Made by a program: the position numbers and the translations under genes
Shown here: piece by piece, positions 1 through 64,000 of the stretch
Position numbering within the stretch: the first letter of the stretch is position 1
How the letters are laid out: each line of letters starts with the position of its first letter
The notes under the pieces: generated by a model
The model's input: the letters and a program-made list of their open reading frames with translations, nothing else
What the model was told of the DNA's origin: nothing
Databases searched by the model: none
Origin: Planotetraspora kaengkrachanensis
GTDB taxonomy: Bacteria; Actinomycetota; Actinomycetes; Streptosporangiales; Streptosporangiaceae
NCBI RefSeq assembly: GCF_016862895.1
Contig: NZ_BONV01000002.1
Location: 310,001-374,000, forward strand
Reading direction: 5' to 3'
Length of the DNA stretch: 64,000 bases

Positions 1-1
1 C

Positions 2-58
2 GTCGTCGGCGCCTTCAGGCTCAACGGGACCGAACCCCCCACCAACGGTCTGTTCTGA
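2..58 (+). CDS. C-terminal end of a gene cut by the window edge
   Basis: The first bases read as an open frame ending VVGAFRLNGTEPPTNGLF and a TGA at 56-58. Only 18 residues are visible, so the family cannot be named. The GC-rich third positions fit a real coding tail, but the frame is chosen only because it is open and ends in a plausible coding stretch. Confidence 0.35.
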   Translation, partial: VVGAFRLNGTEPPTNGLF

Positions 59-94
59 GCTCACGGCTCCGCCGAGCCGGGCGAGCCCGCGGCG

Positions 95-274
95 TCAGTC
101 GTCGAGAGCGAGGTCGGCGGTGACCTCGGCGGCACGGTCGAGCAGCCTGAGCAGGCGGGAGTAGTCCTCGTCGCTCATCGCCTGGCGCAGCCGGGTTTCG
201 ACCCTTCGCGACAACTCGGCGGCGGCCGCCTCGGCATGGGCTGACCAGGCGGCCTCCGCCGCCGGCTCCGACGG
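95..274 (-). pseudogene. possible C-terminal remnant of a MarR-like regulator
   Basis: On the minus strand a frame open from a stop near 274 to the TGA at 95-97 ends with residues such as RLRQAMSDEDYSRLLRLLDR followed by an acidic tail. This resembles the last helix of MarR-type regulators (L..LS.EE...L..LL..L). There is no ATG or GTG, only one internal TTG, so no intact protein can start here. It lies directly downstream of the HxlR gene. It may be decay debris or simply a chance open frame; the assignment is weak. Confidence 0.25.
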
Positions 275-808
275 TCAACGGGTGCGCGACGCCGTGATCG
301 GTTCGAGAAGTCGTCGTGGCGTGTTGATCGCGTCGGACACGGGATCGTGACCGGGGTCCGTCGAATCGAATCCGGGTCCTGGTTCGATCCGGATCTCCGG
401 GACCGGGATGACCAGACCGCAATCTCCGCAGCGCCCCTCGTGGTCGAGAAGACCTCCGTCCTGATCGTGGCGGGCGGCGCGCTTGACTCCGGACGGAGAG
501 TAGAACGTGTCCCCCCAGTGCATCAGAGCACGCACGACCGGCCACAGTCCTTCGCCCTTGGCGGTCAGCCGGTACTCGACACCTCCGGTCGCGCCGTCGT
601 CACGGACGAGCACGCCCTCCTGCACGAGGGACTTAAGCCGGCTGGTCAAGACGGCGCGGGGGATCTTCAGCTGAGTGACGAAGTCTCCGAACCGGCGGAC
701 CCCGAAGAACGCGTCGCGGACGATGAGGAGCGTCCACCGCTCCCCGACGATCTCCAGCGATCGCGCCAGCGAGCAGTTGCGGTCGGCATAGGTGCTCGGA
801 AGCGTCAT
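275..808 (-). CDS. HxlR-family transcriptional regulator (quinone/aldehyde-sensor type)
   Basis: A 177-residue winged-helix regulator. Residues 11-35 carry the family core NCSLARSLEIVGERWTLLIV, followed by RDAFFGVRRFGDF and the recognition region RAVLTSRLKSL. Cys12 sits where Bacillus YodB has its redox-active Cys6 and HypR its Cys14, which suggests control by quinones, diamide-like oxidants or aldehydes (inference). The C-terminal part adds CGDCG, a possible half zinc ribbon, and a Pro/Asp-rich tail beyond the usual ~110-residue family length. It starts at ATG 806-808 and is divergent from the monooxygenase operon. The 63-bp intergenic module at 828-890 with two palindromes is the likely operator, and a near copy precedes the NmrA gene at 34752-34814. 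It probably autoregulates and represses both targets. Confidence 0.9.
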   Translation of the reverse strand: MTLPSTYADRNCSLARSLEIVGERWTLLIVRDAFFGVRRFGDFVTQLKIPRAVLTSRLKSLVQEGVLVRDDGATGGVEYRLTAKGEGLWPVVRALMHWGDTFYSPSGVKRAARHDQDGGLLDHEGRCGDCGLVIPVPEIRIEPGPGFDSTDPGHDPVSDAINTPRRLLEPITASRTR

Positions 809-827
809 GCTCCGATTCTACCCGCCT

Positions 828-890
828 GGTTCACTCAGCGAACTGGTGCGTGCTACGGTGTCCCACCAGTAGCAGTTCAGTCAATGAACC
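828..890 (+). promoter_or_regulatory. HxlR-type promoter/operator module, copy A
   Basis: This 63-bp block starts with GGTTCACTCAGCGAACT, an imperfect inverted repeat, and ends with the related AGTTCAGTCAATGAACC. Between them is a candidate extended -10, TGCTACGGT (TACGGT at 854-859), with TTCACT at 830-835 as a possible -35 and 18-bp spacing. One palindrome covers the -35 and the other lies downstream of the start, a layout that suits repression. It reads toward the monooxygenase gene at 920 and ends about 30 bp before it. Copy B at 34752-34814 matches 53 of 63 bases on the opposite strand. Confidence 0.75.
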
Positions 891-919
891 GGGTAGGTCG
901 AGCCTGAGGAGGCTGCCCC

Positions 920-1222
920 GTGTACCAGTTCCTCGTCTCCTTCACCGTCCAGGCGGAGCATCGCGACGACTTCGTCCGGGCGGCGAAGAAGACCGCGCGT
1001 GACTCTCTGGCGAGCGAGCCCGGCTCCCACCGGTTCGAGGTCATCGCGGACGAGAACGACCCGAATGTCTTCTACCTGAACGAGGTCTATGCGGACCTCG
1101 ACGCGTTCGACACGCACGCGAGCGGTCCTTACTTCGGCGCGTTCTTCGCCGAGGCCGGCGCCTACGCCGAGGGTCCGGCGTGGCTCATGAGAGGAAACCT
1201 CATCGGCGACGACGCCGCCTGA
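920..1222 (+). CDS. antibiotic-biosynthesis-monooxygenase-fold (quinol monooxygenase-like) protein
   Basis: A 100-residue protein of the small ABM ferredoxin-like fold (YgiN/quinol monooxygenase family). It opens with VYQFLVSFTVQAEHRDDF and contains the family pattern E-P-G-S-H-R-F-E-V and FYLNEVYADLDAFDTHASGPYF, with the usual dimer-forming HASGPYF segment. Such enzymes oxidise quinols or aromatics without a bound cofactor, which fits control by a quinone-sensing HxlR regulator. GTG 920 is preceded by GAGGAGG at 906-912, so the start is well supported. It is the first gene of a four-gene run (monooxygenase, NADPH reductase, SDR, acetyltransferase) behind the module at 828-890. Confidence 0.88.
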   Translation: MYQFLVSFTVQAEHRDDFVRAAKKTARDSLASEPGSHRFEVIADENDPNVFYLNEVYADLDAFDTHASGPYFGAFFAEAGAYAEGPAWLMRGNLIGDDAA

Positions 1223-1262
1223 GTCCTATCCGGCGGCAACACGAGGAAATCGAGAGGCATCC

Positions 1263-2288
1263 ATGTCAGAGACCCCGAGGCGAACCCGCCGCTACGTTCT
1301 CGCGGAGCGCCCCGCCGCGCCCACCGGGCCGCTGGAGGAAGGCGTCCTGCGCTACGAGGAGGACGTTCCCGTGCCGCGGCTCGGATCAGGACAGGTTTTG
1401 GTGAAGGTCGAGTGGATGTCGCTGGACCCCGCCACCCGGAGCTGGATGAACGACACCCCGAGTTCCCTTCCGCCGTCACCGCTGGGCGAGACCATGCGCG
1501 CCCTCGGCGCCGGCACGGTGAGCGCATCGGAGCACCCTGATTTCGTGGTCGGGGAACGGGTGTGCGGATTGCTGGGCTGGCAGGAGGACGCCGTGGTGGA
1601 CGGCTCGAGCCTGCGGCGGGTGCCCGACGGCGTGCCGCTGAACGCCTCCTTGAATGTCCTGGGCATCGCCGGGCAGACCGCCTGGCTGGGGTTGCACGAC
1701 ATCGGGCGGCCGCGGAAGGGCGAGACGGTCGTCGTCACCGCGGCGGCCGGCGGCGTCGGTTCCGTCGCCGTCCAACTGGCGGTCGCCGCCGGCGCACGCG
1801 TGATCGGCGTCGCCGGGACACCGGCCAAGTGTGAGTGGGTGCGGGAACTCGGTGCCGACGAGTGCGTCGACTACCGGGAGGACGACGTGTCGGCGGCGTG
1901 CTCCCGGTTGTGCCCCGACGGAATCGACGTCGTCTTCGACAACGTCGGCGGGGCGATGCTCGACGCCCTGCTCCCGCACATGGCGGTCAACGCCCGTGTC
2001 GTCCTGTGCGGCGCGATCTCCCGGCACGACGGCGGACGTGGCCCTGTTCCTCTGCACAACTGGTTCCACCTGTTGGTCAACAGGGTCCGGATGGAAGCCT
2101 TCATCTACATGGATCACGAGGATCGCTTCGATGAGATCGAAGCCGATCTCCTGCCCCGCCTGCGCGACGGCGGGCTGCGCAGCCGGGAGCACGTGGTCGA
2201 GGGACTGACCGCGGCCCCAGCGGCGCTTCACACGCTCTTCGACGGCACGAACACGGGCAAGCTGCTCGTGCGCGTCGGTCGATCCTGA
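1263..2288 (+). CDS. NADP-dependent MDR oxidoreductase (zinc-free, CurA/PTGR-like)
   Basis: A 341-residue medium-chain reductase. The GroES-like N-terminal half contains VEWMSLDPATRSWMND, typical of the zinc-independent leukotriene B4 dehydrogenase/CurA group; no catalytic or structural zinc ligands are seen. The Rossmann half carries AAAGGVGSVAVQLA (about residues 160-173) and GADECVDYR. These enzymes reduce the C=C bond of enones and related alpha,beta-unsaturated carbonyls with NADPH. It lies 40 bp after the monooxygenase gene and is presumably co-transcribed, so the operon could handle a quinone or enone. The ATG at 1263 follows an AGGAAAT-like weak ribosome site. The exact substrate is unknown. 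Confidence 0.9.
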   Translation: MSETPRRTRRYVLAERPAAPTGPLEEGVLRYEEDVPVPRLGSGQVLVKVEWMSLDPATRSWMNDTPSSLPPSPLGETMRALGAGTVSASEHPDFVVGERVCGLLGWQEDAVVDGSSLRRVPDGVPLNASLNVLGIAGQTAWLGLHDIGRPRKGETVVVTAAAGGVGSVAVQLAVAAGARVIGVAGTPAKCEWVRELGADECVDYREDDVSAACSRLCPDGIDVVFDNVGGAMLDALLPHMAVNARVVLCGAISRHDGGRGPVPLHNWFHLLVNRVRMEAFIYMDHEDRFDEIEADLLPRLRDGGLRSREHVVEGLTAAPAALHTLFDGTNTGKLLVRVGRS

Positions 2289-2395
2289 CCCGCGTCCGCC
2301 GCGCCGCCGAAGACCACCGGCCCGAGCCGTCATCCGGAACGCACGTTCGCTGCGGGGCCCGCTTGAAAAGTCACCAACTGACGAGGAGATCCATC

Positions 2396-3163
2396 ATGTC
2401 GTCCGTGCTCATCACCGGCGCGTCCAAGGGCATCGGCCGAGCCGTCGCGGCCGAGCTGGCACGCCGCGGCCACCGGGTGATCGCCACCGCACGTCGTCCG
2501 GAGACGCTGGCCGACCTGCCCGTCGACCGGCGCCTGCGCCTTGATGTCACTGATCAGGAAAGCGTCGACCAGGCCATCAAGGACGCCGGCGACATCGATG
2601 TGGTGGTCAGCAATGCCGGCGAGACGGTGCGCGCGCCTCTGGAGAGCGTCCCGCTCGCGGAGGTCGAACGGCTCTTTCAGCTCAACACCCTGGGTGCCCT
2701 GCGGGTGGCGCAGGGAGTGCTTCCGGCGATGCGTGAAAGGGGCGCGGGGCACCTCCTCTTCGTCTCCAGCATCCAGGGGCGGCTGGTCCTCCCGATGATC
2801 GGCCCTTATGGAGCCAGCAAATGGGCGCTGGAGGCGCTCGCGGAGACGCTCGCCATCGAGACGCGTCATTTCGGAATCAAGGTGAGTGTGGTGCAGCCCG
2901 GTGTCGTTTCCTCGGGTGGCGGTGGGCGCGCCAAGGTGTTCCTGCAAGAGAACGACCCGTACACCCCGCTGTATGAGGCACTCGATGTCCTCCGTGGCGA
3001 GTCCATCACCCCCGAGGAGGTGGCCACGGCCGTGGCCGACACGATCGAGCAGCCTGAGCCTCCGTTTCGCGTGCCGGTCGGCGCACCGGCCAGGCGGGTC
3101 CTGCAGGCCCGCAAAGAGGCCCCGGAGAGCGAGCCCTTCCTGATGGCGGAAATCAATTGGTAG
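2396..3163 (+). CDS. short-chain dehydrogenase/reductase (SDR)
   Basis: A 255-residue classical SDR. It begins MSSVLITGASKGIGRA with the TGxxxGIG cofactor motif, has SNAG in place of NNAG, the catalytic Ser region LFVSSIQG and the YGASK (YxxxK) pair. ARRPETL after the second strand, with an Arg following the cofactor loop, favours NADP. I chose ATG 2396 because GAGGAG lies at 2383-2388; an in-frame ATG at 2363 would add an unrelated basic extension. It follows the MDR reductase after about 107 bp and overlaps the next gene by seven bases, so translation of that gene may be coupled. Confidence 0.9.
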   Translation: MSSVLITGASKGIGRAVAAELARRGHRVIATARRPETLADLPVDRRLRLDVTDQESVDQAIKDAGDIDVVVSNAGETVRAPLESVPLAEVERLFQLNTLGALRVAQGVLPAMRERGAGHLLFVSSIQGRLVLPMIGPYGASKWALEALAETLAIETRHFGIKVSVVQPGVVSSGGGGRAKVFLQENDPYTPLYEALDVLRGESITPEEVATAVADTIEQPEPPFRVPVGAPARRVLQARKEAPESEPFLMAEINW

Positions 3164-3885
3164 ACGTTGAGCCGTTCAGACCGGAGTCCGGCCAAGCACA
3201 TCCGCTGGACAATTCCGTCTACTCGGCGCTGACCGGGCCGCACGCCCACTTCGCGCAGCGACGGGGCAACGCATTGCGCTACCCGTTGGACATGTCACCG
3301 TTCATGGCGCTGCCGGACTCCCCCGGCGACGCCGACTGGGCGGACATCGCGGCACTCGCCGATCCCGATCGGGGAGTCACGCTGACCGGCCTCACGGTCG
3401 AGCCGCCCGACGGCTGGGAGGTCGTGATGCGGGGCACAGTGCTGCAACTCGTCGACGACGGGATCGCCGCCGCGCCGGACGATGAGGCCGTCACCCTCAC
3501 CCAGGCGGACGTTCCGGAGATGCTCGCCCTGGCCGAACGCACCAAACCGGGGCCGTTCCTGCCGCGCACGATCGAGATGGGCACCTATCTGGGCATCCGG
3601 CACGGCGGGCGCCTGGTGGCGATGGCCGGTGAACGGCTGCGCCCTCCGGGCTGGACGGAAATCAGCGGAGTCTGCACCGACGCGGACCGGCGCGGACAGG
3701 GGTTGGGGACCCGGCTGGTGCTGGCCGTCGCGGCCGGCATCCGGATGCGCGGCGAGACGCCGTTCCTGCATGTGGTCGCGTCCAACACGAACGCCGTCCG
3801 GCTGTACGAATCCCTGGGATTCCGGCTTCGCCGCGCTGCGACCCTTGTGCTCACCCGGCCGCCGGCGGAAACGTCGATCAGCTAG
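3157..3885 (+). CDS. GNAT-family N-acetyltransferase (FR47-like)
   Basis: A 242-residue protein whose C-terminal half is a GNAT domain: SGVCTDADRRGQGLGTRLVL contains the acetyl-CoA pyrophosphate loop R-R-G-Q-G-L-G, followed by the late-strand signature FLHVVASNTNAVRLYESLGF. The N-terminal 110 residues are the poorly conserved half seen in FR47-like proteins. The start is uncertain: the frame opens at TTG 3157, overlapping the SDR stop (TTGGTAG), and there is no strong ribosome site, so coupling to the SDR is likely. It is the last gene of the HxlR-linked run. The acetyl acceptor cannot be told from sequence. Confidence 0.82.
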   Translation: MVDVEPFRPESGQAHPLDNSVYSALTGPHAHFAQRRGNALRYPLDMSPFMALPDSPGDADWADIAALADPDRGVTLTGLTVEPPDGWEVVMRGTVLQLVDDGIAAAPDDEAVTLTQADVPEMLALAERTKPGPFLPRTIEMGTYLGIRHGGRLVAMAGERLRPPGWTEISGVCTDADRRGQGLGTRLVLAVAAGIRMRGETPFLHVVASNTNAVRLYESLGFRLRRAATLVLTRPPAETSIS

Positions 3886-4082
3886 ACGGAGCCGGTCACC
3901 GGACGGGACGTCTCAGGGCCGATCGAACAATTCTCTCCCGAGAGTGAGAAGCGTTCGCGGCAGCTGTCCGCGGTGGACGGTTCAGCCTTCCCCATGGGCG
4001 CAGATGAGCCCCATTACATCTCATCGGCCGAAACGGTTCATTCCCGTAGCGATATATACGGCATGTTTTCTGTAGGTTTGAT

Positions 4083-4118
4083 CCGTTCCGGGGTGCACCT
4101 AGCTACACCCCGGAACGG
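4083..4118. terminator. 13-bp perfect inverted repeat upstream of the YceI gene
   Basis: CCGTTCCGGGGTG at 4083-4095 pairs exactly with CACCCCGGAACGG at 4106-4118 around a 10-nt loop. No U-tract follows. It could end the acetyltransferase transcript, but it stands almost 200 bp past that gene and only about 49 bp before the YceI start, so an operator role for the YceI gene is equally possible. Confidence 0.5.
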
Positions 4119-4166
4119 TAGTCAACCGGCTTCTGGCTGATCGCTCCGCTTTCTAGCGTGGTCGTC

Positions 4167-4724
4167 ATGACGACGACAGAAGAAGCCCGCTCCACGACGT
4201 CTCCGACCCTGTCGCCCACGAATGCCGAGCCCGCCCCTGGCGTTTACCGCATCGACCCTGAGGCCACGGAGATCAGGTTCGCCACACGGCATGTCTTCGG
4301 TCTGCTGCCCGTCACCGGGTCCTTCGCGCTGGACCACGGCGAACTGCGGATCGCCGAGTCCGTCGCGGACTCCACGATCGACGCGGTCGTCCGCGCGGGC
4401 AGCTTCGCCAGCGGCATCGCGGCACGAGACCACAAGGTCAGGTCGGACGTCTACCTCGACGCAGCCGCCCATCCGGAGATCGTCTACCGCGGACTGCGCG
4501 TCGAGCCGTCGTCCGACGGGGCACGGGTGCACGGCACGCTGACGGTCCGCGGCGTGACCCGGCCGGCCGTCCTGACCCTGACCTCCCTCCTCGTCGAGAA
4601 CGGCGTGCTGCGGGCGCAGGCCGAGACGACCGTCGACCGCTACGCCTTCGGCCTGACCCGGGAGAAGGGCATGACGGGGCGCCATTTCCGCCTCTTCCTC
4701 ACGGTCACCGCCACCGCGGACTGA
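4167..4724 (+). CDS. YceI-family lipid-binding-fold protein
   Basis: A 185-residue YceI domain protein. It contains the family signatures Y-R-I-D-P (residues about 27-31), TEIRFATRHVFGLLPVTGSF, DHKVRSDVYLDAAAHPEIVY and GVTRPAVLTLT, covering the extended beta-barrel that binds isoprenoid or other amphipathic ligands in the family. There is no signal peptide, so it should be cytoplasmic, as in many actinobacterial members. ATG 4167 is preferred over GTG 4158. It stands alone, with a strong palindrome about 50 bp upstream (4083-4118). Confidence 0.9.
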   Translation: MTTTEEARSTTSPTLSPTNAEPAPGVYRIDPEATEIRFATRHVFGLLPVTGSFALDHGELRIAESVADSTIDAVVRAGSFASGIAARDHKVRSDVYLDAAAHPEIVYRGLRVEPSSDGARVHGTLTVRGVTRPAVLTLTSLLVENGVLRAQAETTVDRYAFGLTREKGMTGRHFRLFLTVTATAD

Positions 4725-4880
4725 CCTCCCGCGGTCGCATTTCCGGCGGCGCGAGCGCGGCTCCGAACTTCGCTGAAGCGAATTCCCCCGGAAACGGAAG
4801 CGGCGTGAAAAGTGTTACGAGAGGACTTCTAAGTCCATTTGCGCAGCAGTAACGTACCGACATCGGCCAAGGGGGCATTG

Positions 4881-5690
4881 ATGGACAAAGCGATCGACCA
4901 GAATTCAGGGGAGTTACCCGGGGGCGATGAAGGACCGGCTCCAGCACTGCGATTGAAAGGCCTTCATAAGGTCTTCGCCGACAACACCGCGGTCGACCAC
5001 GTCGATCTGGTGGTTCCGCGAGGCTCGTTCTTCGGCCTCGTCGGACCCAACGGCGCCGGCAAGACCACAGCGCTGTCGATGGCCGTGGGCCTGCTCCGAC
5101 CGGACGAGGGCCGGTCCGAGGTGTTCGGCGTCGATGTCTGGTCCGACCCGGTCCAGGCGAAGTCGCTCATGGGCGTCCTGCCGGACGGGCTCGCGATGCC
5201 CGAACGGCTGACCGGCCGGGAGCTGCTGACATTCATCGGCCAACTGCGCGGCATCGCCGACGACGTGCTGGCTCGGCGAACCCAGGATCTGCTCAACGTC
5301 ATGGAGCTCAACGACGCCGAGCGCACCTTGGTCGTCGACTACTCCACGGGCATGCGCAAGAAGATCGGTCTCGCGACCGCGTTGTTGCACGGGCCGCGAC
5401 TGCTCGTCCTCGACGAGCCCTTCGAGGCCGTCGATCCGGTCTCGGCGGCCGCGCTCAAGGCGATACTCGGGCGCTTCGTCGCCTCGGGTGGTTCCGTGAT
5501 CCTCTCCAGCCACGTCATGCCCCTCGTCGAGCAGCTGTGCGACACCGTCGCGGTGATGGCCAAGGGCAGGCTCGTCGCCGCGGGCCCCCTGGACGAGGTG
5601 CGCGGCGACGGCAGCCTGGAGGAGACGTTCGTCCGCCTGGTGGGCGTCGAGGCCGGCGCCTGGGAGGAACTGTCGTGGCTGGCGTCCTGA
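4881..5690 (+). CDS. ABC transporter ATP-binding protein
   Basis: A 269-residue ATPase. Walker A is GPNGAGKT; the signature region is STGMRKKIGLATAL, with the S-x-G-x sequence replacing a canonical LSGGQ; Walker B is LLVLDEPFEAVD; the switch His lies in ILSSHV. It couples ATP hydrolysis to an ABC-2-like export channel. ATG 4881 follows AAGGGGG at 4869-4875. The stop overlaps the start of the permease gene, so the two make a coupled pair. A perfect palindrome (GGACTT-CT-AAGTCC, 4823-4836) upstream could be an operator. Confidence 0.92.
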   Translation: MDKAIDQNSGELPGGDEGPAPALRLKGLHKVFADNTAVDHVDLVVPRGSFFGLVGPNGAGKTTALSMAVGLLRPDEGRSEVFGVDVWSDPVQAKSLMGVLPDGLAMPERLTGRELLTFIGQLRGIADDVLARRTQDLLNVMELNDAERTLVVDYSTGMRKKIGLATALLHGPRLLVLDEPFEAVDPVSAAALKAILGRFVASGGSVILSSHVMPLVEQLCDTVAVMAKGRLVAAGPLDEVRGDGSLEETFVRLVGVEAGAWEELSWLAS

Positions 5691-7549
5691 TCCGGATGAA
5701 GCTCGCGATCATCCAGCACTCCATGACGGGCGGCAAGGCCGCCTGGATGATCATTGGTGGCCTTTTCGGCATCGCCTTCGCGGTCGCCACCATCTGGCTG
5801 AGCGTGCTGGACAGCCTCTCCCCGGCCGTGGTGGCCGACCTGCTCGCCGCGGTCTACGTCATGTGGATGCTCGGCTGGATCGTCGGGCCGGTCTGGGGCG
5901 GCTCCACGGTGCTGCGGGTCGACCACTTCGCACTGCTGTCCGTGCCGCACCGCAAGCTCGCCGTAGGACTGCTCTGTGCGGGCTTCGTCGCCATCACCAC
6001 GGTGGTGACGTTCCTGGCGTTCGTGAGCTTGATCGTTTACGGCGCCCGCCTCGGGTTCGTGCCCGCGCTCATCGCGGCGCCCGCGGTCGTTCTGCAGTTG
6101 GTCTTCGTCGTCCTGTTGTCGCGGGTCGCCATGGTCGTCTTCGGCGTCGTGGCGAAGTCCAGGGTCGGTGCCGCGTTCACCGGCGTGCTCATCGCCGCGT
6201 TGATGGTCCTCGCCCAGTCCGGTTGGATGGTCGCCGTCGCGATCCAGGTCTCCGGCGTGCTCGACGACGGCTTCGGATCTGGTTTCTCCACCACGGTGCG
6301 GGCCATCCCGTCCGGCTGGGGCCTCGTCGCCGTCGAGTCGGCCGCCCGGGGCGACTGGGCGTTGGCGCTCGGCGCGCTCGCCGGGCTGGCACTGCTCATC
6401 GTGTTGCTGCTGCTCGGCTGGAGCCGGAGCCTCGGCACCCCACGGCGGGCGCGGATCACGATCCGCGGCTCGCGCAACGCCGCGGTCTCCAGCGGCGGGC
6501 TGTTCGCCGGGCGTTCCGGCACGGTCCTGCGCAAGGAGTTGCGCACCTGGTGGCGCGACCCGCTGCGCACCCAGACGGTGTTCGTGCCGCTGGTCTGGGC
6601 CCTGGGCACGACCCTGCTGCCGCTCACCTTCGGCGAGAAACTGCTGCTGCCCTGGACCGCACCGGCGCTCGCCGTCATGGCCGGCGCCGCCATGTGCAAT
6701 ATCTACGGCCTGGACGGGACCGCGCTGTGGATGACCCTGCTCACCGGCAGCGAGCGTGCGGACCTGCGCGGCAGGCAGCTGGCCTACCTTCTCATCTTCG
6801 GCCCGATCACGCTGTTGATCGCGGTGGTCTTCACCGCCTGGAGCGGATTCGCCTACGCCTGGCCCTGGGTGCTGGCCCTGACACCGGCGATGCTCGGCGG
6901 GCAGGCGGGGCTCGGCGCTCTCATCTCCGTGGCGGCGCTCTCACCCGGCCCCGACGCCCACAAGCGCCCAGAGAATCCGCTGGAACACGGCAACACGACA
7001 GGCCAGGCCAACCTCATGTTCTGGGGCGGGCTGCTGACAGGGATCCCCCCGGCCGCGTTCCTCATTCTCGGCGCCGCCTACGACAACGCGTTCCTGTTGT
7101 GGACGGCCGTCCCGGTGGGGGTGGCCACGGGCGTCTTCCTCGCCTGGTGGCTGGGACGGGTCGCGATTCGCAGCCTTCGGGTGCGCGGGCCGGAGATGCT
7201 CTTCCTCATGCGCACCGGGCGCAACAGCACGCCGGTCAAGATCGAGATGCCGAAGCGTGACGCGTGGGTCGCCCTCACCGGCTGGACGCTGGGTTCGATC
7301 GCGCTCTTCCCCCAGGGAATCGTACCGATGATCTTCCTGCTGATCGGTCTCGACGTGAAGTCGTGGTTCCTGCCGCTCTATCTCGCCGGTCCGCTCCAAT
7401 GGCCCAGCGCCATCGCCATGGTCCTCCTCGGCTCCTACCTGTACTACATCGCCATCAAGCTGAGCGTCCGCAAGAAGCCGGCATCCCCGCCTGACGACGA
7501 CACCACCGCTCCCCCGCCCGGGCAGAGCCAGGAGCTCGAATCCGTCTAG
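5675..7549 (+). CDS. ABC-2-like multi-pass permease partner
   Basis: A 624-residue membrane protein with roughly a dozen hydrophobic segments, for example WMIIGGLFGIAFAVATIWL near the start and LGSYLYYIAIKLSV near the end, closing with a short Pro/Asp-rich cytoplasmic tail. The large size, with an internal soluble stretch around residues 255-300, suggests two fused ABC-2 half-units. GTG 5675 is chosen because GGAGG lies at 5663-5667; it overlaps the ATPase gene by 16 bases. It probably forms an exporter with that ATPase; the substrate is unknown. Confidence 0.88.
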   Translation: MAGVLIRMKLAIIQHSMTGGKAAWMIIGGLFGIAFAVATIWLSVLDSLSPAVVADLLAAVYVMWMLGWIVGPVWGGSTVLRVDHFALLSVPHRKLAVGLLCAGFVAITTVVTFLAFVSLIVYGARLGFVPALIAAPAVVLQLVFVVLLSRVAMVVFGVVAKSRVGAAFTGVLIAALMVLAQSGWMVAVAIQVSGVLDDGFGSGFSTTVRAIPSGWGLVAVESAARGDWALALGALAGLALLIVLLLLGWSRSLGTPRRARITIRGSRNAAVSSGGLFAGRSGTVLRKELRTWWRDPLRTQTVFVPLVWALGTTLLPLTFGEKLLLPWTAPALAVMAGAAMCNIYGLDGTALWMTLLTGSERADLRGRQLAYLLIFGPITLLIAVVFTAWSGFAYAWPWVLALTPAMLGGQAGLGALISVAALSPGPDAHKRPENPLEHGNTTGQANLMFWGGLLTGIPPAAFLILGAAYDNAFLLWTAVPVGVATGVFLAWWLGRVAIRSLRVRGPEMLFLMRTGRNSTPVKIEMPKRDAWVALTGWTLGSIALFPQGIVPMIFLLIGLDVKSWFLPLYLAGPLQWPSAIAMVLLGSYLYYIAIKLSVRKKPASPPDDDTTAPPPGQSQELESV

Positions 7550-7643
7550 GGAGTGTCACGAGCGTGGTCGCACCCGTCAACGCCGACCCACGGTATGCGG
7601 GATGACATGGCCTGTTACCTTGCGATATGTGGACCGTCTGGAA

Positions 7644-8456
7644 ATGCGCGAGGTGGAGTACTTCATCACTCTTGCCGAGGAGCTGCACTTCGGACGGGCG
7701 GCCGAGAGGCTCGGGATCGCACAGCCGCCGCTGTCGAGGGCCATCGGGCGGCTCGAACGCCGGCTGGGTGTGCGGTTGTTCGAGCGGACCAGCCGCCGGG
7801 TGGAACTGACCGCCGCGGGCGGCGTCTTCCTGGCCGAGAGCCGCCGGGTGCTCGACGCGATGGACGCCGCCGTACGGCGGGCCCGGCGGGCCGCACAGCG
7901 GCAGCGCCTGGTCGTCGCCACCAGGCCGGGGACGGGGCCGGGGTTGATGGCGAGGACGGTCCGGGCGTACGAGCGGCTGCCCGGGGCGGTGCCGGTCGAG
8001 CTCGTCTTCACCAATGACCAGGTGGGAGCACTTCACAGCGGCGCGGCGGACATCGGCCTGATGTGCGGCCGCGGTGACCTGGACGGGATGGCGAGCGTCG
8101 AAGTGGCCCGAGAGGCCGCGGTCGCGCTGCTGCCGCCCGATCACCGCCTGTCCAGGCTGTCCGCGGTGACGTCCGCCGAGCTGGCCGGGGAGGACACCTA
8201 CCGTGAGCTGTGCCCGGCCGACACTCTGGACCAGATCGTCGAGCTGGTCTCCCTCGGCCAGTTGATCGTGGTGGCCGGTGCGAGCGTGACCCACCGCATC
8301 GGCACCACGATCGTGGCGCTGCCCGTCACCGACATCCCGGCCACCCGGCTGGTGCTGGCCTGGCCGGATGGCACCCGGAACGCGGCGCGCGCGCTTTTCG
8401 TCCGTACGGCCAAGGCCGCCGCGGCCGATGACGGCAGCCTGGGCCGGGCGTCCTAG
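7644..8456 (+). CDS. LysR-family transcriptional regulator
   Basis: A 270-residue LysR protein. The winged-helix domain is MREVEYFITLAEELHFGRAA ... QPPLSRAIGRLERRLGVRLF, followed by a substrate-binding domain with FTNDQVGALHSGAADIGLM and LLPPDHRLS. ATG 7644 gives the standard N terminus; an in-frame GTG lies at 7629. The gene converges with the SDR gene; their stop codons share the CTAG at 8453-8456. The usual divergent target is therefore missing, and the ABC exporter upstream or the convergent SDR are the nearest candidates. Confidence 0.9.
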   Translation: MREVEYFITLAEELHFGRAAERLGIAQPPLSRAIGRLERRLGVRLFERTSRRVELTAAGGVFLAESRRVLDAMDAAVRRARRAAQRQRLVVATRPGTGPGLMARTVRAYERLPGAVPVELVFTNDQVGALHSGAADIGLMCGRGDLDGMASVEVAREAAVALLPPDHRLSRLSAVTSAELAGEDTYRELCPADTLDQIVELVSLGQLIVVAGASVTHRIGTTIVALPVTDIPATRLVLAWPDGTRNAARALFVRTAKAAAADDGSLGRAS

Positions 8457-9229
8457 ACGAGCCCGACGCCGAGCTGGGTGGCGCCCCCGTCGGCCGCCAG
8501 CTCGACGCCCGTGATGTAGCTGCTCTCCGGCGAGGCGAGGAAGAGCGCGGCCGCGGCCTGCTCCTCGGGCCCGGCCAGGCGGCGTAGCGGGATCGCCGCC
8601 GCGTGCTCCACCCGCCACTGGTCGCGTGCCGCCGCGTCCAGGCCGGACGCCTCCAGGGCGGAGTCCACCGCGGGCGTGATCGTGCCGCCCGGTGCGAGCG
8701 CGTTGACGCGGATGTTGCGCGCGCTGAGCTCATTGGCCCACGACCGGGCGAAGGATCGGACGGCGGCCTTGGACGCGGAGTACACGCTCAGGCCCGCCTG
8801 GCCGCTGACGGAGGCCATCGAGGTGACCAGGACGATCGACCCGCCATCGTTGAGCAGCGGCAGCGCCTTCTGCACCGTGTAAAGGGTGCCTTTCACGTTG
8901 ATGTCGAGGATCTTGTCGATGTGCTCCTCGGTGACATCGGCCAGTCCGGCGAACTCTCCGAAACCGGCGTTGGCGACGACGGCGTCGAGCCGGTGGCCAT
9001 GCTCGGAGACCGTGGCGTACAGGCGGTCCACGTCCTCCGGCCGGGTGACGTCGCTCCGTACGCCGACCACGCCGTGACCGATCTTCGCGACCGCGGAGTC
9101 CAGCTCCTGCTGTCTGCGGCCGGTGATGTAGACGAGTGCGCCCTCCTCGGCGAACCGTTGCGCCGTGGCGAGCCCGATCCCCGCGCTGCCCCCGGTGACG
9201 ACGGCGACCTTGCCGGCGAGCTTTCCCAT
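8453..9229 (-). CDS. short-chain dehydrogenase/reductase (glucose-1-dehydrogenase-like)
   Basis: A 258-residue classical SDR: VVTGGSAGIG at residues 10-19, VANAG, catalytic VTSMAS, YSASK, then NALAPGGTITP and the C-terminal YITGVELAADGG typical of the FabG-like group. YITGRRQQEL after the second strand points to NADP. ATG 9229 follows AGGAGTTTCAC, an excellent ribosome site. It is tail-to-tail with the LysR gene, with a four-base overlap. The substrate cannot be predicted. Confidence 0.9.
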   Translation of the reverse strand: MGKLAGKVAVVTGGSAGIGLATAQRFAEEGALVYITGRRQQELDSAVAKIGHGVVGVRSDVTRPEDVDRLYATVSEHGHRLDAVVANAGFGEFAGLADVTEEHIDKILDINVKGTLYTVQKALPLLNDGGSIVLVTSMASVSGQAGLSVYSASKAAVRSFARSWANELSARNIRVNALAPGGTITPAVDSALEASGLDAAARDQWRVEHAAAIPLRRLAGPEEQAAAALFLASPESSYITGVELAADGGATQLGVGLV

Positions 9230-9427
9230 GTGAAACTCCTGGTGGTGATGCATCGTGAACAGGTCGAGTTCACCACCGGGAGTGCCGGGAACCAATGAGC
9301 ACTCAAGTATCGGGCGATGCGCTCAGAGGTATGGATCGCGGCATCGGCGCCGCGTCCCCGGGCGATCCGACGGCCCGGCCACACCGTCGCCACGCGGGCT
9401 TTCCCCGCCTACCCGCATAGTCTCGGT

Positions 9428-9535
9428 ATGGATTTCGTGGTTTTTCCCGTCCTCGGGGAGGCCGCGGGCTCTCATGCTGGGGGTGGGGTGTTCGACCGCA
9501 CCTTCCAGCCGTGGATCGAGGAGATCCGAGAATGA
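9428..9535 (+). CDS. 35-residue hypothetical ORF coupled to the histidine kinase
   Basis: ATG 9428 follows CATAGT at a six-base gap, the geometry of a leaderless actinobacterial promoter. The frame ends FQPWIEEIRE with its TGA overlapping the kinase ATG (ATGA, 9532-9535). It contains a Gly/Ala-rich middle and no known motif. It could be a leader peptide that couples translation to the kinase, or the scar of a lost N-terminal part of that kinase. Confidence 0.4.
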   Translation: MDFVVFPVLGEAAGSHAGGGVFDRTFQPWIEEIRE

Positions 9536-10341
9536 ACCGCAGTCTGAACTGTGCCGACCATGTCGAGCGGATCGCTGACCGCGTGCTCAGGCGGCAGCGT
9601 CAGTTCGCCGCCGACGCGTCGCACGAGCTGCGCACCCCCATCGCCGCCGTACGTGTCGAGTTGGAGGCGGCCCTGCTGTATCCCGGCGACGCACGCGAAG
9701 CTCTCGACGGGGCGCTGGGGGCACTCGAGAGGCTCGAGTCGATAACCGCCGACCTGTTGCTGCTGGCGGACATCGGAACCGTGCCGCTGACCACCAGGGA
9801 CGAGGTGGATTTGGGCCGAGTGGTTACGGACGAGCTCGGGTGCCGCCCGGAACGGCGGCGCATACGGATCAACTGCGAGGAGGGTGTGGCCGTCGAGGGG
9901 TCGCACCCCATGTTGTCCCGGCTGGTGGCGGGCCTGCTGGACAACGCGGAACGCCACGCGGCGACGACGGTCGATGTGGACGTCCGGCGGGACGGCGACC
10001 GAGCCCTGCTGTCGGTGGCCAACGACGGCGAGCCTGTGCCCGTGGAGGACCGCACGCACATCTTCGAGTTGTTCGCCCGCAGGGACGCGGCCAGGAGCAG
10101 GAGCCACGGCGGCGCCGGTCTCGGCCTGGCCATCGTCCGAGAGGTCGTCAGGGCCCACGGCGGGGACATCATCATCCAGGACGGCGATCCCGGCGTGCGG
10201 TTCGTCGTTCGCCTTCCACTCGCGTCGTCCGTCCTGACGTCTCTGCGGGATCAAGGGGCGTACGGCCGCTCGCTGGACACGGGCGCCCCGAACCCGCTGC
10301 TCGCCGCGTCCTGTGGAGCACGGAACCTCGACGTTCAGTGA
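9532..10341 (+). CDS. sensorless, soluble histidine kinase
   Basis: A 269-residue protein that is only the kinase core. The H box FAADASHELRTPIAAVRVEL begins near residue 25, the N box is LLDNAERHA, then VANDGEPVP and GGAGLGLAIV for the G boxes. There is no signal sensor, membrane segment or HAMP domain, all of which normally precede the RQRQFAADASHELRTP block, and no response regulator is adjacent. GAGGAG at 9519-9524 precedes ATG 9532. The last ~38 residues are not kinase-like. Either an orphan cytoplasmic kinase or a truncated gene; all catalytic motifs are intact. Confidence 0.75.
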   Translation: MNRSLNCADHVERIADRVLRRQRQFAADASHELRTPIAAVRVELEAALLYPGDAREALDGALGALERLESITADLLLLADIGTVPLTTRDEVDLGRVVTDELGCRPERRRIRINCEEGVAVEGSHPMLSRLVAGLLDNAERHAATTVDVDVRRDGDRALLSVANDGEPVPVEDRTHIFELFARRDAARSRSHGGAGLGLAIVREVVRAHGGDIIIQDGDPGVRFVVRLPLASSVLTSLRDQGAYGRSLDTGAPNPLLAASCGARNLDVQ

Positions 10342-10371
10342 GGCACGGCGGACGAGCCGGCGCGGGGTCCC

Positions 10372-12711
10372 TCACCGGTCTCCTCCCCCGGCGACTTTTC
10401 TGGCGGTCATCCAGGACGCGATCTGGGTCCGGGACTTGAAGCCGAGCTTGGTCATGATGTGCTCCACGTGGCTCTCCGCGGTGCGCTGGGCGATGACGAG
10501 CTCGGACGAGATCTCCTTGTTGCCCAATCCCCGGGCGACGAGTTCCGCGACCTCGTGCTCCCGCCTGGTCAACGGGGAGGGGGCCGGCGCGTCGATCTCG
10601 TCGTCCTTCTTGTCCGTGACCCGCGGGGTGCCGAGCGCTTCCGCGGTCGCGTGTCCGAGCGTCCATTCGCCGCCCTGCCTGACCGCCTCGGCGAAGGCGG
10701 CGTCGCCCAGCCCGTCCCGCAGGGTGGCGACGCACCGTTCGTGGAACTCGGCGTGCTGGCTCCAATGGGCGGAGATGCCGGCCGTGCGGCGCACCTTGTC
10801 CGCGGCGCCGAGCATGTGAGCCGCGCCGATGAAGTCGCCCGTGCCCGTCAGGGTCCAGGCGAGCGCTCTCATGCCGATCGTGATGATGAGCCGGTCGTCG
10901 AAGTCGCGGCCGACCACCAGGCTTTCGCGCAGCAGCGAGATCGCCCGCGCGCTGTCGCCGTGCTGCCAGGCGTCGAGGGCGACGATGATCATCACCCAGG
11001 CGCGGATCCAGCTCTCCCCGTGCGCCTCGGACAGTGCGAGACTCCGCTCGATCAGCTCGGCGGCCCGCCGCCGGTCCCCGAGATAGTCGGCGGCCGTCCC
11101 GAGGGAGAGCAGGGCGCACGCCAGACGCATGGTGTTGCCGGCCTCGGTGTTCCTGGTCACGGCGTCCTCGAAGAGGGCGGCCGCCCGTTCGTAGTCGCCC
11201 GTGATGTTCGCCGCCATGCCCGAGACGAGCGCGGCCAGGCCCAGGGCCCCCGCGTGGCCCAGCTCACAGGCGAGCGCCCGGCCCTCCTCGACGAGCCGCT
11301 CGGCCGCCGCGATGTCGCCCTGCGTGTAGGCGACGTCGGCCTCGGCGCACAGGGCCTCCGCGCGCATCGCGGTGGGACCTGGAGCCGCCTCCAGCATGCG
11401 GGCGAGCCAGTGGTGGCCCTCGCTGTAGAACGCGTTGGGCTTCCAGTGGGTCTCGTACAGGAGGGTGGCGATGTGCAACCCGGCCTCCGCCTCGCCGGGC
11501 TCCTGCAGGCAGAATTCCAGGGCGGCCCGCAGATGCGCACGCTCCAGCCGCAGCCGGGTGAACCAGGAGACCTGCCGGGGGCCGAACCACTCGGCGACGG
11601 CCTGGTCGACCAGCAGCCGGTACCTGTCCCGGTGCCGTCGCAGCAGCGCCCGCCGCTCGTCGGCGCCCAACCGCTGCCGCCCGAACTCCCGGAGCGTCTC
11701 CAGCATGCGATAGCGGACCTGCCTGTCGTGCTCCTCGCGTTGCAGCAGCGACTTGTCCAGCAGCCCGTCGATCAGATCCAGGACGTCCTCTCCTTCGATG
11801 CCGTCGCCGGCGCAGACGGATTCGACGGTCTCCAGATCGAAGTCTCCCGGGAAGATCGACAAGCGGGTCCACAGAGTCTGCTCGGAGGCGGAGAGCAACT
11901 GGAAGCTCCAGTTGACCAGCGCGTGCAGTGTCCGCTGACGCGGCGAGGCCGTACGGCTGCCGCGAGTGAGGAAACGGTAGCGATCGTTGAGGTGTTCGAC
12001 GAGCGCGTCCACCGACAGCGCCCGCAGCCGCACCGCGGCGAGTTCGATCGCGAGAGGGATGCCCTCCAGGCGGCGGCACAGCTCGGCGACCGCCGCCTGG
12101 TTGCCCTGCGTGAGGGTGAACTCCGGCACCGCGGCCACCGCGCGTTCCAGGAACAGGGCGACCCCGTCGTACAGCTCCGGCGCCTTCGCCGTCAGAGGCC
12201 GGCCCGAGTCGGGGACCGCGAGCGGTGCCACCCTCATCCCCTGCTCGCCCACGATGCCGAGCGACTGCCGGCTCGTCGCGATGATCCGCAGTTCGGAGGC
12301 GGATCGCAGAAGACGGTCGGCGAGTTCGGCGCAGGAGTCGCTCAGGTGCTCGCAGTTGTCGAGAAGGAGCAACGTCCGCTGGGAGGCCAGCAGCTGTGCG
12401 AGCCCGTCCAGCGGGCAGGCCGTGGACTCGTCGCGCAGGCCGACGGTCGCCGCGACCGTCTCCGCCACGAGGTGCGGATCGTCGAGGCCGGTGAGGTCGA
12501 CCAGCCACACCGCGTCGAAGGCCCGATGCTGCTCGGCGGCGGCCCGGAGAGCGAGCCGTGTCTTGCCGACGCCGCCCACCCCGGTCAGCGTCACCAGCCG
12601 TGAGGCGACCAGCAACTGCCTGATCCTTGCGAGTTCCCGTTTCCTGCCCACGAAACTGGTCAGGTCGGCAGGCAGGTTGCCGACCTGCCGCACCTGCCTC
12701 GAACCAGCCAT
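10372..12711 (-). CDS. large LuxR-type regulator with NB-ARC ATPase and TPR-like region
   Basis: A 779-residue regulator. P-loop TGVGGVGKTRLAL is at about residues 43-55, Walker B LLLLDNCEHL follows, then the RNBD motifs RIIATSRQSL and GIPLAIELAA; the middle (about 340-680) is helical, TPR-like. The C terminus is a LuxR helix-turn-helix, LTRREHEVAELVARGLGNKE ... AESHVEHIMTKLGF. This is an ATP-dependent activator of the kind common in actinomycetes. ATG 12711 is adjacent to an in-frame GTG at 12714. It converges with the orphan kinase gene (30 bp gap). No target is evident; upstream lies only gene debris. Confidence 0.9.
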   Translation of the reverse strand: MAGSRQVRQVGNLPADLTSFVGRKRELARIRQLLVASRLVTLTGVGGVGKTRLALRAAAEQHRAFDAVWLVDLTGLDDPHLVAETVAATVGLRDESTACPLDGLAQLLASQRTLLLLDNCEHLSDSCAELADRLLRSASELRIIATSRQSLGIVGEQGMRVAPLAVPDSGRPLTAKAPELYDGVALFLERAVAAVPEFTLTQGNQAAVAELCRRLEGIPLAIELAAVRLRALSVDALVEHLNDRYRFLTRGSRTASPRQRTLHALVNWSFQLLSASEQTLWTRLSIFPGDFDLETVESVCAGDGIEGEDVLDLIDGLLDKSLLQREEHDRQVRYRMLETLREFGRQRLGADERRALLRRHRDRYRLLVDQAVAEWFGPRQVSWFTRLRLERAHLRAALEFCLQEPGEAEAGLHIATLLYETHWKPNAFYSEGHHWLARMLEAAPGPTAMRAEALCAEADVAYTQGDIAAAERLVEEGRALACELGHAGALGLAALVSGMAANITGDYERAAALFEDAVTRNTEAGNTMRLACALLSLGTAADYLGDRRRAAELIERSLALSEAHGESWIRAWVMIIVALDAWQHGDSARAISLLRESLVVGRDFDDRLIITIGMRALAWTLTGTGDFIGAAHMLGAADKVRRTAGISAHWSQHAEFHERCVATLRDGLGDAAFAEAVRQGGEWTLGHATAEALGTPRVTDKKDDEIDAPAPSPLTRREHEVAELVARGLGNKEISSELVIAQRTAESHVEHIMTKLGFKSRTQIASWMTARKVAGGGDR

Positions 12712-12835
12712 CACCTCACGCTAGAAGGGGCGAAGCCGCAGGTCAACGCCACAATCCAGGCGATTGGCCGAGCTCGGGGGCGTGCCGTCATAGGCCGTGC
12801 TCACCACGCCCTGATCAGCGGCGCGGGGCAGGTCG

Positions 12836-13018
12836 TCATTTCCAGACGCCCACGCGAGCGATGTGGGCAGCGGTCATCTCCCAGATTCGCCGCTGGAATT
12901 CGACGTCGTACGACACGGCCGGGGAGCGGATCTCGGCCCCGATGTGGAAGTAGCGGCCTGTGGTCCCGGCCAGTGCCGGGGCGGTGGCCACATTGAGGGT
13001 GGCATGCGCGCCTTCTTC
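12836..13018 (-). pseudogene. C-terminal fragment of an SDR (retinol-dehydrogenase-like subfamily)
   Basis: The last ~60 codons of a minus-strand frame read EEGAHATLNVATAPALAGTT-GRYF and then FQRRIWEMTA, matching the end of oxidoreductases of the RDH/WWOX-like SDR group (EEGA...LAT.P...G.TGRYF, then RRLWE.S). The Rossmann fold, catalytic YxxxK and any start are absent. It abuts the TetR fragment on the other strand, so this was probably a divergent or convergent regulator-SDR module erased by a deletion. Confidence 0.6.
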
Positions 13019-13020
13019 TG

Positions 13021-13278
13021 GCGGAAGGAGGGGATCCGCACGTCGCGACGCAGCGCGACGCCTGCCTCGACACACTCAACGAAAGGCTCGGGGCGGCGCT
13101 GGCGCTGGCCGCCGCGAACCGTGAGATCGACATCTCCGCGGATCCGATCGACTTCTCGGCGATACTCGTCGGGCCGATCATCTATCGCGTCGCCATACAG
13201 GCCGGATCCGTCTCCGATCACTTCATCGATCAGCTCATCGACGGCCTGGGGGCGTGGGAGGGGCGTCTCGGCTCATAG
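13021..13278 (+). pseudogene. C-terminal fragment of a TetR-family regulator
   Basis: The plus-strand frame ending at TAG 13276-13278 reads RDACLDTLNERLGAALALAA, then DFSAILVGPIIYRVAIQAG and a closing FIDQLIDGLG. This is the ligand-domain tail seen in many TetR proteins (..L.GP..YR.L......F...LVD..). The DNA-binding domain is missing and the frame upstream runs into the SDR fragment. Debris, not a functional gene. Confidence 0.6.
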
Positions 13279-13337
13279 GCCGGGTGCGGGCATGCCTCGT
13301 TCACGCCCTCTGTACCGAGTCTCCGCAGGCGGGCGGG

Positions 13338-13730
13338 TCAGCCACCGACCAGGGGAACGAGCTTGACGAACGAGATCACCGGATCCGTGGTCAGGTCTAT
13401 CTGCTCGTCCAGATCCTCGATCTGCCGGTCATCGGCCAGCAGGATGAATCCGTTGCGCTGAAAGGCCTTCTCCGCGATGTCGGCCTGCCGCTCCCAGTCG
13501 ATCGGCCGGGCCGTACGCACCCGGTATCCGTTCAGCTCGGCCTCAGCGTCCTCGGGCATGACCAGTCCGTTGAAGCGCGCCGACGTGGTCGCGTTGTGGC
13601 GGGCGACATCCTCACGCACGCGGAGCCGTACCAGTTCGCGGGCGGTGATCCGATCGGGCAGATCCGGCAGCGTGAACTCCTCCAGCGGTCTGCCGGTGGC
13701 GGTCTCGTCTCGGAGGGTGACCTGGGCCAT
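13338..13730 (-). CDS. conserved hypothetical protein, apparent partner of DUF4132 protein
   Basis: A 130-residue soluble, acidic protein starting MAQVTLRDETATG and ending FVKLVPLVGG. It looks like a compact alpha/beta domain; EEFTLPDLPDRITARELVRL and the C-terminal LTTDPVISFVKLVPL give it a ubiquitin- or FHA-like feel, but I do not recognise a named family. ATG 13730 follows GGAGAC. It is divergent from the DUF4132 gene, whose start is 188 bp away. I recall similar small proteins beside DUF4132 genes in actinomycetes, so a joint function is inferred. Confidence 0.75.
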   Translation of the reverse strand: MAQVTLRDETATGRPLEEFTLPDLPDRITARELVRLRVREDVARHNATTSARFNGLVMPEDAEAELNGYRVRTARPIDWERQADIAEKAFQRNGFILLADDRQIEDLDEQIDLTTDPVISFVKLVPLVGG

Positions 13731-13918
13731 CACTTGTCTCCAGTGGGTAGGGGGCGCCGCCAGGAATATCAGTCCGCTCCGACAGAACAAGCCGAGACCG
13801 GTGGGCCGGAGAGCGGCCGCAACCGTGTGATTCCGCCTGGCCGTTCCGGTGGCGGGATTCTGTCGGTGCGCCCCGCCATGATCCCGCCATGCGCGAACTC
13901 ACTCAAGGGACGGCCCGC

Positions 13919-16291
13919 ATGCCTCTTTCCCCACTGGCACACCGTATGCGCACGCTCATGACGGATCCGGCCGCGGAGCGTCCGGATCCGTTGCCCGACG
14001 TATCCCAGTTGAGCCCTTTCGATTTGGGGACCCTCCTGCCTCTCGCCTACCGCGCGGCCGGGAACGGCGTGGCCGGAGGAATGAGGTTCTTGGTGGAGGA
14101 CGCGGCCAGGCAGCGCCGGCCCCTCTTCACACCCGAGGCCTGCCTGGACCTGTTCGTCGCACTGGTCAACGGCTTGAATGCCCGGAAGTGGGCCGATCTG
14201 TGCGTTGCCGCGGGGGCGCTGTTGCGCTGCCCCGACGGGCCGCCCCTCACCGACCTCGCCGGCCCCGCGCGGACGCTGGTCCGCTTCCTGCTCCGGGCCG
14301 GTCGAACCGACCACCCCTATGCGCTGCTGACGGTGGCGGGGCTCGCCGGGTTGGACGCCCAAGTCGCCCGAACGCTTGAAAGAGGCCGGGGGCCGATCGC
14401 AGTCGGCGAGATCAACCTGCTGCGTGACTGGGACGTGCAGCGCCGGGCCCTGCTGCTCGAAGTCGTCCAGGACAGGTCGTACAACTCCCCTCCTCCGCTA
14501 TCGGACGCCTGGGAACGGCTGGCGGCGATTCCGGAATACGTGGCCTTCGCCCGCACGACTCTGGAGGCGGCGGACGCCAGGATCGCGGCGATCCACGCCC
14601 ACGAGCTCGCCTACCAGGCCGACCGTGCGTTCGACGGCGCGGAGAAGGAGACGATCGGCCGTGCCGTACGGCTGGCGCTTCTCCGTGACGAGCCCTGGCT
14701 CCCCGACCTGCTGACCAGGCTGCTGACCGGGGTCGCGGTGGCGCCCACCGCGGCCAGGACCTTGCCCTCCCAGGCCGTGCTGTACGAGGTCGGCCGCGCC
14801 GCTCAACGGTTCCCGACCCCCGAGGTGATCGTCGCTCTGCGTGCGGCGAGCTCGGTGACCCGCCACAAGGCCGTGCCCAAGCAGCTCGACCGCATGATCA
14901 AACGAGCCGAGCGCTCGCTCGCCGACCGAGTCGAGGTCGCCTTCAGGATGCCGGACCTCGGCTTCGACACCGACGGACGGCTCAGCGTCCCCTTGGGTGA
15001 CCACACGGCGGTGATGACGATCGGCGACGACGTCGAACTCACGTGGTGGCAGGGTGACAGGCGATTGAAGAGCGTCCCCTCGGCACTGCGCAGAGACCGC
15101 CCTGACGAGGTCAAACAGCTTCGCGACCTGGTTACGCGGGTCCGTCGCCAGCTCGCCACCCTGGTCCGATCCTTGGAGGCCGGATACACCGGCGAGGCAG
15201 TCCACACCTATGCGAAGTGGCGTGCGGACGTCGCGACGCACCCGATCGCGGGCGCCGTCGCGAAGCGTCTGATCTGGGAGATCGAAACCTCACCCGGGCA
15301 TTGGCAGAGCGTGCTGCCGGACCTCCACGACGTCACGGGCCGTCCCATCGCGGAGCCGGGACCCGAGGCGCGAGTCCGGCTGTGGCATCCGTCCCGCGCC
15401 CCGCTTGCCGACGTGACGGCGTGGCGGGAGCACATGACCGGCCGGCGGTTGCGCCAACCCTTCAAACAGGCGTTCCGCGAGGTCTACCTGCTCACTCCCG
15501 CCGAGGAGCGCACCGGCGTCTATTCCAACCGCTTCGCCGCCCACGTCGTCGATTATCAAAAGCTGTACGCGCTCTTCAAACAGCGTGGCTGGGAGACCGA
15601 CCTGCTCGGCCCCTGGGACGGCGGCGACGCGGGCGACGCGCGGCGCGTGCTGGCGGGCGGCCACTGGCGGGCTTCCTTCTTCCACGACTACCTCCCTGAG
15701 GAGGGCGACTACGCCGCCACCGACCAGGTCCGCTTCCACCACTCGGCCGACGGCGAATGGCGGGAGGCGAGGCTCGCCGAGGTGCCGCCGCTGGTGTTCA
15801 GCGAGGCGATGCGAGATGTGGACCTGTTCGTCGCGGTCACCTCGATCGCCGCCGACCCCGAGTGGGTGGACCGCGGTGAGGACCGGCACCACGCTTACTG
15901 GAGGCAGACCGCCTTCGGCGACCTGCCGCCGTCGGCCGAGGTGCGCCGCGACGCGCTGGCACGACTGCTGCCCCGTACGGCTGTCGCCGACCGCTGCACC
16001 CTCACCGACCGTTTCCTCGTGGTCCGCGGCGAGCTGCGCACCTACAAGATCCACCTCGGCAGCGCCAACATCCTCATGGAACCCGGCGACGTCTACCTGT
16101 GCATCGTCTCCGCACGCGGACACGACGCCAAGCTGTTCCTGCCCTTCGAAGAAGACGGCCGCCTGTCCCTCATCCTCAGCAAGGCACTCCTCCTCGCCAA
16201 CGATGACAGGATCACCGACCCGACCATCCTCCGGCAGATCAGGGATCACCGGGAACCTCCCCCAGCGCCGCTGCTCCGGATCGACGACTGA
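13919..16291 (+). CDS. DUF4132-domain protein (MolR/YehI-like)
   Basis: A protein of about 790 residues. The C-terminal ~330 residues carry the DUF4132 signature: FKQAFREVYLLTPAEERTG, SNRFAAHVVDYQKL, DQVRFHH, then PPLVFSEAMRDVDLFVAVTS, TDRFLVVRGELRTYKIHLGS and ANILMEPGDVYLCIV. The first ~450 residues are helical, HEAT-like. Function is unknown; the family is related to E. coli MolR/YehI. ATG 13919 is preferred since AAGGGACGG precedes it; ATG 13889 is in frame but lacks a ribosome site. The small divergent gene at 13338-13730 is a candidate partner. Confidence 0.85.
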   Translation: MPLSPLAHRMRTLMTDPAAERPDPLPDVSQLSPFDLGTLLPLAYRAAGNGVAGGMRFLVEDAARQRRPLFTPEACLDLFVALVNGLNARKWADLCVAAGALLRCPDGPPLTDLAGPARTLVRFLLRAGRTDHPYALLTVAGLAGLDAQVARTLERGRGPIAVGEINLLRDWDVQRRALLLEVVQDRSYNSPPPLSDAWERLAAIPEYVAFARTTLEAADARIAAIHAHELAYQADRAFDGAEKETIGRAVRLALLRDEPWLPDLLTRLLTGVAVAPTAARTLPSQAVLYEVGRAAQRFPTPEVIVALRAASSVTRHKAVPKQLDRMIKRAERSLADRVEVAFRMPDLGFDTDGRLSVPLGDHTAVMTIGDDVELTWWQGDRRLKSVPSALRRDRPDEVKQLRDLVTRVRRQLATLVRSLEAGYTGEAVHTYAKWRADVATHPIAGAVAKRLIWEIETSPGHWQSVLPDLHDVTGRPIAEPGPEARVRLWHPSRAPLADVTAWREHMTGRRLRQPFKQAFREVYLLTPAEERTGVYSNRFAAHVVDYQKLYALFKQRGWETDLLGPWDGGDAGDARRVLAGGHWRASFFHDYLPEEGDYAATDQVRFHHSADGEWREARLAEVPPLVFSEAMRDVDLFVAVTSIAADPEWVDRGEDRHHAYWRQTAFGDLPPSAEVRRDALARLLPRTAVADRCTLTDRFLVVRGELRTYKIHLGSANILMEPGDVYLCIVSARGHDAKLFLPFEEDGRLSLILSKALLLANDDRITDPTILRQIRDHREPPPAPLLRIDD

Positions 16292-16302
16292 TCGCTGGAG
16301 TG

Positions 16303-17304
16303 TCAGATCGTGCTGCCGGTCAGCCGTTCGCTCAGGTCCCACAGACGGTCGGCGAACTGCGGGTCGACGGCATAGGACATCACTCCGACGGGTGTCTCCA
16401 CCCGGCCCGTCATCACGTCGATGATCTCGTCATGCGAGGTGAGCAGCGGGGAGACCTCGTTGTTCTCGCAGTAGACGCCGCCCATGCCGTCCAACTGAGG
16501 AGCGGTGGCGCACCAGACGATGGTCGACGCCCCCTGTTCCGCGGTCTTGCGGCCCGACCGCGGGTCGATGACGCGGTCGCCGTGCTCGTCGACGAGGTCA
16601 TTGGTTCGCAGATACTCCGGCGTGGTCCACGGGCTGAGGTTGGTGCCGATGATGAGGCCCGGGTGCAGCGAGAAGCCGCGGATGCCGTCGGCCTCACCAC
16701 GCCGGTCCAGCCCGACCGAGAACAGGATGTTGGCGGTCTTCGACTGGCCGTAACCCAGCCAGCCGTCGTACTCGCGCCGTTCGAAGTTCGGGTCGTCGAA
16801 GTCCACGGGCGAGAGGTTGTGCGCCCAGGCCGACACCGTGACCACCCGCGCGCCCCCGGCCCGGCGCAGGGCGGGCCAGAGCCGTGTGGTGAGCTGGAAG
16901 TGGCCAAGGTGGTTCGTGGCGAACTGCGCCTCGTACCCGCGGGTGTCCCGGGTCAGCGGTACGTTCTGGATCCCCGCGCTGTTGACCAGGATGTGCAGGG
17001 GCCGCCCGGTGGCGAGGAACCTGTCGGCGAACGCGTCGATCGAGGCCGGATCCATCAGATCCAGCTGGTCGATCTCGACGCCGTCGATCCCCGCGAGCAT
17101 GTCGCGGGCGCGGTCCGGGAAGCGCACCGGGACGACGACCGTCGCGCCGGCAGACCGCAGGGCACGGGTGGTCTCCAGGCCGAGGCCGGAATGGCCGCCG
17201 GTGACGACTGCGGTTCTGCCCGACAGGTCGATCCCCTTGATCACGTCGGCGGCCGTGGACGCGGCGCCGAAGCCGGAGCCGATCGGTTGTTGCGGACTGG
17301 GCAT
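16303..17304 (-). CDS. SDR-family oxidoreductase (retinol-dehydrogenase/protochlorophyllide-reductase-like)
   Basis: A 333-residue SDR: VVTGGHSGLGLETTRAL near residue 33, LVNSAG, FATNHLGHFQLT, active-site VTVSAWAH and YGQSK (YxxxK). The NHLGHF motif and length place it in the RDH/WWOX-like group that uses NADP. ATG 17304 follows GAGGAGA. It lies 80 bp after the second SDR gene on the same strand and converges with the DUF4132 gene with an 11-bp gap. It is presumably in the LysR-controlled unit starting at 18223. Confidence 0.9.
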   Translation of the reverse strand: MPSPQQPIGSGFGAASTAADVIKGIDLSGRTAVVTGGHSGLGLETTRALRSAGATVVVPVRFPDRARDMLAGIDGVEIDQLDLMDPASIDAFADRFLATGRPLHILVNSAGIQNVPLTRDTRGYEAQFATNHLGHFQLTTRLWPALRRAGGARVVTVSAWAHNLSPVDFDDPNFERREYDGWLGYGQSKTANILFSVGLDRRGEADGIRGFSLHPGLIIGTNLSPWTTPEYLRTNDLVDEHGDRVIDPRSGRKTAEQGASTIVWCATAPQLDGMGGVYCENNEVSPLLTSHDEIIDVMTGRVETPVGVMSYAVDPQFADRLWDLSERLTGSTI

Positions 17305-17383
17305 GTCAGATTTCTCCTCGAAGGATGCTTCAGATCCCGCCCCTCGGACCTCACGGGGCGGCCCGCACGTACAGCGGGGCGGC

Positions 17384-18223
17384 TCAGGCGACCGTCGTCG
17401 ACCGGCTGAGCGTCTCCCAAGTGACCATGTCGGCCAGCAGGGACTCGTGGTGGGCACGCAACGCATCGACCGCGTCGCCGCCGAGTACGAGGCGGAGCGG
17501 CGGGTTCTCGGCGTCGAGCACCTTGATGATGGCCGCAGCGGCCTTCGCGGGGTCACCCGGTTCGTTGCCCGCGATCCCCGCGACCATCTGCCGGAGGCCT
17601 CCCGAGCTCGCCTGGTAGGCCGGGTTCTCTGGGGCCAGAACCATGTTGTTGGTGATCTTGGTGCGGAACATGCCCGGTTCCACCAGTAGTACCCGAACGC
17701 CCAGGGGTGCCAGTTCACTCGACAGCGCCTCGCTGAAAGCCTCGAGCGCGTGCTTCGCGGCGTCGTAGGCGGCCAGCCCCGGGTAGGTCATCCGGCCGCC
17801 CAGGGAGCTCATCTGCACGATCGTCCCGCTGCGCTGCCCGCGCATCAGGGGGACGATCGCCTTGGTGACCTCCGCGGCACCGAAGAAATTGACCTCCATC
17901 AGTGAGCGCAACTGCTCCATCGAGGTTTCCTCGACGGCCCCGATCATGGTGAACCCGGCGTTGTTCACCAGGACGTCGATCCGGCCGTACGACGCCAGCG
18001 TGGCCTGTACCGCAGCGTCGATCGAGGCCGGTTCGGTGACGTCGAGCGCCGCGGTGCTGATCCGGCCCCTGCCCTGCCGGGCCAGTTCGGTCAGAGTTTC
18101 CGGCCGGCGGGCGGTGGCCATCACCCGGTCACCCGCGGCCACCGCCGCCAGCGCCAGTTCGCGGCCGAAACCGGAGGAACACCCAGTGATCAACCAGACC
18201 CGGCCCTGCGTGTCGTTCTGCAT
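17384..18223 (-). CDS. short-chain dehydrogenase/reductase
   Basis: A 279-residue SDR: WLITGCSSGFGRELALAA, ATARRPETL (NADP-type Arg), LVNNAGFTMIGAVEE, VQMSSLGG and YDAAK as the YxxxK pair, followed by VEPGMFRTK. This pattern (TGCSSGFG, VEPG) is the common actinobacterial oxidoreductase/SDR group. ATG 18223 follows GGGAGCGGGAAG. It is the first gene of a two-SDR unit transcribed away from the LysR gene, with a 42-bp operator-like block (18289-18330) about 65 bp upstream. Confidence 0.9.
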   Translation of the reverse strand: MQNDTQGRVWLITGCSSGFGRELALAAVAAGDRVMATARRPETLTELARQGRGRISTAALDVTEPASIDAAVQATLASYGRIDVLVNNAGFTMIGAVEETSMEQLRSLMEVNFFGAAEVTKAIVPLMRGQRSGTIVQMSSLGGRMTYPGLAAYDAAKHALEAFSEALSSELAPLGVRVLLVEPGMFRTKITNNMVLAPENPAYQASSGGLRQMVAGIAGNEPGDPAKAAAAIIKVLDAENPPLRLVLGGDAVDALRAHHESLLADMVTWETLSRSTTVA

Positions 18224-18288
18224 CTTCCCGCTCCCGTTACGTGTTCGTCGTGAACGCGATCGATGTTGCCGGGGGACGGCCGGCTACG

Positions 18289-18330
18289 GCCAACACCGAT
18301 TGCCTGGTGCGGCGGTAGGCTCAGCCTGTG
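18289..18330 (-). promoter_or_regulatory. LysR-type operator module, copy A
   Basis: This 42-bp block reads on the minus strand as an AGGCTGAGCCT palindrome followed by CCAGGCAATCGGTGTTGGC. Copy B (19246-19287) matches 37 of 42 bases in the opposite genomic orientation. In both cases the block points at an enzyme gene 65-80 bp downstream. The palindrome overlaps TAGGCT (18316-18321), which sits six bases before the LysR GTG and looks like the -10 of a leaderless promoter, so binding would also autoregulate lysR. Confidence 0.7.
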
Positions 18331-19230
18331 ACCCCTGACCTGCGGCAATTCAGGTACTTCGTCGCCGTCGCCGAGGAGTCGAGCTTCACCCAGGCCGCCG
18401 CCCGGCTGATGATCACGCAGCAGTCACTGTCGCAGCAGATCAACACACTGGAACGGATTCTGGGCGCGAGACTGTTCGACCGAGACAGTCGGGGTACCAG
18501 GCTGACCGATACCGGGGCGTTGTTCCTGCCCGAGGCACGCGCCGTGCTGGACCGTGCCGACGAGGCCGTCGCCGTGGTTCGTGGGGCCGTACGCGGCGAG
18601 ACCGGCGAACTCCGCCTGGCCTTCCTGGCGACCACCGCCAACCACCTGCTCCCACCGGTGGTCCGGGCCGCCCGGGACCATCTCCCCAACCTGAAACTCA
18701 CCACTGAGGAGACCTCGATCGGGTCGCTCGTCGAGGGCCTGTTCGACGGCCGGTACGATCTCGCGTTCACCCGCCCACCGCAGGTCCCCGGCCTCGCCGC
18801 GCGAACCGTCGCCACCGAACAGGTGTGCGTCGTCCTGCCCCAGGGGCATCCGCTCGCCGACCGCACCGAGCTCGCCCTGTCCGAACTGGCGAACGAACTT
18901 TGGGTGATGACCCCGCGCAACTCCTGGGAACCCTGGCACCAGAGATTCGACGAGAACTTCCGAGCCGCGGGGTTCACTCCCGACATCGTCGCCCGGGACG
19001 CCGGCGTTCAGGGGTTGCTCGGCCTCGTCGCCGCCGGTGTCGGGATCACCCGGCTCGGCTGGTCGGCGCACAACCTGCGCCGTACCGGCGTGGTCTTCAT
19101 CCCGCTCACCGGGGAGAGCATGCCGACCGAGATGGTCTGGCGGCCCGGCAACACCTCGCCCGCGCTGCGCCGGATGGTGGACGTGGTCACCGACCTGGCC
19201 GCCACGACGGACCTCACCGCCACCGGCTGA
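18328..19230 (+). CDS. LysR-family transcriptional regulator
   Basis: A 300-residue LysR protein: LRQFRYFVAVAEESSFTQAA, QQSLSQQINTLERILGARLF and RLTDTGALFLPEAR make the winged-helix domain and linker helix, and the effector domain includes LRLAFLATTANHLLP and AAGVGITRL. GTG 18328 is the start; with TAGGCT six bases upstream it would be leaderless. It is divergent from the two-SDR unit and followed by the SnoaL-like gene. Duplicated operator blocks on both sides indicate that it controls both. Confidence 0.93.
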   Translation: MTPDLRQFRYFVAVAEESSFTQAAARLMITQQSLSQQINTLERILGARLFDRDSRGTRLTDTGALFLPEARAVLDRADEAVAVVRGAVRGETGELRLAFLATTANHLLPPVVRAARDHLPNLKLTTEETSIGSLVEGLFDGRYDLAFTRPPQVPGLAARTVATEQVCVVLPQGHPLADRTELALSELANELWVMTPRNSWEPWHQRFDENFRAAGFTPDIVARDAGVQGLLGLVAAGVGITRLGWSAHNLRRTGVVFIPLTGESMPTEMVWRPGNTSPALRRMVDVVTDLAATTDLTATG

Positions 19231-19245
19231 CCACCCCCTGGCGCC

Positions 19246-19287
19246 CACAGGCTGCGCCTGCCGCCGTGCCAGGCAACCGGTGTTGGC
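19246..19287 (+). promoter_or_regulatory. LysR-type operator module, copy B
   Basis: This 42-bp block begins CACAGGCTGCGCCTGCCGCC and ends CCAGGCAACCGGTGTTGGC. It differs from copy A (18289-18330, read on the minus strand) at five positions. It lies between the LysR stop and the SnoaL-like gene at 19368, pointing at the latter, which suggests that the same regulator controls this gene. Confidence 0.7.
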
Positions 19288-19367
19288 CTGCCCGGACCGG
19301 CCCGGGCCAGTATCGGCTCCTGGCAAATGCACCACGGGCACCGTCCCGCTGAGCACAAGGAACCACC

Positions 19368-19832
19368 ATGAGCACACCCAACCCGTTCCCCGAACAGTTC
19401 GCCGATCGGCTGGCGATCCGCGAACTGGTCGACGCCTACGCCCATCTGGCGGACCGGCGCGACGCCCAGGGACAGGCGGCGCTCTTCACCGAAGACGCCC
19501 GCGTCGCGGTGTACGACGGCGAGCCCGACACCACCGAGCCGGCCCAGGCCCTCAACGGCCGGAACGAACTGGCCGCCGCCTTCGGCTCGCTGCGGAGCTA
19601 CGACAAGACGACCCACTTCAACGGTCAGAGCACGGTGACCGTCGACGGTGACCGCGCCACCGGAGAAACGTATTGTCTGGCGCACCATCTCTGGACCCAG
19701 GAGGGGCAGCGCACCCTCATGGTCATGTCGATCCGCTATCACGACCTCTTCGCCCGGCAGAGCGGTCGGTGGCTTTTCGCCGAGCGCCGGCTGATCATCG
19801 ACTGGGTCGACCGCCGGCCTTCGACCGCCTGA
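19368..19832 (+). CDS. SnoaL-like / NTF2-fold protein
   Basis: A 154-residue protein with the SnoaL_4 pattern: DRLAIRELVDAYAHLADRRD, AALFTEDARVAVYDG, ATGETYCLAHHLW, then SIRYHDLFARQSGRWLFAER and DWVDRRP. NTF2-fold proteins of this type act as cyclases, isomerases or dehydratases, or just bind small ligands; the Tyr/Asp/His positions allow catalysis. AAGGA precedes ATG 19368. The operator copy at 19246-19287 links it to the LysR/SDR module, so it may act on the same metabolite. Confidence 0.88.
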   Translation: MSTPNPFPEQFADRLAIRELVDAYAHLADRRDAQGQAALFTEDARVAVYDGEPDTTEPAQALNGRNELAAAFGSLRSYDKTTHFNGQSTVTVDGDRATGETYCLAHHLWTQEGQRTLMVMSIRYHDLFARQSGRWLFAERRLIIDWVDRRPSTA

Positions 19833-19957
19833 AGGCTTTCGGAGTCAGAGTCGTAGATCACCAGCTCCCGGCGAGCAGACGAGATCCCCGTCCGGGCTGC
19901 CGTGACACTCGTCTCGCGGCGCGTCCACACCGTCGCCAGAACGAAATCGGGAAGGGA

Positions 19958-20174
19958 GAAACGGCGCAGTGGCTGCTTCAGTGGACCGGCGAACCGGATG
20001 ATCGTATAGCCGATCATGCCTTCCGAGAGTATTAGCGATCACGTCATTGATGTCAGTTCCGCGGTCATTGTTGATGAGAAGTACCAGCAGCAACTGGCAG
20101 CATTCGATCCCCACACTGAAAATCGCAGCCCAAGCGGCGGCGCGTCGCAGCGAGAAGACCCGGCTCGACATCAT
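19958..20174 (-). pseudogene. VanZ-family membrane protein remnant, frameshifted
   Basis: On the minus strand a frame reads AIFSVGIECCQLLLVLLI, then DINDVIANTLG (to 20022); after a 4-nt slip the next frame continues MIGYTIIRFAGPLKQPL. This is the second half of the VanZ-like fold (S..IE..Q...DI.DV..NT.G..IGY). The first membrane half and any start are missing, cut off by the end of the XRE gene at 20204. The remainder of 19833-20203 contains nothing else I can identify. Confidence 0.55.
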
Positions 20175-20203
20175 TGGCAGCGGCTACCCGAATCAGGTAA
20201 CGG

Positions 20204-21052
20204 TCAGTCCCATCGCCGCGTCTGCGCCCAGCCAGAGAGCGATTTCAGCGCGGCTTCGGAGGGCGACCCCGGTTCGGCGGTGAAGACGAAGAGCAGCTGG
20301 TCCGAGGTCGCAGGAAGCGACAGTGCCTGGCACGTGATCGTGAAGTCGCCGACGATCGGGTGGTGGAAATGTTTGCTCACGGCCATGCGAATCTGAACGT
20401 TGTAATCAGCCCACAGAGGCCGGAAGTCCTGACAGTTCTCCAGGAGTTCGTTGATCAGCTCATTGAGCTTCGGGTCGTCCGGGTGGCGTCCCAAGGTGAA
20501 ACGGAGCAGGCCAGTGACATTTCTCGCCACAGCAGGCCAGTTCCCGTAGAGCTCACGGGATGCCTCGTTCAGGAAGGTGAACCTCGCCACGTTCCTCTCG
20601 CGGGCCGGCATGTCGTCGTAACCGATCATCAGGCATCGGTACATCCGATTGACCGCGAGGACGTCCAGGTAACGGCCGACCACACATGACGGGATGGCGG
20701 CCTGGTCGAGGTTGTCGAGTAGTTCGTAACTCGGGGCCTGCACGCCCTGTGCCGAGGAATGTTCGACGCCGGTCGTCGATATCCCTGCCAGGGCGAACAG
20801 GTGGGCGTGCTCGATCTCGTTGAGCCTGAGGGCGCGGGAGATCGAGTCGAGGACCGCAGGTGAGGCGTTCTTGCTACGCGCCTGCTCCAGCCGGGTGTAG
20901 TACTCGACACTGACGTCGGCGAGCCGCGAGACCTCCTCACGGCGCAGTCCTCGGACACGCCTGGGCCGATCCGCCTTGATCCCGACATCCTCAGGACCGA
21001 GGCGGGCCCTGCATGACTGGAGGAAGACCCCCAGATTCGTCAGGCGGTCCAC
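20204..21052 (-). CDS. XRE regulator with MmyB-like ligand domain
   Basis: A 282-residue protein. The N-terminal helix-turn-helix is the actinobacterial type, RRVRGLRREEVSRLADVSVE YYTRLEQAR... (about residues 29-60), followed by ALRLNEIEHAHLFALAG. The C-terminal ~170 residues are the MmyB-like PAS-like domain with YLDVLAVNRM, NVARFTFLNEASRELY, DPKLNELI and FHHPIVGDFTI. Such proteins usually regulate an adjacent enzyme; the divergent neighbour is the carboxylesterase gene starting 142 bp away. Confidence 0.9.
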   Translation of the reverse strand: MDRLTNLGVFLQSCRARLGPEDVGIKADRPRRVRGLRREEVSRLADVSVEYYTRLEQARSKNASPAVLDSISRALRLNEIEHAHLFALAGISTTGVEHSSAQGVQAPSYELLDNLDQAAIPSCVVGRYLDVLAVNRMYRCLMIGYDDMPARERNVARFTFLNEASRELYGNWPAVARNVTGLLRFTLGRHPDDPKLNELINELLENCQDFRPLWADYNVQIRMAVSKHFHHPIVGDFTITCQALSLPATSDQLLFVFTAEPGSPSEAALKSLSGWAQTRRWD

Positions 21053-21194
21053 CCATCCAGTATGCGCGCTTCGTCAGGAAGCCCCGCCGCAGGCTGGACG
21101 AATTCAGGCTCAGGTGGGCTGCCCCCTAAATGCTTTGCCCACAGATGACGCGCACTGCGATGCTCGGACGAGCCAGCCGGAGAGGAAGCCGCAG

Positions 21195-22724
21195 ATGGCC
21201 GTCACCGCATCCAGCAAGCCGTCCGGGTCCGAGCCGGAAGTCCGGACGGCGGCCGGCGTCCTCCGCGGCGGCCGGGAGGCGGGCCTGGCGGTCTTCCGCG
21301 GCATCCCGTTCGCCGAGCCGCCGGTCGGCGCCCTCCGTTTCGCCGCGCCGCAGCCGGTGCGCAGCTGGGACGGTGTGCGCCCGGCGGTCGCGTACGGCCC
21401 GCCGCCCCCGCAGTCCAGCGTGCTCAGGATGTCTCAGGACACCGACGGCGACGACTGGCTGACGATCAACGTCTGGACACCGGAACCAGATCCCGCGGCA
21501 GGGCTCCCGGTGATGGTGTGGATCCCCGGCGGCGCTTACGCCATCGGCGACTCCAGCCTCCCGGAATACGACGCCGGGCACCTGGCCGGCAGCGGAGCCG
21601 TGGTCGTGACCCTCAACTACCGTCTCGGTATCGAGGGTTTCGCGCAGATCGGCGGCGCCCCGGCCAACCGGGGACTGCTCGACCAGGTCGCGGCCCTGCA
21701 GTGGGTGCGGGACAACATCCGGGTGTTCGGCGGCGACCCGGACCGGGTCACGGTCTTCGGGCAGTCGGCGGGTGGCGGATCGATCGCCGCGCTGCTCGCC
21801 ATGCCGCGCGCCGCCGGGCTCTTCCGCCGGGCGGTCGCGCAGAGCGTTCCGGGGACGTTCTTCTCCCCCGAACTGGCCGCCGACATCGCCGCCGCCTTCG
21901 CCGCCGAGCTGGGCGTACGACCCACGGTGTCCGACCTGTCGGCGGTGGCGCCGGCCCGGCTGCCCGCCGCGGGCGACGCGGTCTTCGCCAAGACGGACCA
22001 GTGGCGGGAGCGCTGGGGGCAGATCACACACCGGCCGATCCCGTTCGCACCTGTTGTCGACGGTGACGTCCTGCCGGCGACTCCCTGGGAGGCACTGGCC
22101 GGCGGCGCCGCCCGGGACGTCGGACTTCTCGTCGGGCACACTCGTGACGAGCACCGGTTGTTCAGCCTGATCGACGGCGTGCTCGGCCAGGTCACGCACG
22201 AGCAGACCGAGACCGCTCTGCACACGCTCGCGCCCGGCCCGGACGGTGCACGCCGCTATCGGGAGGCGTTCCCGGCCGCGGCCGATGAGGAGCTGTACGA
22301 GCTGGTCAACGCGGACTGGTTGTTCCGCATGCCGAGCCTCCACCTCGCCGACGCGCAGATCGCCGGCGGCGGCCGGGCCCACCTCTACGAACTGACCTGG
22401 TCCGCCCTGGAATCGGGCGGTGCCCTCGGCGCCTGCCACGGCCTGGACGTGCCTCTCGTCTTCGGCAACCTGAGCAGCGGGCAGACCGCCATGCTGATCG
22501 GCGATCCGCCCTCCCCGGCGGCGGAGGAACTGTCCGCGCAGGTCCGCCGGGCGTGGACGGCATTCGCCGTTCACGGCGACCCGGGCTGGCCTCCGTACGA
22601 CGCCGACCGCCGCCTCGCGCAGCTCTTCGACACGCCGTCGACGGTCACCGCCTACCCGGAAGAGGCCTCGCGGCTGCTGTGGCGGGATCACACCTTCCCG
22701 GCGCTCCCGCTGCTCGCGCGATAA
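21195..22724 (+). CDS. type-B carboxylesterase (para-nitrobenzyl esterase family)
   Basis: A 509-residue alpha/beta hydrolase. Landmarks are RGIPFAEPPVGALRFAAPQP, the oxyanion segment PVMVWIPGGAYAIG, the nucleophile elbow VFGQSAGGGSI, the acid residue in GHTRDEHRLF and the catalytic His in GACHGLDVPLVFG. No signal peptide, so cytosolic. ATG 21195 follows GAGAGGAAG. It hydrolyses carboxylic esters; substrate unknown. Divergent from the XRE/MmyB regulator, which likely controls it. Confidence 0.93.
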   Translation: MAVTASSKPSGSEPEVRTAAGVLRGGREAGLAVFRGIPFAEPPVGALRFAAPQPVRSWDGVRPAVAYGPPPPQSSVLRMSQDTDGDDWLTINVWTPEPDPAAGLPVMVWIPGGAYAIGDSSLPEYDAGHLAGSGAVVVTLNYRLGIEGFAQIGGAPANRGLLDQVAALQWVRDNIRVFGGDPDRVTVFGQSAGGGSIAALLAMPRAAGLFRRAVAQSVPGTFFSPELAADIAAAFAAELGVRPTVSDLSAVAPARLPAAGDAVFAKTDQWRERWGQITHRPIPFAPVVDGDVLPATPWEALAGGAARDVGLLVGHTRDEHRLFSLIDGVLGQVTHEQTETALHTLAPGPDGARRYREAFPAAADEELYELVNADWLFRMPSLHLADAQIAGGGRAHLYELTWSALESGGALGACHGLDVPLVFGNLSSGQTAMLIGDPPSPAAEELSAQVRRAWTAFAVHGDPGWPPYDADRRLAQLFDTPSTVTAYPEEASRLLWRDHTFPALPLLAR

Positions 22725-22773
22725 GGCAGTTCCGTGCAAACCGGGCAGAGGCGGGCCGTGCCGTCCAGGCCCG

Positions 22774-24093
22774 CTATCCGCCTGCGCCCGTCTCGCCGGA
22801 CGGCAGCACACGAAGCACCAGGATGGCCATGTCATCGATCATGTGCCCGCGGCTGTAGGTCAGGACGGAATCACTGATCCCCTTCACGTGAGCCTCCGCC
22901 TCCGCGTTCCCGACCTTCGAGATCAGCGTGATCAACCGCTCTTCTCCGAAGAGATCCCAGTCGTTCGCGGCGTGCGCCTCGGTGACCCCGTCGGAATACA
23001 GCACAAGAGCGTCCCCGGGGTGCAGCGAGAACCGGACCTGCCCAAGGTCGGCGTCCGGGAACATGCCGAGCAGGGTGCCCGAGGTCCGCAGGGACTCAAC
23101 GGTGCCGTCAGCGCGGTGGAGCAGCGCCGAAGGGTGCCCCGCGGTGGTGATCAGGCCGGTGAAACCGTCCTTGTCCGGTCGCATGATGGCGCAGACCGCC
23201 GTGAGGAACCGTTCGTCCGGTTTCCGTTGCGTCAGCAGCGCCTGGTTGAGCTGCGCCAACACGCGGTTCGGCGACAGCGTGTTGAGGGCGTCGGCACGGA
23301 TGGTGTACCTGGCCAGAGCCGTCAACTGGGCGGCCTCGACACCATGTCCCGAGACGTCACCCAGGACCACGCACCAGCGAGACTCGCCGGTCGGGAACAG
23401 GTCGTAGAAGTCCCCCGTGACGATCACGCCGCCGGCGGCGGGGATGAAAGCCGCCGCCGCCTCCATGCCGGCCATCTCCGGCATGACCGGTGGCAGAAGA
23501 CTTTGCTGAAGAGTTTGCGCAAGCTCCGTCGAGGTCGCTCCCGCCGCCTGCAACGCGGACACACGGCGATTCGCACGAGTCAACGCGCCACGGAGCGCGA
23601 TCTCAGCCGAAATCGCCTGCGCCAAGGCCGACAGAACCTGAATGTCGCCCTCCGACCATGCCCTCGGCGCCGCATCCAGCACCCACAGGCCGCCCAGGAC
23701 CTCACCCTCGGGACCGTGGACCGGGCAGCCCGCCATGGCACCTATGTCCAGTTCCGCGACCACGGCCAGGTCCCGGACACGTGGATCGTGGGCCGCGTCC
23801 TCAACGATCAGAGGCGTATTCGTCGCGACCAGCGTCCGGCACGGACTGGCCTCGACCGGGAGCCGCCGGTCCACCTCCTCGGCGCCTGCCAGACCACCCG
23901 GCCCGATCGTGCTCCTCCAGAGCGAACGCTCACTGCCGACGATCGACACGAACGACCGCACGGCGTTCGTCGTGCCGGCGGCAAGCCGGGTGAACCGATC
24001 GAGTCCGGGGTCATGCTCGGAATCCAGCAGACCCGAGGCCCGAACGGCCGCCAGCCGCTTCGGGTCACGCACGGCCGATCGGGCATCCGCCAT
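22774..24093 (-). CDS. GAF-domain PP2C-type (SpoIIE/RsbU-like) phosphatase
   Basis: A protein of about 439 residues. Residues 20-170 form a GAF domain (RFTRLAAGTTNAVRSFVSIV, SPCRTLVATNTPLIVEDAAHDPRV), then a linker helix leading to TLQQSLLPP, the hallmark start of RsbU/SpoIIE phosphatases. The metal-binding motifs are TGDFYDLF, LGDVSGHGVEAAQ, LITTAGHP, LVLYSDGVTEA and MIDDMAILVLR. It should dephosphorylate an anti-sigma-factor antagonist in a partner-switching pathway, in response to a small molecule bound by GAF. No anti-sigma partner lies nearby. ATG 24093 preferred; GTG 24105 possible. Confidence 0.92.
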   Translation of the reverse strand: MADARSAVRDPKRLAAVRASGLLDSEHDPGLDRFTRLAAGTTNAVRSFVSIVGSERSLWRSTIGPGGLAGAEEVDRRLPVEASPCRTLVATNTPLIVEDAAHDPRVRDLAVVAELDIGAMAGCPVHGPEGEVLGGLWVLDAAPRAWSEGDIQVLSALAQAISAEIALRGALTRANRRVSALQAAGATSTELAQTLQQSLLPPVMPEMAGMEAAAAFIPAAGGVIVTGDFYDLFPTGESRWCVVLGDVSGHGVEAAQLTALARYTIRADALNTLSPNRVLAQLNQALLTQRKPDERFLTAVCAIMRPDKDGFTGLITTAGHPSALLHRADGTVESLRTSGTLLGMFPDADLGQVRFSLHPGDALVLYSDGVTEAHAANDWDLFGEERLITLISKVGNAEAEAHVKGISDSVLTYSRGHMIDDMAILVLRVLPSGETGAGG

Positions 24094-24241
24094 CCGGAAC
24101 CCCACCTTGCCTTTGACGCGGTCTCTTGGGTGAGCTACCGCTAAACATCAAAGCACGCGACGGCCGTCCGTCCCGGCCCGTGCCGGCGACGCGTGGAACC
24201 GACCCTGAATGACGGCCGGCGGTGGGGCCGAACGCGACGAT

Positions 24242-24346
24242 TTACCGCGCCCGCCGTCTCGCCAGTTCGCGATGACCGGCTACTAGGCCATAGGTGACGA
24301 AACCCGCCAAGACGGCCAACACTAGGACGAACACGTTCTTGATCAA
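24242..24346 (-). CDS. small single-pass membrane peptide (34 residues)
   Basis: A TTG at 24346, preceded by GGGGGTC, opens a frame with one hydrophobic segment, VFVLVLAVLAGFVTYGLVAG, and a basic tail RELARRRAR. An upstream in-frame start would add a stretch rich in Cys and Arg with no membrane signal. The topology (short N terminus, positive C terminus) is that of a membrane-bound micropeptide. No family is recognised. Confidence 0.35.
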   Translation of the reverse strand: MIKNVFVLVLAVLAGFVTYGLVAGHRELARRRAR

Positions 24347-24507
24347 AGTGACCCCCGGTCGCCTACAACAGTGATCCGCTACGCACTGTACGTAGGTTCG
24401 CATTGCCCACTTTTGCGTCTTCGTCACTTCGAGAGGAACTCAAGGGTTCCCATCCACTTCCGAGCTTTCGCGAGGGAGAACGTCCTTCGCCACGGTCACG
24501 CAGTGGA

Positions 24508-25623
24508 TCAGCGCGACGCGACCTCCATGATCGCCTCCGCGGCGAGTCCGGGGCCGTCGACCTCGTCGTACCACGACTTGATCTGTCGCGCGGCCATGCG
24601 GTGGGACTCACTTCGAAGCATCTTGTCGGCCTGCGGGCCGACCTGGTCGAGATCGATCGGCTCGGCCGCCCCCAGCCGATGGAGCAGACCGACGTTGAAC
24701 TGCTGCTCCGGTTGCAGCGGCACCGCGATGAGCGGGACTCCCGCCGCCATCGCCGTCTGAACACTCCCCTGCCCGCCGGTGGTGATCGCGAGATCGACCC
24801 TCGGCATGATCAGGTGGCTCGGCAGCACGCCCTCCACCAGGACGTCGTCTCCGGCCAGGTCGGACAGATCGTGGACGACCCCCGCGACCAGCACCCGCCC
24901 GCGCAGTTGCCTGACGATGCGCCTGACCAGGTCGGCCGGGGTGGACGTGAGCGCGACATAGACGATGGGGCCCGGCCGGTCGAGGAACGCCGTCACCCGA
25001 GGGGGGACGGGCAGGTCGAGGTGGGCGAACAGCGGGCCGGTGTAGCGGAACCTGGCACCCATCTCATCGGCCGGCACGCCGAGCACCTGCGGCACCTCGG
25101 GGACGAGGGTCAGGTCGCCGCACAGCAGTTCGGGCAGGTTGGGAATCCGCTTCACGCCGAGCTCGTCGGCCACGCGGTTGAAGCCTCCGCAGTACGCCGT
25201 GAGCTCCAGGAGCCCCGGGTCCAGTGCGGGAGGCACCCAGGAGCCCGCGTGCTCGGTCACCAGCGTGGTTCCGGTCAGTTGCGTGGACAGCCGCGTGCTG
25301 AGCGTGATCCCCGTGACCGCGACGGTGACGCCGTGCTCCCGGAAGTAGTCGGCTTCCGCCAGCACGTGCTCCCGCAGTTCGGCGTCGCTGTACATGCTCT
25401 GGTCGGGTGGGCCGAGCCCCAGGCCGTCCCGGACGAACCGGACACAGCGCTCGTGATCCATGCGCGGTTCGATGACGTCGTACGGCACGCGGAGCTGGTC
25501 CTCGTGGGTGCCGCCATGGGTGGCGATCCTGACCTGGGCGCCGCGGCGGCGCAGAGCGTGGTACAGCTCCAGCATCCGCGAGGTCTCCGACAGGTATCCG
25601 CAGTGGGGGACAAGAGCGATCAT
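24508..25623 (-). CDS. MGT/UGT-like glycosyltransferase (GT1 fold)
   Basis: A 371-residue GT-B glycosyltransferase. It opens MIALVPHCGYLSETSRMLEL, has TEHAGSWVPPALDPGLLEL mid-way, and the donor-binding half shows GPIVYVALTSTP, VLPSHLIMPRVDLAITTGGQ and GVPLIAVPLQPEQQFN, matching the PPDD-type UGT signature (..D..ITHGG..T...A...G.P....P...DQ..N) with GGQGSVQ replacing HGGxGT. It may glycosylate a drug-like or secondary metabolite. The start ATG is 19 bp from that of the divergent MarR gene; the gap contains the operator and, apparently, both promoters. Confidence 0.85.
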   Translation of the reverse strand: MIALVPHCGYLSETSRMLELYHALRRRGAQVRIATHGGTHEDQLRVPYDVIEPRMDHERCVRFVRDGLGLGPPDQSMYSDAELREHVLAEADYFREHGVTVAVTGITLSTRLSTQLTGTTLVTEHAGSWVPPALDPGLLELTAYCGGFNRVADELGVKRIPNLPELLCGDLTLVPEVPQVLGVPADEMGARFRYTGPLFAHLDLPVPPRVTAFLDRPGPIVYVALTSTPADLVRRIVRQLRGRVLVAGVVHDLSDLAGDDVLVEGVLPSHLIMPRVDLAITTGGQGSVQTAMAAGVPLIAVPLQPEQQFNVGLLHRLGAAEPIDLDQVGPQADKMLRSESHRMAARQIKSWYDEVDGPGLAAEAIMEVASR

Positions 25624-25625
25624 AT

Positions 25626-25643
25626 TAGGTAATATATTGCCTA
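25626..25643. promoter_or_regulatory. MarR operator and two face-to-face leaderless promoters
   Basis: TAGGTAATATATTGCCTA is an almost perfect palindrome filling the 19-bp gap between the two start codons. On the plus strand TAATAT (25630-25635) stands seven bases before the MarR ATG; on the minus strand TATATT (25636-25631) stands seven bases before the glycosyltransferase ATG. Candidate -35 boxes GGGACA (25607-25612) and, on the minus strand, TTGTAC (25659-25654) lie 17 bp upstream of each, inside the opposing genes. Confidence 0.7.
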
Positions 25644-26083
25644 TGTCTGAGCCGTACAAGGCCACCGAGCCGCATGTGCACGCCTTCCGGGCGGTCCTCG
25701 CCCTCGCCCAGCGACTGCGGTATCTCATGGACGACCGGCTGCGCGGGGACGGGCTCACCACCCAGCAGGCCGCGTTGCTCACTGTGGTGGACGCGCTCGG
25801 CGAACCGTCGCTCAAGGAGGCGGCGGCCGTGCTCGGCAGCACGCACCAGAACGTCGCGCAACTGGTCGCGTCCCTGGAGCGCAAGGGAATGCTGCGGATC
25901 GCCACCGACCCCGCCGACAGGCGCCGCCGCAGGCTGGTTACCACGACGGCCAACACCGAATACTGGCGCGAGCGGAACATCGGCGACCACGCCGCCGTCG
26001 CCACATGGTTCTCCGCCCTCGGTCCCGGCGAACTCGAGACGCTGTGCGGGCTCCTCGACCGCGTCCTCGCCGACCTGAAATGA
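25643..26083 (+). CDS. MarR-family transcriptional regulator
   Basis: A 146-residue winged-helix regulator: LAQRLRYLMDDRL, LTTQQAALLTVV, then SLKEAAAVLGSTHQNVAQLV and the wing DPADRRRRRLVTTT. The DPxDRRxxxV wing is the family signature. It is divergent from the glycosyltransferase, and the palindrome in the 19-bp gap is its likely operator; ligand binding would derepress both genes at once. The gene is probably translated from a leaderless mRNA since no ribosome site precedes ATG 25643. Confidence 0.92.
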   Translation: MSEPYKATEPHVHAFRAVLALAQRLRYLMDDRLRGDGLTTQQAALLTVVDALGEPSLKEAAAVLGSTHQNVAQLVASLERKGMLRIATDPADRRRRRLVTTTANTEYWRERNIGDHAAVATWFSALGPGELETLCGLLDRVLADLK

Positions 26084-26204
26084 GGCTCCTTCGGGTGCGG
26101 TCCTGTTCTCGCGGTAGAAGGAGTCGACCGGCGCCATCTGAGGGCCACATGCTGCCGAGGTCGCCGCTCTCCCTTCGCGTCCGCCGGCCTGGCATACTTC
26201 GCGC

Positions 26205-26972
26205 GTGATCTTCACTCTCGGACCCACTACCTCGAACGGGACCTCGGCCAGGGTCCGTATTCCTCGGCCGCACGTGGGTTTATGGCGCAGCCTCCGCACG
26301 GCCATCGCCCTCATGGTTGTAATGACCAATTTCGGCTGTTCTCTGGCCGCTCAGGGCAAGAGCGGACCGACCCGGGTGAACCAGTTGGCGTTCGCGTTTC
26401 ACCGGATTAATCCGTCTGGATACATGGATCAGACGCTGGACATCGTCAACAAGGGGCCGTCAGCCGTCATACCGACACTGGAGATCACGGCGGTGGACCG
26501 CACCGGTGCAGCGCTGCCGGGAGTCACCGTGAGCACAGCCTACGGATCCGACCAGGCGAAGATGGTTGTGCCGGCTCGAGAAATATCAATCGACGTTCTC
26601 GCCTTCACCGGCGGTGACGCCGCGAGCGTGGCGGACGTCCGGGTGACCGTCCGTGGAATGGCTGATGCGGCATTCCCTGTTGCGCCCCAAGAGGTGGAGG
26701 CACAAGCAGTCGATGGAGCGGGGCGGCCGACGACGAAGTTCGGGCCGTTCGACGCAGTCGTTCTCACCAATCCGAACCACGGGAAGGTCTCCGCCGGGGT
26801 CGTCTGCATCTTCTGGGAGCAGCCACCTGATGGGCAGCCGCAACAGGCGCGAGCGGTCATCCCCGTCGGCGTCACAACGGTCGAGGGAGACGGCTCCGCG
26901 ACCATCCGCGCCTCCGGGGAAACGAGAAACGGCTGCGATAGCCTCAAGGTCTACTTCTCCCCGCCAATCTAG
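26205..26972 (+). CDS. putative exported lipoprotein, function unknown
   Basis: A 255-residue protein. A basic N terminus leads into TAIALMVVMTNFGCSLA, a hydrophobic stretch ending at Cys45, a near-lipobox (F at -2 is atypical). The mature part is beta-rich, with TLDIVNKGPSAVIPTLEITA and DVRVTVRGMAD resembling immunoglobulin-like extracellular domains. GTG 26205 follows CATACT at six bases, another leaderless-looking start. Codon use is less GC-biased than in neighbouring genes. I do not recognise the family. Confidence 0.65.
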   Translation: MIFTLGPTTSNGTSARVRIPRPHVGLWRSLRTAIALMVVMTNFGCSLAAQGKSGPTRVNQLAFAFHRINPSGYMDQTLDIVNKGPSAVIPTLEITAVDRTGAALPGVTVSTAYGSDQAKMVVPAREISIDVLAFTGGDAASVADVRVTVRGMADAAFPVAPQEVEAQAVDGAGRPTTKFGPFDAVVLTNPNHGKVSAGVVCIFWEQPPDGQPQQARAVIPVGVTTVEGDGSATIRASGETRNGCDSLKVYFSPPI

Positions 26973-27077
26973 AAGACCGTCCAGGGAACCTACTGGCGTC
27001 TTTGCGGATCGCACCGCAGCCGGCTCCACGCGTACGTCACCTTGTGGGACCCGCCCATGCCGGCACGGGGAGGAATC

Positions 27078-28256
27078 GTGCGCGTGATCGGGCTGATGTC
27101 GGGCACGTCCTACGACGCGATCGACGCCGCGGCGGCCGAGCTGACTCTCCTGGGTGACGAACTGGTGATGCGCCCGATGGGCGGGCTCAGCCTCCCCTAT
27201 CCGCAGGAGCTGCGAACGCGGATCGCCGCCGTGCTGCCTCCGGCGGCGACGACGGCCGCGGACGTCTGCCGGCTCGACACCGGCATCGGCCGGTCGTTCG
27301 CGGACGCGGCCGCCCGCGCCCTCGACGAGCTCTGTGGCGGAGCCGCCGACCTGGTGGTCTCACACGGGCAGACCGTGTTCCACTGGGTCGACGACGGTGT
27401 CGTCCGGGGCACCCTGCAACTCGGCCAGCCTGCCTGGATCGCCGAGGCGACCGGGCTGCCCGTCGTCTCCGACCTGCGCGGCCGGGACGTCGCGGCCGGC
27501 GGGCAGGGCGCGCCGCTGGTGAGCATGCTCGACACGCTGCTGCTGCGGGCCCGGGCCGGCGTCCCCGCGGCCCTCAACCTCGGCGGCATCGCCAACGTCA
27601 CCGTCGTCCCGCCGGGCGCCGACCCGGTCGCCTTCGACACCGGCCCGGCCAACGCGCTGGTCGACGCGGCCGTACGGCATTTCACCGGCGGCGCCCGCGA
27701 CCACGACGAGGACGGTCGCGGCGCGGCCGCGGGCCGGGTGGACCAGGGCCTGCTGGCGTGGCTGCTCGACGATCCGTATTACCGCAGGTCCGCGCCGAAG
27801 AGCACCGGCAAGGAGCACTTCCACCTGCCGTACCTGCTCGAGGCGCTGGCCGCGCGGCCCGTGGCGAATCCTGACGACGTCCTGGCCACGCTCACCCGGC
27901 TGACCGCGGTGACCGTCGCGGACGCCTGCCGGGCCCATGGCGTCACCGAGCTCGTCGTGTCCGGCGGCGGCGTCCGTAACCCGGAGATGATGCGGGTGAT
28001 CGGGGAGGAACTGCCGGGCGTACGGCTGCCGTCCAGCGACGACCTCGGGGTGCCGTCCGCCGCGAAGGAGGCCCTGGCCTTCGCGGTGCTCGGTTTCCTG
28101 ACCGTGCACGGGCTGCCCGGTCAGGTGCCCTCCTGCACCGGGGCGCGCCATGCCACACCGCTGGGCTGTGTCACGCCGGGCCGCCATCCGCTGCGCCTGC
28201 CGGCGCCGGCGGCCGTACCACCGCGGCTGCTCCGCGTCGCCGGGCCCCCGGTATAG
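27078..28256 (+). CDS. anmK: anhydro-N-acetylmuramic acid kinase
   Basis: A 392-residue sugar kinase of the ASKHA fold: VIGLMSGTSYDAIDA (phosphate 1 loop), VSHGQTVFHW, VVSDLRGRDVAAGGQGAPLV, AALNLGGIANVT, FDTGPANALVDA, SGGGVRNPEMM and LGVPSAAKEALAFAVLG all match AnmK. It opens and phosphorylates 1,6-anhydro-MurNAc to MurNAc-6-phosphate in cell-wall recycling. YDAID replaces the commoner DG-x-D. GTG 27078 follows GGGAGGAATC. Its stop overlaps the first of three DasR-like boxes before the hexosaminidase gene, so cell-wall amino sugars are handled by both genes. Confidence 0.93.
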   Translation: MRVIGLMSGTSYDAIDAAAAELTLLGDELVMRPMGGLSLPYPQELRTRIAAVLPPAATTAADVCRLDTGIGRSFADAAARALDELCGGAADLVVSHGQTVFHWVDDGVVRGTLQLGQPAWIAEATGLPVVSDLRGRDVAAGGQGAPLVSMLDTLLLRARAGVPAALNLGGIANVTVVPPGADPVAFDTGPANALVDAAVRHFTGGARDHDEDGRGAAAGRVDQGLLAWLLDDPYYRRSAPKSTGKEHFHLPYLLEALAARPVANPDDVLATLTRLTAVTVADACRAHGVTELVVSGGGVRNPEMMRVIGEELPGVRLPSSDDLGVPSAAKEALAFAVLGFLTVHGLPGQVPSCTGARHATPLGCVTPGRHPLRLPAPAAVPPRLLRVAGPPV

Positions 28257-28259
28257 ACC
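28250..28259 (+). promoter_or_regulatory. DasR-like box 1
   Basis: GGTATAGACC overlaps the anmK stop codon. It is a gapped GGT/ACC palindrome close to the Streptomyces DasR core (TGGTCTAGACCA). Two more exact copies follow at 28303 and 28391. Confidence 0.6.
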
Positions 28260-28302
28260 GGCTGTGGCGACAGCCGCCGTTGTTGCGAATCCGATACATG
28301 GC

Positions 28303-28312
28303 GGTATAGACC
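28303..28312 (+). promoter_or_regulatory. DasR-like box 2, overlapping a candidate -35
   Basis: GGTATAGACC again, followed by A. The last six bases (TAGACC, 28307-28312) stand 18 bp before TACCCT (28331-28336) and could be the -35 of the hexosaminidase promoter, so a bound GntR-type repressor would block transcription. Confidence 0.65.
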
Positions 28313-28345
28313 AAAACTTTAACTTCTGTTTACCCTGACAGCCTG

Positions 28346-28366
28346 AGATCCCTCCATAAGGGATCT
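28346..28366 (+). terminator. short perfect hairpin in the leader of the hexosaminidase gene
   Basis: AGATCCCT (28346-28353) and AGGGATCT (28359-28366) form an 8-bp stem with a 5-nt loop. It has no U-tract. It could end the anmK transcript or structure the 5' leader of the next gene. Confidence 0.4.
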
Positions 28367-28390
28367 ATCCACCGCCCATGGCCGCCAACC

Positions 28391-28400
28391 GGTATAGACC
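28391..28400 (+). promoter_or_regulatory. DasR-like box 3
   Basis: Third exact GGTATAGACC, followed by A. It would lie downstream of the inferred transcription start, as a roadblock or second operator. The rest of 28257-28605 holds the hairpin above, a 14-codon open frame at 28433-28477 and the GH20 ribosome site. Confidence 0.6.
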
Positions 28401-28605
28401 AGCCACCCCCCGAAAGCAAGGCGGTAATCGAGATGAACAAGAAGATCGCCGGGACGGTCGGTCCCCTGGCCGCGTGAACTCCCCCACCACCACATCAGGA
28501 AGCTGCACCGACGCTGCAGCGCCCAACGGGTCGCCGGACATGTCCAACTGATGCCCGGACGCGGCCCGTGCTGGAGGTATGCGGTACCCCGATTTAAGGA
28601 GTGAC

Positions 28606-31605
28606 GTGAAGATCTCGTTCCTATCGGCGAAACGCGAGCAGACAAGGGGCCGTGGCGGAAGCCGACGACCTCGGGCCCGCTCGGTCTCTGCTCTGACATT
28701 CGGTGCGCTCCTCGCCACATCCCTCACCGGTGTCATGGCGAACGCCGCACAGGCCGACACGGCGTCGACCGCGCCGGCATCACCCCAGATCGTTCCTCCG
28801 GTTTCGGTGAGCACCACGCCCGAGAGCGTCAACCTCGCCCTCCTGCCGGGTGTGGTCGCCTCCGCCAAGTCGCAACGTACGACCGCGCCCGCCGCGACGT
28901 ACGCGCCCGCCAACGCCGTCGACGTCTTCGTCCACAACGGCTGGACCTCGAACTACGCGTCGGTCGGCGGCGGCTACAACCCGGCTCAGGACTGGTTCCA
29001 GGTCAAGCTGGCCACGCCCGCCCCGGTCTACGAGGTGTACAGCCTCTGGACGTCACCGGCCAAGCCGACGGAGTACGACCTGCAGGTCGCCACGGACGCC
29101 GACTGCCAGACGTGGACGACGGTCACCCACGTGGTGAATCCGAGCGACAAGGATTCCCATGTGATCGACCGCAAGGACCCGATCTCCTGCGTCCGGATGC
29201 AGGCCCTGGCCACGAATTCCACGACCGGATACACGATCAACGAGTTCGAGGTGTGGTCCGGTCCCAAGCCGGCGCCGGTCGTGGGTCAGATCATCCCCGT
29301 GCCCGTGCAGCAGACGCCCGGCACCGGTCAGCCGTGGGCGCTCACGGCCAAATCCCGGATCGTGGTCTCCGACAGCGGACTCGCCGGCACGGCTGAGGTT
29401 CTCGCGGCCTCCCTGCGGCCGGCCACCGGGTACCTCCTCCCCGTGGTGACAGGTTCCGCCACCGCCGCCGACATCGCCCTCGCCCTCGGGCCGGTGCCCG
29501 GCGTCCCACAGGGCAACGAGGTCGCCGCGGCCGAGGGCTACTCCCTCACGGTGTCGAGTGCGGGCGTGAAGATCGTGGCCCCGAAGGCGCACGGCCTGTT
29601 CAACGGCTTCCAGAGCCTTCGGCAGTTGTTGCCCGCGGCGACCTACTCGCCTTCTGTCGGCGTGGGGCCGTGGACGGCACAGCCGATAACGGTCGTGGAC
29701 TATCCCCGCTATGCGCACCGAGGCCTCCAACTCGATCCCGCCCGTAACTTCATGACGGTGGCCGAAGTGAAGTCCATGATCGACCAGGTGGCGGCGTTGA
29801 AGGGCGACCGCCTGCACCTGCACCTGAGCGACAGCCAGTCCTGGCGCCTTGAGATCAAGGGCTACCCGACGCTGGACGGCACCGGGTGCAACGGCGCGAA
29901 CTGCATCGCGGGTTTCTACACGCAGGAGGACTTCAAGGGCATCGTCAAGTACGCGGCCGACCGGTTCATCGAGGTCGTCCCCGAACTGGAGGGCCCGGCC
30001 CATGCCACGGCTGCGGTCACGGCCCTGGGCGGCCGCGCGGTCATGGGTTGCCAGGGCCAGACCCAGAGCGACCGGTTCTGCACCAATCCGAACGACCCGG
30101 CCAGTGCGCGGGCCCTCGCGTTCTGGCGAGACGCGATCGCGCAGCTTGCCGCGATCTCTCCCTCCTCCATCATCCACATCGGTGGGGACGAAGCCATCGG
30201 GATGCCCCACGAGGACTACAAGTGGTGGATCCGGCAGATGGAGATCATCGTCAACGACAACGGCAAGCGGCTGATGGGCTGGAACCCGGCGCTCGAGGGA
30301 TACGCACCCGGTTCCACCTCCATCAACCACTACTGGTCCGACTACACCGGCGGTGGTCCCGCTCTCATCAAGCCTGAGTGGTTCAACCAGGGCCGGGACG
30401 TCATCGTGACCCCGGAATGGAACGCCTACCTCGACTTCGGGTATGACGGGTCGCCCGGCAGGACGCCGCGAACGGAACTGCTCCAGGCCTACTCGTGGGA
30501 CCCGGAATGGGTGTACGAGAAGTACCGGTCAGTCTGGGCCCAACCCGCCTACGGCGGTCCGAAGGCTGAGGACATCCTCGGTATCGAGGCGCCCATCTGG
30601 GGCGAGCAGATGCGTGGACTGGCCACCAACGAGTACATGGTCTTCCCGAGGCTGGCGGGAATCTTCGAGAAGGCCTGGTCCCCCAAGGTGCTCTCCCAGG
30701 ACTACGACGCATACCGGCAGCGGCTCAGCGTCGCCGGGACCCGGTGGGCGTTCGCGAACGTGAACTACGGCTCCATCTCCCAGGTCAGCTGGGGCACGGC
30801 GGCGATGGGGACGCTCACCCGTTTCGGCGCGGACAGGACCCTGAGCGACGCGCCCCTGGCGCGTCTGGCCGCCGGCTCGATTCCGCCCGGTGCGTCCACG
30901 GCCGTCATCGATTGGGGCGACGGATCCCCGACGGAATCGGCCGCCATCGCGGGACGTGATTACGTGGCGAGCCAACGGCAGGGCAGAAGCCTGATGTCGG
31001 TCAGCGGCAGCCACACCTATCCGGCGGACGAGGTGTACCACGGAACCGTCACCTACAGTTACCAGGACCAGACCTGGGCCGTGCCGTTCACAGCGACCAG
31101 CGTCCCGGCCTGCACAACGATGATCACCGGGACCCACTCTGGCCCGTTGACCGTCTCGTCGGGTTTCACGTGCCTCGAAGACGCGACGATCACCGGACCG
31201 GTGACCGTGCGTTCAGGCGCCGGGCTTTACGCGTCCGGGTCCGAGGTACGCGGTCCGCTGACGGCGTCCGGGGCCGTCGACGTTCTGCTGTGCGGTACCA
31301 CGGTGTCCGGGCCGGCCGCCCTGAACGGTGGAGCGCGGGTCTGGCTCGGCAACCACAACGGGGACTGCGCCCCGGCGACGATCAAGGGTCCGGTGACGGT
31401 CACCGGCACGACGGGTCACGTGACGATCGACGGCTCGACGGTCGCCGGCCCGCTCGTCCTGCAGAACAACACGGCGGCGACGACCGTCGCCGGCAACCAC
31501 ATCGGCGGGCCGCTGTCGTGCGCGGGGAACTCCCCCGCGCCGAGCAACGACGGCCGGCCCAACACCGTGTCCGGCCCGAAGTCTGGGCAGTGCGCCAGGC
31601 TGTAG
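28606..31605 (+). CDS. secreted GH20 beta-N-acetylhexosaminidase with F5/8-type carbohydrate module
   Basis: A 999-residue exoenzyme. A long basic signal peptide ends near ANAAQA. Residues ~75-215 resemble an F5/8 type C (discoidin) module (NAVDVFVHNGWTSNYAS), ~220-345 the GH20b domain and ~350-690 the GH20 barrel with RGLQLDPARNFMTV, HLHLSDSQSWRLEI, HIGGDEAIG (catalytic Asp528-Glu529), HYWSDYTGG and IWGEQM. A PKD-like segment (AVIDWGDGSP) and a Gly/Thr repeat tail with GPLTVSSGF-like repeats follow. It removes terminal GlcNAc from chitin or glycans outside the cell. AAGGAGTGAC precedes GTG 28606. Three DasR-like boxes upstream suggest GlcNAc-linked control. Confidence 0.93.
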   Translation: MKISFLSAKREQTRGRGGSRRPRARSVSALTFGALLATSLTGVMANAAQADTASTAPASPQIVPPVSVSTTPESVNLALLPGVVASAKSQRTTAPAATYAPANAVDVFVHNGWTSNYASVGGGYNPAQDWFQVKLATPAPVYEVYSLWTSPAKPTEYDLQVATDADCQTWTTVTHVVNPSDKDSHVIDRKDPISCVRMQALATNSTTGYTINEFEVWSGPKPAPVVGQIIPVPVQQTPGTGQPWALTAKSRIVVSDSGLAGTAEVLAASLRPATGYLLPVVTGSATAADIALALGPVPGVPQGNEVAAAEGYSLTVSSAGVKIVAPKAHGLFNGFQSLRQLLPAATYSPSVGVGPWTAQPITVVDYPRYAHRGLQLDPARNFMTVAEVKSMIDQVAALKGDRLHLHLSDSQSWRLEIKGYPTLDGTGCNGANCIAGFYTQEDFKGIVKYAADRFIEVVPELEGPAHATAAVTALGGRAVMGCQGQTQSDRFCTNPNDPASARALAFWRDAIAQLAAISPSSIIHIGGDEAIGMPHEDYKWWIRQMEIIVNDNGKRLMGWNPALEGYAPGSTSINHYWSDYTGGGPALIKPEWFNQGRDVIVTPEWNAYLDFGYDGSPGRTPRTELLQAYSWDPEWVYEKYRSVWAQPAYGGPKAEDILGIEAPIWGEQMRGLATNEYMVFPRLAGIFEKAWSPKVLSQDYDAYRQRLSVAGTRWAFANVNYGSISQVSWGTAAMGTLTRFGADRTLSDAPLARLAAGSIPPGASTAVIDWGDGSPTESAAIAGRDYVASQRQGRSLMSVSGSHTYPADEVYHGTVTYSYQDQTWAVPFTATSVPACTTMITGTHSGPLTVSSGFTCLEDATITGPVTVRSGAGLYASGSEVRGPLTASGAVDVLLCGTTVSGPAALNGGARVWLGNHNGDCAPATIKGPVTVTGTTGHVTIDGSTVAGPLVLQNNTAATTVAGNHIGGPLSCAGNSPAPSNDGRPNTVSGPKSGQCARL

Positions 31606-31657
31606 ACGGACGAGATGACCGGCCGAGGCGTCAAGCCCGGTAGGTGAACTCCGGCCG

Positions 31658-31696
31658 CGGCGGCCCTCCCGCATCGTGAGATGGGGAGGGCCGCCG
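31658..31696. terminator. bidirectional terminator hairpin
   Basis: CGGCGGCCCTCCC (31658-31670) pairs with GGGAGGGCCGCCG (31684-31696), and the loop itself pairs CATC with GATG. It lies between the convergent hexosaminidase and nitronate monooxygenase genes and suits both. Confidence 0.8.
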
Positions 31697-31738
31697 TGAC
31701 CCTGTCCGACCATTCGGAACGGCGCCGACGGCTGGGTG

Positions 31739-32698
31739 TCAGCGGCGTCCCGCTCGGGTCAGGGCGTCCTGCGCCTGGGCGGCCATGGCGGCGACCAGTT
31801 CCTCCGCCGAGGGCAGGTCGGTGATGAGGTCGACGGCCTCGCCCGCCCATACCGGCAGCGGGGGCACCGCGCCGCGTGCCACGTCGTCCTGGTAGGCCTG
31901 ACGGGCTTGCGGATCGGCGGCGAGCTCGGCCTCCCGGCCGCGCCAGCGGTCGAGGTAAGGATGGCCGAGGGTACGGGCGGGGTACTTCGACGGCCATCGG
32001 GAGCCGCGCGCGATGTCCAGCACGGTGCTGCGCTCGGTGTCCTGCCCCCGGCCCTCGATGATCGCCTTGGTGATCACGGGGTCGACCAGGGCCTCGGTGG
32101 TGGCCTGGAAGCGGGTGCCGATGAGCGCTCCGGCGGCGCCCAGCACGAGAGCCGCCGCCACACCGCGTCCGTCGGCGATCCCGCCCGCCGCCAGTACCGG
32201 CACCGGAGCCACGAGATCCACCACCGCGGGCACGAACGGCAAGGTGGACCGCCCGCGCGCGGCTCCGTGCCCCCCGCTCTCGGTTCCCTGCGCCACGATC
32301 ACGTCGGCGCCCAGGTCCACCGCCAGCCTGGCCTCATCCAGATCGGTGACCTGGAGGATCAGCAGGGCGCCTGCCCTGCGGACATGCTCCGCGTATGGGC
32401 TCGGATCGCCGAAGGACAACATCACGGCGCTCGGGCCGTAGCTCAGTGCCAGCTCCACCGCGGCGAGATCGATCCCCCAGGTCAGGAATCCGACACCCCA
32501 CGGCCATTCAGTGCTCGCGACGATCGGCACCTCACGTGCCAGCCACTCCGGGTCACCGTACGCACCGCCCAGAATTCCGAACCCGCCGCCGCGGGAGACG
32601 GCTGCGGCAAGCGCGCCACCGGCCGACCCGCCCATCGGCGCCAGCGCGATCGGGTGCCGCACGCCGAGCAGTTCCGTGAACGCCGTCGACAACGCCAT
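31739..32698 (-). CDS. nitronate monooxygenase (NMO/2-nitropropane dioxygenase family)
   Basis: A 319-residue flavin TIM barrel: LGVRHPIALAPMGGSAGGAL, GFGILGGAYGD, VIVAQGTESGGHGAARG, PVLAAGGIADGRGVAAALVL and GTRFQATTEA. The QGTESGGHG loop carries the conserved His of this family and binds FMN phosphate with AAGGI. It oxidises alkyl nitronates such as propionate 3-nitronate. ATG 32698 chosen because the family starts right before the first strand. It is followed by a shared terminator; the gene appears to stand alone. Confidence 0.9.
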   Translation of the reverse strand: MALSTAFTELLGVRHPIALAPMGGSAGGALAAAVSRGGGFGILGGAYGDPEWLAREVPIVASTEWPWGVGFLTWGIDLAAVELALSYGPSAVMLSFGDPSPYAEHVRRAGALLILQVTDLDEARLAVDLGADVIVAQGTESGGHGAARGRSTLPFVPAVVDLVAPVPVLAAGGIADGRGVAAALVLGAAGALIGTRFQATTEALVDPVITKAIIEGRGQDTERSTVLDIARGSRWPSKYPARTLGHPYLDRWRGREAELAADPQARQAYQDDVARGAVPPLPVWAGEAVDLITDLPSAEELVAAMAAQAQDALTRAGRR

Positions 32699-32811
32699 GC
32701 CCACATCATGCCGCCGCATCCGGCGGGGAGGATCCCCGACGCCGCTGCCGGGCGTGCGAGGAGTTGACGGAGACGGGGTCCATGGGAGGGAGAGTTCGGA
32801 ATCATGGCCGT

Positions 32812-33720
32812 ATGAGGGAGATGGGCAGGGGTGCGCTGGTCGGGCTGGCGGTCGGGGCTGTGGAGGCCGTCATGTGGGCGGCAGGCGCAGATTGGGACGG
32901 GCACTCGGGCGTGCGCGGCCCTTATTCCCTCGGGATGATGTCGGCGGTTTTCCTGATCGGCTCGGTCGTGGCGGCCCTGGTCCGGTTGCGCCGCTGGCCC
33001 CTCGTCGCGTTCGCCGGCGAAATCGCCACACTGGCCCTGGGCCAGGCTCTATGGAGGTTCGTGCCTGAGACCACCTTCTATGGCTTCGACCGGTCACTGC
33101 TCGGTGGCGTGCACCTGATGTCGGCGGTGGCCGGGTTCACCGTCGCCGCCTGGGCGCCGGCTTCCACAAGGCGGTGGTGGTCCAGGATCGCCGTGCTCGG
33201 GGTACTCGCCGCACTCTGCGTGCTGGCCGTTCCCTTGGAGGAGCCCGCCCGGCGCTGGCACCTGGCCCGCGCCTTCGAGTTGCTCGAAGTCCCACTGGTG
33301 GCGCCCGGCATCGCGGGGCACAGGTTGTCCGAGGTTCAAGCGCCGACCGTCGGCGGGGCGGGCGAACCGGTGATCCAGCTGGAATACCGACGCGTCGGTG
33401 CGGAGACGGCGGGCGGGAGTCGCCTGGCCATCCAGGTGATCGTACGCCGGGTCTCGGCCGCGACCGCCGCGGAGGCGTGCGCGACGCCGTACTACGCCGA
33501 GTCGTGGCAGGACGGGAGCGGACCCTGCCGCGCAGCCTCCCGGGATCGGTGGGTCCGCTACGGATGGGAGGGGCGGGTCGCGGTGTTCACCCAAAGCGGT
33601 GGCTCGTTGGTCGAACTCGAAAGCCATGGCGTCGAGGAGACGGCCCTCCTGGCGGCCGCCGAGACGATCCGGCCGACCACCGCCGAGACTCTCGCGGCGC
33701 AGGTCCACCCGGTGCGGTGA
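32812..33720 (+). CDS. membrane-anchored hypothetical protein
   Basis: A protein of about 302 residues. Four hydrophobic segments in the first 150 residues (ALVGLAVGAVEAVMW, MMSAVFLIGSVVAALV, LMSAVAGFTVAAWA, IAVLGVLAALCVLAV) are followed by a soluble beta-rich domain of ~140 residues, likely outside the cell, with VRRVSAATAAEAC and PCRAASRDRWVRYGWEGRV. It contains two Cys pairs that could form a disulfide. No family recognised. ATG 32812 is preceded only by a weak ribosome site. Confidence 0.75.
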   Translation: MREMGRGALVGLAVGAVEAVMWAAGADWDGHSGVRGPYSLGMMSAVFLIGSVVAALVRLRRWPLVAFAGEIATLALGQALWRFVPETTFYGFDRSLLGGVHLMSAVAGFTVAAWAPASTRRWWSRIAVLGVLAALCVLAVPLEEPARRWHLARAFELLEVPLVAPGIAGHRLSEVQAPTVGGAGEPVIQLEYRRVGAETAGGSRLAIQVIVRRVSAATAAEACATPYYAESWQDGSGPCRAASRDRWVRYGWEGRVAVFTQSGGSLVELESHGVEETALLAAAETIRPTTAETLAAQVHPVR

Positions 33721-33768
33721 GCTCTCCCCTGTATGGAGCCCGCCCTGTGAATCACACGGGCCGGCGGG

Positions 33769-34677
33769 TCAGGGAGCGGGGACGAAGTAGGGGCCGCTGA
33801 TTTCGAAGTCGGGCTTGTTGTCGAGGACGAACTGCTCGACGGACAGCGGGGCGCGCTGACCGATCTTCTCGATGTTGTCGTTCGTGCCGGCGAACACGCC
33901 GTTCTGGTAATCGACGGCGACGTTGCTCAGGTGCTGGATGCGGTGCGCGGTCAGGCCGCGTTCCGCCATGGCCGAGGCGAACTCCTCGACGCTGATCGGC
34001 TCGTAGTGCACCGGGATGCCGAGCGTGCCGGACATGGCCCCGGCGATGCCATGGTGGTTCAGTTCGACCGGGCCGTGCAGGGTGTAGACCGCGCGGTCGT
34101 GCGGTTCGGGGTCGATCAGCACCGTGGCGATCACGTGCGCCTGGTCGACCGAGGCGATCGGCGCGTGCCGGCCTTCGCCGAACGGAAGCCGCAGATACCC
34201 CTCGCCGTCTCGCAGCTCCCACCACAACTTCAGCCATTCGGCGAAGAACGTCGGCCGCAGGTGCGCGGTGAGCATGCCGGTCCGGTCGAGTAAGCGCTCG
34301 CACAGCCAGTGCTGCCGGGCGGCGTCGCTGCCCGCCTCACGGCGGGCGGAGATCTGCGACATGTTGACCACGGACCGGACGCCGGCCTCGGTCGCCGCCT
34401 GGGCGAAGTAGGTGGTCGCCTCGATGAGGCCCGGGGCGATCGGGTGGCACAGGTAGGCGCCGGTGACGCCCTGCAGCGCCGCGGTCACACCGTCCAGGTC
34501 GTGAAAGTCCGAGACGACCACCTCGGCGCCGGCTTCGGCCAGCGAGCGGGAGCGCTCGTCCTCGCGGTGCACCATTGCGCGGACGCGGTGACCGTGCTGC
34601 AGCAGCAGGCGGATCGTGCCGCTCCCGGTCCTACCGGTCGCGGCGGTGACCAGGAACAGCCTGTCGTCGTTGGCCAT
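33769..34677 (-). CDS. NmrA-like NAD(P)-binding protein
   Basis: A 302-residue atypical SDR. LFLVTAATGRTGSGTIRLLL gives the NmrA-type glycine motif (TAATGRTG), followed by RVRAMVHREDERS, ADVVVSDFHDL-like DFHDLDGV and GAYLCHP. It lacks the YxxxK pair, so it may be a redox sensor or an atypical reductase (QorB/NmrA). ATG 34677 follows GAAAGGTG. Its upstream region contains the 63-bp module copy B (34752-34814), which ties it to the HxlR regulator at 275-808. Confidence 0.9.
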   Translation of the reverse strand: MANDDRLFLVTAATGRTGSGTIRLLLQHGHRVRAMVHREDERSRSLAEAGAEVVVSDFHDLDGVTAALQGVTGAYLCHPIAPGLIEATTYFAQAATEAGVRSVVNMSQISARREAGSDAARQHWLCERLLDRTGMLTAHLRPTFFAEWLKLWWELRDGEGYLRLPFGEGRHAPIASVDQAHVIATVLIDPEPHDRAVYTLHGPVELNHHGIAGAMSGTLGIPVHYEPISVEEFASAMAERGLTAHRIQHLSNVAVDYQNGVFAGTNDNIEKIGQRAPLSVEQFVLDNKPDFEISGPYFVPAP

Positions 34678-34751
34678 CTGAACACCTTTCGTAGGACTAC
34701 GTGCCGCCAGGCAAAGGGAGAGCGGCGTCGCAGCTTCCGCAATACCCGAAT

Positions 34752-34814
34752 GGTTCACTTACTGAACTGCACCTGGTCAGACACCGTAGCACGCGTTAGT
34801 TCACTGAGTGAACC
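34752..34814 (-). promoter_or_regulatory. HxlR-type promoter/operator module, copy B
   Basis: Read on the minus strand this 63-bp block has the same length and order as 828-890: a first palindrome (perfect here, GTTCACTCAGTGAAC), a central GCGTGCTACGGTGTC and a second palindrome ending GTGAACC. Fifty-three of 63 bases match copy A without gaps. It directs transcription to the NmrA gene. No HxlR gene accompanies this copy. Confidence 0.75.
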
Positions 34815-34938
34815 GGCCTGGTGGGGCCATTACTTGCCGATGTCGGCAACGCCGCGCGGCCGGCAGACGGCCTTCTCGGACAGCGGGATGTCACGGCGCG
34901 ACGGCAGCGGCGACTCGGGCCAGGAACGCGGGCGAGGA

Positions 34939-35553
34939 CTAGCGGGGCGTCGCCCTGGGTTCCGCCACGGCGCGTCCGGGTGTGCTCACGGCTCCCAGCA
35001 TGATTCTTTCTGCCGCGCGGACGGCCTCCGCCCGGCTCAGGCGACCGCCGGTGGCCTCGCGGGCCAGCGCCTCGCCCGCGCCGACGACGCCGAGCATCAG
35101 CGCCTTCCCCTCGCCTTCCGGCAGCGACACGAAGCGCTCCACGGCGCGCAGGTAGAGCACGGCGTAGCGCTCGCGCCCCTCTCTCAGCAGTTCCTCGGTA
35201 CCGGCGATCGAGGAGAGCGCCGCGGTCACCGCACCGAACTCCTTGCCGATGTGCAGCACACAGTCGACGTACGCCTCGGCCAGGATCCGCACGGTCTCCT
35301 CAAGCGAACGCACCCGCGCGCGCAGCGCCGTGGTCGCCGCTTCGGTCTGCTGGTCGTCGATGCGCCGGTAGAGCTCCGTCAGCAGTCCCGTCCGCGTCTC
35401 GAAGTGCTCATAGGCGACCGGCTTCGTGACGCCGGCCTCCTCGGCGACCCGGGCGAGCGTCAGCGCCTCGGCGCCCTCGGCCCGGACGATCGCCATCGCC
35501 GTGTCGAGCAGTTGCAGGCGTCGTTCCTCGCGCGCCAGCCGACGTCCGGCCAC
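34939..35553 (-). CDS. TetR-family transcriptional regulator
   Basis: A 204-residue TetR protein. The helix-turn-helix is LTLARVAEEAGVTKPVAYEH FETRTGLLTELYRR in continuous sequence, after RRLQLLDTAMAIVRAEGAEA; the ligand domain follows. GTG 35553 is chosen because GGAGG stands five bases upstream. It is divergent from a damaged NAD-binding gene with a strong promoter and a 9-bp-arm palindrome in between (35694-35736). A smaller palindrome, AAGTAGCTTACTT, lies close to its own start and may serve autoregulation. Confidence 0.9.
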   Translation of the reverse strand: MAGRRLAREERRLQLLDTAMAIVRAEGAEALTLARVAEEAGVTKPVAYEHFETRTGLLTELYRRIDDQQTEAATTALRARVRSLEETVRILAEAYVDCVLHIGKEFGAVTAALSSIAGTEELLREGRERYAVLYLRAVERFVSLPEGEGKALMLGVVGAGEALAREATGGRLSRAEAVRAAERIMLGAVSTPGRAVAEPRATPR

Positions 35554-35693
35554 GTGGTCCTCCGCCCGTCGCCGACAACCTACGGAAAGTAGCTTACTTC
35601 GCACGCGTCGCCGCTTCCGCCCCGTCCTTCGCCCGGCGAGGTCGCTCCCACAGAGGCGGACGACGCCCCTGGCGCATGCCCTCGGGCATGGCC

Positions 35694-35736
35694 TTGACAA
35701 GTAACCTACCAATGGTAACTTACTAAGAGTAAGTTA
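35694..35736 (+). promoter_or_regulatory. TetR-controlled promoter with operator palindrome
   Basis: TTGACA (35694-35699) and TAACTT (35716-35721), 16 bp apart, make a near-consensus promoter toward the gene at 35856. TAACTTACT (35716-35724) and AGTAAGTTA (35728-35736) form a perfect 9-bp inverted repeat with a 3-bp spacer that covers the -10. The rest of 35554-35855 shows nothing else. Confidence 0.75.
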
Positions 35737-35855
35737 GCTCCGCCGCCCGCCCCGGCACGCGATCCCGGCGCTCCCGTAGCCCGGCGCACGGAGCAGCCGG
35801 TGCGCGCCTCGCGCCGGGCGGCTGCGTACCTCTCCTTCTCTCCCTCTGGAAACAC

Positions 35856-36867
35856 ATGATGCATCGCATACTTGTCATCGGCGGCTACGGGCTCGTCGGC
35901 GGATGGCCGTCCGTCACCTGCGCACGGCAGGACACGACATCGACGTGGTGATCGGCGGACGGCGGCCCGCCGAGGCCGCCGCGACGGCTCGCGATCGGGG
36001 AGCGAGCGTCGTGAAGTTCGACGTCGGCGACGCCGAGACCGGGCCGGCCGCCGCAGGGCCGTTCGACCTGGTCGTCTCCGTGGTGCAGGACCCGGACGAC
36101 AATCTGCTGAGAGCGGCGCTGCGGGCCGGATCCGCGCACCTCGGGATCGTGCGCAAGGCGGACAACGTCGGACGCACCATGATCGCCGCGGCCGACCTGG
36201 CGCAGCGCCCAGCTTTGATCATGGGCCACTGGCAGGCGGGGGTCACGACGTTCGCCGCGCTGGCCGCCGCGCAGGAGTTCGGCCGGGTCGAGCGCATCGA
36301 GCTGGCCGCCGTGTTCGACCGGGCCGACCCCACCGGACCGATGACCGCCGACGACAGCGAGGCATTCTTCAACCGCGCACTCCTCCGCCGCGACGGACGT
36401 TGGGAGAACGTCGAACCGGCGAACGACATCCGCACCGTCGATCGGGACGGCCTTCCGGCGTTCGGCGCGCAACCCATGGGCGTCCTCGACGTGCCGGCGC
36501 TGGCGGCTTCACCGGTGCGCCGAACGTCCGCTTCGACCTGGGGATCGGAGACTCCTTCGGCACGCTCTCCGGCGGGACGGCGTCCCATGAGATCTACGCC
36601 GACCTGTGGGGCCGGGACGAGCACGACGTGCCGGCGGCACTCCGCACGGTGGTCAGCGACCCGCGAGGGCAGGCCCATCTGACCGCCCTCGGAGTGCTCA
36701 TCGGCATCGAGCGCCTCCTCGGCCTGGACGGCGCCGCGCCCCCGGAGCCCGGTGTGGTCCTTCCCGAAACGGCGATCGACCCGGTGCGCGCGCTGGACCG
36801 CCTGCGCGCGTTCGGCGTCGGCATCACCACCGTCCCCCTTCCGCCGGCCCCCTCAGCAGCGGACTGA
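35856..36867 (+). pseudogene. saccharopine-dehydrogenase-like NAD(P)-binding protein, two frameshifts
   Basis: The coding signal runs through three frames. ATG 35856 or 35859 opens HRILVIGGYGLVGG; near 35900 the homologous sequence moves to a second frame, MAVRHLRTAGHDIDVVIGGR ... DLVVSVVQDPDDNLLRAALR; near 36500 it moves again to VRFDLGIGDSFGTLSGG and IGIERLLGLDG. Each segment continues the previous one, as expected for the Sacchrp_dh_NADP fold with a C-terminal domain. It is the apparent target of the divergent TetR regulator. Two independent frameshifts point to a pseudogene, unless both are sequencing errors. Confidence 0.75.
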
Positions 36868-37123
36868 TCGCACCCGCGGCCAGCCTTCGGAATCCGTACG
36901 ATCGTGCCGGTGCCGCCGGACAAAGCACCGCAGGCCTGCCTGGTGAGCGCCACCCGCCCAGGCCAAGGCACCATGTTCGTGCGGTGGCGATCAATCCGCG
37001 AAGGCAAGCCTCACCCGACGTTCAGGTCCAGGCAATCCGGGGGCCATCGCTCGCGTGAAGGGTGGTACGCGTCCGCCTCTCTCTCCGAGGCAGGACGTCC
37101 CTACCCAACAGACGGAGAAGTAC

Positions 37124-39487
37124 ATGCGCATCCGCGCGCTGTTCGCCACCGCCGCCGCGGGCACGCTCGTCCTCTTAGGCGCCGCGGGCCCCGCTCTCGC
37201 AACCCCGGGCGCGGCAGACGACGCCCAGATTGAGGCGGCCTCGGTCGTCGCGAAGCCCCACCCTGGGGCGCCCCATGAGCGCGAGCTCATCGGCGCGCTG
37301 CACGAGCACAGCGGCTACTCGGACGGATGGCCCGGCTCCCGGCCCGCCGACTACTTCGCGTCTGGGCGCGACAAGCACGACCTGAACTTCGTCGGCTCGA
37401 GCGAGCACACCTCGAACGTCAACTCGCCGCTCGTCTTCAACGAGGAGTGCCTGGACCCGAGGGTCGCGCCGAGCTGCCTGAACGCCGATCCGGTCAACCC
37501 GCTCGACGCGCTGCGCAAGTGGGACGCGGAGCTTGAGCAGGCCCACGCCGCGACCGACCCCGCCAAGGACTTCGTCGGCTTCCGCGGGTTCGAGTGGACC
37601 TCGGACCGCATGGGCCACATCAACGTCTACTTTTCGCGCGAGAACTCGCTGCCCGAGACCGACGGCGGCAACATCGCGATGGATCGCTTCTACGACTGGC
37701 TGACGACCACCGGCAAGGACGGGCTGGCGGTGTTCAACCACCCCGGCGACAAGACGCTGTGCGGCCCGCTGCGCTGCGACGTCCGCAGCGACCTCGGCTT
37801 CGGCTGGGAGGACTTCAAGTACTTCCCGAAGGCCGACGACCAGATGGTCGGCATCGAGGTCTTCAACGGCGGCGGAGACTTCGGCACGCCGCCCGGCCAC
37901 AACGCCCCGCCGGAGGGCTGGTACGCCCACGCGCTGGACAAGGGCTGGCACGTCGGCGCGATCGGCGCCGAGGACAACGGGCACGACCGGACGGACGACT
38001 GGGGCGGCTCGCAGTACGCCAAGACCGTCGTCCTGGCCAAGGCCAACACCGAGAAGGACATCAAGGGCTCGATGGCCGACCGCCGCTTCTACGCGGTGCT
38101 CGACAACGCGCTGCGACTGGACTTCACGGTCGACGGGCACGGCATGGGCGAGCGGATCCACACCAACGGCAAGCGCCCGCTGGCGGTCGACGCGCACGTC
38201 CGCGGCTCGAGCACGCCGCTGCAGCTTGAGCTTGTCAGCAACGGCGGCACGGTGGTCGCCGGCGCGACCGGCGACCGGCTCGACGCCTCGCTGAAGGCGG
38301 CCGACGACACCTGGTACTTCCTCCGGGTCCTGCGCGACGGGCGCCCGGTCGCGTACTCCAGCCCGATCTGGGTCAACGACGACAAGCAGGCCGGAGCGCC
38401 GAAGGCGCCGAAGGGCGATCTGAGCACCACGGGCGGCCGCTGGCTGGCGGGCGACCTGAACGTCCACAGCTGCTTCTCCAGCGACGTCTACTGCGCCGGC
38501 ACCGACGACGCGAGCGAGGCCGACCCGTTCCGCCAGGGCGTCGACGTCCGCTCGCGCTTCGACGAGGCGGACAGCCGCGGGCTCGACTACCTCGCGGTCA
38601 CCGATGACGACGACATCCGCTCGGCGAGCGCGCGGGGCTCCGGCAGCCACGGTGTGCTCGCGATCCCCGGCTACGAGGACCAGGTCAAGGGCGACGCCCA
38701 CGTGCTCGGCGTGGACAAGCTGCTCGACAACGGCGACGGTTCCGCCGCCGCGATCAACGCGCTGGCCGACAAGGCGCGCGCGAAGGGCGGCGTCTTCCAG
38801 ATCGACCACCCCGGCTCCAAGATCACCAAGCCGTTCACCGGCTGCGACGCTTCGACGCTCACCTGGGGCTACGGCTTCGACGTACGACCGGACACGATCG
38901 AGGTCTGGAACCCGAGCTCGAGCATCCGCGCCGCCGAGGACTACCTCGACTGCTGGCTCCAGCGCGGCGCACGCGTCGCGCTGACCGGCGGCAGCGACGC
39001 CCAGACGCAGTACGGGCAGCCGCAGGGCGCCGGCTATCCCACCACCTGGGTGCTCGCGCGCAACCGCTCGCAGGGAGCCGTGCTCGAGGCGCTGCGGGCC
39101 GGCCGCACCAGCGTGTCCGCGCTGCCGCCGTCCGTCGGCGGGCGCCCGCTCGTGATCGAGGCAAAGCGCGGCGGGCACTTCGTGTCCGTCATCGGCGATG
39201 ACGTCCGTCCGGGCGAGGAGCTTCGCGTGCGCTCGCTCGACGCGCTCACCGACGGCTCGCTGCGCGTCGTCGCCAACGGCCAGAAGCTGCTCGACCAGCA
39301 CCTCACGCGCGACGGCGCGATCGAGTTCACCGCCCCGGCCCAGCCGGGCTGGGTGCGTGCCGAGTTGCGCCTCGGCAACGACCTGCTCGAGCAGACCCCG
39401 CTGTGCGGACCGATCAACGCCGGCGTGAACCTGTGCCCGTACGACGCCGCGATGGTCGCGATGACCTCGCCCGTCTACGTCCGCTGA
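37124..39487 (+). CDS. secreted protein with two PHP-type metallohydrolase domains (CehA/McbA-like)
   Basis: A 787-residue exported protein. The signal peptide is MRIRALFATAAAGTLVLLGA with a cleavage site after GPALA. The first PHP-like domain starts ELIGALHEHSGYSDGWPGSR (about residues 55-75), with FVGSSEHT and VFNHPGD; the second starts LAGDLNVHSCFSSD near residue 442, with YLAVTDDDD, IDHPGS and ALTGGSDAQT. These supply His/Asp metal ligands of DUF3604/CehA-like enzymes, which hydrolyse phosphate or carbamate esters. GGAGAA precedes ATG 37124. Arg codons are mostly CGC, unlike nearby genes, hinting at a foreign origin. A strong terminator follows. Confidence 0.85.
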   Translation: MRIRALFATAAAGTLVLLGAAGPALATPGAADDAQIEAASVVAKPHPGAPHERELIGALHEHSGYSDGWPGSRPADYFASGRDKHDLNFVGSSEHTSNVNSPLVFNEECLDPRVAPSCLNADPVNPLDALRKWDAELEQAHAATDPAKDFVGFRGFEWTSDRMGHINVYFSRENSLPETDGGNIAMDRFYDWLTTTGKDGLAVFNHPGDKTLCGPLRCDVRSDLGFGWEDFKYFPKADDQMVGIEVFNGGGDFGTPPGHNAPPEGWYAHALDKGWHVGAIGAEDNGHDRTDDWGGSQYAKTVVLAKANTEKDIKGSMADRRFYAVLDNALRLDFTVDGHGMGERIHTNGKRPLAVDAHVRGSSTPLQLELVSNGGTVVAGATGDRLDASLKAADDTWYFLRVLRDGRPVAYSSPIWVNDDKQAGAPKAPKGDLSTTGGRWLAGDLNVHSCFSSDVYCAGTDDASEADPFRQGVDVRSRFDEADSRGLDYLAVTDDDDIRSASARGSGSHGVLAIPGYEDQVKGDAHVLGVDKLLDNGDGSAAAINALADKARAKGGVFQIDHPGSKITKPFTGCDASTLTWGYGFDVRPDTIEVWNPSSSIRAAEDYLDCWLQRGARVALTGGSDAQTQYGQPQGAGYPTTWVLARNRSQGAVLEALRAGRTSVSALPPSVGGRPLVIEAKRGGHFVSVIGDDVRPGEELRVRSLDALTDGSLRVVANGQKLLDQHLTRDGAIEFTAPAQPGWVRAELRLGNDLLEQTPLCGPINAGVNLCPYDAAMVAMTSPVYVR

Positions 39488-39506
39488 TCCGTCGATTCCG
39501 GTAACG

Positions 39507-39543
39507 ACGAAGGCCCCGGTCCTAAGTGGACCGGGGCCTTCGT
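39507..39543 (+). terminator. intrinsic terminator hairpin
   Basis: ACGAAGGCCCCGGTCC (39507-39522) pairs perfectly with GGACCGGGGCCTTCGT (39528-39543), a 16-bp stem with a 5-nt loop, 19 bp after the PHP gene stop. Confidence 0.9.
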
Positions 39544-39877
39544 GCAACGTGGGAACAGCACGCCCATTCAAGGGGTTCCGGCCGACCCGGCCGGAAGCAT
39601 GCGCCCTAGAGCAAAGCCACATCAGGCCGCACATCTGCCTCCGCCGAATTGTGAGGCGCCCCGGTGAAGTGTCACGAGGGAAGGGTTCTCGCGAGAGAGT
39701 CGCCGATCACGGCGAGGCTCCGGAGAAAAATGTGTCCGATGCCACTTGCCATTTCCCTACCAGCGACAATGCGCGAATCATTACACCGGGAGCATGAATT
39801 GATGGCCGTCATAATTTGACACCGGAAACGAGAGGGGTTCGCCTTACTCGCAAATTTGCTCTTATAAGTGAAGTCAT
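39544..39877. other. intergenic stretch, mostly empty
   Basis: It holds a small hairpin (TTCCGGCC/GGCCGGAA, 39576-39596) and becomes AT-rich toward its end, where TTATAAG about 10-15 bases before the next start could be a -10 box. No open frame here resembles a gene. Confidence 0.5.
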
Positions 39878-40819
39878 GTGGCGCTGGTCAATGATGCGCG
39901 GAATGACCGCTATGATCGCGCCGTGATAAATCAGGAAATAGTGGCAGAACATAACTCCAATTCGCCGGCGGTCGACAATGCCGCCCCAGTCGAGTCGGAG
40001 TCCGGCGGCAGCGTCATCGAACTCCTCGAACGCATCGGCTCGATCGTGCTGCCCGTCGGCGTCGCGCTCTACGCAGTCCTCTACATCGGCGTCGAAGAGA
40101 TGTACGCGGTGTTCGGCATCAGTCCGCAGCAGGCGGGGATCGACCAGTCGGTTCTGTTCGGCCGGCTAACCGGGACGCTGGTGCTCGTGCTGCTGCTCGG
40201 CATCCCTCTCGTCGGCCTGGTCGTCGGGCTGGGGTGGCTGCTCGACAAGGTGACCCTCGGCATGGCGGGCAGGGTGGTGCGAGGCGTCAGAGAGCGGCCC
40301 TGGGTGATCGCCCTGGTGGCCGCGTTGTGGTGCGGCGCCACCTACTGGGGGTTCTTCAACTTCTTCGGCGACCTCGACCTCACCGTCATGGTCGTCATCG
40401 CCGTGGTGCTGGGCGTGCTGGCCTTCCTGATCCCGTTCCGGCTGCTGCGCCGCAAGCCGGTCGGCCGTGCGGGGATGAAGGTGCTCATCGGCAGCCTGAC
40501 CGGTCTCGGCCTCGGATTCGTGCTCATCCTGCAGATGGCGAACGGAGCGGTGGAGGTGCAGGAGACCGGCAAGGCCAACCTGCTGCTGAGCACCGTGGGC
40601 TTCCAGGACCAGTGGGCGGTGCTGAAGAACGCCGACGACGACAAGCCGCTCTACGACGGCAGGTGGATGATGTTGCTCGGGGAGAGCGAGGGCACCTACC
40701 TCTTCTACGACTGCGACAAGATGGCGACCATGCGCATCCCCATGGATCACGCCAACCTGAGCGACCTGCAGCTCGACCCCGAGCGTGAGAAGGGATTCAC
40801 CTGCGGGAGCCTCGCCTAA
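39878..40819 (+). CDS. multi-pass membrane protein, function unknown
   Basis: A 313-residue protein. After an acidic N terminus (~45 residues) come five to six hydrophobic segments: IVLPVGVALYAVLYIGV, LTGTLVLVLLLGIPLVGLVV, WVIALVAALWCGATYWGF, LTVMVVIAVVLGVLAFLIPF and VLIGSLTGLGLGFVLILQM, then a soluble C-terminal domain of ~90 residues with YLFYDCDKMATMRIPM. No family recognised. GTG 39878 is likely leaderless because TATAAG lies just upstream; GTG 39923 is an alternative. It precedes dnaE by 228 bp. Confidence 0.75.
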   Translation: MALVNDARNDRYDRAVINQEIVAEHNSNSPAVDNAAPVESESGGSVIELLERIGSIVLPVGVALYAVLYIGVEEMYAVFGISPQQAGIDQSVLFGRLTGTLVLVLLLGIPLVGLVVGLGWLLDKVTLGMAGRVVRGVRERPWVIALVAALWCGATYWGFFNFFGDLDLTVMVVIAVVLGVLAFLIPFRLLRRKPVGRAGMKVLIGSLTGLGLGFVLILQMANGAVEVQETGKANLLLSTVGFQDQWAVLKNADDDKPLYDGRWMMLLGESEGTYLFYDCDKMATMRIPMDHANLSDLQLDPEREKGFTCGSLA

Positions 40820-41047
40820 GGCCGAAGCGGGCGGCGAGGACGTGGCGGCCCGGGCCCGCCACCGGCCGACCGGCATCCGAGGCGTCGGCGGACGGCACCG
40901 AATCGGCCGCGCGGCCCGGTCACGTTGGCCGACGTCTCGGTCCGGCCACCGATTGCGTCCTTTTCCGGTTGAGCACGACCGGCCACGGCGGCTCGATCGG
41001 TAGAGTTGGTCGCCTCATGCGCCCCACCCGAAAGGCCAAGATCACCC

Positions 41048-44000
41048 GTGGCTGATTCGTTCGTTCATCTGCATGTTCACACTGAGTACTCGATGCTGGA
41101 TGGCGCGGCGAAGATCGGCAAATTGGCCACGCGGGCGGCTGAGCTGGGGATGCCGGCGATCGCGATGAGCGATCACGGCAACATGTTCGGCGCCTACGAG
41201 TTCCAGCAGAAGATGACCGCCGCCGGGGTGAAGCCGATCATCGGGATCGAGGGCTACGTCAGCCCCGAATCCCGCTTCTACAAACATGCGGTGTTCTGGG
41301 GGGAACCCCACCAGCGCAAGTCCGACGAGCGGACCGGACTGGGCGGCGACGTGTCGGCCAGCGGCACCTACCTGCACAAGACGATGTGGGCGGTCAACGC
41401 CCAGGGGCTGCGCAACCTGTTCCGGATCTCTTCGCTGGCCTCGCTCGAGGGCCACATGAAGAAGTATCCGCGCATGGACGACGAACTCTTCGAGCAGTAC
41501 CACGAGGGGATCGTCGCCACCACCGGCTGCCCCTCCGGCGCGGTCCAGACGAGGCTCCGGCTCGGCCAGTACGACAAGGCTCTGGAGCACGCCGCCAAGT
41601 ACCAGGAGATCTTCGGGCGCGACAACTACTTCCTGGAGATCATGGATCACGGCGGGATCCCGATCGAGACGGGGGTCCGCAGCGACCTCCTGCGTATCGG
41701 TGAGACGCTCGGCATCCCTCCGCTGGTCACCAACGACTCCCACTACGTCACCGAAGACCAGTCGACCGCCCACGACGCGTTGCTGTGCGTGGGAACGAAC
41801 TCCCAGATCAGCGACCCGAGCCGGTTCCGGTTCTCCGGCAACGGCTACTACGTGCGCTCCGCCGAGGAGATGTGGGCGCTCGACCCGAACTCGGAGGTGT
41901 GGGCACAGGGCTGCAAGAACACCCTGCTGATCGCCGAACGTGTCGAGTCCTACGACGAGGTGTTCGCGCACCGTGACCTCGCCGCCAAGTTCCCGGTCCC
42001 CGAGGGGGAGACCGAGATGAGCTGGCTCCGCAAGGAGGCCCAGCGCGGTGCGGTCCGCCGTTACGGCGACCCCGTTCCGGCCGACGTGCTGGAACGCATC
42101 GAGTACGAACTCGGCGTCATCGAGAACATGGGGTTCCCCGGCTACTTCCTCGTCGTCGCCGACATCTGCAAATACGCGCGCGACAACGGAATCTGGATCG
42201 GCCCCGGCCGAGGATCGGCCACGGGCTCCATGGTGGCCTACGTCACCGGCATCACCGAGCTCGACCCCATTGAGCATTCCCTGCTGTTCGAGCGGTTTCT
42301 GAATCCCGAGCGCATCTCCATGCCCGACGTCGACCTCGACTTCGACGAGCGTCGTCGCGGCGACATGATCCGCTACGTCACCGAGCGGTACGGCGAGGAC
42401 AACGTCTCGCTGATCATCACCTACATGACGATCAAGTCGAAGGCCGCGGTCAAGGACGCCGCTCGCGTCCTCGGCTACCCCTTCATGGTCGGGGAGAAGA
42501 TCACCAAGGCGTTCCCGCCCGCCGTCATGGGCAAGGAGATCCCGCTCACCGGCATCTTCGACGACAAACACCCTCGATACCCCGAGGCGACCGAGCTCAG
42601 AAAGCTGTACGAGGACGACCAGGACGTCAAGCAGGTCATCGACACCGCTCTCGGCCTGGAGGGACTCACCCGGGGCACCGGCGTGCACGCCGCGGGTGTC
42701 ATCTTGTCCTCCCAGCCCCTGATCGACGTGATGCCGATCTTCATGCGGGCCGACGACGGCGCCCGCATCACCGGCTTCGACGGGCCCAGCAGCGAGAACA
42801 TGGGCGCGCTGAAGATGGACTTCCTCGGCCTGCGCAACCTGACCGTCATCGGCGACGCCGTCCAGAACGTCAAGGCCAACCGCGGCATCGACCTGGACAT
42901 GCTCTCTCTGTCACTGGACGACAAGAACACCTACGAACTGCTGGCACGTGGCGACACGCTCGGGGTGTTCCAGCTCGACAGCTCGATGATGCGCGATCTC
43001 ACCAAGCTGATCGCCCCGGCTCGGTTCGAAGACATCTCGTCGGTCCTGGCGCTTGGCCGTCCCGGTCCCATGGGAGCCAACGCCCATACCAACTACGCGC
43101 TGCGCAAGGCCGGGCAGCAGGAGATCAAACCGATCCACCCGTCGCTCGCCGAGGCGCTCGAGCCGATCCTCGGCACGACCTACCACCTGGTGGTCTACCA
43201 AGAGCAAGTCATGGCCATCGCGCAGCAACTGGCCGGGTACACCCTCGGCGGCGCCGACATCCTGCGCAGAGCGATGGGCAAGAAGAAGAAGGAGGAGATG
43301 GACAAGCAATGGGCCACCTTCTCCTCCGGAATGGTCAACAGGGGATACACCGAAGAATCCGCCAAGGCCGTCTGGGACGTCCTGGAACCGTTCAGCTCCT
43401 ACGGATTCAACAAGTCCCACACCGCCGGCTACGGGCTCGTCTCCTACTGGACCGCCTACCTCAAGGCCAACTACCAGGCCGAGTACATGGCCGCCCTGCT
43501 CACCTCGGTCGGCACGAACAAGGATCGGATGGCGCTCTACCTCGCTGAGTGCCGTCGTATGAAGCTGAAGGTCCTGCCGCCGGACGTCAACGAATCCGGC
43601 CTGCGTTTCAGCGCTGTCGGTGAGGACGTGCGGTTCGGGCTCGGCGCCGTCCAGAACGTCGGCGAGAACGCCATCAACGGCATCATCTCGGCCCGCACCG
43701 CCAAGGGCGCCTTCACCGATTTCAATGACTTCCTGACGAAGGTTCCGCAGGTCGTCTGCAACAAGCGCACCATCGAATCGCTGATCAAGGCCGGCGCGTT
43801 CGACGAGCTCGGCCACTCCCGGATGGGCCTGGTCCAGATCCATGACCAGGCGGTGGACTCGGTCATCGACGTCAAACGGAAAGAGGCCCTCGGCCAGGAC
43901 TCGCTGTTCGGCGCGTTCGACGACGACGGCAGCGAAAACGGCAGCGTCTTCCACGTCCTGGTTCCCGCTGGAGAGTGGGACAAGAAGACCAAGCTCGCCT

Positions 44001-44635
44001 TCGAACGGGAGATGCTCGGCCTCTACGTGTCCGATCACCCGCTCAATGGAGCGGAACGCGTCCTCGAGCGCAATCGCGATCTGACCATCGCCCAAGTCCT
44101 CGACGGTCAGGCGGGCTTCGGCAACGTTCGCATCGCCGGCATCATTTCCGGCGTCGACAAGAAGGTCACCAAGAAGGGCGACGTCTGGGCGATCCTCAAG
44201 ATCGAGGACCACGACGCGTCCATCGAGGTGCCCTGCTTCCCCCAGACCTACCAGTTGTATGGGACGAACCTCGCACCCGACCTGGTCGTCTCCGTCACCG
44301 GCCGGATCCGCTCACGCGGCGACGGTGAGGAGACGACGGTGTCGTTCAACGCCATGGACATCTCGTTCCTGGACATCTCCGGAATCCAGGCGGACGGGCG
44401 TGAACCTGTGGTCATCGCCCTTCGCGAGGAACGCGTGACTGAAGATCTCGTCAGTGAACTCAAACGGATCTTGACGGTGCATCCCGGTGATACGCCGGTC
44501 CGTATCCGTGTGGAACGCCTCAATCGCAGGATCAGCCTCGTCGAGCTCCCCGACTATACGGTCAACATCAGCAACGGAGCATTCGCGGGAGACATCAAGG
44601 TCCTTCTCGGCGCAGGCGCGCTGGTTGGACCATGA
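41048..44635 (+). CDS. dnaE: DNA polymerase III alpha subunit (DnaE1 type)
   Basis: A 1195-residue C-family polymerase. The PHP domain opens FVHLHVHTEYSMLDGAAKIG with SDHGNMFGAYEF; the palm carries GPGRGSATGSMVAYV, PDVDLDFDERRRGDMIRYVT (two catalytic Asp, near residue 425) and KMDFLGLRNLTV (third Asp); then FNKSHTAGYGLVSYWTAYLK and an OB-fold (IAGIISGVDKKVTKKGDVWA). Length and domains fit replicative DnaE1, not ImuC. From memory the palm segment ITGFDGPSSENMGALKMDFL differs from the usual TQ-x-D-Y version, so a second, divergent copy is possible. GTG 41048. The stop overlaps an ATGA. Confidence 0.93.
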   Translation: MADSFVHLHVHTEYSMLDGAAKIGKLATRAAELGMPAIAMSDHGNMFGAYEFQQKMTAAGVKPIIGIEGYVSPESRFYKHAVFWGEPHQRKSDERTGLGGDVSASGTYLHKTMWAVNAQGLRNLFRISSLASLEGHMKKYPRMDDELFEQYHEGIVATTGCPSGAVQTRLRLGQYDKALEHAAKYQEIFGRDNYFLEIMDHGGIPIETGVRSDLLRIGETLGIPPLVTNDSHYVTEDQSTAHDALLCVGTNSQISDPSRFRFSGNGYYVRSAEEMWALDPNSEVWAQGCKNTLLIAERVESYDEVFAHRDLAAKFPVPEGETEMSWLRKEAQRGAVRRYGDPVPADVLERIEYELGVIENMGFPGYFLVVADICKYARDNGIWIGPGRGSATGSMVAYVTGITELDPIEHSLLFERFLNPERISMPDVDLDFDERRRGDMIRYVTERYGEDNVSLIITYMTIKSKAAVKDAARVLGYPFMVGEKITKAFPPAVMGKEIPLTGIFDDKHPRYPEATELRKLYEDDQDVKQVIDTALGLEGLTRGTGVHAAGVILSSQPLIDVMPIFMRADDGARITGFDGPSSENMGALKMDFLGLRNLTVIGDAVQNVKANRGIDLDMLSLSLDDKNTYELLARGDTLGVFQLDSSMMRDLTKLIAPARFEDISSVLALGRPGPMGANAHTNYALRKAGQQEIKPIHPSLAEALEPILGTTYHLVVYQEQVMAIAQQLAGYTLGGADILRRAMGKKKKEEMDKQWATFSSGMVNRGYTEESAKAVWDVLEPFSSYGFNKSHTAGYGLVSYWTAYLKANYQAEYMAALLTSVGTNKDRMALYLAECRRMKLKVLPPDVNESGLRFSAVGEDVRFGLGAVQNVGENAINGIISARTAKGAFTDFNDFLTKVPQVVCNKRTIESLIKAGAFDELGHSRMGLVQIHDQAVDSVIDVKRKEALGQDSLFGAFDDDGSENGSVFHVLVPAGEWDKKTKLAFEREMLGLYVSDHPLNGAERVLERNRDLTIAQVLDGQAGFGNVRIAGIISGVDKKVTKKGDVWAILKIEDHDASIEVPCFPQTYQLYGTNLAPDLVVSVTGRIRSRGDGEETTVSFNAMDISFLDISGIQADGREPVVIALREERVTEDLVSELKRILTVHPGDTPVRIRVERLNRRISLVELPDYTVNISNGAFAGDIKVLLGAGALVGP

Positions 44636-44666
44636 CAGGAGGCTCAGCGCTTCAGCACGCGTCGAG

Positions 44667-44993
44667 GTGACGCTTGCAGGCGATCCTCCAGAGTGCGGCC
44701 GGTGCGGCAGAGAAGGCATACTCTCCGCCCGGCTTCCGCACGCTCTGACGAACGCGCGCGGCGAATCCGTGCGGGGATTCGCCGTCGTCGTTCTCTGCCA
44801 GGGCTGTGACATCGGCGAACCGGAAGCGGGCGCTTTGATCGCCTGGTTCACCGTCAACGCCGAAGTCACGGACGCGAATCTGCGACAGGCCGCGGACCTC
44901 ATTCACACGTGGGCATCGGTCGCGAAGGTTCCTCCTCTCAACGAAGCAGCGCTTGAATCGGAGATTCAAGCATGGCGAGACGGCGCCCTTTAG
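44667..44993 (+). CDS. DUF6300-like zinc-ribbon protein
   Basis: A 108-residue protein with two Cys pairs: PPECGRCGREGILS near the start and VVVLCQGCDIGEPEAGALIA in the middle, probably binding one zinc, followed by WFTVNAEVTDANLRQAADLI and EIQAWRDGAL. This matches my memory of DUF6300 in actinomycetes; function unknown. GTG 44667 overlaps the stop of a 12-codon frame (44632-44670) whose ATG overlaps the dnaE stop and which contains AGGAGG, so translation could be handed over from dnaE. Confidence 0.7.
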   Translation: MTLAGDPPECGRCGREGILSARLPHALTNARGESVRGFAVVVLCQGCDIGEPEAGALIAWFTVNAEVTDANLRQAADLIHTWASVAKVPPLNEAALESEIQAWRDGAL

Positions 44994-45403
44994 CGCCCTG
45001 ACCACCCTGAACGGCCCGCAGTCGCAGCCCTCCGGCGCGGGCGCTCAGGCCTGCCGCGATGTCGCGTCAGCTGCCGCGTCAGCACGGCGACGGCCCCGTG
45101 TCAGAGCAGTCGGCGATGGTCGACGTCATGAAGGGTTCAGCCATCGCGCCCTCGGGGCCGCGTAAGGCGCACAAAGACGAGACCGTGCCCGACGGCATCA
45201 ACAGGGTCCCTGTGCGGGTCTTCCAAGCCGGCTCCGTAGACGGAGCCGAGCACGGCGGCCGCATCACGACCATGCCGCGCTCGCTGACCTTCTACCTCTT
45301 CCAGTCCGTCGTGGGCCGTTTCGAAGCCGCTGATGGCCTGGCGTTCCCCGCCGTTCGGACCTTCAGGCGGCCAGAGCCGGCATCTCCCATCGCGATTTGG
45401 AGC
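44994..45403. other. intergenic stretch without recognisable genes
   Basis: About 400 bp with open frames on both strands (for example 45059-45454 plus) that show no homologous motif, ribosome site or codon bias. It separates the dnaE unit from the PadR operon. I see no remnant I can name. Confidence 0.4.
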
Positions 45404-45442
45404 TTGCGCCGCCACTATTCAGCGTTACTATGTACCAGTAGT
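45404..45442 (+). promoter_or_regulatory. promoter with operator of the PadR operon
   Basis: TTGCGC (45404-45409) and TACTAT (45426-45431) with 16-bp spacing make a candidate promoter. ACTA-N8-TAGT (45427-45442) is an inverted repeat over the -10 and start point, and is a plausible PadR site. GAGAGGAGGG then leads to ATG 45477. Confidence 0.6.
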
Positions 45443-45476
45443 CAATATCACTGAGTAGCTGAGAGGAGGGTGCTCC

Positions 45477-45806
45477 ATGGGCAAGCAGGTGACGGAGATG
45501 CTCAAGGGAACGTTGGAGGGCATCGTCCTCGCGATCCTGGCCGGCCGGTCCGCGTACGGCTACGAGATCACGGCGTGGCTGCGGGATCAGGGCTTCACCG
45601 ACATCGCCGAGGGCACCGTCTATGCCCTGCTCATCAGGATCGAGCAGCGCGGCCTCGTCGACGTGGAGAAGGTCCCGTCCGAGAAGGGGCCGCCGCGCAA
45701 GGTGTACTCCCTGAACGCTCAGGGACGGGAGTACCTCGAAGAGTTCTGGAGGACCTGGAGCTTCCTCGCAGAGCGGCTCGAACAGCTCCGCGAAGGAGGT
45801 AACTAG
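45477..45806 (+). CDS. PadR-family transcriptional regulator
   Basis: A 109-residue PadR protein of the short (subfamily 2) type: EMLKGTLEGIVLAILAGRSA YGYEI in continuous sequence, FTDIAEGTVYALLIRIEQRG, then the wing KGPPRKVYSLNAQGREYL. These repress exporter operons until a drug-like ligand binds. ATG 45477 follows GAGAGGAGGG. It is the first of four genes (PadR, DUF1048, ABC ATPase, ABC permease); the operator is most likely at 45427-45442. Confidence 0.93.
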   Translation: MGKQVTEMLKGTLEGIVLAILAGRSAYGYEITAWLRDQGFTDIAEGTVYALLIRIEQRGLVDVEKVPSEKGPPRKVYSLNAQGREYLEEFWRTWSFLAERLEQLREGGN

Positions 45807-45808
45807 AC

Positions 45809-46201
45809 ATGGCCACAGGGTCGAACGAGCCGAAGAGTCGCTACCGGCAGTACCTGGAGGTCCTCACCGGGCCGATCGAGGACAAGAGGCGCTACCGGCA
45901 GTACAAGGCGCGCACGGAGCAGCTTCCCACCGACTACCACACGGCGATCGACGCGCTGCAGCGCTACATGTTGTTCTTCGGGCCGGGGAAGGCGGACAGC
46001 CTGCTGGTCATGCTCGAGGATCTCGCCGATCTCTTCGAGCAGAGCGCGGCGAACGGAACCCCGCTCCGCGCAGTCGTCGGGGAAGACCCCGTGGAGTTCG
46101 CCGAGGAGTTTCTTCGGAACTACCCGGAGGGTCAGTGGATCAGCCGGGAGCGCGAACGGCTGACCAACGCCATCGATCGTGTCGCGAGCGACAAACAGTA
46201 A
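45809..46201 (+). CDS. DUF1048-family protein
   Basis: A 130-residue helical protein: YLEVLTGPIEDKRRYRQYKA RTEQLPTDYHTAIDALQRYM in continuous sequence, then DLFEQSAANGTPLRAVVGED and FAEEFLRNYPEGQWISRER. The VVGEDPVEFAEEF motif is the DUF1048 signature; such proteins occur between PadR regulators and ABC exporters, role unknown. It starts two bases after the PadR stop, with GAAGGAGG at the end of padR serving as ribosome site. Confidence 0.92.
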   Translation: MATGSNEPKSRYRQYLEVLTGPIEDKRRYRQYKARTEQLPTDYHTAIDALQRYMLFFGPGKADSLLVMLEDLADLFEQSAANGTPLRAVVGEDPVEFAEEFLRNYPEGQWISRERERLTNAIDRVASDKQ

Positions 46202-46220
46202 CGAGAGAACGGATATCCGG

Positions 46221-47072
46221 ATGACAACCAGTCAGGTCCAGGGTCCTGCGATTCAGGTGCAGGGCTTGGAGAAGTCGTACAAGGAACTGCAGGTGCTGCG
46301 CGGGGTGGACTTCGAGGTGGCGCGGGGCAGCATCTTCGCCCTGCTCGGCTCGAACGGGGCGGGCAAGACCACGGCCGTGAAGATCCTGTCCACGCTGCTG
46401 AAGGCCGACGCGGGGACCGCCCGGGTCGACGGGTTCGATGTGGCCACGCAGGCGTCGAACGTGCGGGAGTCGATCAGCCTCACCGGGCAGTTCGCGGCCG
46501 TCGACGAGATCCTCACCGGGCGGGAGAACCTCGTGCTGGTGGCCCGGTTACGGCACCTCAAGAATCCGGGCAAGATCGCCGACGACCTGCTCGAGCGTTT
46601 CTCGCTGACCGAGGCGGGCGCGCGGAAGGCGGCGACGTACTCCGGTGGCATGCGCCGCCGCCTGGACATCGCGATGAGCCTCATCGGCAACCCGCCGATC
46701 ATCTTCCTCGACGAGCCGACCACCGGGCTCGACCCCCAGGCACGCATCGAGGTGTGGCAGACCGTCAAGGAACTCGCCGAACACGGCACGACCGTGCTGC
46801 TCACCACGCAGTACCTGGACGAGGCCGAACAGCTCGCCGACCGGATCGCGATCCTGCACGAGGGCCGGATCATCGTGAACGGCACCCTGGCCGAGCTCAA
46901 GCAGCTGCTCCCGCCCGCCAAGGTCGAATACGTCGAAAAGCAGCCGACCCTCGAGGACGTCTTCCTCACGCTCGTCGGCGCCGACAGCAAGAACGGCAAG
47001 GACAGCAAGGACGGCAAGCGCGGCGACCAGGCGGCGACGACCGCGGCGTCGGCATCGACGAGCGACAAGTAA
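46221..47072 (+). CDS. DrrA-type ABC transporter ATP-binding protein
   Basis: A 283-residue ATPase: LLGSNGAGKTTAVKIL (Walker A), SLTGQFAAVDEILTGRENL, TYSGGMRRRLDIAMSL (signature), PPIIFLDEPTTGLDPQAR and TTQYLDEAEQLADRI, all typical of the daunorubicin-resistance DrrA group. The C terminus holds a Lys/Asp-rich low-complexity tail with repeated K-N-G-K-D-S-K-D-G-K. It powers the permease that follows nine bases later. Part of the PadR-controlled operon; drug or lipid export is inferred. Confidence 0.93.
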   Translation: MTTSQVQGPAIQVQGLEKSYKELQVLRGVDFEVARGSIFALLGSNGAGKTTAVKILSTLLKADAGTARVDGFDVATQASNVRESISLTGQFAAVDEILTGRENLVLVARLRHLKNPGKIADDLLERFSLTEAGARKAATYSGGMRRRLDIAMSLIGNPPIIFLDEPTTGLDPQARIEVWQTVKELAEHGTTVLLTTQYLDEAEQLADRIAILHEGRIIVNGTLAELKQLLPPAKVEYVEKQPTLEDVFLTLVGADSKNGKDSKDGKRGDQAATTAASASTSDK

Positions 47073-47081
47073 GGAACGACG

Positions 47082-47843
47082 ATGAGCAAGCACTTCTTCG
47101 GCGACACCACCGTCCTGCTGGGACGGTCCCTGCGCCACATCACCCGCAGCGTGGACACCATCATCACGACCGCGATCACGCCGATCGCCATGATGCTGCT
47201 GTTCGTCTACGTGTTAGGCGGCGCGATCAAATCAGGATCGGATTCGTATGTGACGTACCTGCTGCCCGGCATCCTGCTCATCACGATCGCCTCGGGCATC
47301 GCCTACACCGCGTTCCGGCTTTTCCTGGACATGAAGGGCGGCATCTTCGAGCGGTTCCAGTCCATGCCGATCGCCCGCTCGTCGGTTTTGTGGGCGCACG
47401 TGCTGACCTCGCTGGTCGCCAATCTGATCTCGCTCGTGGTCGTCGTGCTCGTCGCCCTGCTCATGGGCTTCCGATCGGGCGCCGGAGTGCTGGCCTGGCT
47501 CGCGGTCGCCGGCATCCTCATCCTGTTCACCCTCGCGTTGACGTGGCTCGCCGTCATCACCGGCCTCACCGCCAAGACCGTGGACGGCGCGAGCGCGTTC
47601 TCCTACCCGCTCATCTTCCTGCCGTTCATCAGCTCGGCCTTCGTGCCCACCGACACCATGCCCGGCCCGGTGCGCGCCTTCGCCGACAACCAGCCGGTCA
47701 CCTCCATCGTCAACGCCATCCGCGCCCTGTTCACCCAGCAGCCCGTCGGCACCGACATCTGGATCGCCCTCGGCTGGTGCGTCGCCATCCTCATCGTCGC
47801 GTACGCCTTCGCCATGAACGCCTACCGCCGCAAGATCTCCTAG
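47082..47843 (+). CDS. DrrB-type ABC-2 permease
   Basis: A 253-residue ABC-2 permease with six membrane segments: ITTAITPIAMMLLFVYVLGG, YLLPGILLITIASGIAYTAF, the conserved DMKGGIFERFQSMPIARSSV amphipathic region, then LVANLISLVVVVLVALLMGF, FPSAFSYPLIFLP-like SAFSYPLIFLPFISSAFVP and the last helix WCVAILIVAYAFAMNAYRRK. It forms the membrane half of the exporter with the preceding ATPase. It ends the operon. Confidence 0.93.
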   Translation: MSKHFFGDTTVLLGRSLRHITRSVDTIITTAITPIAMMLLFVYVLGGAIKSGSDSYVTYLLPGILLITIASGIAYTAFRLFLDMKGGIFERFQSMPIARSSVLWAHVLTSLVANLISLVVVVLVALLMGFRSGAGVLAWLAVAGILILFTLALTWLAVITGLTAKTVDGASAFSYPLIFLPFISSAFVPTDTMPGPVRAFADNQPVTSIVNAIRALFTQQPVGTDIWIALGWCVAILIVAYAFAMNAYRRKIS

Positions 47844-47950
47844 GCCACGCCGACCCGAGCCTGTCTTGATCCGCATCAGCGTGGAAGAGAGGCAGGCCCT
47901 GCCGGCGAGAGCCCAGCACAACGGTCGCCCCCCACGGCGATCTGGCCACG

Positions 47951-48346
47951 TTGACCACCGACCTCCCCGAGCGCGCCGGCGAGGTGGTGAACCTCACCTC
48001 GGGGACGGGCAAGATCGTGCGCACCGGCCGGTGGCGGGGGCCCCGGGTGCTGCGTATCAAGTCCGTGTACGGCGGTCCGCGCCTCGACCTGAGCGAAGCG
48101 GTGATCGAATACCCGGAGATCACCTTGGACCTCAACCTCATGTACGGCTCCGCCCGCATCATCCTGCCGCAAGGCGCGAGCGCCGACGCGGACGGCGTGA
48201 ACTGCGAGTGGGGCAGGGTGTTGTCGAAGGTCCCGGGAGCGCCCCGGCCCGGTCAGCTCCATGTGCGGGTGACCGGCAAGCTCGGGTACGGGAAGGTCCG
48301 CATCCGTTATGGGAGCGCCCGCAAACGCCGCTGGTTCACGCGCTGA
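47951..48346 (+). CDS. LiaF-like cell-wall-stress C-terminal domain protein with eroded DUF1707 part
   Basis: The 131-residue frame from TTG 47951 contains VVNLTSGTGKIVRTGRWRGP, LSEAVIEYPEITLDLNLMYG and VRVTGKLGYGKVRIRYGS, the beta-helix-like repeats of the LiaF/DUF2154-type domain. Just before it the frame reads GDLATLTTDLP, the usual end of a DUF1707 domain, and another frame from TTG 47866 reads RISVEERQALPARAQHNGR, like its beginning. A normal protein would be ~50 residues longer, so the N terminus seems to have suffered a deletion or frameshift. Possibly non-functional. Confidence 0.6.
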   Translation: MTTDLPERAGEVVNLTSGTGKIVRTGRWRGPRVLRIKSVYGGPRLDLSEAVIEYPEITLDLNLMYGSARIILPQGASADADGVNCEWGRVLSKVPGAPRPGQLHVRVTGKLGYGKVRIRYGSARKRRWFTR

Positions 48347-48378
48347 GCGCATCCGTGAATCCGACAGGAACCGCCGCG

Positions 48379-48606
48379 CTGCCGGACCACGTGCGATGGC
48401 GTCGGGATCTGCCTCGCCTCAGGGCATCCGGCGCAGACCGGACCCTGAACAGCACGTATGTCCTCCCCCTGTTCGAGACCGCCTTTCCGGACGGGACCGT
48501 CACCGAACTGCCGCGAGTCGGGCACTACAGCATCGAGGACGCGCCGGACACGGTGGGCGAGCTCCTGAGCAGGTTCCTCGACGCGACCACGACCCAGGCT
48601 GAGTGA
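48379..48606 (+). pseudogene. alpha/beta-hydrolase C-terminal fragment
   Basis: The frame ending at 48606 reads RLRASGADRTLNSTYVLPLF, then AFPDGTVTELPRVGHYSIED and APDTVGELLSRFLD. This is the end of a haloalkane-dehalogenase-like hydrolase, including the catalytic His in GVGHYSIEDAP-type sequence. The nucleophile elbow and N-terminal two thirds are absent; the frame upstream belongs to the LiaF-like gene on another phase. Debris. Confidence 0.65.
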
Positions 48607-48626
48607 CATCCTGAGCTCGAACCGGC

Positions 48627-49046
48627 TCAGGTGCCCGGGCGCCGTGGGGATGTCGGGACGGACGAGTGTACGACGGGCAGGCCCGAGGTGCGCCAGGACT
48701 GGAATCCGCCGATCACGTCCGTCGCCCGGGCCAGGCCCAGAAGCCTGAGGGAGGCCGCGGCGAGCGAGGAGGAGTACCCCTCGTCGCAGAGCACGATCCA
48801 GTGGATGTCGTGCGCGGCCGCCTCCTGGATGCGGTGCGGGCTCAGGGGGTCGAGCCGCCACTCCAGGTGGTTGCGTTCGACGACGATGCCCTCCGGGATC
48901 TCGCCGTCGGCGGCCCGCTGGAACTCCGGTCGCGTGTCGACGATCAGAGCGCCCCGCCGTACCGCGTGGTGGGCCTGGACTGCGGTCAGGCGCTGCAGCC
49001 CCCGCCGCGCCCGGGCGAGCACGTGATCTATTCCCCCCGACTCCAT
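48627..49046 (-). CDS. rhodanese-like sulfurtransferase domain protein
   Basis: A single-domain rhodanese of 139 residues: GALIVDTRPEFQRAADGEIP, VVERNHLEWRLDPLSPHRIQ and the active loop VLCDEGYSSSLAAASL, in which the Cys would carry the persulfide. The CDEGYSSSLAA loop is typical of an actinobacterial group. ATG 49046 is chosen; GTG 49022 follows GGGGGGA and is an alternative. It converges with the hydrolase fragment. Sulfur transfer or cyanide detoxification are family roles; acceptor unknown. Confidence 0.88.
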   Translation of the reverse strand: MESGGIDHVLARARRGLQRLTAVQAHHAVRRGALIVDTRPEFQRAADGEIPEGIVVERNHLEWRLDPLSPHRIQEAAAHDIHWIVLCDEGYSSSLAAASLRLLGLARATDVIGGFQSWRTSGLPVVHSSVPTSPRRPGT

Positions 49047-49169
49047 TCGTCGATCATGACCCAGGACGACCACGTCAAACGTCCGCATTCCCGCCTCAGA
49101 AAGGCGCACCGTCCGCCCCGAGGGGCGCTCGGCAGCCTGTTTCCCATCGGTTCGGTTCTAAGGTTTGGT

Positions 49170-50150
49170 ATGCGTCAAGGTCGGATGCGTATCACTGCCC
49201 TCAGCCTTCCCGCCGTACTCGCCGGCGTCCTGCTCATCTCGGCGTGTGGAACGGAGAGGGCCATCGCACGGATCGACGGCTCGCAGCAGACCCAGGAGCC
49301 CGACTCCGCGGACCGGCGCGGCGACCCCTCATGCGCCGCCCCGTCCACCGGCATGTCACCCACGTCCGGCACTTCGGTGGTTCCCGGCGACTCCGCGGAT
49401 CTGGAGCAGGACGGCGTCAAGATGACCGGCCTGAACGAACGGTCCCGCAACTGCGACCGCCACCCTCTCTCCGCCGAGTTTCGGGTCACCAACCACGAGT
49501 CAGAACCCTTCACGTACACCATCACCTTCAAGTCCCTGTCCGATTCCGGAGAGGCGCTGGCATACACCAAGCAGACGGTCCCATCGGTCAAGCCCGGTCA
49601 GACCGTGAAGGGCACAGTCGACATGGGCGAGCTTCATTCACCGGCGCCCATCGCTGTGCGGGTGGGAATCGCCGAGGTCAGAAGTGTCCCGGCGGACGAG
49701 GCACCCGCCCCGGCAGGTCCCTGCCCGGCCTCCGGCATCCGGGTCACAACCGATGACGGTGACGCCGCCATGGGGCTCCGCGTCGTGGGGCTCCATCTGG
49801 AGAACTGTTCGACCCGCGCCTACCGCATCAACGGCTACCCGCAGCTCCAGCTCCTCGACGAGGACAGAAAGCCCGTCACCGGCGTCGAGGTCCTGCGCGG
49901 CAGCGGCGGCATCTCCACCGTGACCGGCTTCGACGACCCGCCCAAGCCGGTGACCCTGAAGCCCGGCCAGAGCGCGTCCGCCGGCCTGATGTGGCGCAAC
50001 ACCGTCACTGACGGCACTCCCGTGAACGTGCCGTACGTCAGGGTGAACGCGAAGACAGGTGCTCGTCCTGTGATGGTGACGCCGGAGCTCGATCTCGGCA
50101 CCACAGGGAAACTCGGCGTCAGCCCGTGGAAGAAGGACAAGGTTCCCTAG
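49170..50150 (+). CDS. DUF4232-domain lipoprotein
   Basis: A 326-residue lipoprotein. MRITALSLPAVLAGVLLISA precedes Cys and gives the lipobox LISAC. Residues ~75-170 form an Ig-like domain (EFRVTNHESEPFTYTITFKS) and ~185-320 match DUF4232: GLRVVGLHLENCSTRAYRIN GYPQLQLLDED in continuous sequence, PKPVTLKPGQSASAGLMWRN. It is anchored outside the membrane; ligand unknown. ATG 49170 follows AAGG; ATG 49185 is also possible. Confidence 0.85.
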   Translation: MRQGRMRITALSLPAVLAGVLLISACGTERAIARIDGSQQTQEPDSADRRGDPSCAAPSTGMSPTSGTSVVPGDSADLEQDGVKMTGLNERSRNCDRHPLSAEFRVTNHESEPFTYTITFKSLSDSGEALAYTKQTVPSVKPGQTVKGTVDMGELHSPAPIAVRVGIAEVRSVPADEAPAPAGPCPASGIRVTTDDGDAAMGLRVVGLHLENCSTRAYRINGYPQLQLLDEDRKPVTGVEVLRGSGGISTVTGFDDPPKPVTLKPGQSASAGLMWRNTVTDGTPVNVPYVRVNAKTGARPVMVTPELDLGTTGKLGVSPWKKDKVP

Positions 50151-50252
50151 ACGCCCGCGCCGACTGTTTCGGGGACCGCTGTTAGCGCGGTGTCCGCGCC
50201 GTGTCAGCGGCCCCCGGCATCGTCGTGCCCGTCGAACGATGAGGAGACGGCG

Positions 50253-51197
50253 ATGCACGCGATCCGAGCCGAAGGGCTGATCAAGAGGTACGGCGGGACG
50301 ACCGCGCTGGACGGGGTGGACCTGGAGGTCCCCGTGGGCAAGGTCATCGGCATCCTGGGACCCAACGGGGCCGGCAAGACCACCGCGGTCCGGATCCTGG
50401 CCACCTTGCTCCGCCCCGACGGAGGGCGGGCCGAGGTCGGCGGTCACGACGTGGTGCGCGACCCGGTCCGGGTGCGCGGCCTGATCGGCCTGACCGGGCA
50501 GTACGCCTCGGTCGACGAGGGCCTGTCCGGCACCGAGAACCTGGTGTTGCTGGGGCGCCTGCTCAAGCTGTCCAAGACGCAGGCGAGGGCACGGGCCTCC
50601 GAGTTGCTGGAGCGTTTCGAACTCACCGAGGCCGCCGGCCGGCCGGTCGCCACCTTCTCCGGCGGCATGCGCCGCCGCCTGGACCTGGCCGCAAGCCTCG
50701 TCGGCCGGCCGCGGATCCTCTTCCTGGACGAGCCGACCGCCGGCCTGGACCCGCACACCCGCGGCGAGTTGTGGGGAGTGGTCCGCGAGTTGGTCGCCGA
50801 CGGCACCACCGTCCTGCTCACGACCCAGTACCTGGAGGAGGCCGACCAGCTCGCCGACCGCATCACCGTCATCGACCGCGGCAAGGTGGCCGCCGAGGGC
50901 CGCCCCGCCGAGCTGAAGCGCCGCATCGGGGGGCAGATCCTGCACGTCCGCCCCACCCTGCGGAACGACCTGGACGCGGTCGCGCGCATCCTGGCCGAGC
51001 TCACCGGCAGGACTCCCGCCTGCGACGAGAACACGTGGCTGCTGAGCGCGCCCGCCGACGATCCCATGCTGGTCTCAGCCCTGGTCAGAAGGCTCGAGCA
51101 GGCCGGAATCCCGGCCGACGAGCTGGGGTTGCGCCTGCCCAGCCTGGACGAGGTCTTCCTGGCGCTCACCGCGGCCGCCAGGAGGAACGCAGCATGA
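50253..51197 (+). CDS. DrrA-type ABC ATP-binding protein, now without a permease
   Basis: A 314-residue ATPase: LIKRYGGTTALDGVDLEV, GPNGAGKTTAVRILATL, GQYASVDEGLSGTENLV, FSGGMRRRLDLAASL, RILFLDEPTAGLDP and TTQYLEEADQLADRI, plus the DrrA C-terminal domain (LDEVFLAL). GAGGAGAC precedes ATG 50253. Its stop overlaps an ATGA start, as for a coupled DrrB gene, but what follows (51194-51295) is only a fragment of such a permease. The ATPase is intact yet orphaned. Confidence 0.9.
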   Translation: MHAIRAEGLIKRYGGTTALDGVDLEVPVGKVIGILGPNGAGKTTAVRILATLLRPDGGRAEVGGHDVVRDPVRVRGLIGLTGQYASVDEGLSGTENLVLLGRLLKLSKTQARARASELLERFELTEAAGRPVATFSGGMRRRLDLAASLVGRPRILFLDEPTAGLDPHTRGELWGVVRELVADGTTVLLTTQYLEEADQLADRITVIDRGKVAAEGRPAELKRRIGGQILHVRPTLRNDLDAVARILAELTGRTPACDENTWLLSAPADDPMLVSALVRRLEQAGIPADELGLRLPSLDEVFLALTAAARRNAA

Positions 51198-51295
51198 GCC
51201 CGGCTCGCCGCTCGGCGCCTTGGCCTGGACGGCCGGCGCGGTCGCCGATTCCTTCCCACCGGCGATGCCGCGCCTACCGCGGGAACGCCTCCTGA
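51194..51295 (+). pseudogene. remnant of a DrrB-type permease
   Basis: The ATGA overlap with the ATPase stop is kept, but the frame from ATG 51194 is only 33 codons. In the +1 frame the same DNA reads PLGALAWTAGAVADSFPPAM and then PRLPRE, resembling the last membrane helix and basic tail of DrrB permeases (LAW..G.......P.A...YR). The simplest explanation is a deletion joining the start to the 3' end. It overlaps the end of the SARP gene on the other strand. Confidence 0.45.
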
Positions 51296-54200
51296 TCGGC
51301 CAGGACGAGGCCGGCCACCCGGTCGATCGCCTCCTGGCGAGGCGTCTCGGCGCCCAGGCGATAAGCCTGGGCGTAGCCCTCCTCGCCCAGGCGCTCGGTG
51401 AGCCGGTCGGCCAGGGCACGCAGCTCCGGTTCACCGTGGTCGAACTCGCCGCGGATGGCCTGGCTCATGCCGAGCGCGGCGGCCGCCCCCTCCGGGTCGC
51501 CCTCCAGCGCAAGCACTCCTGCCAGCAGTTCGGCGGCCCAGGCCAGGCCCGCGCTGTAGCTCTGGGTGATCAGCGAGCCGACGGCCTCGGGCAGCAGCTT
51601 CCTGGCCCGGACGGCGTCGCCGCGGGCGAGCAGGTTCTCCAGGCGGGTGCTGACGAGCAGGTCCCTGGCCGACTCCCCCTGGGCGGCCGCCAGCTCGTCC
51701 AGGATCCGGTCGGCCTGCACCAGGTCGCCCGAGAGCCGGTGGACGTTGGCCAGGCCCACCAGGATGTTCACCTCCATGCGCCGGTGGCCGAGCTCCCTGG
51801 CCCGGCGGTGAGTGGCCTGGATGTCGCGGAGTGCGCCGTCGAGGTCGCCGCTGCGCCTGCGTTCGCGCGCCAGCCTGGCCCGGCTGAGGTAGAGGTGGTC
51901 CTCCGTGCCGAGCTCGGAGCTCAATGCCACAGCGCGCTCGAGCGCGGCGATGGCCGGGCCGTGCTCGCCGCGCATGGAGTGGTCGCGGGCCAGCGGCAGC
52001 AGACTGATCACCAGTCCCCAGCGGTCGCCGATCTCCTCGAAGCCGCGCATCGCCTCCTGGCGGGAGGCGGCTCCGGACTGCAGGTCTCCCTGCTCGGTCA
52101 GGAGGAAGTCGCGGGCCCAGTGGGCGCTGGCCCGCACCCAGGGGTCGGGCGAGACCAGGGCGTCCTCCAGATCGGACTCCCCTGCCGAGGCGGTGGCCAG
52201 CTGCGCCATCCGCATCAGCGGCCTGGCGGGGTGGAATTCCCTGGCTCCCGCCGAGTCGACGTCCATGCTCGCCCGTGCCACGCCGAAGGCCGCCTTGGCC
52301 TGCTCGGGCAGCGCTCCGCCGTACTGGAGGTAGCTCTCGAACTGCGCGTTCCTGCCGCTGATGCCCCAGTACCAGAAGAGGGCGCCCACGAACCGGGAGG
52401 GGTCGGCGGCCTGGCGCAGGCCGTGCATCAGGTTGTCGTACTCGGCGTCGAAGACGGCGATCGCGGCCAGCTGCTCCCTGGTCCGCAGCAGCGGCTCGTT
52501 CCTCTCGGCCAGGGCGAGGAAGTAGTCGGAGTACGGCACGGCGAGGTCGTCACCCGACTCGGCGAGCCTGCCCAGCGCGTAGGCGCGGACGGTCTCCAGC
52601 ATGCGGTACCGGTCGCCGGTCTCCTGGACGATGGACTTCTCCACCAGGGAGCCGATCACGTAGACGATCTCCTCGACGGGAAGCTGCGCGCCCGCGCAGA
52701 CCGTCTCCAGCGCGGGCAGGTCCGCGCCGCCGGGGAAGAAGGCCAGGCGCCTGGCCAGCGCCCGCTCCTGCTCGTCCAGCAGGTCCCAGCTCCACTCCAC
52801 GACAGCGAGCAGCGTGCGCTGGCGCGGCAGGGCCGCTCTGCTGCCCGAGGAGAGCAGGCGGAAGCGGTCGTCGAGGCGCCCGGCGATCTGCTCGACGCTC
52901 ATCGAGCGGAGCTTGGCGGCCGCCAGCTCCAAGGCCAGCGGCATACCGTCCAGCCGCCAGCAGATCTCCACGACTGCCTCCACCGTGGAGGCGTCGAGCG
53001 CGAAGCCCGGCCGCACGCTCGATGCGCGGTCGACGAACAGGCGCACCGCTGTCGCCTCCGCCGCCGCCGTCGAGTCTCTGGGCACGTCGAGCGGGCCGAG
53101 GTGGCACAGGGCCTCCCCGGTGATGGCCAGCGCCTCACGGCTGGTGGCCAGGATCCGCAGCTGCGGCAGCCGTACCAGGAGCTGGTCGACCAGCTCGGCC
53201 GCGGCCTCCACCAGGTGCTCGCAGTTGTCCAGCAGGAGAAGGGCGTCGCCGACGTCGAGCAGTTCGCTTATCCGCTCAAGGGGCGCGGCTTCGCCTCCCT
53301 CGTAGAGGCGGCCGTTGAGCGCGCCCAGCACCGCGTCGACGATCTGGTCTGCCGCGCTCACCCCGGCCAGCGAGACGAACCAGACGCGCCCGCGCGCGTG
53401 GGCCGGGTCCCTGGCCACGGCCTCCAGCGAGAGCCGGGTCTTGCCCGAGCCGCCGGGGCCGACGATGGTGACCAGGCGGCCCACCGACAGCAGGCTGCCG
53501 AGCTGTGCCAGCTCCGGCTCCCGGCCCACGAAGCTGGTGAGCTGGGCGGGCAGCCGGCTGGGAGCCGACTCCGCGGGCGCCGCGGGCCGCTCGATTTCCC
53601 CGCGCAGCAACGCCAGGTGGATCTCCTGCAGCTCCTGCGCGGGATCCACGCCCAGCTCGTCGGCCAGCCTGCCCCGGATCTCCGCGTACGCCGCCAGGGC
53701 GTCGCCCTGGCGGCCGGCCGCGGTCAGGGCACGCATCCGCAGCCCGGCCAGACGCTCGCTCAGCGGGTGGGCCGCGGCCAGCGATTCCAGGTCGGCCAGG
53801 ACCTCGGCATGCCTGCCCAGGTGGAGTTCGGCGTCGATGCGGTCCTCAGCGGCCGCGTGGCGGAGGTTGTGCAGCCTGGTGACGACCGGGTCGGCGAAGG
53901 GCGCCTCCTGCACGTCGGCCAGGGCGGCGCCGTGCCACAGGCGCAGGGCCGCACCGAGCAGGGACGCGGCCTCTTTGTGCGTGCCCGCGACCAGCTCGCG
54001 CCGTCCCCGGGCGACCAGCTCCTCGAACTGGCAGGCGTCGACGTCCTGCGCGCGCACGGGAAGCCGGTAGCCACCGGCGACCAGCTCCAGGGTCGCGGCT
54101 CCGCCCAGGGCCTTGCGCAGCCGTGCGACGAGGCTGTGCAGGGCGGCGGAGGCTCCCGCGGGCGCCTCTTCGCCCCACAGGTCGTCGATCAGCGTCTCGG

Positions 54201-54327
54201 CGGAGACGGGCCGGCCGGGCTCCAGTGCGAGCCGAGACAGCAGCATGCGGAGCCGTACTCCGCTGATCTCCGCGGGCTCGCCGCCGTCCAGATAGGCCTT
54301 GACGGGGCCGAGAACCTCAACTCGCAC
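51274..54327 (-). CDS. SARP/AfsR-type regulator (BTAD, NB-ARC ATPase, TPR)
   Basis: A protein of about 1017 residues. VRVEVLGPVKAYLDGGEPAE starts a winged-helix of the OmpR-like SARP type (RLRMLLSRLALEPGRPVSAE), followed by the BTAD domain (to ~250, ending LADELGVDPAQELQEIHLAL). The ATPase has VGPGGSGKTRLSLE, LLLLDNCEHL and RILATSREAL; the C-terminal ~450 residues are TPR-like. It lacks a C-terminal LuxR domain. Such proteins activate secondary-metabolite or exporter genes. GTG 54327 gives the standard N terminus; TTG 54363 is the outer limit. The neighbouring orphan ABC ATPase is a possible former target. Confidence 0.92.
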   Translation of the reverse strand: MRVEVLGPVKAYLDGGEPAEISGVRLRMLLSRLALEPGRPVSAETLIDDLWGEEAPAGASAALHSLVARLRKALGGAATLELVAGGYRLPVRAQDVDACQFEELVARGRRELVAGTHKEAASLLGAALRLWHGAALADVQEAPFADPVVTRLHNLRHAAAEDRIDAELHLGRHAEVLADLESLAAAHPLSERLAGLRMRALTAAGRQGDALAAYAEIRGRLADELGVDPAQELQEIHLALLRGEIERPAAPAESAPSRLPAQLTSFVGREPELAQLGSLLSVGRLVTIVGPGGSGKTRLSLEAVARDPAHARGRVWFVSLAGVSAADQIVDAVLGALNGRLYEGGEAAPLERISELLDVGDALLLLDNCEHLVEAAAELVDQLLVRLPQLRILATSREALAITGEALCHLGPLDVPRDSTAAAEATAVRLFVDRASSVRPGFALDASTVEAVVEICWRLDGMPLALELAAAKLRSMSVEQIAGRLDDRFRLLSSGSRAALPRQRTLLAVVEWSWDLLDEQERALARRLAFFPGGADLPALETVCAGAQLPVEEIVYVIGSLVEKSIVQETGDRYRMLETVRAYALGRLAESGDDLAVPYSDYFLALAERNEPLLRTREQLAAIAVFDAEYDNLMHGLRQAADPSRFVGALFWYWGISGRNAQFESYLQYGGALPEQAKAAFGVARASMDVDSAGAREFHPARPLMRMAQLATASAGESDLEDALVSPDPWVRASAHWARDFLLTEQGDLQSGAASRQEAMRGFEEIGDRWGLVISLLPLARDHSMRGEHGPAIAALERAVALSSELGTEDHLYLSRARLARERRRSGDLDGALRDIQATHRRARELGHRRMEVNILVGLANVHRLSGDLVQADRILDELAAAQGESARDLLVSTRLENLLARGDAVRARKLLPEAVGSLITQSYSAGLAWAAELLAGVLALEGDPEGAAAALGMSQAIRGEFDHGEPELRALADRLTERLGEEGYAQAYRLGAETPRQEAIDRVAGLVLADQEAFPR

Positions 54328-54398
54328 TGGGCCAGAATGCCGGAAAGGTTCTGTTTGATCCAATTAGCCGCGCGATGAGTTCCCTCTAACCGGCCGCT

Positions 54399-54545
54399 AT
54401 GCGACTCATGCCAATCGACCTGGGCGTCGACTTCACCCAGGGCGAGAAGTGGAAGCCCCACACGGTGGTCGACCGCAACCTGTTCACCAGGCAGAACCCT
54501 GCCTCGGCAGCCGTCCTGGCTGAACGACTGCTCGAAGTCCTCTGA
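54399..54545 (+). pseudogene. DJ-1/PfpI glutamine-amidotransferase-like C-terminal fragment
   Basis: A 48-residue frame reads DLGVDFTQGEKWKPHTVVDR and NLFTRQNPASAAVLAERLLE, the last strand-helix of DJ-1/PfpI proteins (VV.D.NL.TGQNP.SA..LA..LL). The nucleophilic Cys region is absent and SARP sequence on the other strand adjoins upstream. Residual fragment; translation from ATG 54399 is possible but unlikely to be useful. Confidence 0.65.
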
Positions 54546-54579
54546 CGCCGCCCGGTCGGACCGAGCAGCCGGTATCGCA

Positions 54580-55011
54580 TCACGCCACGTCTCTTGCGGA
54601 CAGTTCGAAGGATCCCGTGTCGATCCCGCGGGCCAGGATGCGCCGCGGGTGGATGCGGATCCACGCGGAATCGAACGGCATGGTGGCTCCGATGCGTTCG
54701 CCGACCGCCTCGCCGCCGGTGGTGTGCGTCTCCGCGCGTCCCCGGATCTCGATGCCGCGCGGAGTCCAGGGGTCGACAGAAGCCAGGTCGTCGACGACGA
54801 ACGCGACGTCAGGGTGGCGTTCCGCGTCGCGGAACTTCTTACTCGCGGCCATGCCGGTGCCGGCGTGCCCGGCGATCACGATGGTCTGGGTCTCCGGGTC
54901 GTAGAAGACCCCAACGGGCACGATGTGCGGCCGGCCGCCGGGCCCGACCGTGGCCAGACGTCCGAGCGGCTGGCTCTTCAGATACTCGATCTCGTTGTCG
55001 GTGAAGGTCAT
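54580..55011 (-). CDS. PPOX-class F420/FMN-dependent enzyme
   Basis: A 143-residue split-barrel protein: FTDNEIEYLKSQPLGRLATV, GPGGRPHIVPVGVFYDPETQ, GMAASKKFRDAERHPDVAFV, DPWTPRGIEIRGRAETH and WIRIHPRRILARGID. The LGRLATVGPGGRPH start and the IRIHPRRILARGID end are hallmarks of the actinobacterial PPOX-class group that uses F420H2. ATG 55011. The divergent XRE gene at 55113 is a likely regulator but is damaged. Confidence 0.9.
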   Translation of the reverse strand: MTFTDNEIEYLKSQPLGRLATVGPGGRPHIVPVGVFYDPETQTIVIAGHAGTGMAASKKFRDAERHPDVAFVVDDLASVDPWTPRGIEIRGRAETHTTGGEAVGERIGATMPFDSAWIRIHPRRILARGIDTGSFELSARDVA

Positions 55012-55112
55012 GAACCCAGTCTGTGGAGCCGGGCGCACGCTGGGGAGGCCGGGGCGAGACCAGCCCTCGCACGGCCATGATCCGCTCATGGCTTCAGCCG
55101 TACACTCTGGCT

Positions 55113-55788
55113 GTGAGCGCCGATTTGGGGACATTCCTGCGCAGTCGCAGAGAGGCCGTCACCCCGAGCCGGGTGGGACTGCCCACCGGACAGCGTCGCC
55201 GCACGCCGGGCCTGCGGCGAGCCGAACTGGCCACCATCTCCGGCGTCAGCGTGGACTACCTGACACGGCTGGAGCAGGGGCGCGATCGGCACCCGTCTCC
55301 GCAGGTCCTCGCCGCGCTCGCGGACGCCCTGCACCTGTCCGTCGGTGAGCGCGTCCAGCTTCGCAACCTGGCCAAGACGGCCTCCGGCGCCGACGTCCTG
55401 TGCCCCGGGGGCCTGCCGCCCGAGCGGGAGGTGCGCCCCACGATGCGGACGCTGCTGGACCGGCTGGAACCCCACTCCGGCCGCGCTCCTCGCCGAGTCC
55501 TCCCGCGACGATCCGCACCTCGCTCACCTCGTCGACGAACTGACCATCGTGGCAGGCGCCTCGTTCGCCGAACGGCTGAACGCCATACCGGTCGCACCTC
55601 ACCGCACCGGTGTCGAACGGCTCATCCACCCCGAGGTCGGGGAACTGCGACTGGCCTACGAGACCCTCGACGCCGAGGGCCAGCGCCTGGTCGTCCATCT
55701 CCCCGCTGACGACGCCACCGCCGCCGCGCTCGACCGCCTCAACGGGCGCCGGCCCGGTGCCCTGCGCGCGGTGGAGCCGTACGCGTAG
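55113..55788 (+). pseudogene. XRE/MmyB-type regulator with internal deletion and frameshift
   Basis: From GTG 55113 the helix-turn-helix is intact (SADLGTFLRSRREAVTPSRV, GLRRAELATISGVSVDYLTR) up to TMRTLLDRLEP near 55470. The next recognisable part is in another frame: SSRDDPHLAHLVDELTIVAG, HPEVGELRLAYETLDAEGQR and ending AVEPYA. About 70 residues of the MmyB-like ligand domain between them are missing. The product would be a lone DNA-binding domain with an unrelated tail. Confidence 0.75.
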
Positions 55789-55822
55789 CGAAGGATCTCG
55801 AGAACCGCGGCGCCCGGCAGGG

Positions 55823-56305
55823 TCAGCGGGGTGCCAACTCCACCACGGCGGCGTTGCCGCCGGCATCGATCTTGACTATGGCCGCCATGCGGTCGTCCGC
55901 CAGTTCGTTCTGCGCCCGCAGGGCCTCGGCCTGCGAGAGGAACAGGCTGTCGATGCCGCACGACAGCCGTGCGTGGCCTGCGGATTCACAGGCGATGTAG
56001 GGGCCGCTCGCCGGTCGCTGCCGCATGACGCCCGATCCCTTCCACAGGCCGCCGTCCCGCGCCAGCGGAACGTACACCGGGCCCGGCCGGCCATCGGCCC
56101 TGGGCAGGCCCGGATAGTCCAGCTGGGCGTACGCGCCACGCAGTGGGTCGATCGGGTCGACCAGGCCGACGGCCAGCCGGTACTCCATGCCGGTCACCCT
56201 CGCCGACAGCCGCGGGGCCACGGCTGCCACCAGCAGCACGGCCTGGAGGACGAGGGCCCCGGCGACCGGCACCGGGTGGGACGAGAACACTGATCGGCTG
56301 TTCAT
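55823..56305 (-). CDS. GDYXXLXY-family membrane-anchored protein
   Basis: A 160-residue protein with one N-terminal membrane segment (PVAGALVLQAVLLVAAVAPR) and an external domain containing LRGAYAQLDYPGL. This is the family motif position GDYxxLxY, here with Ala instead of Asp. Two Cys (in IACES and LSCGID) may pair. ATG 56305 follows GAGAGGATCCC. It follows the DUF2157 gene on the same strand (104 bp). These two families usually occur together and are thought to act together at the membrane; function unknown. Confidence 0.82.
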   Translation of the reverse strand: MNSRSVFSSHPVPVAGALVLQAVLLVAAVAPRLSARVTGMEYRLAVGLVDPIDPLRGAYAQLDYPGLPRADGRPGPVYVPLARDGGLWKGSGVMRQRPASGPYIACESAGHARLSCGIDSLFLSQAEALRAQNELADDRMAAIVKIDAGGNAAVVELAPR

Positions 56306-56409
56306 GGGATCCTCTCCAGGCGCCCATGACCGGCTCTGCTCATGTCGTGGCGTTCTTCCGGACAGCGTGTGGCCGGGACCGTCCATCGCGCGCCCGGCGT
56401 TCGGGCCGG

Positions 56410-57570
56410 TCATCGCATGGCCTCCATCAGGCGCCGGCGGCCGTGGTTCACCAGGAGGCCCGACCCGATGAACACCACGCCGAGTGCCAGGAACAGCGCC
56501 GCCCCGGTGAGCAGGGGCTGGAAGACGGCGAAGCTCTGGATGATGACGAAGAGCACCAGCGCGGCGGTGACCAGGTAGACGAGGTGGGACAGATCACGCC
56601 GTGCCGCGACGACGGCGAACCAGGCGGCCGCCAGCACGTAGGCCAACGTGCCCTCCACGGCCCGCGCCGTCTGCTCGGCGCTGAATTCGCCGGTGTGCCA
56701 GGAGGTGCCCAGCGGGGCCCACGCCACCAGGAGCAGCGCGACCACGATCATGCTCACGACGGCGAGGACCTCCCGCCGTCCATCCCTGCCGGCCAGGAAG
56801 ACGGCTGCGCCGATGGCGATTCCCGCGGCGGCAAGCCCCGCCCACAGCGCGGGCGACCAGAACGAGGGGCCGGCGCTCACACCGGGGAAGGCGGCGACGA
56901 ACAGCCCGAACAGTGCCGCCACCACCCCGGCCAGTCGCCACGGCCCGGCGAATCGGGCCAGGCGTCCGCCGTCGTGGAGGTTCGCGATCGCGGACGACAC
57001 CCCACCGGCGGCGAGCATGCCGACGGCGATCGCGGCGGCCCCGCCGTTCTGCTCACCGATAAGCCAGCCGTACCACGCTGATGCGAGCGCCAGGGCCATG
57101 ACGAGGGGGCCCATGGCAGCCGTGGCGTACGCGTACGCCAGCGCGCCGCCCGCCCACACACCGAGCAGGCTGGAGCTGTAGGCGGGGACCTGCAGGCTCT
57201 GCGCCGCCTGGAAGATCACCCCGCCTGCGGCGAACACGCTGACCAGCCTTGCCGCCTGCCGTCCGCCCCGGGAAGGAACGGTCTCACCCACGACTGCAGC
57301 GGCGATCCAGATCACCGTGATGCCCACGAACCGGAGCAGCGGTGACAACTGGTCGAGGTTGGCCGTGACGAGCCAGATCAGCCCGACGCCCAGGAAGCCC
57401 CCGCCGAGCAGAAGCGCCAGCCTCTCCAGGCTGAGCCACCGGCTCGGGACGTATCCGGCCTCGATGCGCCGTGCGGCGCCTTCGTCGATGAGGCCCTCGG
57501 CCTGCCATCGGGCCAACTCGGCCCGTAGCCAGGCCAGGCGTCGAACGGGAACACGCCGCGTGAATTCCAT
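56410..57570 (-). CDS. DUF2157 membrane protein
   Basis: A 386-residue protein. A soluble N-terminal helix pair (LAWLRAELARWQAEGLIDEG AARRIE in continuous sequence) is the DUF2157 signature, followed by about twelve hydrophobic helices, for example LALLLGGGFLGVGLIWLVTA and LLTGAALFLALGVVFIGSGL. ATG 57570 follows AGGAAGGGCGGG. Transcribed with the GDYXXLXY gene. The pair resembles a small membrane system of unknown role. Confidence 0.88.
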   Translation of the reverse strand: MEFTRRVPVRRLAWLRAELARWQAEGLIDEGAARRIEAGYVPSRWLSLERLALLLGGGFLGVGLIWLVTANLDQLSPLLRFVGITVIWIAAAVVGETVPSRGGRQAARLVSVFAAGGVIFQAAQSLQVPAYSSSLLGVWAGGALAYAYATAAMGPLVMALALASAWYGWLIGEQNGGAAAIAVGMLAAGGVSSAIANLHDGGRLARFAGPWRLAGVVAALFGLFVAAFPGVSAGPSFWSPALWAGLAAAGIAIGAAVFLAGRDGRREVLAVVSMIVVALLLVAWAPLGTSWHTGEFSAEQTARAVEGTLAYVLAAAWFAVVAARRDLSHLVYLVTAALVLFVIIQSFAVFQPLLTGAALFLALGVVFIGSGLLVNHGRRRLMEAMR

Positions 57571-57760
57571 CCCGCCCTTCCTCTCGCACTCACACGCCGA
57601 GAAGGCGCCCTCTCAGGAGACCGACGGCCCTTCAGGACGATCTCACCGCCTCGGCGTCGTCATCGATCCGAGTCTCGGACAGGGAGAGGAACTGGTGATG
57701 AGTACGCATACTCAGCGAGAACGCGTACTTCGCACCAATCTGTACGCCAAATGCGGATAA
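57571..57760. other. intergenic stretch upstream of the DUF2157 gene
   Basis: It contains the promoter region for the minus-strand DUF2157 unit and a small palindrome GAGTA-CGCA-TACTC (57700-57713). Nothing else is recognisable. Confidence 0.4.
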
Positions 57761-57853
57761 GGCGGCACTGGCGGCACCGAAGCCGTCTACCGTAAGCAGA
57801 TCCGCCCGGCACTGCTCGGCGGAGCCGAAGCCATGGACCGGATCTTCACGTGA
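57761..57853 (+). pseudogene. tyrosine-recombinase (phage integrase) C-terminal tail
   Basis: The frame between TAA 57758-57760 and TGA 57851-57853 reads GGTEAVYRKQIRPALLGGAE then AMDRIF. This resembles the end of actinobacterial tyrosine integrases, where the nucleophile Tyr sits in VYR.Q.RP followed by GA.AMD.IF. No other part of an integrase and no tRNA or repeat typical of an attachment site is visible. It suggests an old integrated element. 57854-58288 holds nothing further that I recognise. Confidence 0.45.
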
Positions 57854-58288
57854 TCAATCCGTTGGAACTGCCCGGAGCTACGGAGACGGGTTCGGTCACT
57901 TCGCTGTCCCCAGCTGATGCCACGCATGACTGCAACCGTCGGCGCAGGAGCGCGAGAGTACGCGGGCGTCCACGGTCTCGGCCAACCCTGTCTACTGGAG
58001 GTTTCCGAGTTGGCGGCCGGCCACGACGGCTGACCGGGCATGGGTCATGAGCGCCGTCACGGACCTCAGAGCTGCTCGACGGTTTCGTCACGATGCATTC
58101 ACGAAATAGGAAATAATTTGCCGGTTTAAGGCATCCGTTTCCGACATCCGGACTGCACTCTTCATCCAGGGTAGATATGAAATACAGCGACCTTTGGGGG
58201 ACGCCTTCGAACATTGACTGTTCACCGCAGCGTCGGCGCGACCCACAAGCCGATGCCTCGCGTTCACCACCCTCGAAAGAAGGCAGCC

Positions 58289-58444
58289 ATGATCATCGTT
58301 GGAATCATCCTGCTGATCATCGGATTCCTGACCGGCATCTCCATTCTGTGGACCATCGGGATCATCGTCCTCGTCATTGGATTGGTGCTCATGCTGATGG
58401 GCCGCGTAGGCAAGCCCGTCGGAGGCAGAAAGCACTACTTCTGA
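58289..58444 (+). CDS. DUF6131 small hydrophobic protein
   Basis: A 51-residue protein made of two membrane helices, MIIVGIILLIIGFLTGISIL and WTIGIIVLVIGLVLMLMG, then RVGKPVGGRKHYF. The W-T-I-G-I middle and the G-G-R-x-H-Y-F end fit the actinobacterial DUF6131 family. GAAAGAAGG precedes ATG 58289. Function unknown; often stress-induced in my recollection. Stands alone. Confidence 0.88.
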   Translation: MIIVGIILLIIGFLTGISILWTIGIIVLVIGLVLMLMGRVGKPVGGRKHYF

Positions 58445-58500
58445 CACACTCATGCCCGGCACTCAGCCGGATGTTCGTCACCACGGTCAGCCTCCCGGCC

Positions 58501-58535
58501 GCCGGCGCCCGCCGGCGCCCGCCGGCGCCCGCCGG
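58501..58535. repeat. 10-bp tandem repeat, 3.5 copies
   Basis: GCCGGCGCCC occurs three times in a row and is followed by a partial GCCGG. Each unit is itself nearly palindromic, so the block could fold into hairpins. Located 57 bp after the DUF6131 stop. Confidence 0.8.
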
Positions 58536-58546
58536 AGGCACCGGCT

Positions 58547-58760
58547 CTACCACCAACTGGTGCAGGTGGTCACCTGGTTGAGTGTGTATCCGCAGGCGCG
58601 AAACTGATACGACGGATCATTGCTGGTGGCTTTGGCCGCGGAAGTCTTAGAGGTCCCCATGGTCGACTGGGAAGGGCCCGCACTGTAACCAGCTGCGACC
58701 ACCGTCTCGGGTCCAGTCCATCCAGACCGATTCTTCGGTTCTCGTGTTGCCTTCGATCTT
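58547..58760 (-). pseudogene. frameshifted C-terminal remnant of a secreted protein
   Basis: On the minus strand one frame reads NTRTEESVWMDWTRDGGRSW then LQCGPFP; a few bases later another frame continues STMGTSKTSAAKATSNDPSY, QFRACGYTLNQVTTCTSWW and stops at 58547. Together they resemble the end of secreted proteins with VW.D...DGG.TW, a Cys pair and a terminal C-T-S-W-W. The start is missing and a terminator (58789-58819) lies just upstream. Confidence 0.5.
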
Positions 58761-58788
58761 GGCATCGTTGTCGCACCCGGAGATCGAA

Positions 58789-58819
58789 AACGCCCCGGCC
58801 GTGATCGGCTCGGGGCGTT
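58789..58819. terminator. terminator-like hairpin
   Basis: AACGCCCCG and CGGGGCGTT form a 9-bp stem, extended inside by GCC/GGC with one unpaired T. Positioned downstream of the ArsR gene (minus strand), which it probably terminates. Confidence 0.7.
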
Positions 58820-58881
58820 AGTGCTGTTCAGGTGTCGTGGTCGGGGGCAGGCCGAGCTGGCGGCCTTCGGCTTTTCAGGCG

Positions 58882-59265
58882 TCAACCACCGGCCACGGGG
58901 TGGGCCTCGTGAACGCTGGTGTCATTGCCCGGGTGGTCGGGGAGATCTCGGTCGGCGTGGTCGGCGTGGAACAGCGCTTCGTCCAGCAGCCGCCGTACGT
59001 GGACGTCCGCGGCGGAGTAGTAGACGAAGGTGCCTTCGCGGCGGCCTTTGACGAGGCCGGCCAGCCGCAGCTTGGCGAGGTGCTGGCTGACCGTGGTGGG
59101 CGTGGCGCCGACGAGCTCGGCGAGGCAGGCCACGGACGATTCGCCCTGCAGCAGCGCCCACAAGATCTTCATCCGGGTGGGGTCGGCCAGCAGCCGCAGT
59201 GACTCGGCCGCCAGGTGCACCTGCTCCTCGCTCGGCATCTGGAAGTCCGATAGAGACGTGTGCAT
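58882..59265 (-). CDS. ArsR/SmtB metal sensor of the NmtR (Ni/Co) type
   Basis: A 127-residue repressor: LAAESLRLLADPTRMKILWA, LAELVGATPTTVSQHLAKLR and the wing REGTFVYYSA. Helix 5 carries Asp87, His89, His100 and His103 (DVHVRRLLDEALFHADH), exactly the D-x-H-x10-H-x2-H spacing of the NmtR Ni/Co site (D91, H93, H104, H107 in the mycobacterial protein). More His follow in the C-terminal tail (H111, H119, H122). No ArsR-type CxC in helix 3. ATG 59265 has GAGGAC nearby; ATG 59283 is possible. Divergent from the P1B-4 ATPase, which it should derepress on metal binding. Confidence 0.9.
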   Translation of the reverse strand: MHTSLSDFQMPSEEQVHLAAESLRLLADPTRMKILWALLQGESSVACLAELVGATPTTVSQHLAKLRLAGLVKGRREGTFVYYSAADVHVRRLLDEALFHADHADRDLPDHPGNDTSVHEAHPVAGG

Positions 59266-59286
59266 GTCCTCAGCGTACGCCATAGT

Positions 59287-59324
59287 CGACTACTTGAATA
59301 CCTGCGTGACTACGCATATATGAT
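59287..59324 (+). promoter_or_regulatory. leaderless promoter and operator of the metal-export ATPase
   Basis: TTGAAT (59294-59299) is a -35 with TATATG (59317-59322, 17-bp spacer) or TATGAT (59319-59324, 19-bp spacer) as -10; GTG 59331 follows at six bases, so the transcript should be leaderless. TGCGT-GACT-ACGCA and the AGTCGACT palindrome in the same stretch are candidate ArsR half-sites. GACTAC occurs twice, 20 bp apart. Confidence 0.65.
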
Positions 59325-59330
59325 GATGCG

Positions 59331-61337
59331 GTGATAGCGAGTAAGGGCGCTGACGTGCTCGAACATCGACAGAGGCCGAGAGAAGTCGTGTCAGCGCAGC
59401 CACGCCGTACCCGCTTACTGCGTTTGGCGGAAGTCAGATGGGCGCTTGCGGCGACTGTGCTCTTCGCGGGGGGCGGCATAGGGCAGTTGGCCGGGACTCC
59501 CATGTGGGTGTGGTGGGCCCTGTACGCGGCCTGTTACGCCGCAGGGGGGTGGGAACCGACCCTGTCCGGGCTGCGCGCACTCACGGAACGACGCCTGGAC
59601 GTCGACCTGCTCATGGTGGCCGCGGCCCTCGGCGCCGCCGCGATCGGGCAGATCACCGACGGCGCCCTGCTGATCGTCATCTTCGCCACGTCGGGAGCGC
59701 TGGAGTCCTACGCCACGCAACGGACACAGGACTCGGTGCGTGGGCTCCTCGACCTGACCCCGGATACGGCGACCGTCCTCCGTGGCGATGGGACCGAACA
59801 TGTCGTGCCCGCCTCGGACCTGGCCGTCGGTGACGTGGTTCTCGTCCGGCCGGGAGAACGTGTCGGAGCGGACGGCCAGGTCCTCGATGGGGCGAGTGAC
59901 GTCGACCAGGCCACCATCACCGGAGAGCCACTCCCCTCCCCCAAGCAGGTCGGGGACGAGGTGTTCGCCGGGACCGTGAACGGCACGGGAGCCCTTCGCG
60001 TGCGGGTCGAACGACCGGCGGGCGACACCGTCCTCGCCCGGATCGTCGCCATGGTGCAGGAAGCCGGCACCACCAAGGCCCGGACTCAACTGTTCATCGA
60101 GAAGGTCGAGCAGCGTTACTCGGTCGGCATGGTCATCGCGACTCTGCTGCTGTTCGCCGTGCCGTTGTCCTTCGGCGCGGACTTCCAGCCGACCCTGTTG
60201 CGCGCGATGACGTTCATGATCGTCGCCTCGCCCTGCGCGGTCGTCCTGGCCACCATGCCGCCCCTGCTGTCGGCGATCGCCAACGCCGGACGGCACGGCG
60301 TCCTCGTCAAATCCGCCGTCGTCCTCGAACGACTGGGCGCGAGCAGCGTGGTCGCGTTCGACAAGACCGGCACCCTGACCGAGGGCACTCCCCGCGTAAC
60401 GGAAGTCCGCATCCTGCCGGGCGTCGTCGGGAGCGACAGCGAATTGCTGGCTCTGGCCGCCTCCGCCGAGAACCCGTCAGAGCATCTCCTCGCCCGAGCG
60501 GTGGTGGCCGCCGCCCACAAGGCCGGTCTTTCCCTGGAGCATGCGGAGGAGTTCTCCGCCCTGCCGGGCCGCGGTGTCCGTGCCCGCGTCGCCGGCCGCT
60601 TGGTCGAGGTCGGCAGCCCGGCACATCTGCTCGGCACGACCGAGCCTGACGACGTCGTCGTCACGGACGTCGCGAGCCTTGAACTCGATGGCCAGACCGC
60701 GGTGGTCGTGCGGGTGGACGGGCGCGTCGCCGGGGTCGTGGGCCTCGCCGATCATCTGAGGCCCGGGGCCGCCCAAGCCGTCGAGCAGATCGCCACCCTC
60801 ACCGGGACCGGCCCGGTCGTGCTCACCGGCGACAACCCGCGCGCGGCACGTCGGATCGCATCCCAGCTCGGCATCACCGATGTCCACGCCGGCCTGCTCC
60901 CCCACGAGAAGGTCGACGCCGTACGCGCGCTGGAAGCCGGCGGGCACAAGGTCATGCTGGTCGGAGACGGCATCAACGACGCACCGGCACTCGCAGCGGC
61001 GCACACCGGACTCGCCATGGGACGGGCAGGATCCGACCTCGCGCTGCAGACAGCCGACGCGGTCATCGTCCGGGACGACCTGTCGACGATTCCCGCAATC
61101 ATCGCCCTGTCCCGCCGGGCCCGACGGCTCGTCACCGCGAACCTGATCATCGCTTCGGCGTTCATCTCGGTCCTGGTGGCCTGGGACCTGCTGGGAGACC
61201 TGCCGCTACCGCTGGGCGTCGCCGGGCACGAAGGGTCCACCATCATCGTCGGGCTCAACGGTCTACGCCTTCTACGAACAGCGGCCTGGCAACATTCAGA
61301 CACGAAGAAGCGACACCGAAAGGGTGAGCTCTCCTGA
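59331..61337 (+). CDS. P1B-4-type heavy-metal ATPase (Co/Ni/Fe/Zn exporter, CtpD/CtpJ-like)
   Basis: A 668-residue P-type ATPase. Actuator ITGEPLPSPKQVG, phosphorylation site FDKTGTLTEGTPR (Asp344), ATP-binding HLLARAV region and hinge MLVGDGINDAPALAAAHTGL. The membrane metal motif is SPC (residues 300-302, VASPCAVV) and helix 8 has HEGST (His633), which together define the P1B-4 subgroup that exports Co2+, Ni2+, Fe2+ or Zn2+. No N-terminal metal-binding domain. GTG 59331 is likely leaderless. Divergent from the NmtR-like sensor: a classic sensor-exporter pair. Confidence 0.93.
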   Translation: MIASKGADVLEHRQRPREVVSAQPRRTRLLRLAEVRWALAATVLFAGGGIGQLAGTPMWVWWALYAACYAAGGWEPTLSGLRALTERRLDVDLLMVAAALGAAAIGQITDGALLIVIFATSGALESYATQRTQDSVRGLLDLTPDTATVLRGDGTEHVVPASDLAVGDVVLVRPGERVGADGQVLDGASDVDQATITGEPLPSPKQVGDEVFAGTVNGTGALRVRVERPAGDTVLARIVAMVQEAGTTKARTQLFIEKVEQRYSVGMVIATLLLFAVPLSFGADFQPTLLRAMTFMIVASPCAVVLATMPPLLSAIANAGRHGVLVKSAVVLERLGASSVVAFDKTGTLTEGTPRVTEVRILPGVVGSDSELLALAASAENPSEHLLARAVVAAAHKAGLSLEHAEEFSALPGRGVRARVAGRLVEVGSPAHLLGTTEPDDVVVTDVASLELDGQTAVVVRVDGRVAGVVGLADHLRPGAAQAVEQIATLTGTGPVVLTGDNPRAARRIASQLGITDVHAGLLPHEKVDAVRALEAGGHKVMLVGDGINDAPALAAAHTGLAMGRAGSDLALQTADAVIVRDDLSTIPAIIALSRRARRLVTANLIIASAFISVLVAWDLLGDLPLPLGVAGHEGSTIIVGLNGLRLLRTAAWQHSDTKKRHRKGELS

Positions 61338-61468
61338 ACGCAGAACCAGGCCAGTACCGCCGTAGCTCGCGCGGCCGGCTTCCACCTCAGTGACCTGCCA
61401 CTGGTGACCAGGAAGAACAGCCGATACGACCTCCGGACATGGCTGCACCACCGGGACACCGGCCTCGA

Positions 61469-62461
61469 TCAGCAATGATCGCCGGAAACAGCGCATGCGT
61501 GAGGGCGATGGTTTTGCGAGTGGAAGGAGTCGGTCTCCCCCGTTGGCGTCGTGGGCCGTGGGGTCGGACGAGGTGAGGAGTCCACGGACGCCTTCGTCGT
61601 CTGGCCGGCTGAGGTCGACGTGGCCTCCGCCGGTTCTTCTTCGTTGAACGTGTGGGCGGTGGCGAGCAGCACTCCGGCCGTCGTGGCGGCCGTGGCGGCG
61701 ATGGCGATCTGACGCGTGGACAGGCGTCCGTTGCGTTGCTTGCTTGCGGCCAGTTTCATGCCGACGATCGCGGTGCGGAGAAGGACGCCCATCACCATGC
61801 TCAGCAGGATGGGGACCATCTGGGGAGGCAGCGGGCTGAAGGTGGCGGTCGCGACACCGACCGCGGGGCTGACGCAGGAGACGACGAGCCAGGGCGTGAG
61901 GCGCCGCCGTGCGATGTCCAGCAGCGCGGCCAGTGCGAGTCCTTCACTGGCGGAGTGAACGGTGAGGGCGATCACCACCACGATCGAGGCCGTCAGTGCC
62001 AGGGTGGCGCCTTCGATGGCACGGTGCGTGGTCAATGCCGCCGCGGTTCCCATGCCGCCGTACACGGCGGCGTCGACACCCTGCTTCACCCGCCGATGGA
62101 TGCCGGGGGCGTGCCGACCGTTGCGGGGCGGTTCGTCCTCGGGACAGGCGCAACCCTTGCGGGTGAAGTAGGTGATGACGAGGAATCCGAACGCGGCCGC
62201 GAGCGCCGGCTCCCACAGAGGGACGCCGGTCTCTCCGGCTTCGGCGTACGCGTCGGGCAGCAAGTCGACGAGAGCCGTGACGATCATCATGGCCGAGGCG
62301 ATCGCCAGCCACAGCGTCATCCGCCGGCTGTTGCGTCGTGCGAGCCATGCGCCGGCGAGGGTGGAGGCGCAGACGAGCAACACCGCTGCCCAGGCCTCCT
62401 GCCGGGCGGGTTGTCCTTCCAGCACCGGCTCCATGGCCTGTGCCCAGGCGGATGGGGACAT
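61469..62461 (-). CDS. ZIP-family divalent metal transporter with His/Cys-rich tail
   Basis: A 330-residue membrane protein of about eight helices. Two ZIP motifs are visible: THRAIEGATLALTAS (helix 4) and VHSASEGLALAALL (helix 5), with HxxxEG metal ligands. The cytoplasmic loop contains KGCACPEDEPPRNGRH, and the C terminus ends HSQNHRPHACAVSGDHC, both possible metal sites. ATG 62461 follows AGAGGTGAT. It converges with the ATPase gene and is last in a minus-strand run that includes the His-rich genes. It may import, or in this setting balance, Zn/Co/Ni. Confidence 0.85.
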   Translation of the reverse strand: MSPSAWAQAMEPVLEGQPARQEAWAAVLLVCASTLAGAWLARRNSRRMTLWLAIASAMMIVTALVDLLPDAYAEAGETGVPLWEPALAAAFGFLVITYFTRKGCACPEDEPPRNGRHAPGIHRRVKQGVDAAVYGGMGTAAALTTHRAIEGATLALTASIVVVIALTVHSASEGLALAALLDIARRRLTPWLVVSCVSPAVGVATATFSPLPPQMVPILLSMVMGVLLRTAIVGMKLAASKQRNGRLSTRQIAIAATAATTAGVLLATAHTFNEEEPAEATSTSAGQTTKASVDSSPRPTPRPTTPTGETDSFHSQNHRPHACAVSGDHC

Positions 62462-62568
62462 TGATGATCACCTCTGGTGAATCTGTCCGCCAAGGATCGG
62501 CGGCGCGGATGGATCCCGGGCGGTCGTGAGGTCGTGGTCATACACGTGCGGAGGTCGGTCGTGGAGCC

Positions 62569-63234
62569 TTAGGGCGCAGGGCGTTGGGCGGCTTCGCCGA
62601 TCGTGCCGTCGCCGTGGACCTGCGGTGTCGGGGATTCGCCGTTGTGGTGGAGCTGGTCGAGCAAGGTCCGCATGTGAGTGATTCGGCCGTCGAGCGTCTG
62701 CTTCATATGGGTGTCGAAGTCGGCGATGAAGGCGTGCAGTGTCTGGATCCCGCGGCCCATCGCCTGTTTGTGGGCCTCGTGCGTGGTCGCACGTTGGAGG
62801 GCCGCACCTGTGTTCAGCGCGTCGTGTCGCAACTGTTCGGCGCGTGCGCGTGCCTGACCGAGGATGGCGTTCGCTTCCTGGTGGGCCTTGGCGACGGTTC
62901 GTTCGGCGGCTTCGTGGGCGAGTTCGATGATCCGGGTCGCGCTGTCACCCGACCGGGCCGGCTGGGGACCTTCATCAGGTTCAAGCGGGCGCGCCCGGAG
63001 TTCTCGGTTCTCCTGAAGGACCGCGTTCAGGGTGGCCTCCACCAGGCCCAGGAACACGTCCACCTCGGCCAGGTCGTAGCCTTCGCGAAGGCGCACCACT
63101 GTGAACACCTGATTGCGTACGGCCACCGGATCCAGCAGCCCATCTGGTCCTGGTGGGTCCAGGGTCTCTCCGGCCGATCCGTTCAGTGCCGCGTCCGCGG
63201 CATGGCCGTGTCCATGTCCGTGGCCTTCGCCCAT
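62569..63234 (-). CDS. DivIVA-domain protein with His-rich N terminus
   Basis: A 221-residue protein. MGEGHGHGHGHAADAAL opens with four His in alternation with Gly. Then a DivIVA-like segment VRNQVFTVVRLREGYDLAEV DVFLGLVEATLNAVLQENRE in continuous sequence, and a long coiled coil rich in Ala/His (IIELAHEAAERTVAKAHQEA NAILGQARARAEQLRHDAL). DivIVA proteins bind curved membrane and organise poles. The His run suggests metal binding. ATG 63234 follows GGTGAA. It lies upstream of the ZIP gene on the same strand. Confidence 0.83.
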   Translation of the reverse strand: MGEGHGHGHGHAADAALNGSAGETLDPPGPDGLLDPVAVRNQVFTVVRLREGYDLAEVDVFLGLVEATLNAVLQENRELRARPLEPDEGPQPARSGDSATRIIELAHEAAERTVAKAHQEANAILGQARARAEQLRHDALNTGAALQRATTHEAHKQAMGRGIQTLHAFIADFDTHMKQTLDGRITHMRTLLDQLHHNGESPTPQVHGDGTIGEAAQRPAP

Positions 63235-63457
63235 GACGAGTTCACCGATCCCTTGCGTTATGCCGTTATGGCCGAATGCTGAGCGGTATTTCCTGTGCGG
63301 CGCCGGACGATGATTTCGCGCATTCCCAGGGACTGGACCCGCTTCTGGGACATGCAAATCGCGGAAGCGGGCCCCGTTCGACAAAGCAACCCGTTTCTTG
63401 CCGGCAGGTTCGGCCCGCTATCCGGAGGCGGTTCCCGGCGGTTCGGGTGTGGGCCGG

Positions 63458-63610
63458 CTAGTCGTCGGCGTGGCAGTGCCCGTGCTCGTCGTGGTGATCT
63501 CCCTGGTGTTCGTGGCCGTGATCGACGTGAGGATCCGCCTGGCCGGGTTCGGTGCAGGGGGTGTCCATGCATGACGAATGCGCGTGCTTGTCATGGCTTT
63601 CTGATTCCAT
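63458..63610 (-). CDS. 50-residue His/Cys-rich putative metal-binding peptide
   Basis: Starts MESESHDKHAHSSCMDTPC and ends DEHGHCHADD. It has 12 His, 3 Cys and about 13 acidic residues, with no hydrophobic segment or signal, so it should be a soluble metal-chelating peptide, similar in spirit to Hpn or small metallothioneins. GGAGG lies five bases before ATG 63610, an ideal ribosome site, so expression is likely. It precedes the DivIVA-like and ZIP genes on the same strand. I know of no named family. Confidence 0.75.
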   Translation of the reverse strand: MESESHDKHAHSSCMDTPCTEPGQADPHVDHGHEHQGDHHDEHGHCHADD

Positions 63611-63705
63611 TGGAACCTCCATTTCAGATGCGATTTCGCATTGCGCGCGCCCGTCTCCCGTCCGCCGAACGGGAGACACGGAGGGCTGCGATCCGGTAGG
63701 TGGCC

Positions 63706-63795
63706 TCACCCCGGATGAGGGCGGACGGTGACCGCGACCCGGCCTGCGGGGGCGCGGACGGCCATAGCGGGGGTGACCCGCTTGGTGATGTTCAC
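63706..63795 (-). CDS. 29-residue basic micropeptide ORF
   Basis: GTG 63795 is preceded by AAGGGAGTCATC. The peptide reads NITKRVTPAMAVRAPAGRVA then VTVRPHPG. It lies 95 bp upstream of the His-rich peptide gene on the same strand and may be a leader. No known motif. Confidence 0.35.
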   Translation of the reverse strand: MNITKRVTPAMAVRAPAGRVAVTVRPHPG

Positions 63796-64000
63796 GATGA
63801 CTCCCTTCTGCTCGCATCGCTTTGCCTGGGGAGGCCAGTGTGGTGGTCGAGGCCAGGAGACCTGACTCCGCGATGCTCACTATGTGTAGTTCTCTGATTA
63901 CCCTACGATTACACATTTGAGCAATCGTTCAATCGTTTCTTTTACCTGCGGGGCACTTGCAGCGATAACCATGTGCAACTGTCCGTTCACTGAAAGTCTT
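63796..64000. promoter_or_regulatory. AT-rich upstream region of the His-rich operon
   Basis: The region upstream of the minus-strand run includes TTGAGCAATCGTTCAA (63917-63932), whose TTGA/TCAA arms resemble ArsR/SmtB operators (TGAA...TTCA). On the minus strand TTGAAC and TTGCTC are possible -35 boxes with TAATCA downstream. It is less GC-rich than the rest. No gene is visible. Confidence 0.4.

Follow-up and report, generated by a model that had tools for sequence, protein, structure and literature searches.

One HxlR-type repressor probably controls two 63-bp double-dyad promoter modules lying 34 kb apart in Planotetraspora kaengkrachanensis

Within the window, a 64,000-nucleotide stretch of the Planotetraspora kaengkrachanensis genome, nearly the same 63-bp sequence stands at two places about 34 kb apart, once beside a gene for an HxlR-family regulator and once before an NmrA-like gene that has no HxlR gene of its own. 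This arrangement raises the question of whether a single regulator governs both sites, as an earlier note on this DNA had proposed, and how they came to lie so far from each other.

The repeat itself is as the earlier note described it: copy A (828–890, plus strand) and copy B (34752–34814, minus strand) align without gaps and are identical at 53 of 63 positions, and their similarity ends sharply at both edges, i.e., at the operator ends. When copy A is compared without gaps with other 63-mers, the best match among those listed from the window has 32 identities once the two modules themselves are set aside; the modules match their own opposite strands at 34 positions. A genome-wide check for copies, using a 74-base query against 8,766,364 bp, recovered only A and B (E 3.0e-32 and 6.3e-13); nothing further was convincing, the following matches having E-values of 3.66 or worse, and no third double copy was found in the 8.77 Mb. 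The window holds no N, and nothing points to an assembly error behind the 34-kb separation.

Every copy consists of two 15-bp dyads of the form GTTC-N7-GAAC, which are predicted operators and all four of which were found as previously described, bracketing a common core. In copy A these are O1, GTTCACTCAGCGAAC (829–843, plus), and O2, GTTCAGTCAATGAAC (875–889, plus); in copy B they are O1, GTTCACTCAGTGAAC (34799–34813, minus), and O2, GTTCAGTAAGTGAAC (34753–34767, minus). O1 of copy B is a perfect odd palindrome, and the other three dyads carry one mismatched arm pair each; copy B is no less well conserved than copy A. Both copies share the core GCGTGCTACGG, for which the best reading is that of an extended −10 element of a promoter (TG-C-TACGGT) rather than a further binding site.

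The gene contexts reported earlier are also correct. The regulator gene hxlR (275–808, minus) encodes a winged-helix HxlR/DUF24 protein of 177 residues (Pfam PF01638, E 1.3e-19; 70.2 bits vs. a gathering cut-off of 20.8). On the plus strand, copy A is followed by the first predicted target, a gene with an antibiotic biosynthesis monooxygenase (ABM) domain (920–1222, PF03992), and then by genes for an MDR/zinc-type NADPH oxidoreductase resembling curcumin/prostaglandin reductases (1263–2288, PF16884/PF00107; its match to NF058644 falls below that model's cut-off), a short-chain dehydrogenase or SDR (2396–3163, PF00106) and a GNAT acetyltransferase (3157–3885, PF08445/PF00583). The second predicted target, behind copy B, is an NmrA-like NAD(P)-binding protein of 302 residues (33769–34677, minus; PF05368, E 8e-20). 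Its start was taken as the ATG at 34677; an upstream GTG at 34758 falls within O2 of copy B.

The dyad appears to be the mark of one HxlR clade. Homologues were collected by peptide patterns, one of which included Cys127, and the best 80 of 194 relatives were analysed, the dyad counts taking in all 80 loci. The strict pattern GTTCRNTNANYGAAC matched 123 times in the 8,800 bp upstream of these HxlR genes and 13 times in the remaining 494,297 bp. Among these best 80 of 194, at least one strict dyad lies upstream of hxlR in 75 loci and at least two in 48; by matrix scan the corresponding numbers are 79 and 59, leaving 21 loci with one dyad or none. A double dyad was found in 23 of 394 sampled genomes of the class (reversed-pattern control, 0). 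When one locus per genome was fetched, an HxlR gene adjoined 22 of the 23, or 21 of 22 without the window's own genome, whose locus (L176) shares that genome with copy B; the sole exception (G417) is an array of three dyads without an adjacent HxlR gene.

The gene divergent from hxlR differs among the homologue loci, encoding an ABM protein, an SDR, an MFS transporter, a ROK protein or a DUF302 protein. Genes of the MFS and ABM types often accompany antibiotic pathways. This variety favours a reading in which the circuit answers one specific natural product or precursor, serving self-protection or tailoring, and not general quinone or aldehyde stress. Such a role is a serious possibility, though we consider it the less probable one, as Cys12 is present in 81 of 81 aligned sequences (the window protein plus the best 80 of 194), which fits a thiol switch. 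His114, Cys127 and Cys130 are likewise invariant in all 81, with the qualification that the counts lean toward Cys127, since one search pattern included it.

Several known proteins resemble the window HxlR to differing degrees. An AlphaFold2 model of the window HxlR (mean pLDDT 85) gave eight PDB fold matches at E ≤ 0.001, all of them chains of PA1607, PA1374 or YodB. PA1607 and PA1374 (2f2e, 4gcv) are the nearest solved structures by sequence and fold, albeit with whole-chain rmsd values of 12.9–14.2 Å to the model; 4gcv aligns into the C-terminal extension of the window protein, but its stretch opposite the CxxC motif lacks cysteines. YodB, the MarR/DUF24 repressor of Bacillus subtilis that responds to quinones and diamide, shares the domain family, the fold (5hs7) and the N-terminal cysteine. 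The YodB operator is given in PMC8063818 as TACT-N7-AGTA, so that half-sites of 4 bp stand 7 bp apart in both systems, whereas the letters differ. Between Cys12 and Cys127 the window protein contains no other cysteine, and thus no equivalent of YodB Cys101, the second cysteine of the inter-subunit disulfide; it also has an additional CxxC segment at the C-terminus. A pair of operators around the putative promoter is a further feature of the window system. Among divergent arrangements, Escherichia coli YtfH (32% identity over 91 residues, E 6.6e-7) is encoded opposite the NAD(P)H:quinone oxidoreductase gene qorB; however, the ytfH/qorB intergenic palindrome is CTTAC/GTAAG rather than GTTC/GAAC, and the window NmrA protein shows no meaningful BLASTP similarity to QorB. 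We take QorR of Corynebacterium glutamicum to resemble the window HxlR in family and gene arrangement, and we know of no second target unit for it. PMC6306002 describes QorR as a redox regulator from an actinobacterium that acts on a quinone oxidoreductase.

The placement of the dyads relative to the putative promoters bears on the direction of control. In copy A, O1 holds TTCACT on the plus strand and TTCGCT on the minus strand, possible −35 hexamers of two divergent promoters. Toward the ABM operon, a putative extended −10, TGCTACGGT (851–859, plus), follows TTCACT with a spacer of 18 bp, and O2 would cover about +10 to +24 from the predicted start; copy B has the same element at 34783–34791 (minus), recognized by conservation in the aligned modules, 14 of 14 of which contain TGCTAC. 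Toward hxlR, a candidate −10 (TAGAAT, 815–820, minus; offset 23 from O1) lies only 6 nt before the ATG, suggesting that the hxlR mRNA is leaderless.

This layout recurs in 78 loci drawn from the best 80 of 194, one locus without a dyad (L077) and one with none in the O1 position (L104) being set aside. T[GA]NTANNNT follows O1 in 56 of the 78 (shuffled rate, 1.1%) at offsets of 23–26, the mode of 24 corresponding to a spacer of 17 bp vs. 18 bp in the window; the other 22 have no such −10. On the hxlR side, TANNNT ends 6–7 nt before the ATG in 64 of the 78, and O1 is plausible as a shared −35 (offset 23–26) in only 33, with the −10 at offset 33–34 in 29 and elsewhere or absent in 16. The O1–O2 spacing among these homologue loci is 33–48 bp (mode 45) with no evident helical phasing. 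A strict scan with the E. coli-type sigma-70 consensus found no promoter at either copy, which counts against the promoter reading; that reading, including elements and start sites, is drawn from conservation and spacing.

The alternative that HxlR activates both promoters is improbable. According to PMC7835342, formaldehyde cross-links Cys11 and Lys13 of B. subtilis HxlR, the name-giving member of the same Pfam family, which thereby gains DNA binding and activates transcription; the invariant Cys12 of the window protein stands at the matching N-terminal position. However, the window HxlR reads Cys12-Ser13-Leu14, so the Cys-x-Lys pair described in that text is missing and, with Leu14 in the place of the lysine, a Cys–Lys bridge would not form. 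In addition, O1 over the putative −35 and O2 near or past the predicted start, as seen in A, in B and in the two-dyad loci with a −10 among the best 80 of 194, would suit repression.

Copy B might instead be read by another regulator, or be a decaying relic, since a TetR-type gene (34939–35712) lies directly upstream and the genome holds 33 HxlR-domain matches. We consider this quite unlikely. Copy B, whose O1 is perfect, is no worse kept than copy A, which speaks against a relic. The TetR gene was rejected as the regulator of copy B, as tblastn found no TetR match in the stretches examined around the copy B present in Planotetraspora phitsanulokensis and in G013; in addition, a distinct palindrome-like site, conserved in three congeners, lies in the TetR region. 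Of the HxlR-domain matches, 30 had a locus for inspection and three did not; the dyad pair occurs at only one of the 30, namely 275–808, whereas two others have a single upstream GTTC-N7-GAAC whose inner letters fall outside the strict pattern.

The regulon looks very small, as no further double copy was found in the genome. With up to two mismatches the 15-bp pattern has 25 genomic sites (counted per strand) vs. 16 for the reversed control, and with no or one mismatch it finds the four module dyads and C9:116339 alone. The latter stands some 37 bp upstream of a gene that, judged by eye, encodes a thiolase, with no HxlR match within its 3-kb locus and, again by eye, no TANNNT at the right distance; it was not accepted as a regulon member and is treated as due to chance or to another regulator. 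The link of NmrA to the operator holds for close relatives and not for NmrA proteins at large. Orthologues with 88–92% identity occur in four congeners, whereas the dyad is present at none of seven loci of NmrA homologues (48–59% identity) in other sampled genomes. Three of these seven have another HxlR (34–36%) nearby, and two (G106, G340) have a dyad-bearing HxlR elsewhere in the genome, so that NmrA is not its apparent target there.

Evidence for a single regulator comes chiefly from relatives. Six of them (four Planotetraspora species, Streptosporangium subroseum and one further genome) keep both copies, one beside hxlR and one before NmrA or its operon, flanking hxlR on either side, and the nearest A–B dyad distance is 0.86–2.77 kb vs. 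33.9 kb here. Among 60 relatives, own genome included, an hxlR orthologue with at least 85% identity occurs in six and a module match in eight, which include these six; five of the six show two module copies at the threshold of the module search, and the second copy of the sixth (G001) appears by matrix scan. One other match, in G058, is weak (E 0.003), with no HxlR listed. Since the relatives hold both switches close to the gene of this repressor, control of both A and B by HxlR (275–808) is well supported, in agreement with the original proposal. The 34-kb gap is most simply read as a derived split of one locus, presumably in the lineage of the window, because A and B sit close together around hxlR elsewhere; copy B would lack its own HxlR gene because the rearrangement parted what relatives hold as a single locus. 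Although a repeat of such length may be a mobile element, that reading, like chance similarity, is refuted by the retention of both copies beside hxlR in six relatives, by the finding of only two copies and by the sharp limits at the operator ends.

Taken as a whole, the best explanation, to which we assign a probability of about 0.82, is a split locus under a dimeric, thiol-induced HxlR repressor. The HxlR dimer would bind the 15-bp dyad, and the promoter would be sandwiched between O1 over the −35 hexamer and O2 just past the start, with TGCTACGGT in the middle, so that two dimers could block both binding and escape of the polymerase. In copy A, O1 would also hold the −35 of the divergent hxlR promoter with its putatively leaderless transcript, and a dimer bound there would repress hxlR as well. 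Reaction of Cys12 with an electrophile or oxidant would release HxlR and turn on the ABM-MDR-SDR-GNAT operon and the NmrA-like gene together; the invariance of Cys12 and the target families suggest a quinone, an aldehyde or another electrophile as the putative inducer, so that the original proposal is partly supported, its quinone or aldehyde response being a prediction. Copy B would once have lain about 1–3 kb from copy A. The system would be a small, probably self-regulated HxlR/DUF24 repressor circuit of known kind.

A broader and more speculative view is that the regulator–operator pair stays constant among actinomycetes as the genes under its control are swapped. The 60-bp sandwich would then be a movable unit while the divergent neighbour changes, copies such as B would keep a detoxification gene under control after moves of tens of kilobases, and a single 15-bp dyad would, in some members of the clade, serve both as operator and as shared −35 of two back-to-back promoters. 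On this view, Cys12 together with His114, Cys127 and Cys130 may form a two-input sensor for an electrophile and for a metal or redox signal. In the open-licence literature searched, no operator is described for the actinobacterial HxlR proteins of this set, for which a candidate, GTTC-N7-GAAC, and a promoter layout are now given. The comparison indicates that a two-unit regulon can arise through the splitting of one locus, and the operator would allow genome-based prediction of regulons in the clade, MFS efflux genes of Streptomyces and Amycolatopsis being among the possible targets.

The two 63-bp modules of the window, copy A at 828–890 (plus strand) and copy B at 34752–34814 (minus strand), align without gaps with 53/63 positions identical. 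This reproduces the repeat 34 kb apart described in the earlier note, and the identity drops to the background level at both module edges. Outside both modules, the best ungapped match to copy A among the window matches listed is 32/63. When a 74-base query was searched against the whole genome (8,766,364 bp, 96 contigs; the window is 310001–374000 of contig 2), copies A and B were found and nothing else scored better than E 3.66; a two-dyad pattern scan of the same genome led to the same two places. The observation was correct. The palindromes said to bracket a shared core also proved to be present, as two 15-bp dyads (GTTC-N7-GAAC) with TGCTACGGT between them: 829–843 and 875–889 in copy A, and 34799–34813 and 34753–34767 in copy B, each pair given as O1 (farther from the target gene) and O2. 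O1 of copy B is a perfect odd palindrome, GTTCACT-C-AGTGAAC.

The intervening TGCTACGGT is read as a putative extended −10 element (TGn-TAnnnT), which in both copies follows the TTCACT within O1 after 18 bp. On the opposite strand, O1 of copy A contains TTCGCT; a 16-bp spacer separates this from TAGAAT, whose end lies 6 nt ahead of the ATG of hxlR (275–808, minus strand). Based on these spacings, a single dyad at copy A would cover both divergent −35 regions. Outward from O1 of copy B, no TANNNT occurs in the 52 bases read, and there is no divergent gene there. A strict sigma-70 scan reported none of the proposed promoters at copies A and B, and their assignment draws on conservation.

This conservation was followed through the best 80 of 194 HxlR-homologue loci. 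A matrix scan within 140 bp upstream found at least one dyad in 79 loci and at least two in 59; the strict pattern GTTCRNTNANYGAAC occurs at least once in 75/80 and at least twice in 48/80, with 123 matches in the 8,800 bp upstream of the gene vs. 13 in the remaining 494,297 bp. Among the 78 loci with a placeable O1, an extended −10 (T[GA]NTANNNT) follows O1 in 56 (1.1% in shuffled stretches), its TANNNT beginning 23–26 bases past the first base of O1, and at 24, i.e., a 17-bp spacer, in 40/56. Towards hxlR, 64/78 loci have a TANNNT ending 6–7 nt ahead of the ATG; it begins 23–26 bases from O1 in 33 of the 78 and 33–34 bases in 29. The O1–O2 spacing is 33–48 bp (45 in 29/58), so that O2 would lie near or just past the predicted start where the −10 is present, and such variable spacing speaks against a strict requirement for helical phasing. 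The Streptomyces loci L066, L067, L075 and others show a recurring GTCCAGTNCGTGAAC of 4-N7-4 length, mostly at ~4690–4970, ~1.7–2.8 kb after the HxlR start, which is possibly coding sequence.

Of 394 genomes from the class, 23 contain the double dyad and 0 a reversed control pattern; with one locus fetched per genome, 22 of these 23 have an HxlR gene adjoining the dyads. Copy B is the one additional double dyad listed without an adjoining hxlR. The exception, L175 (G417:C1:338020–338082), carries three GTTCAGTnnCTGAAC-type dyads with a regular 24-bp period and no HxlR match in its 3-kb locus. Of 60 relatives (own genome included), 6 have an HxlR orthologue with at least 85% identity, and all 6 carry the module, the second copy of G001 being found by matrix scan. 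In the remaining 54, a diverged module stands next to a 48%-identical HxlR in G009, and G058, for which no HxlR is listed, gives a weak module match (E 0.003). The G009 version is a triple operator, with three dyads at 39-bp spacing ahead of the gene (L125, 8390–8482). None of seven NmrA homologues elsewhere (48–59% identity) has the dyad; three of them lie near a different HxlR gene (34–36% identity), and two of these seven genomes, G106 and G340, have a dyad-bearing HxlR elsewhere.

Among 30 HxlR-domain loci inspected in the own genome (of 33 matches), two others carry a single upstream GTTC-N7-GAAC, neither fitting the strict pattern: GTTCCCCGGATGAAC, ~210 bp ahead of the domain (L139), and GTTCCCTCAGGGAAC, ~76 bp ahead (L142, 1410–1424; C6:186659–186673), perhaps a sister operator code with other inner letters. 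A lone dyad with one mismatch, GTTCTCTCAGTGAAC (L011, 1501–1515; C9:116339–116353), stands ~37 bp before a gene which we take by eye to be thiolase-like, and this locus has neither a double site nor an HxlR match.

The neighbouring gene changes while the dyad persists. Directly behind copy A stands ABM in the window, P. mira, S. subroseum and G013, and a different SDR gene, 38–40% identical to the window SDR, in P. silvatica and P. phitsanulokensis. Pfam searches with seven proteins from relatives identified the P. silvatica gene as SDR and the divergent gene as MFS in L066 (Streptomyces) and L052 (Amycolatopsis), ROK in L055 (Streptomyces) and DUF302 in L096 (Mycobacterium); in the latter two loci, with one dyad each, the divergent gene is guessed from position to be the target.

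Read in the window's orientation, the P. mira and P. silvatica loci run NmrA, copy B, TetR, a presumably saccharopine-dehydrogenase-like gene (labelled from its reading frame; no match in Pfam or NCBIfam searches), hxlR, copy A and an oxidoreductase operon. The arrangement in P. phitsanulokensis is NmrA, copy B, hxlR and copy A, with no TetR match; copy B and NmrA are separated by an unknown gene and an alpha/beta-hydrolase gene in P. thailandica and S. subroseum. The nearest A–B dyad distance is 859–2770 bp in six relatives vs. 33,878 bp in the window, where the two blocks also stand in the opposite order. The compact form is shared by the six relatives examined, including two from outside the genus, and the 34-kb split is therefore most simply read as derived. 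A residual chance remains that the separation is an assembly error in the 96-contig draft, although the window contains no N. Upstream of TetR (34939–35712), TAACTTACTAAGAGTAAGTTA was read by eye at 35716–35736, with similar sites in the P. mira, P. silvatica and P. thailandica stretches (L115, L122, L123), and could be a TetR operator.

The window HxlR has a PF01638 domain, and its Cys12, His114, Cys127 and Cys130 are invariant in 81/81 sequences (one search peptide contained Cys127). Its AlphaFold2 model (mean pLDDT 85, 38 sequences) matches PA1607, PA1374 and YodB at E ≤ 0.001 and, more weakly (E 0.001–0.01), HypR, HxlR and QsrR. The C-terminal segment with the CxxC (residues 110–143) is confidently modelled, and His114, Cys127 and Cys130 may serve this HxlR clade as a metal site or second redox site. 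According to PMC8063818, YodB has an N-terminal Cys6 and the operator TACT-N7-AGTA, whose 4-7-4 geometry the window dyad shares. The second cysteine of YodB is absent from the window HxlR, as is the Cys-x-Lys pair known from B. subtilis HxlR (PMC7835342).

In the most likely mechanism, HxlR dimers bound at O1 and O2 would repress both target promoters, with O1 of copy A also serving repression of hxlR, and thiol modification at Cys12 would release the dimers. The dyad positions favour repression, Cys12 favours a thiol switch, and the target families favour a role in electrophile detoxification. The earlier interpretation, one regulator for both loci, is largely supported. Among open-licence papers, full-text searches turned up no description of a GTTC-N7-GAAC operator for actinobacterial HxlR proteins. 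The circuit would be of an ordinary kind, with an unusually clear comparative record.
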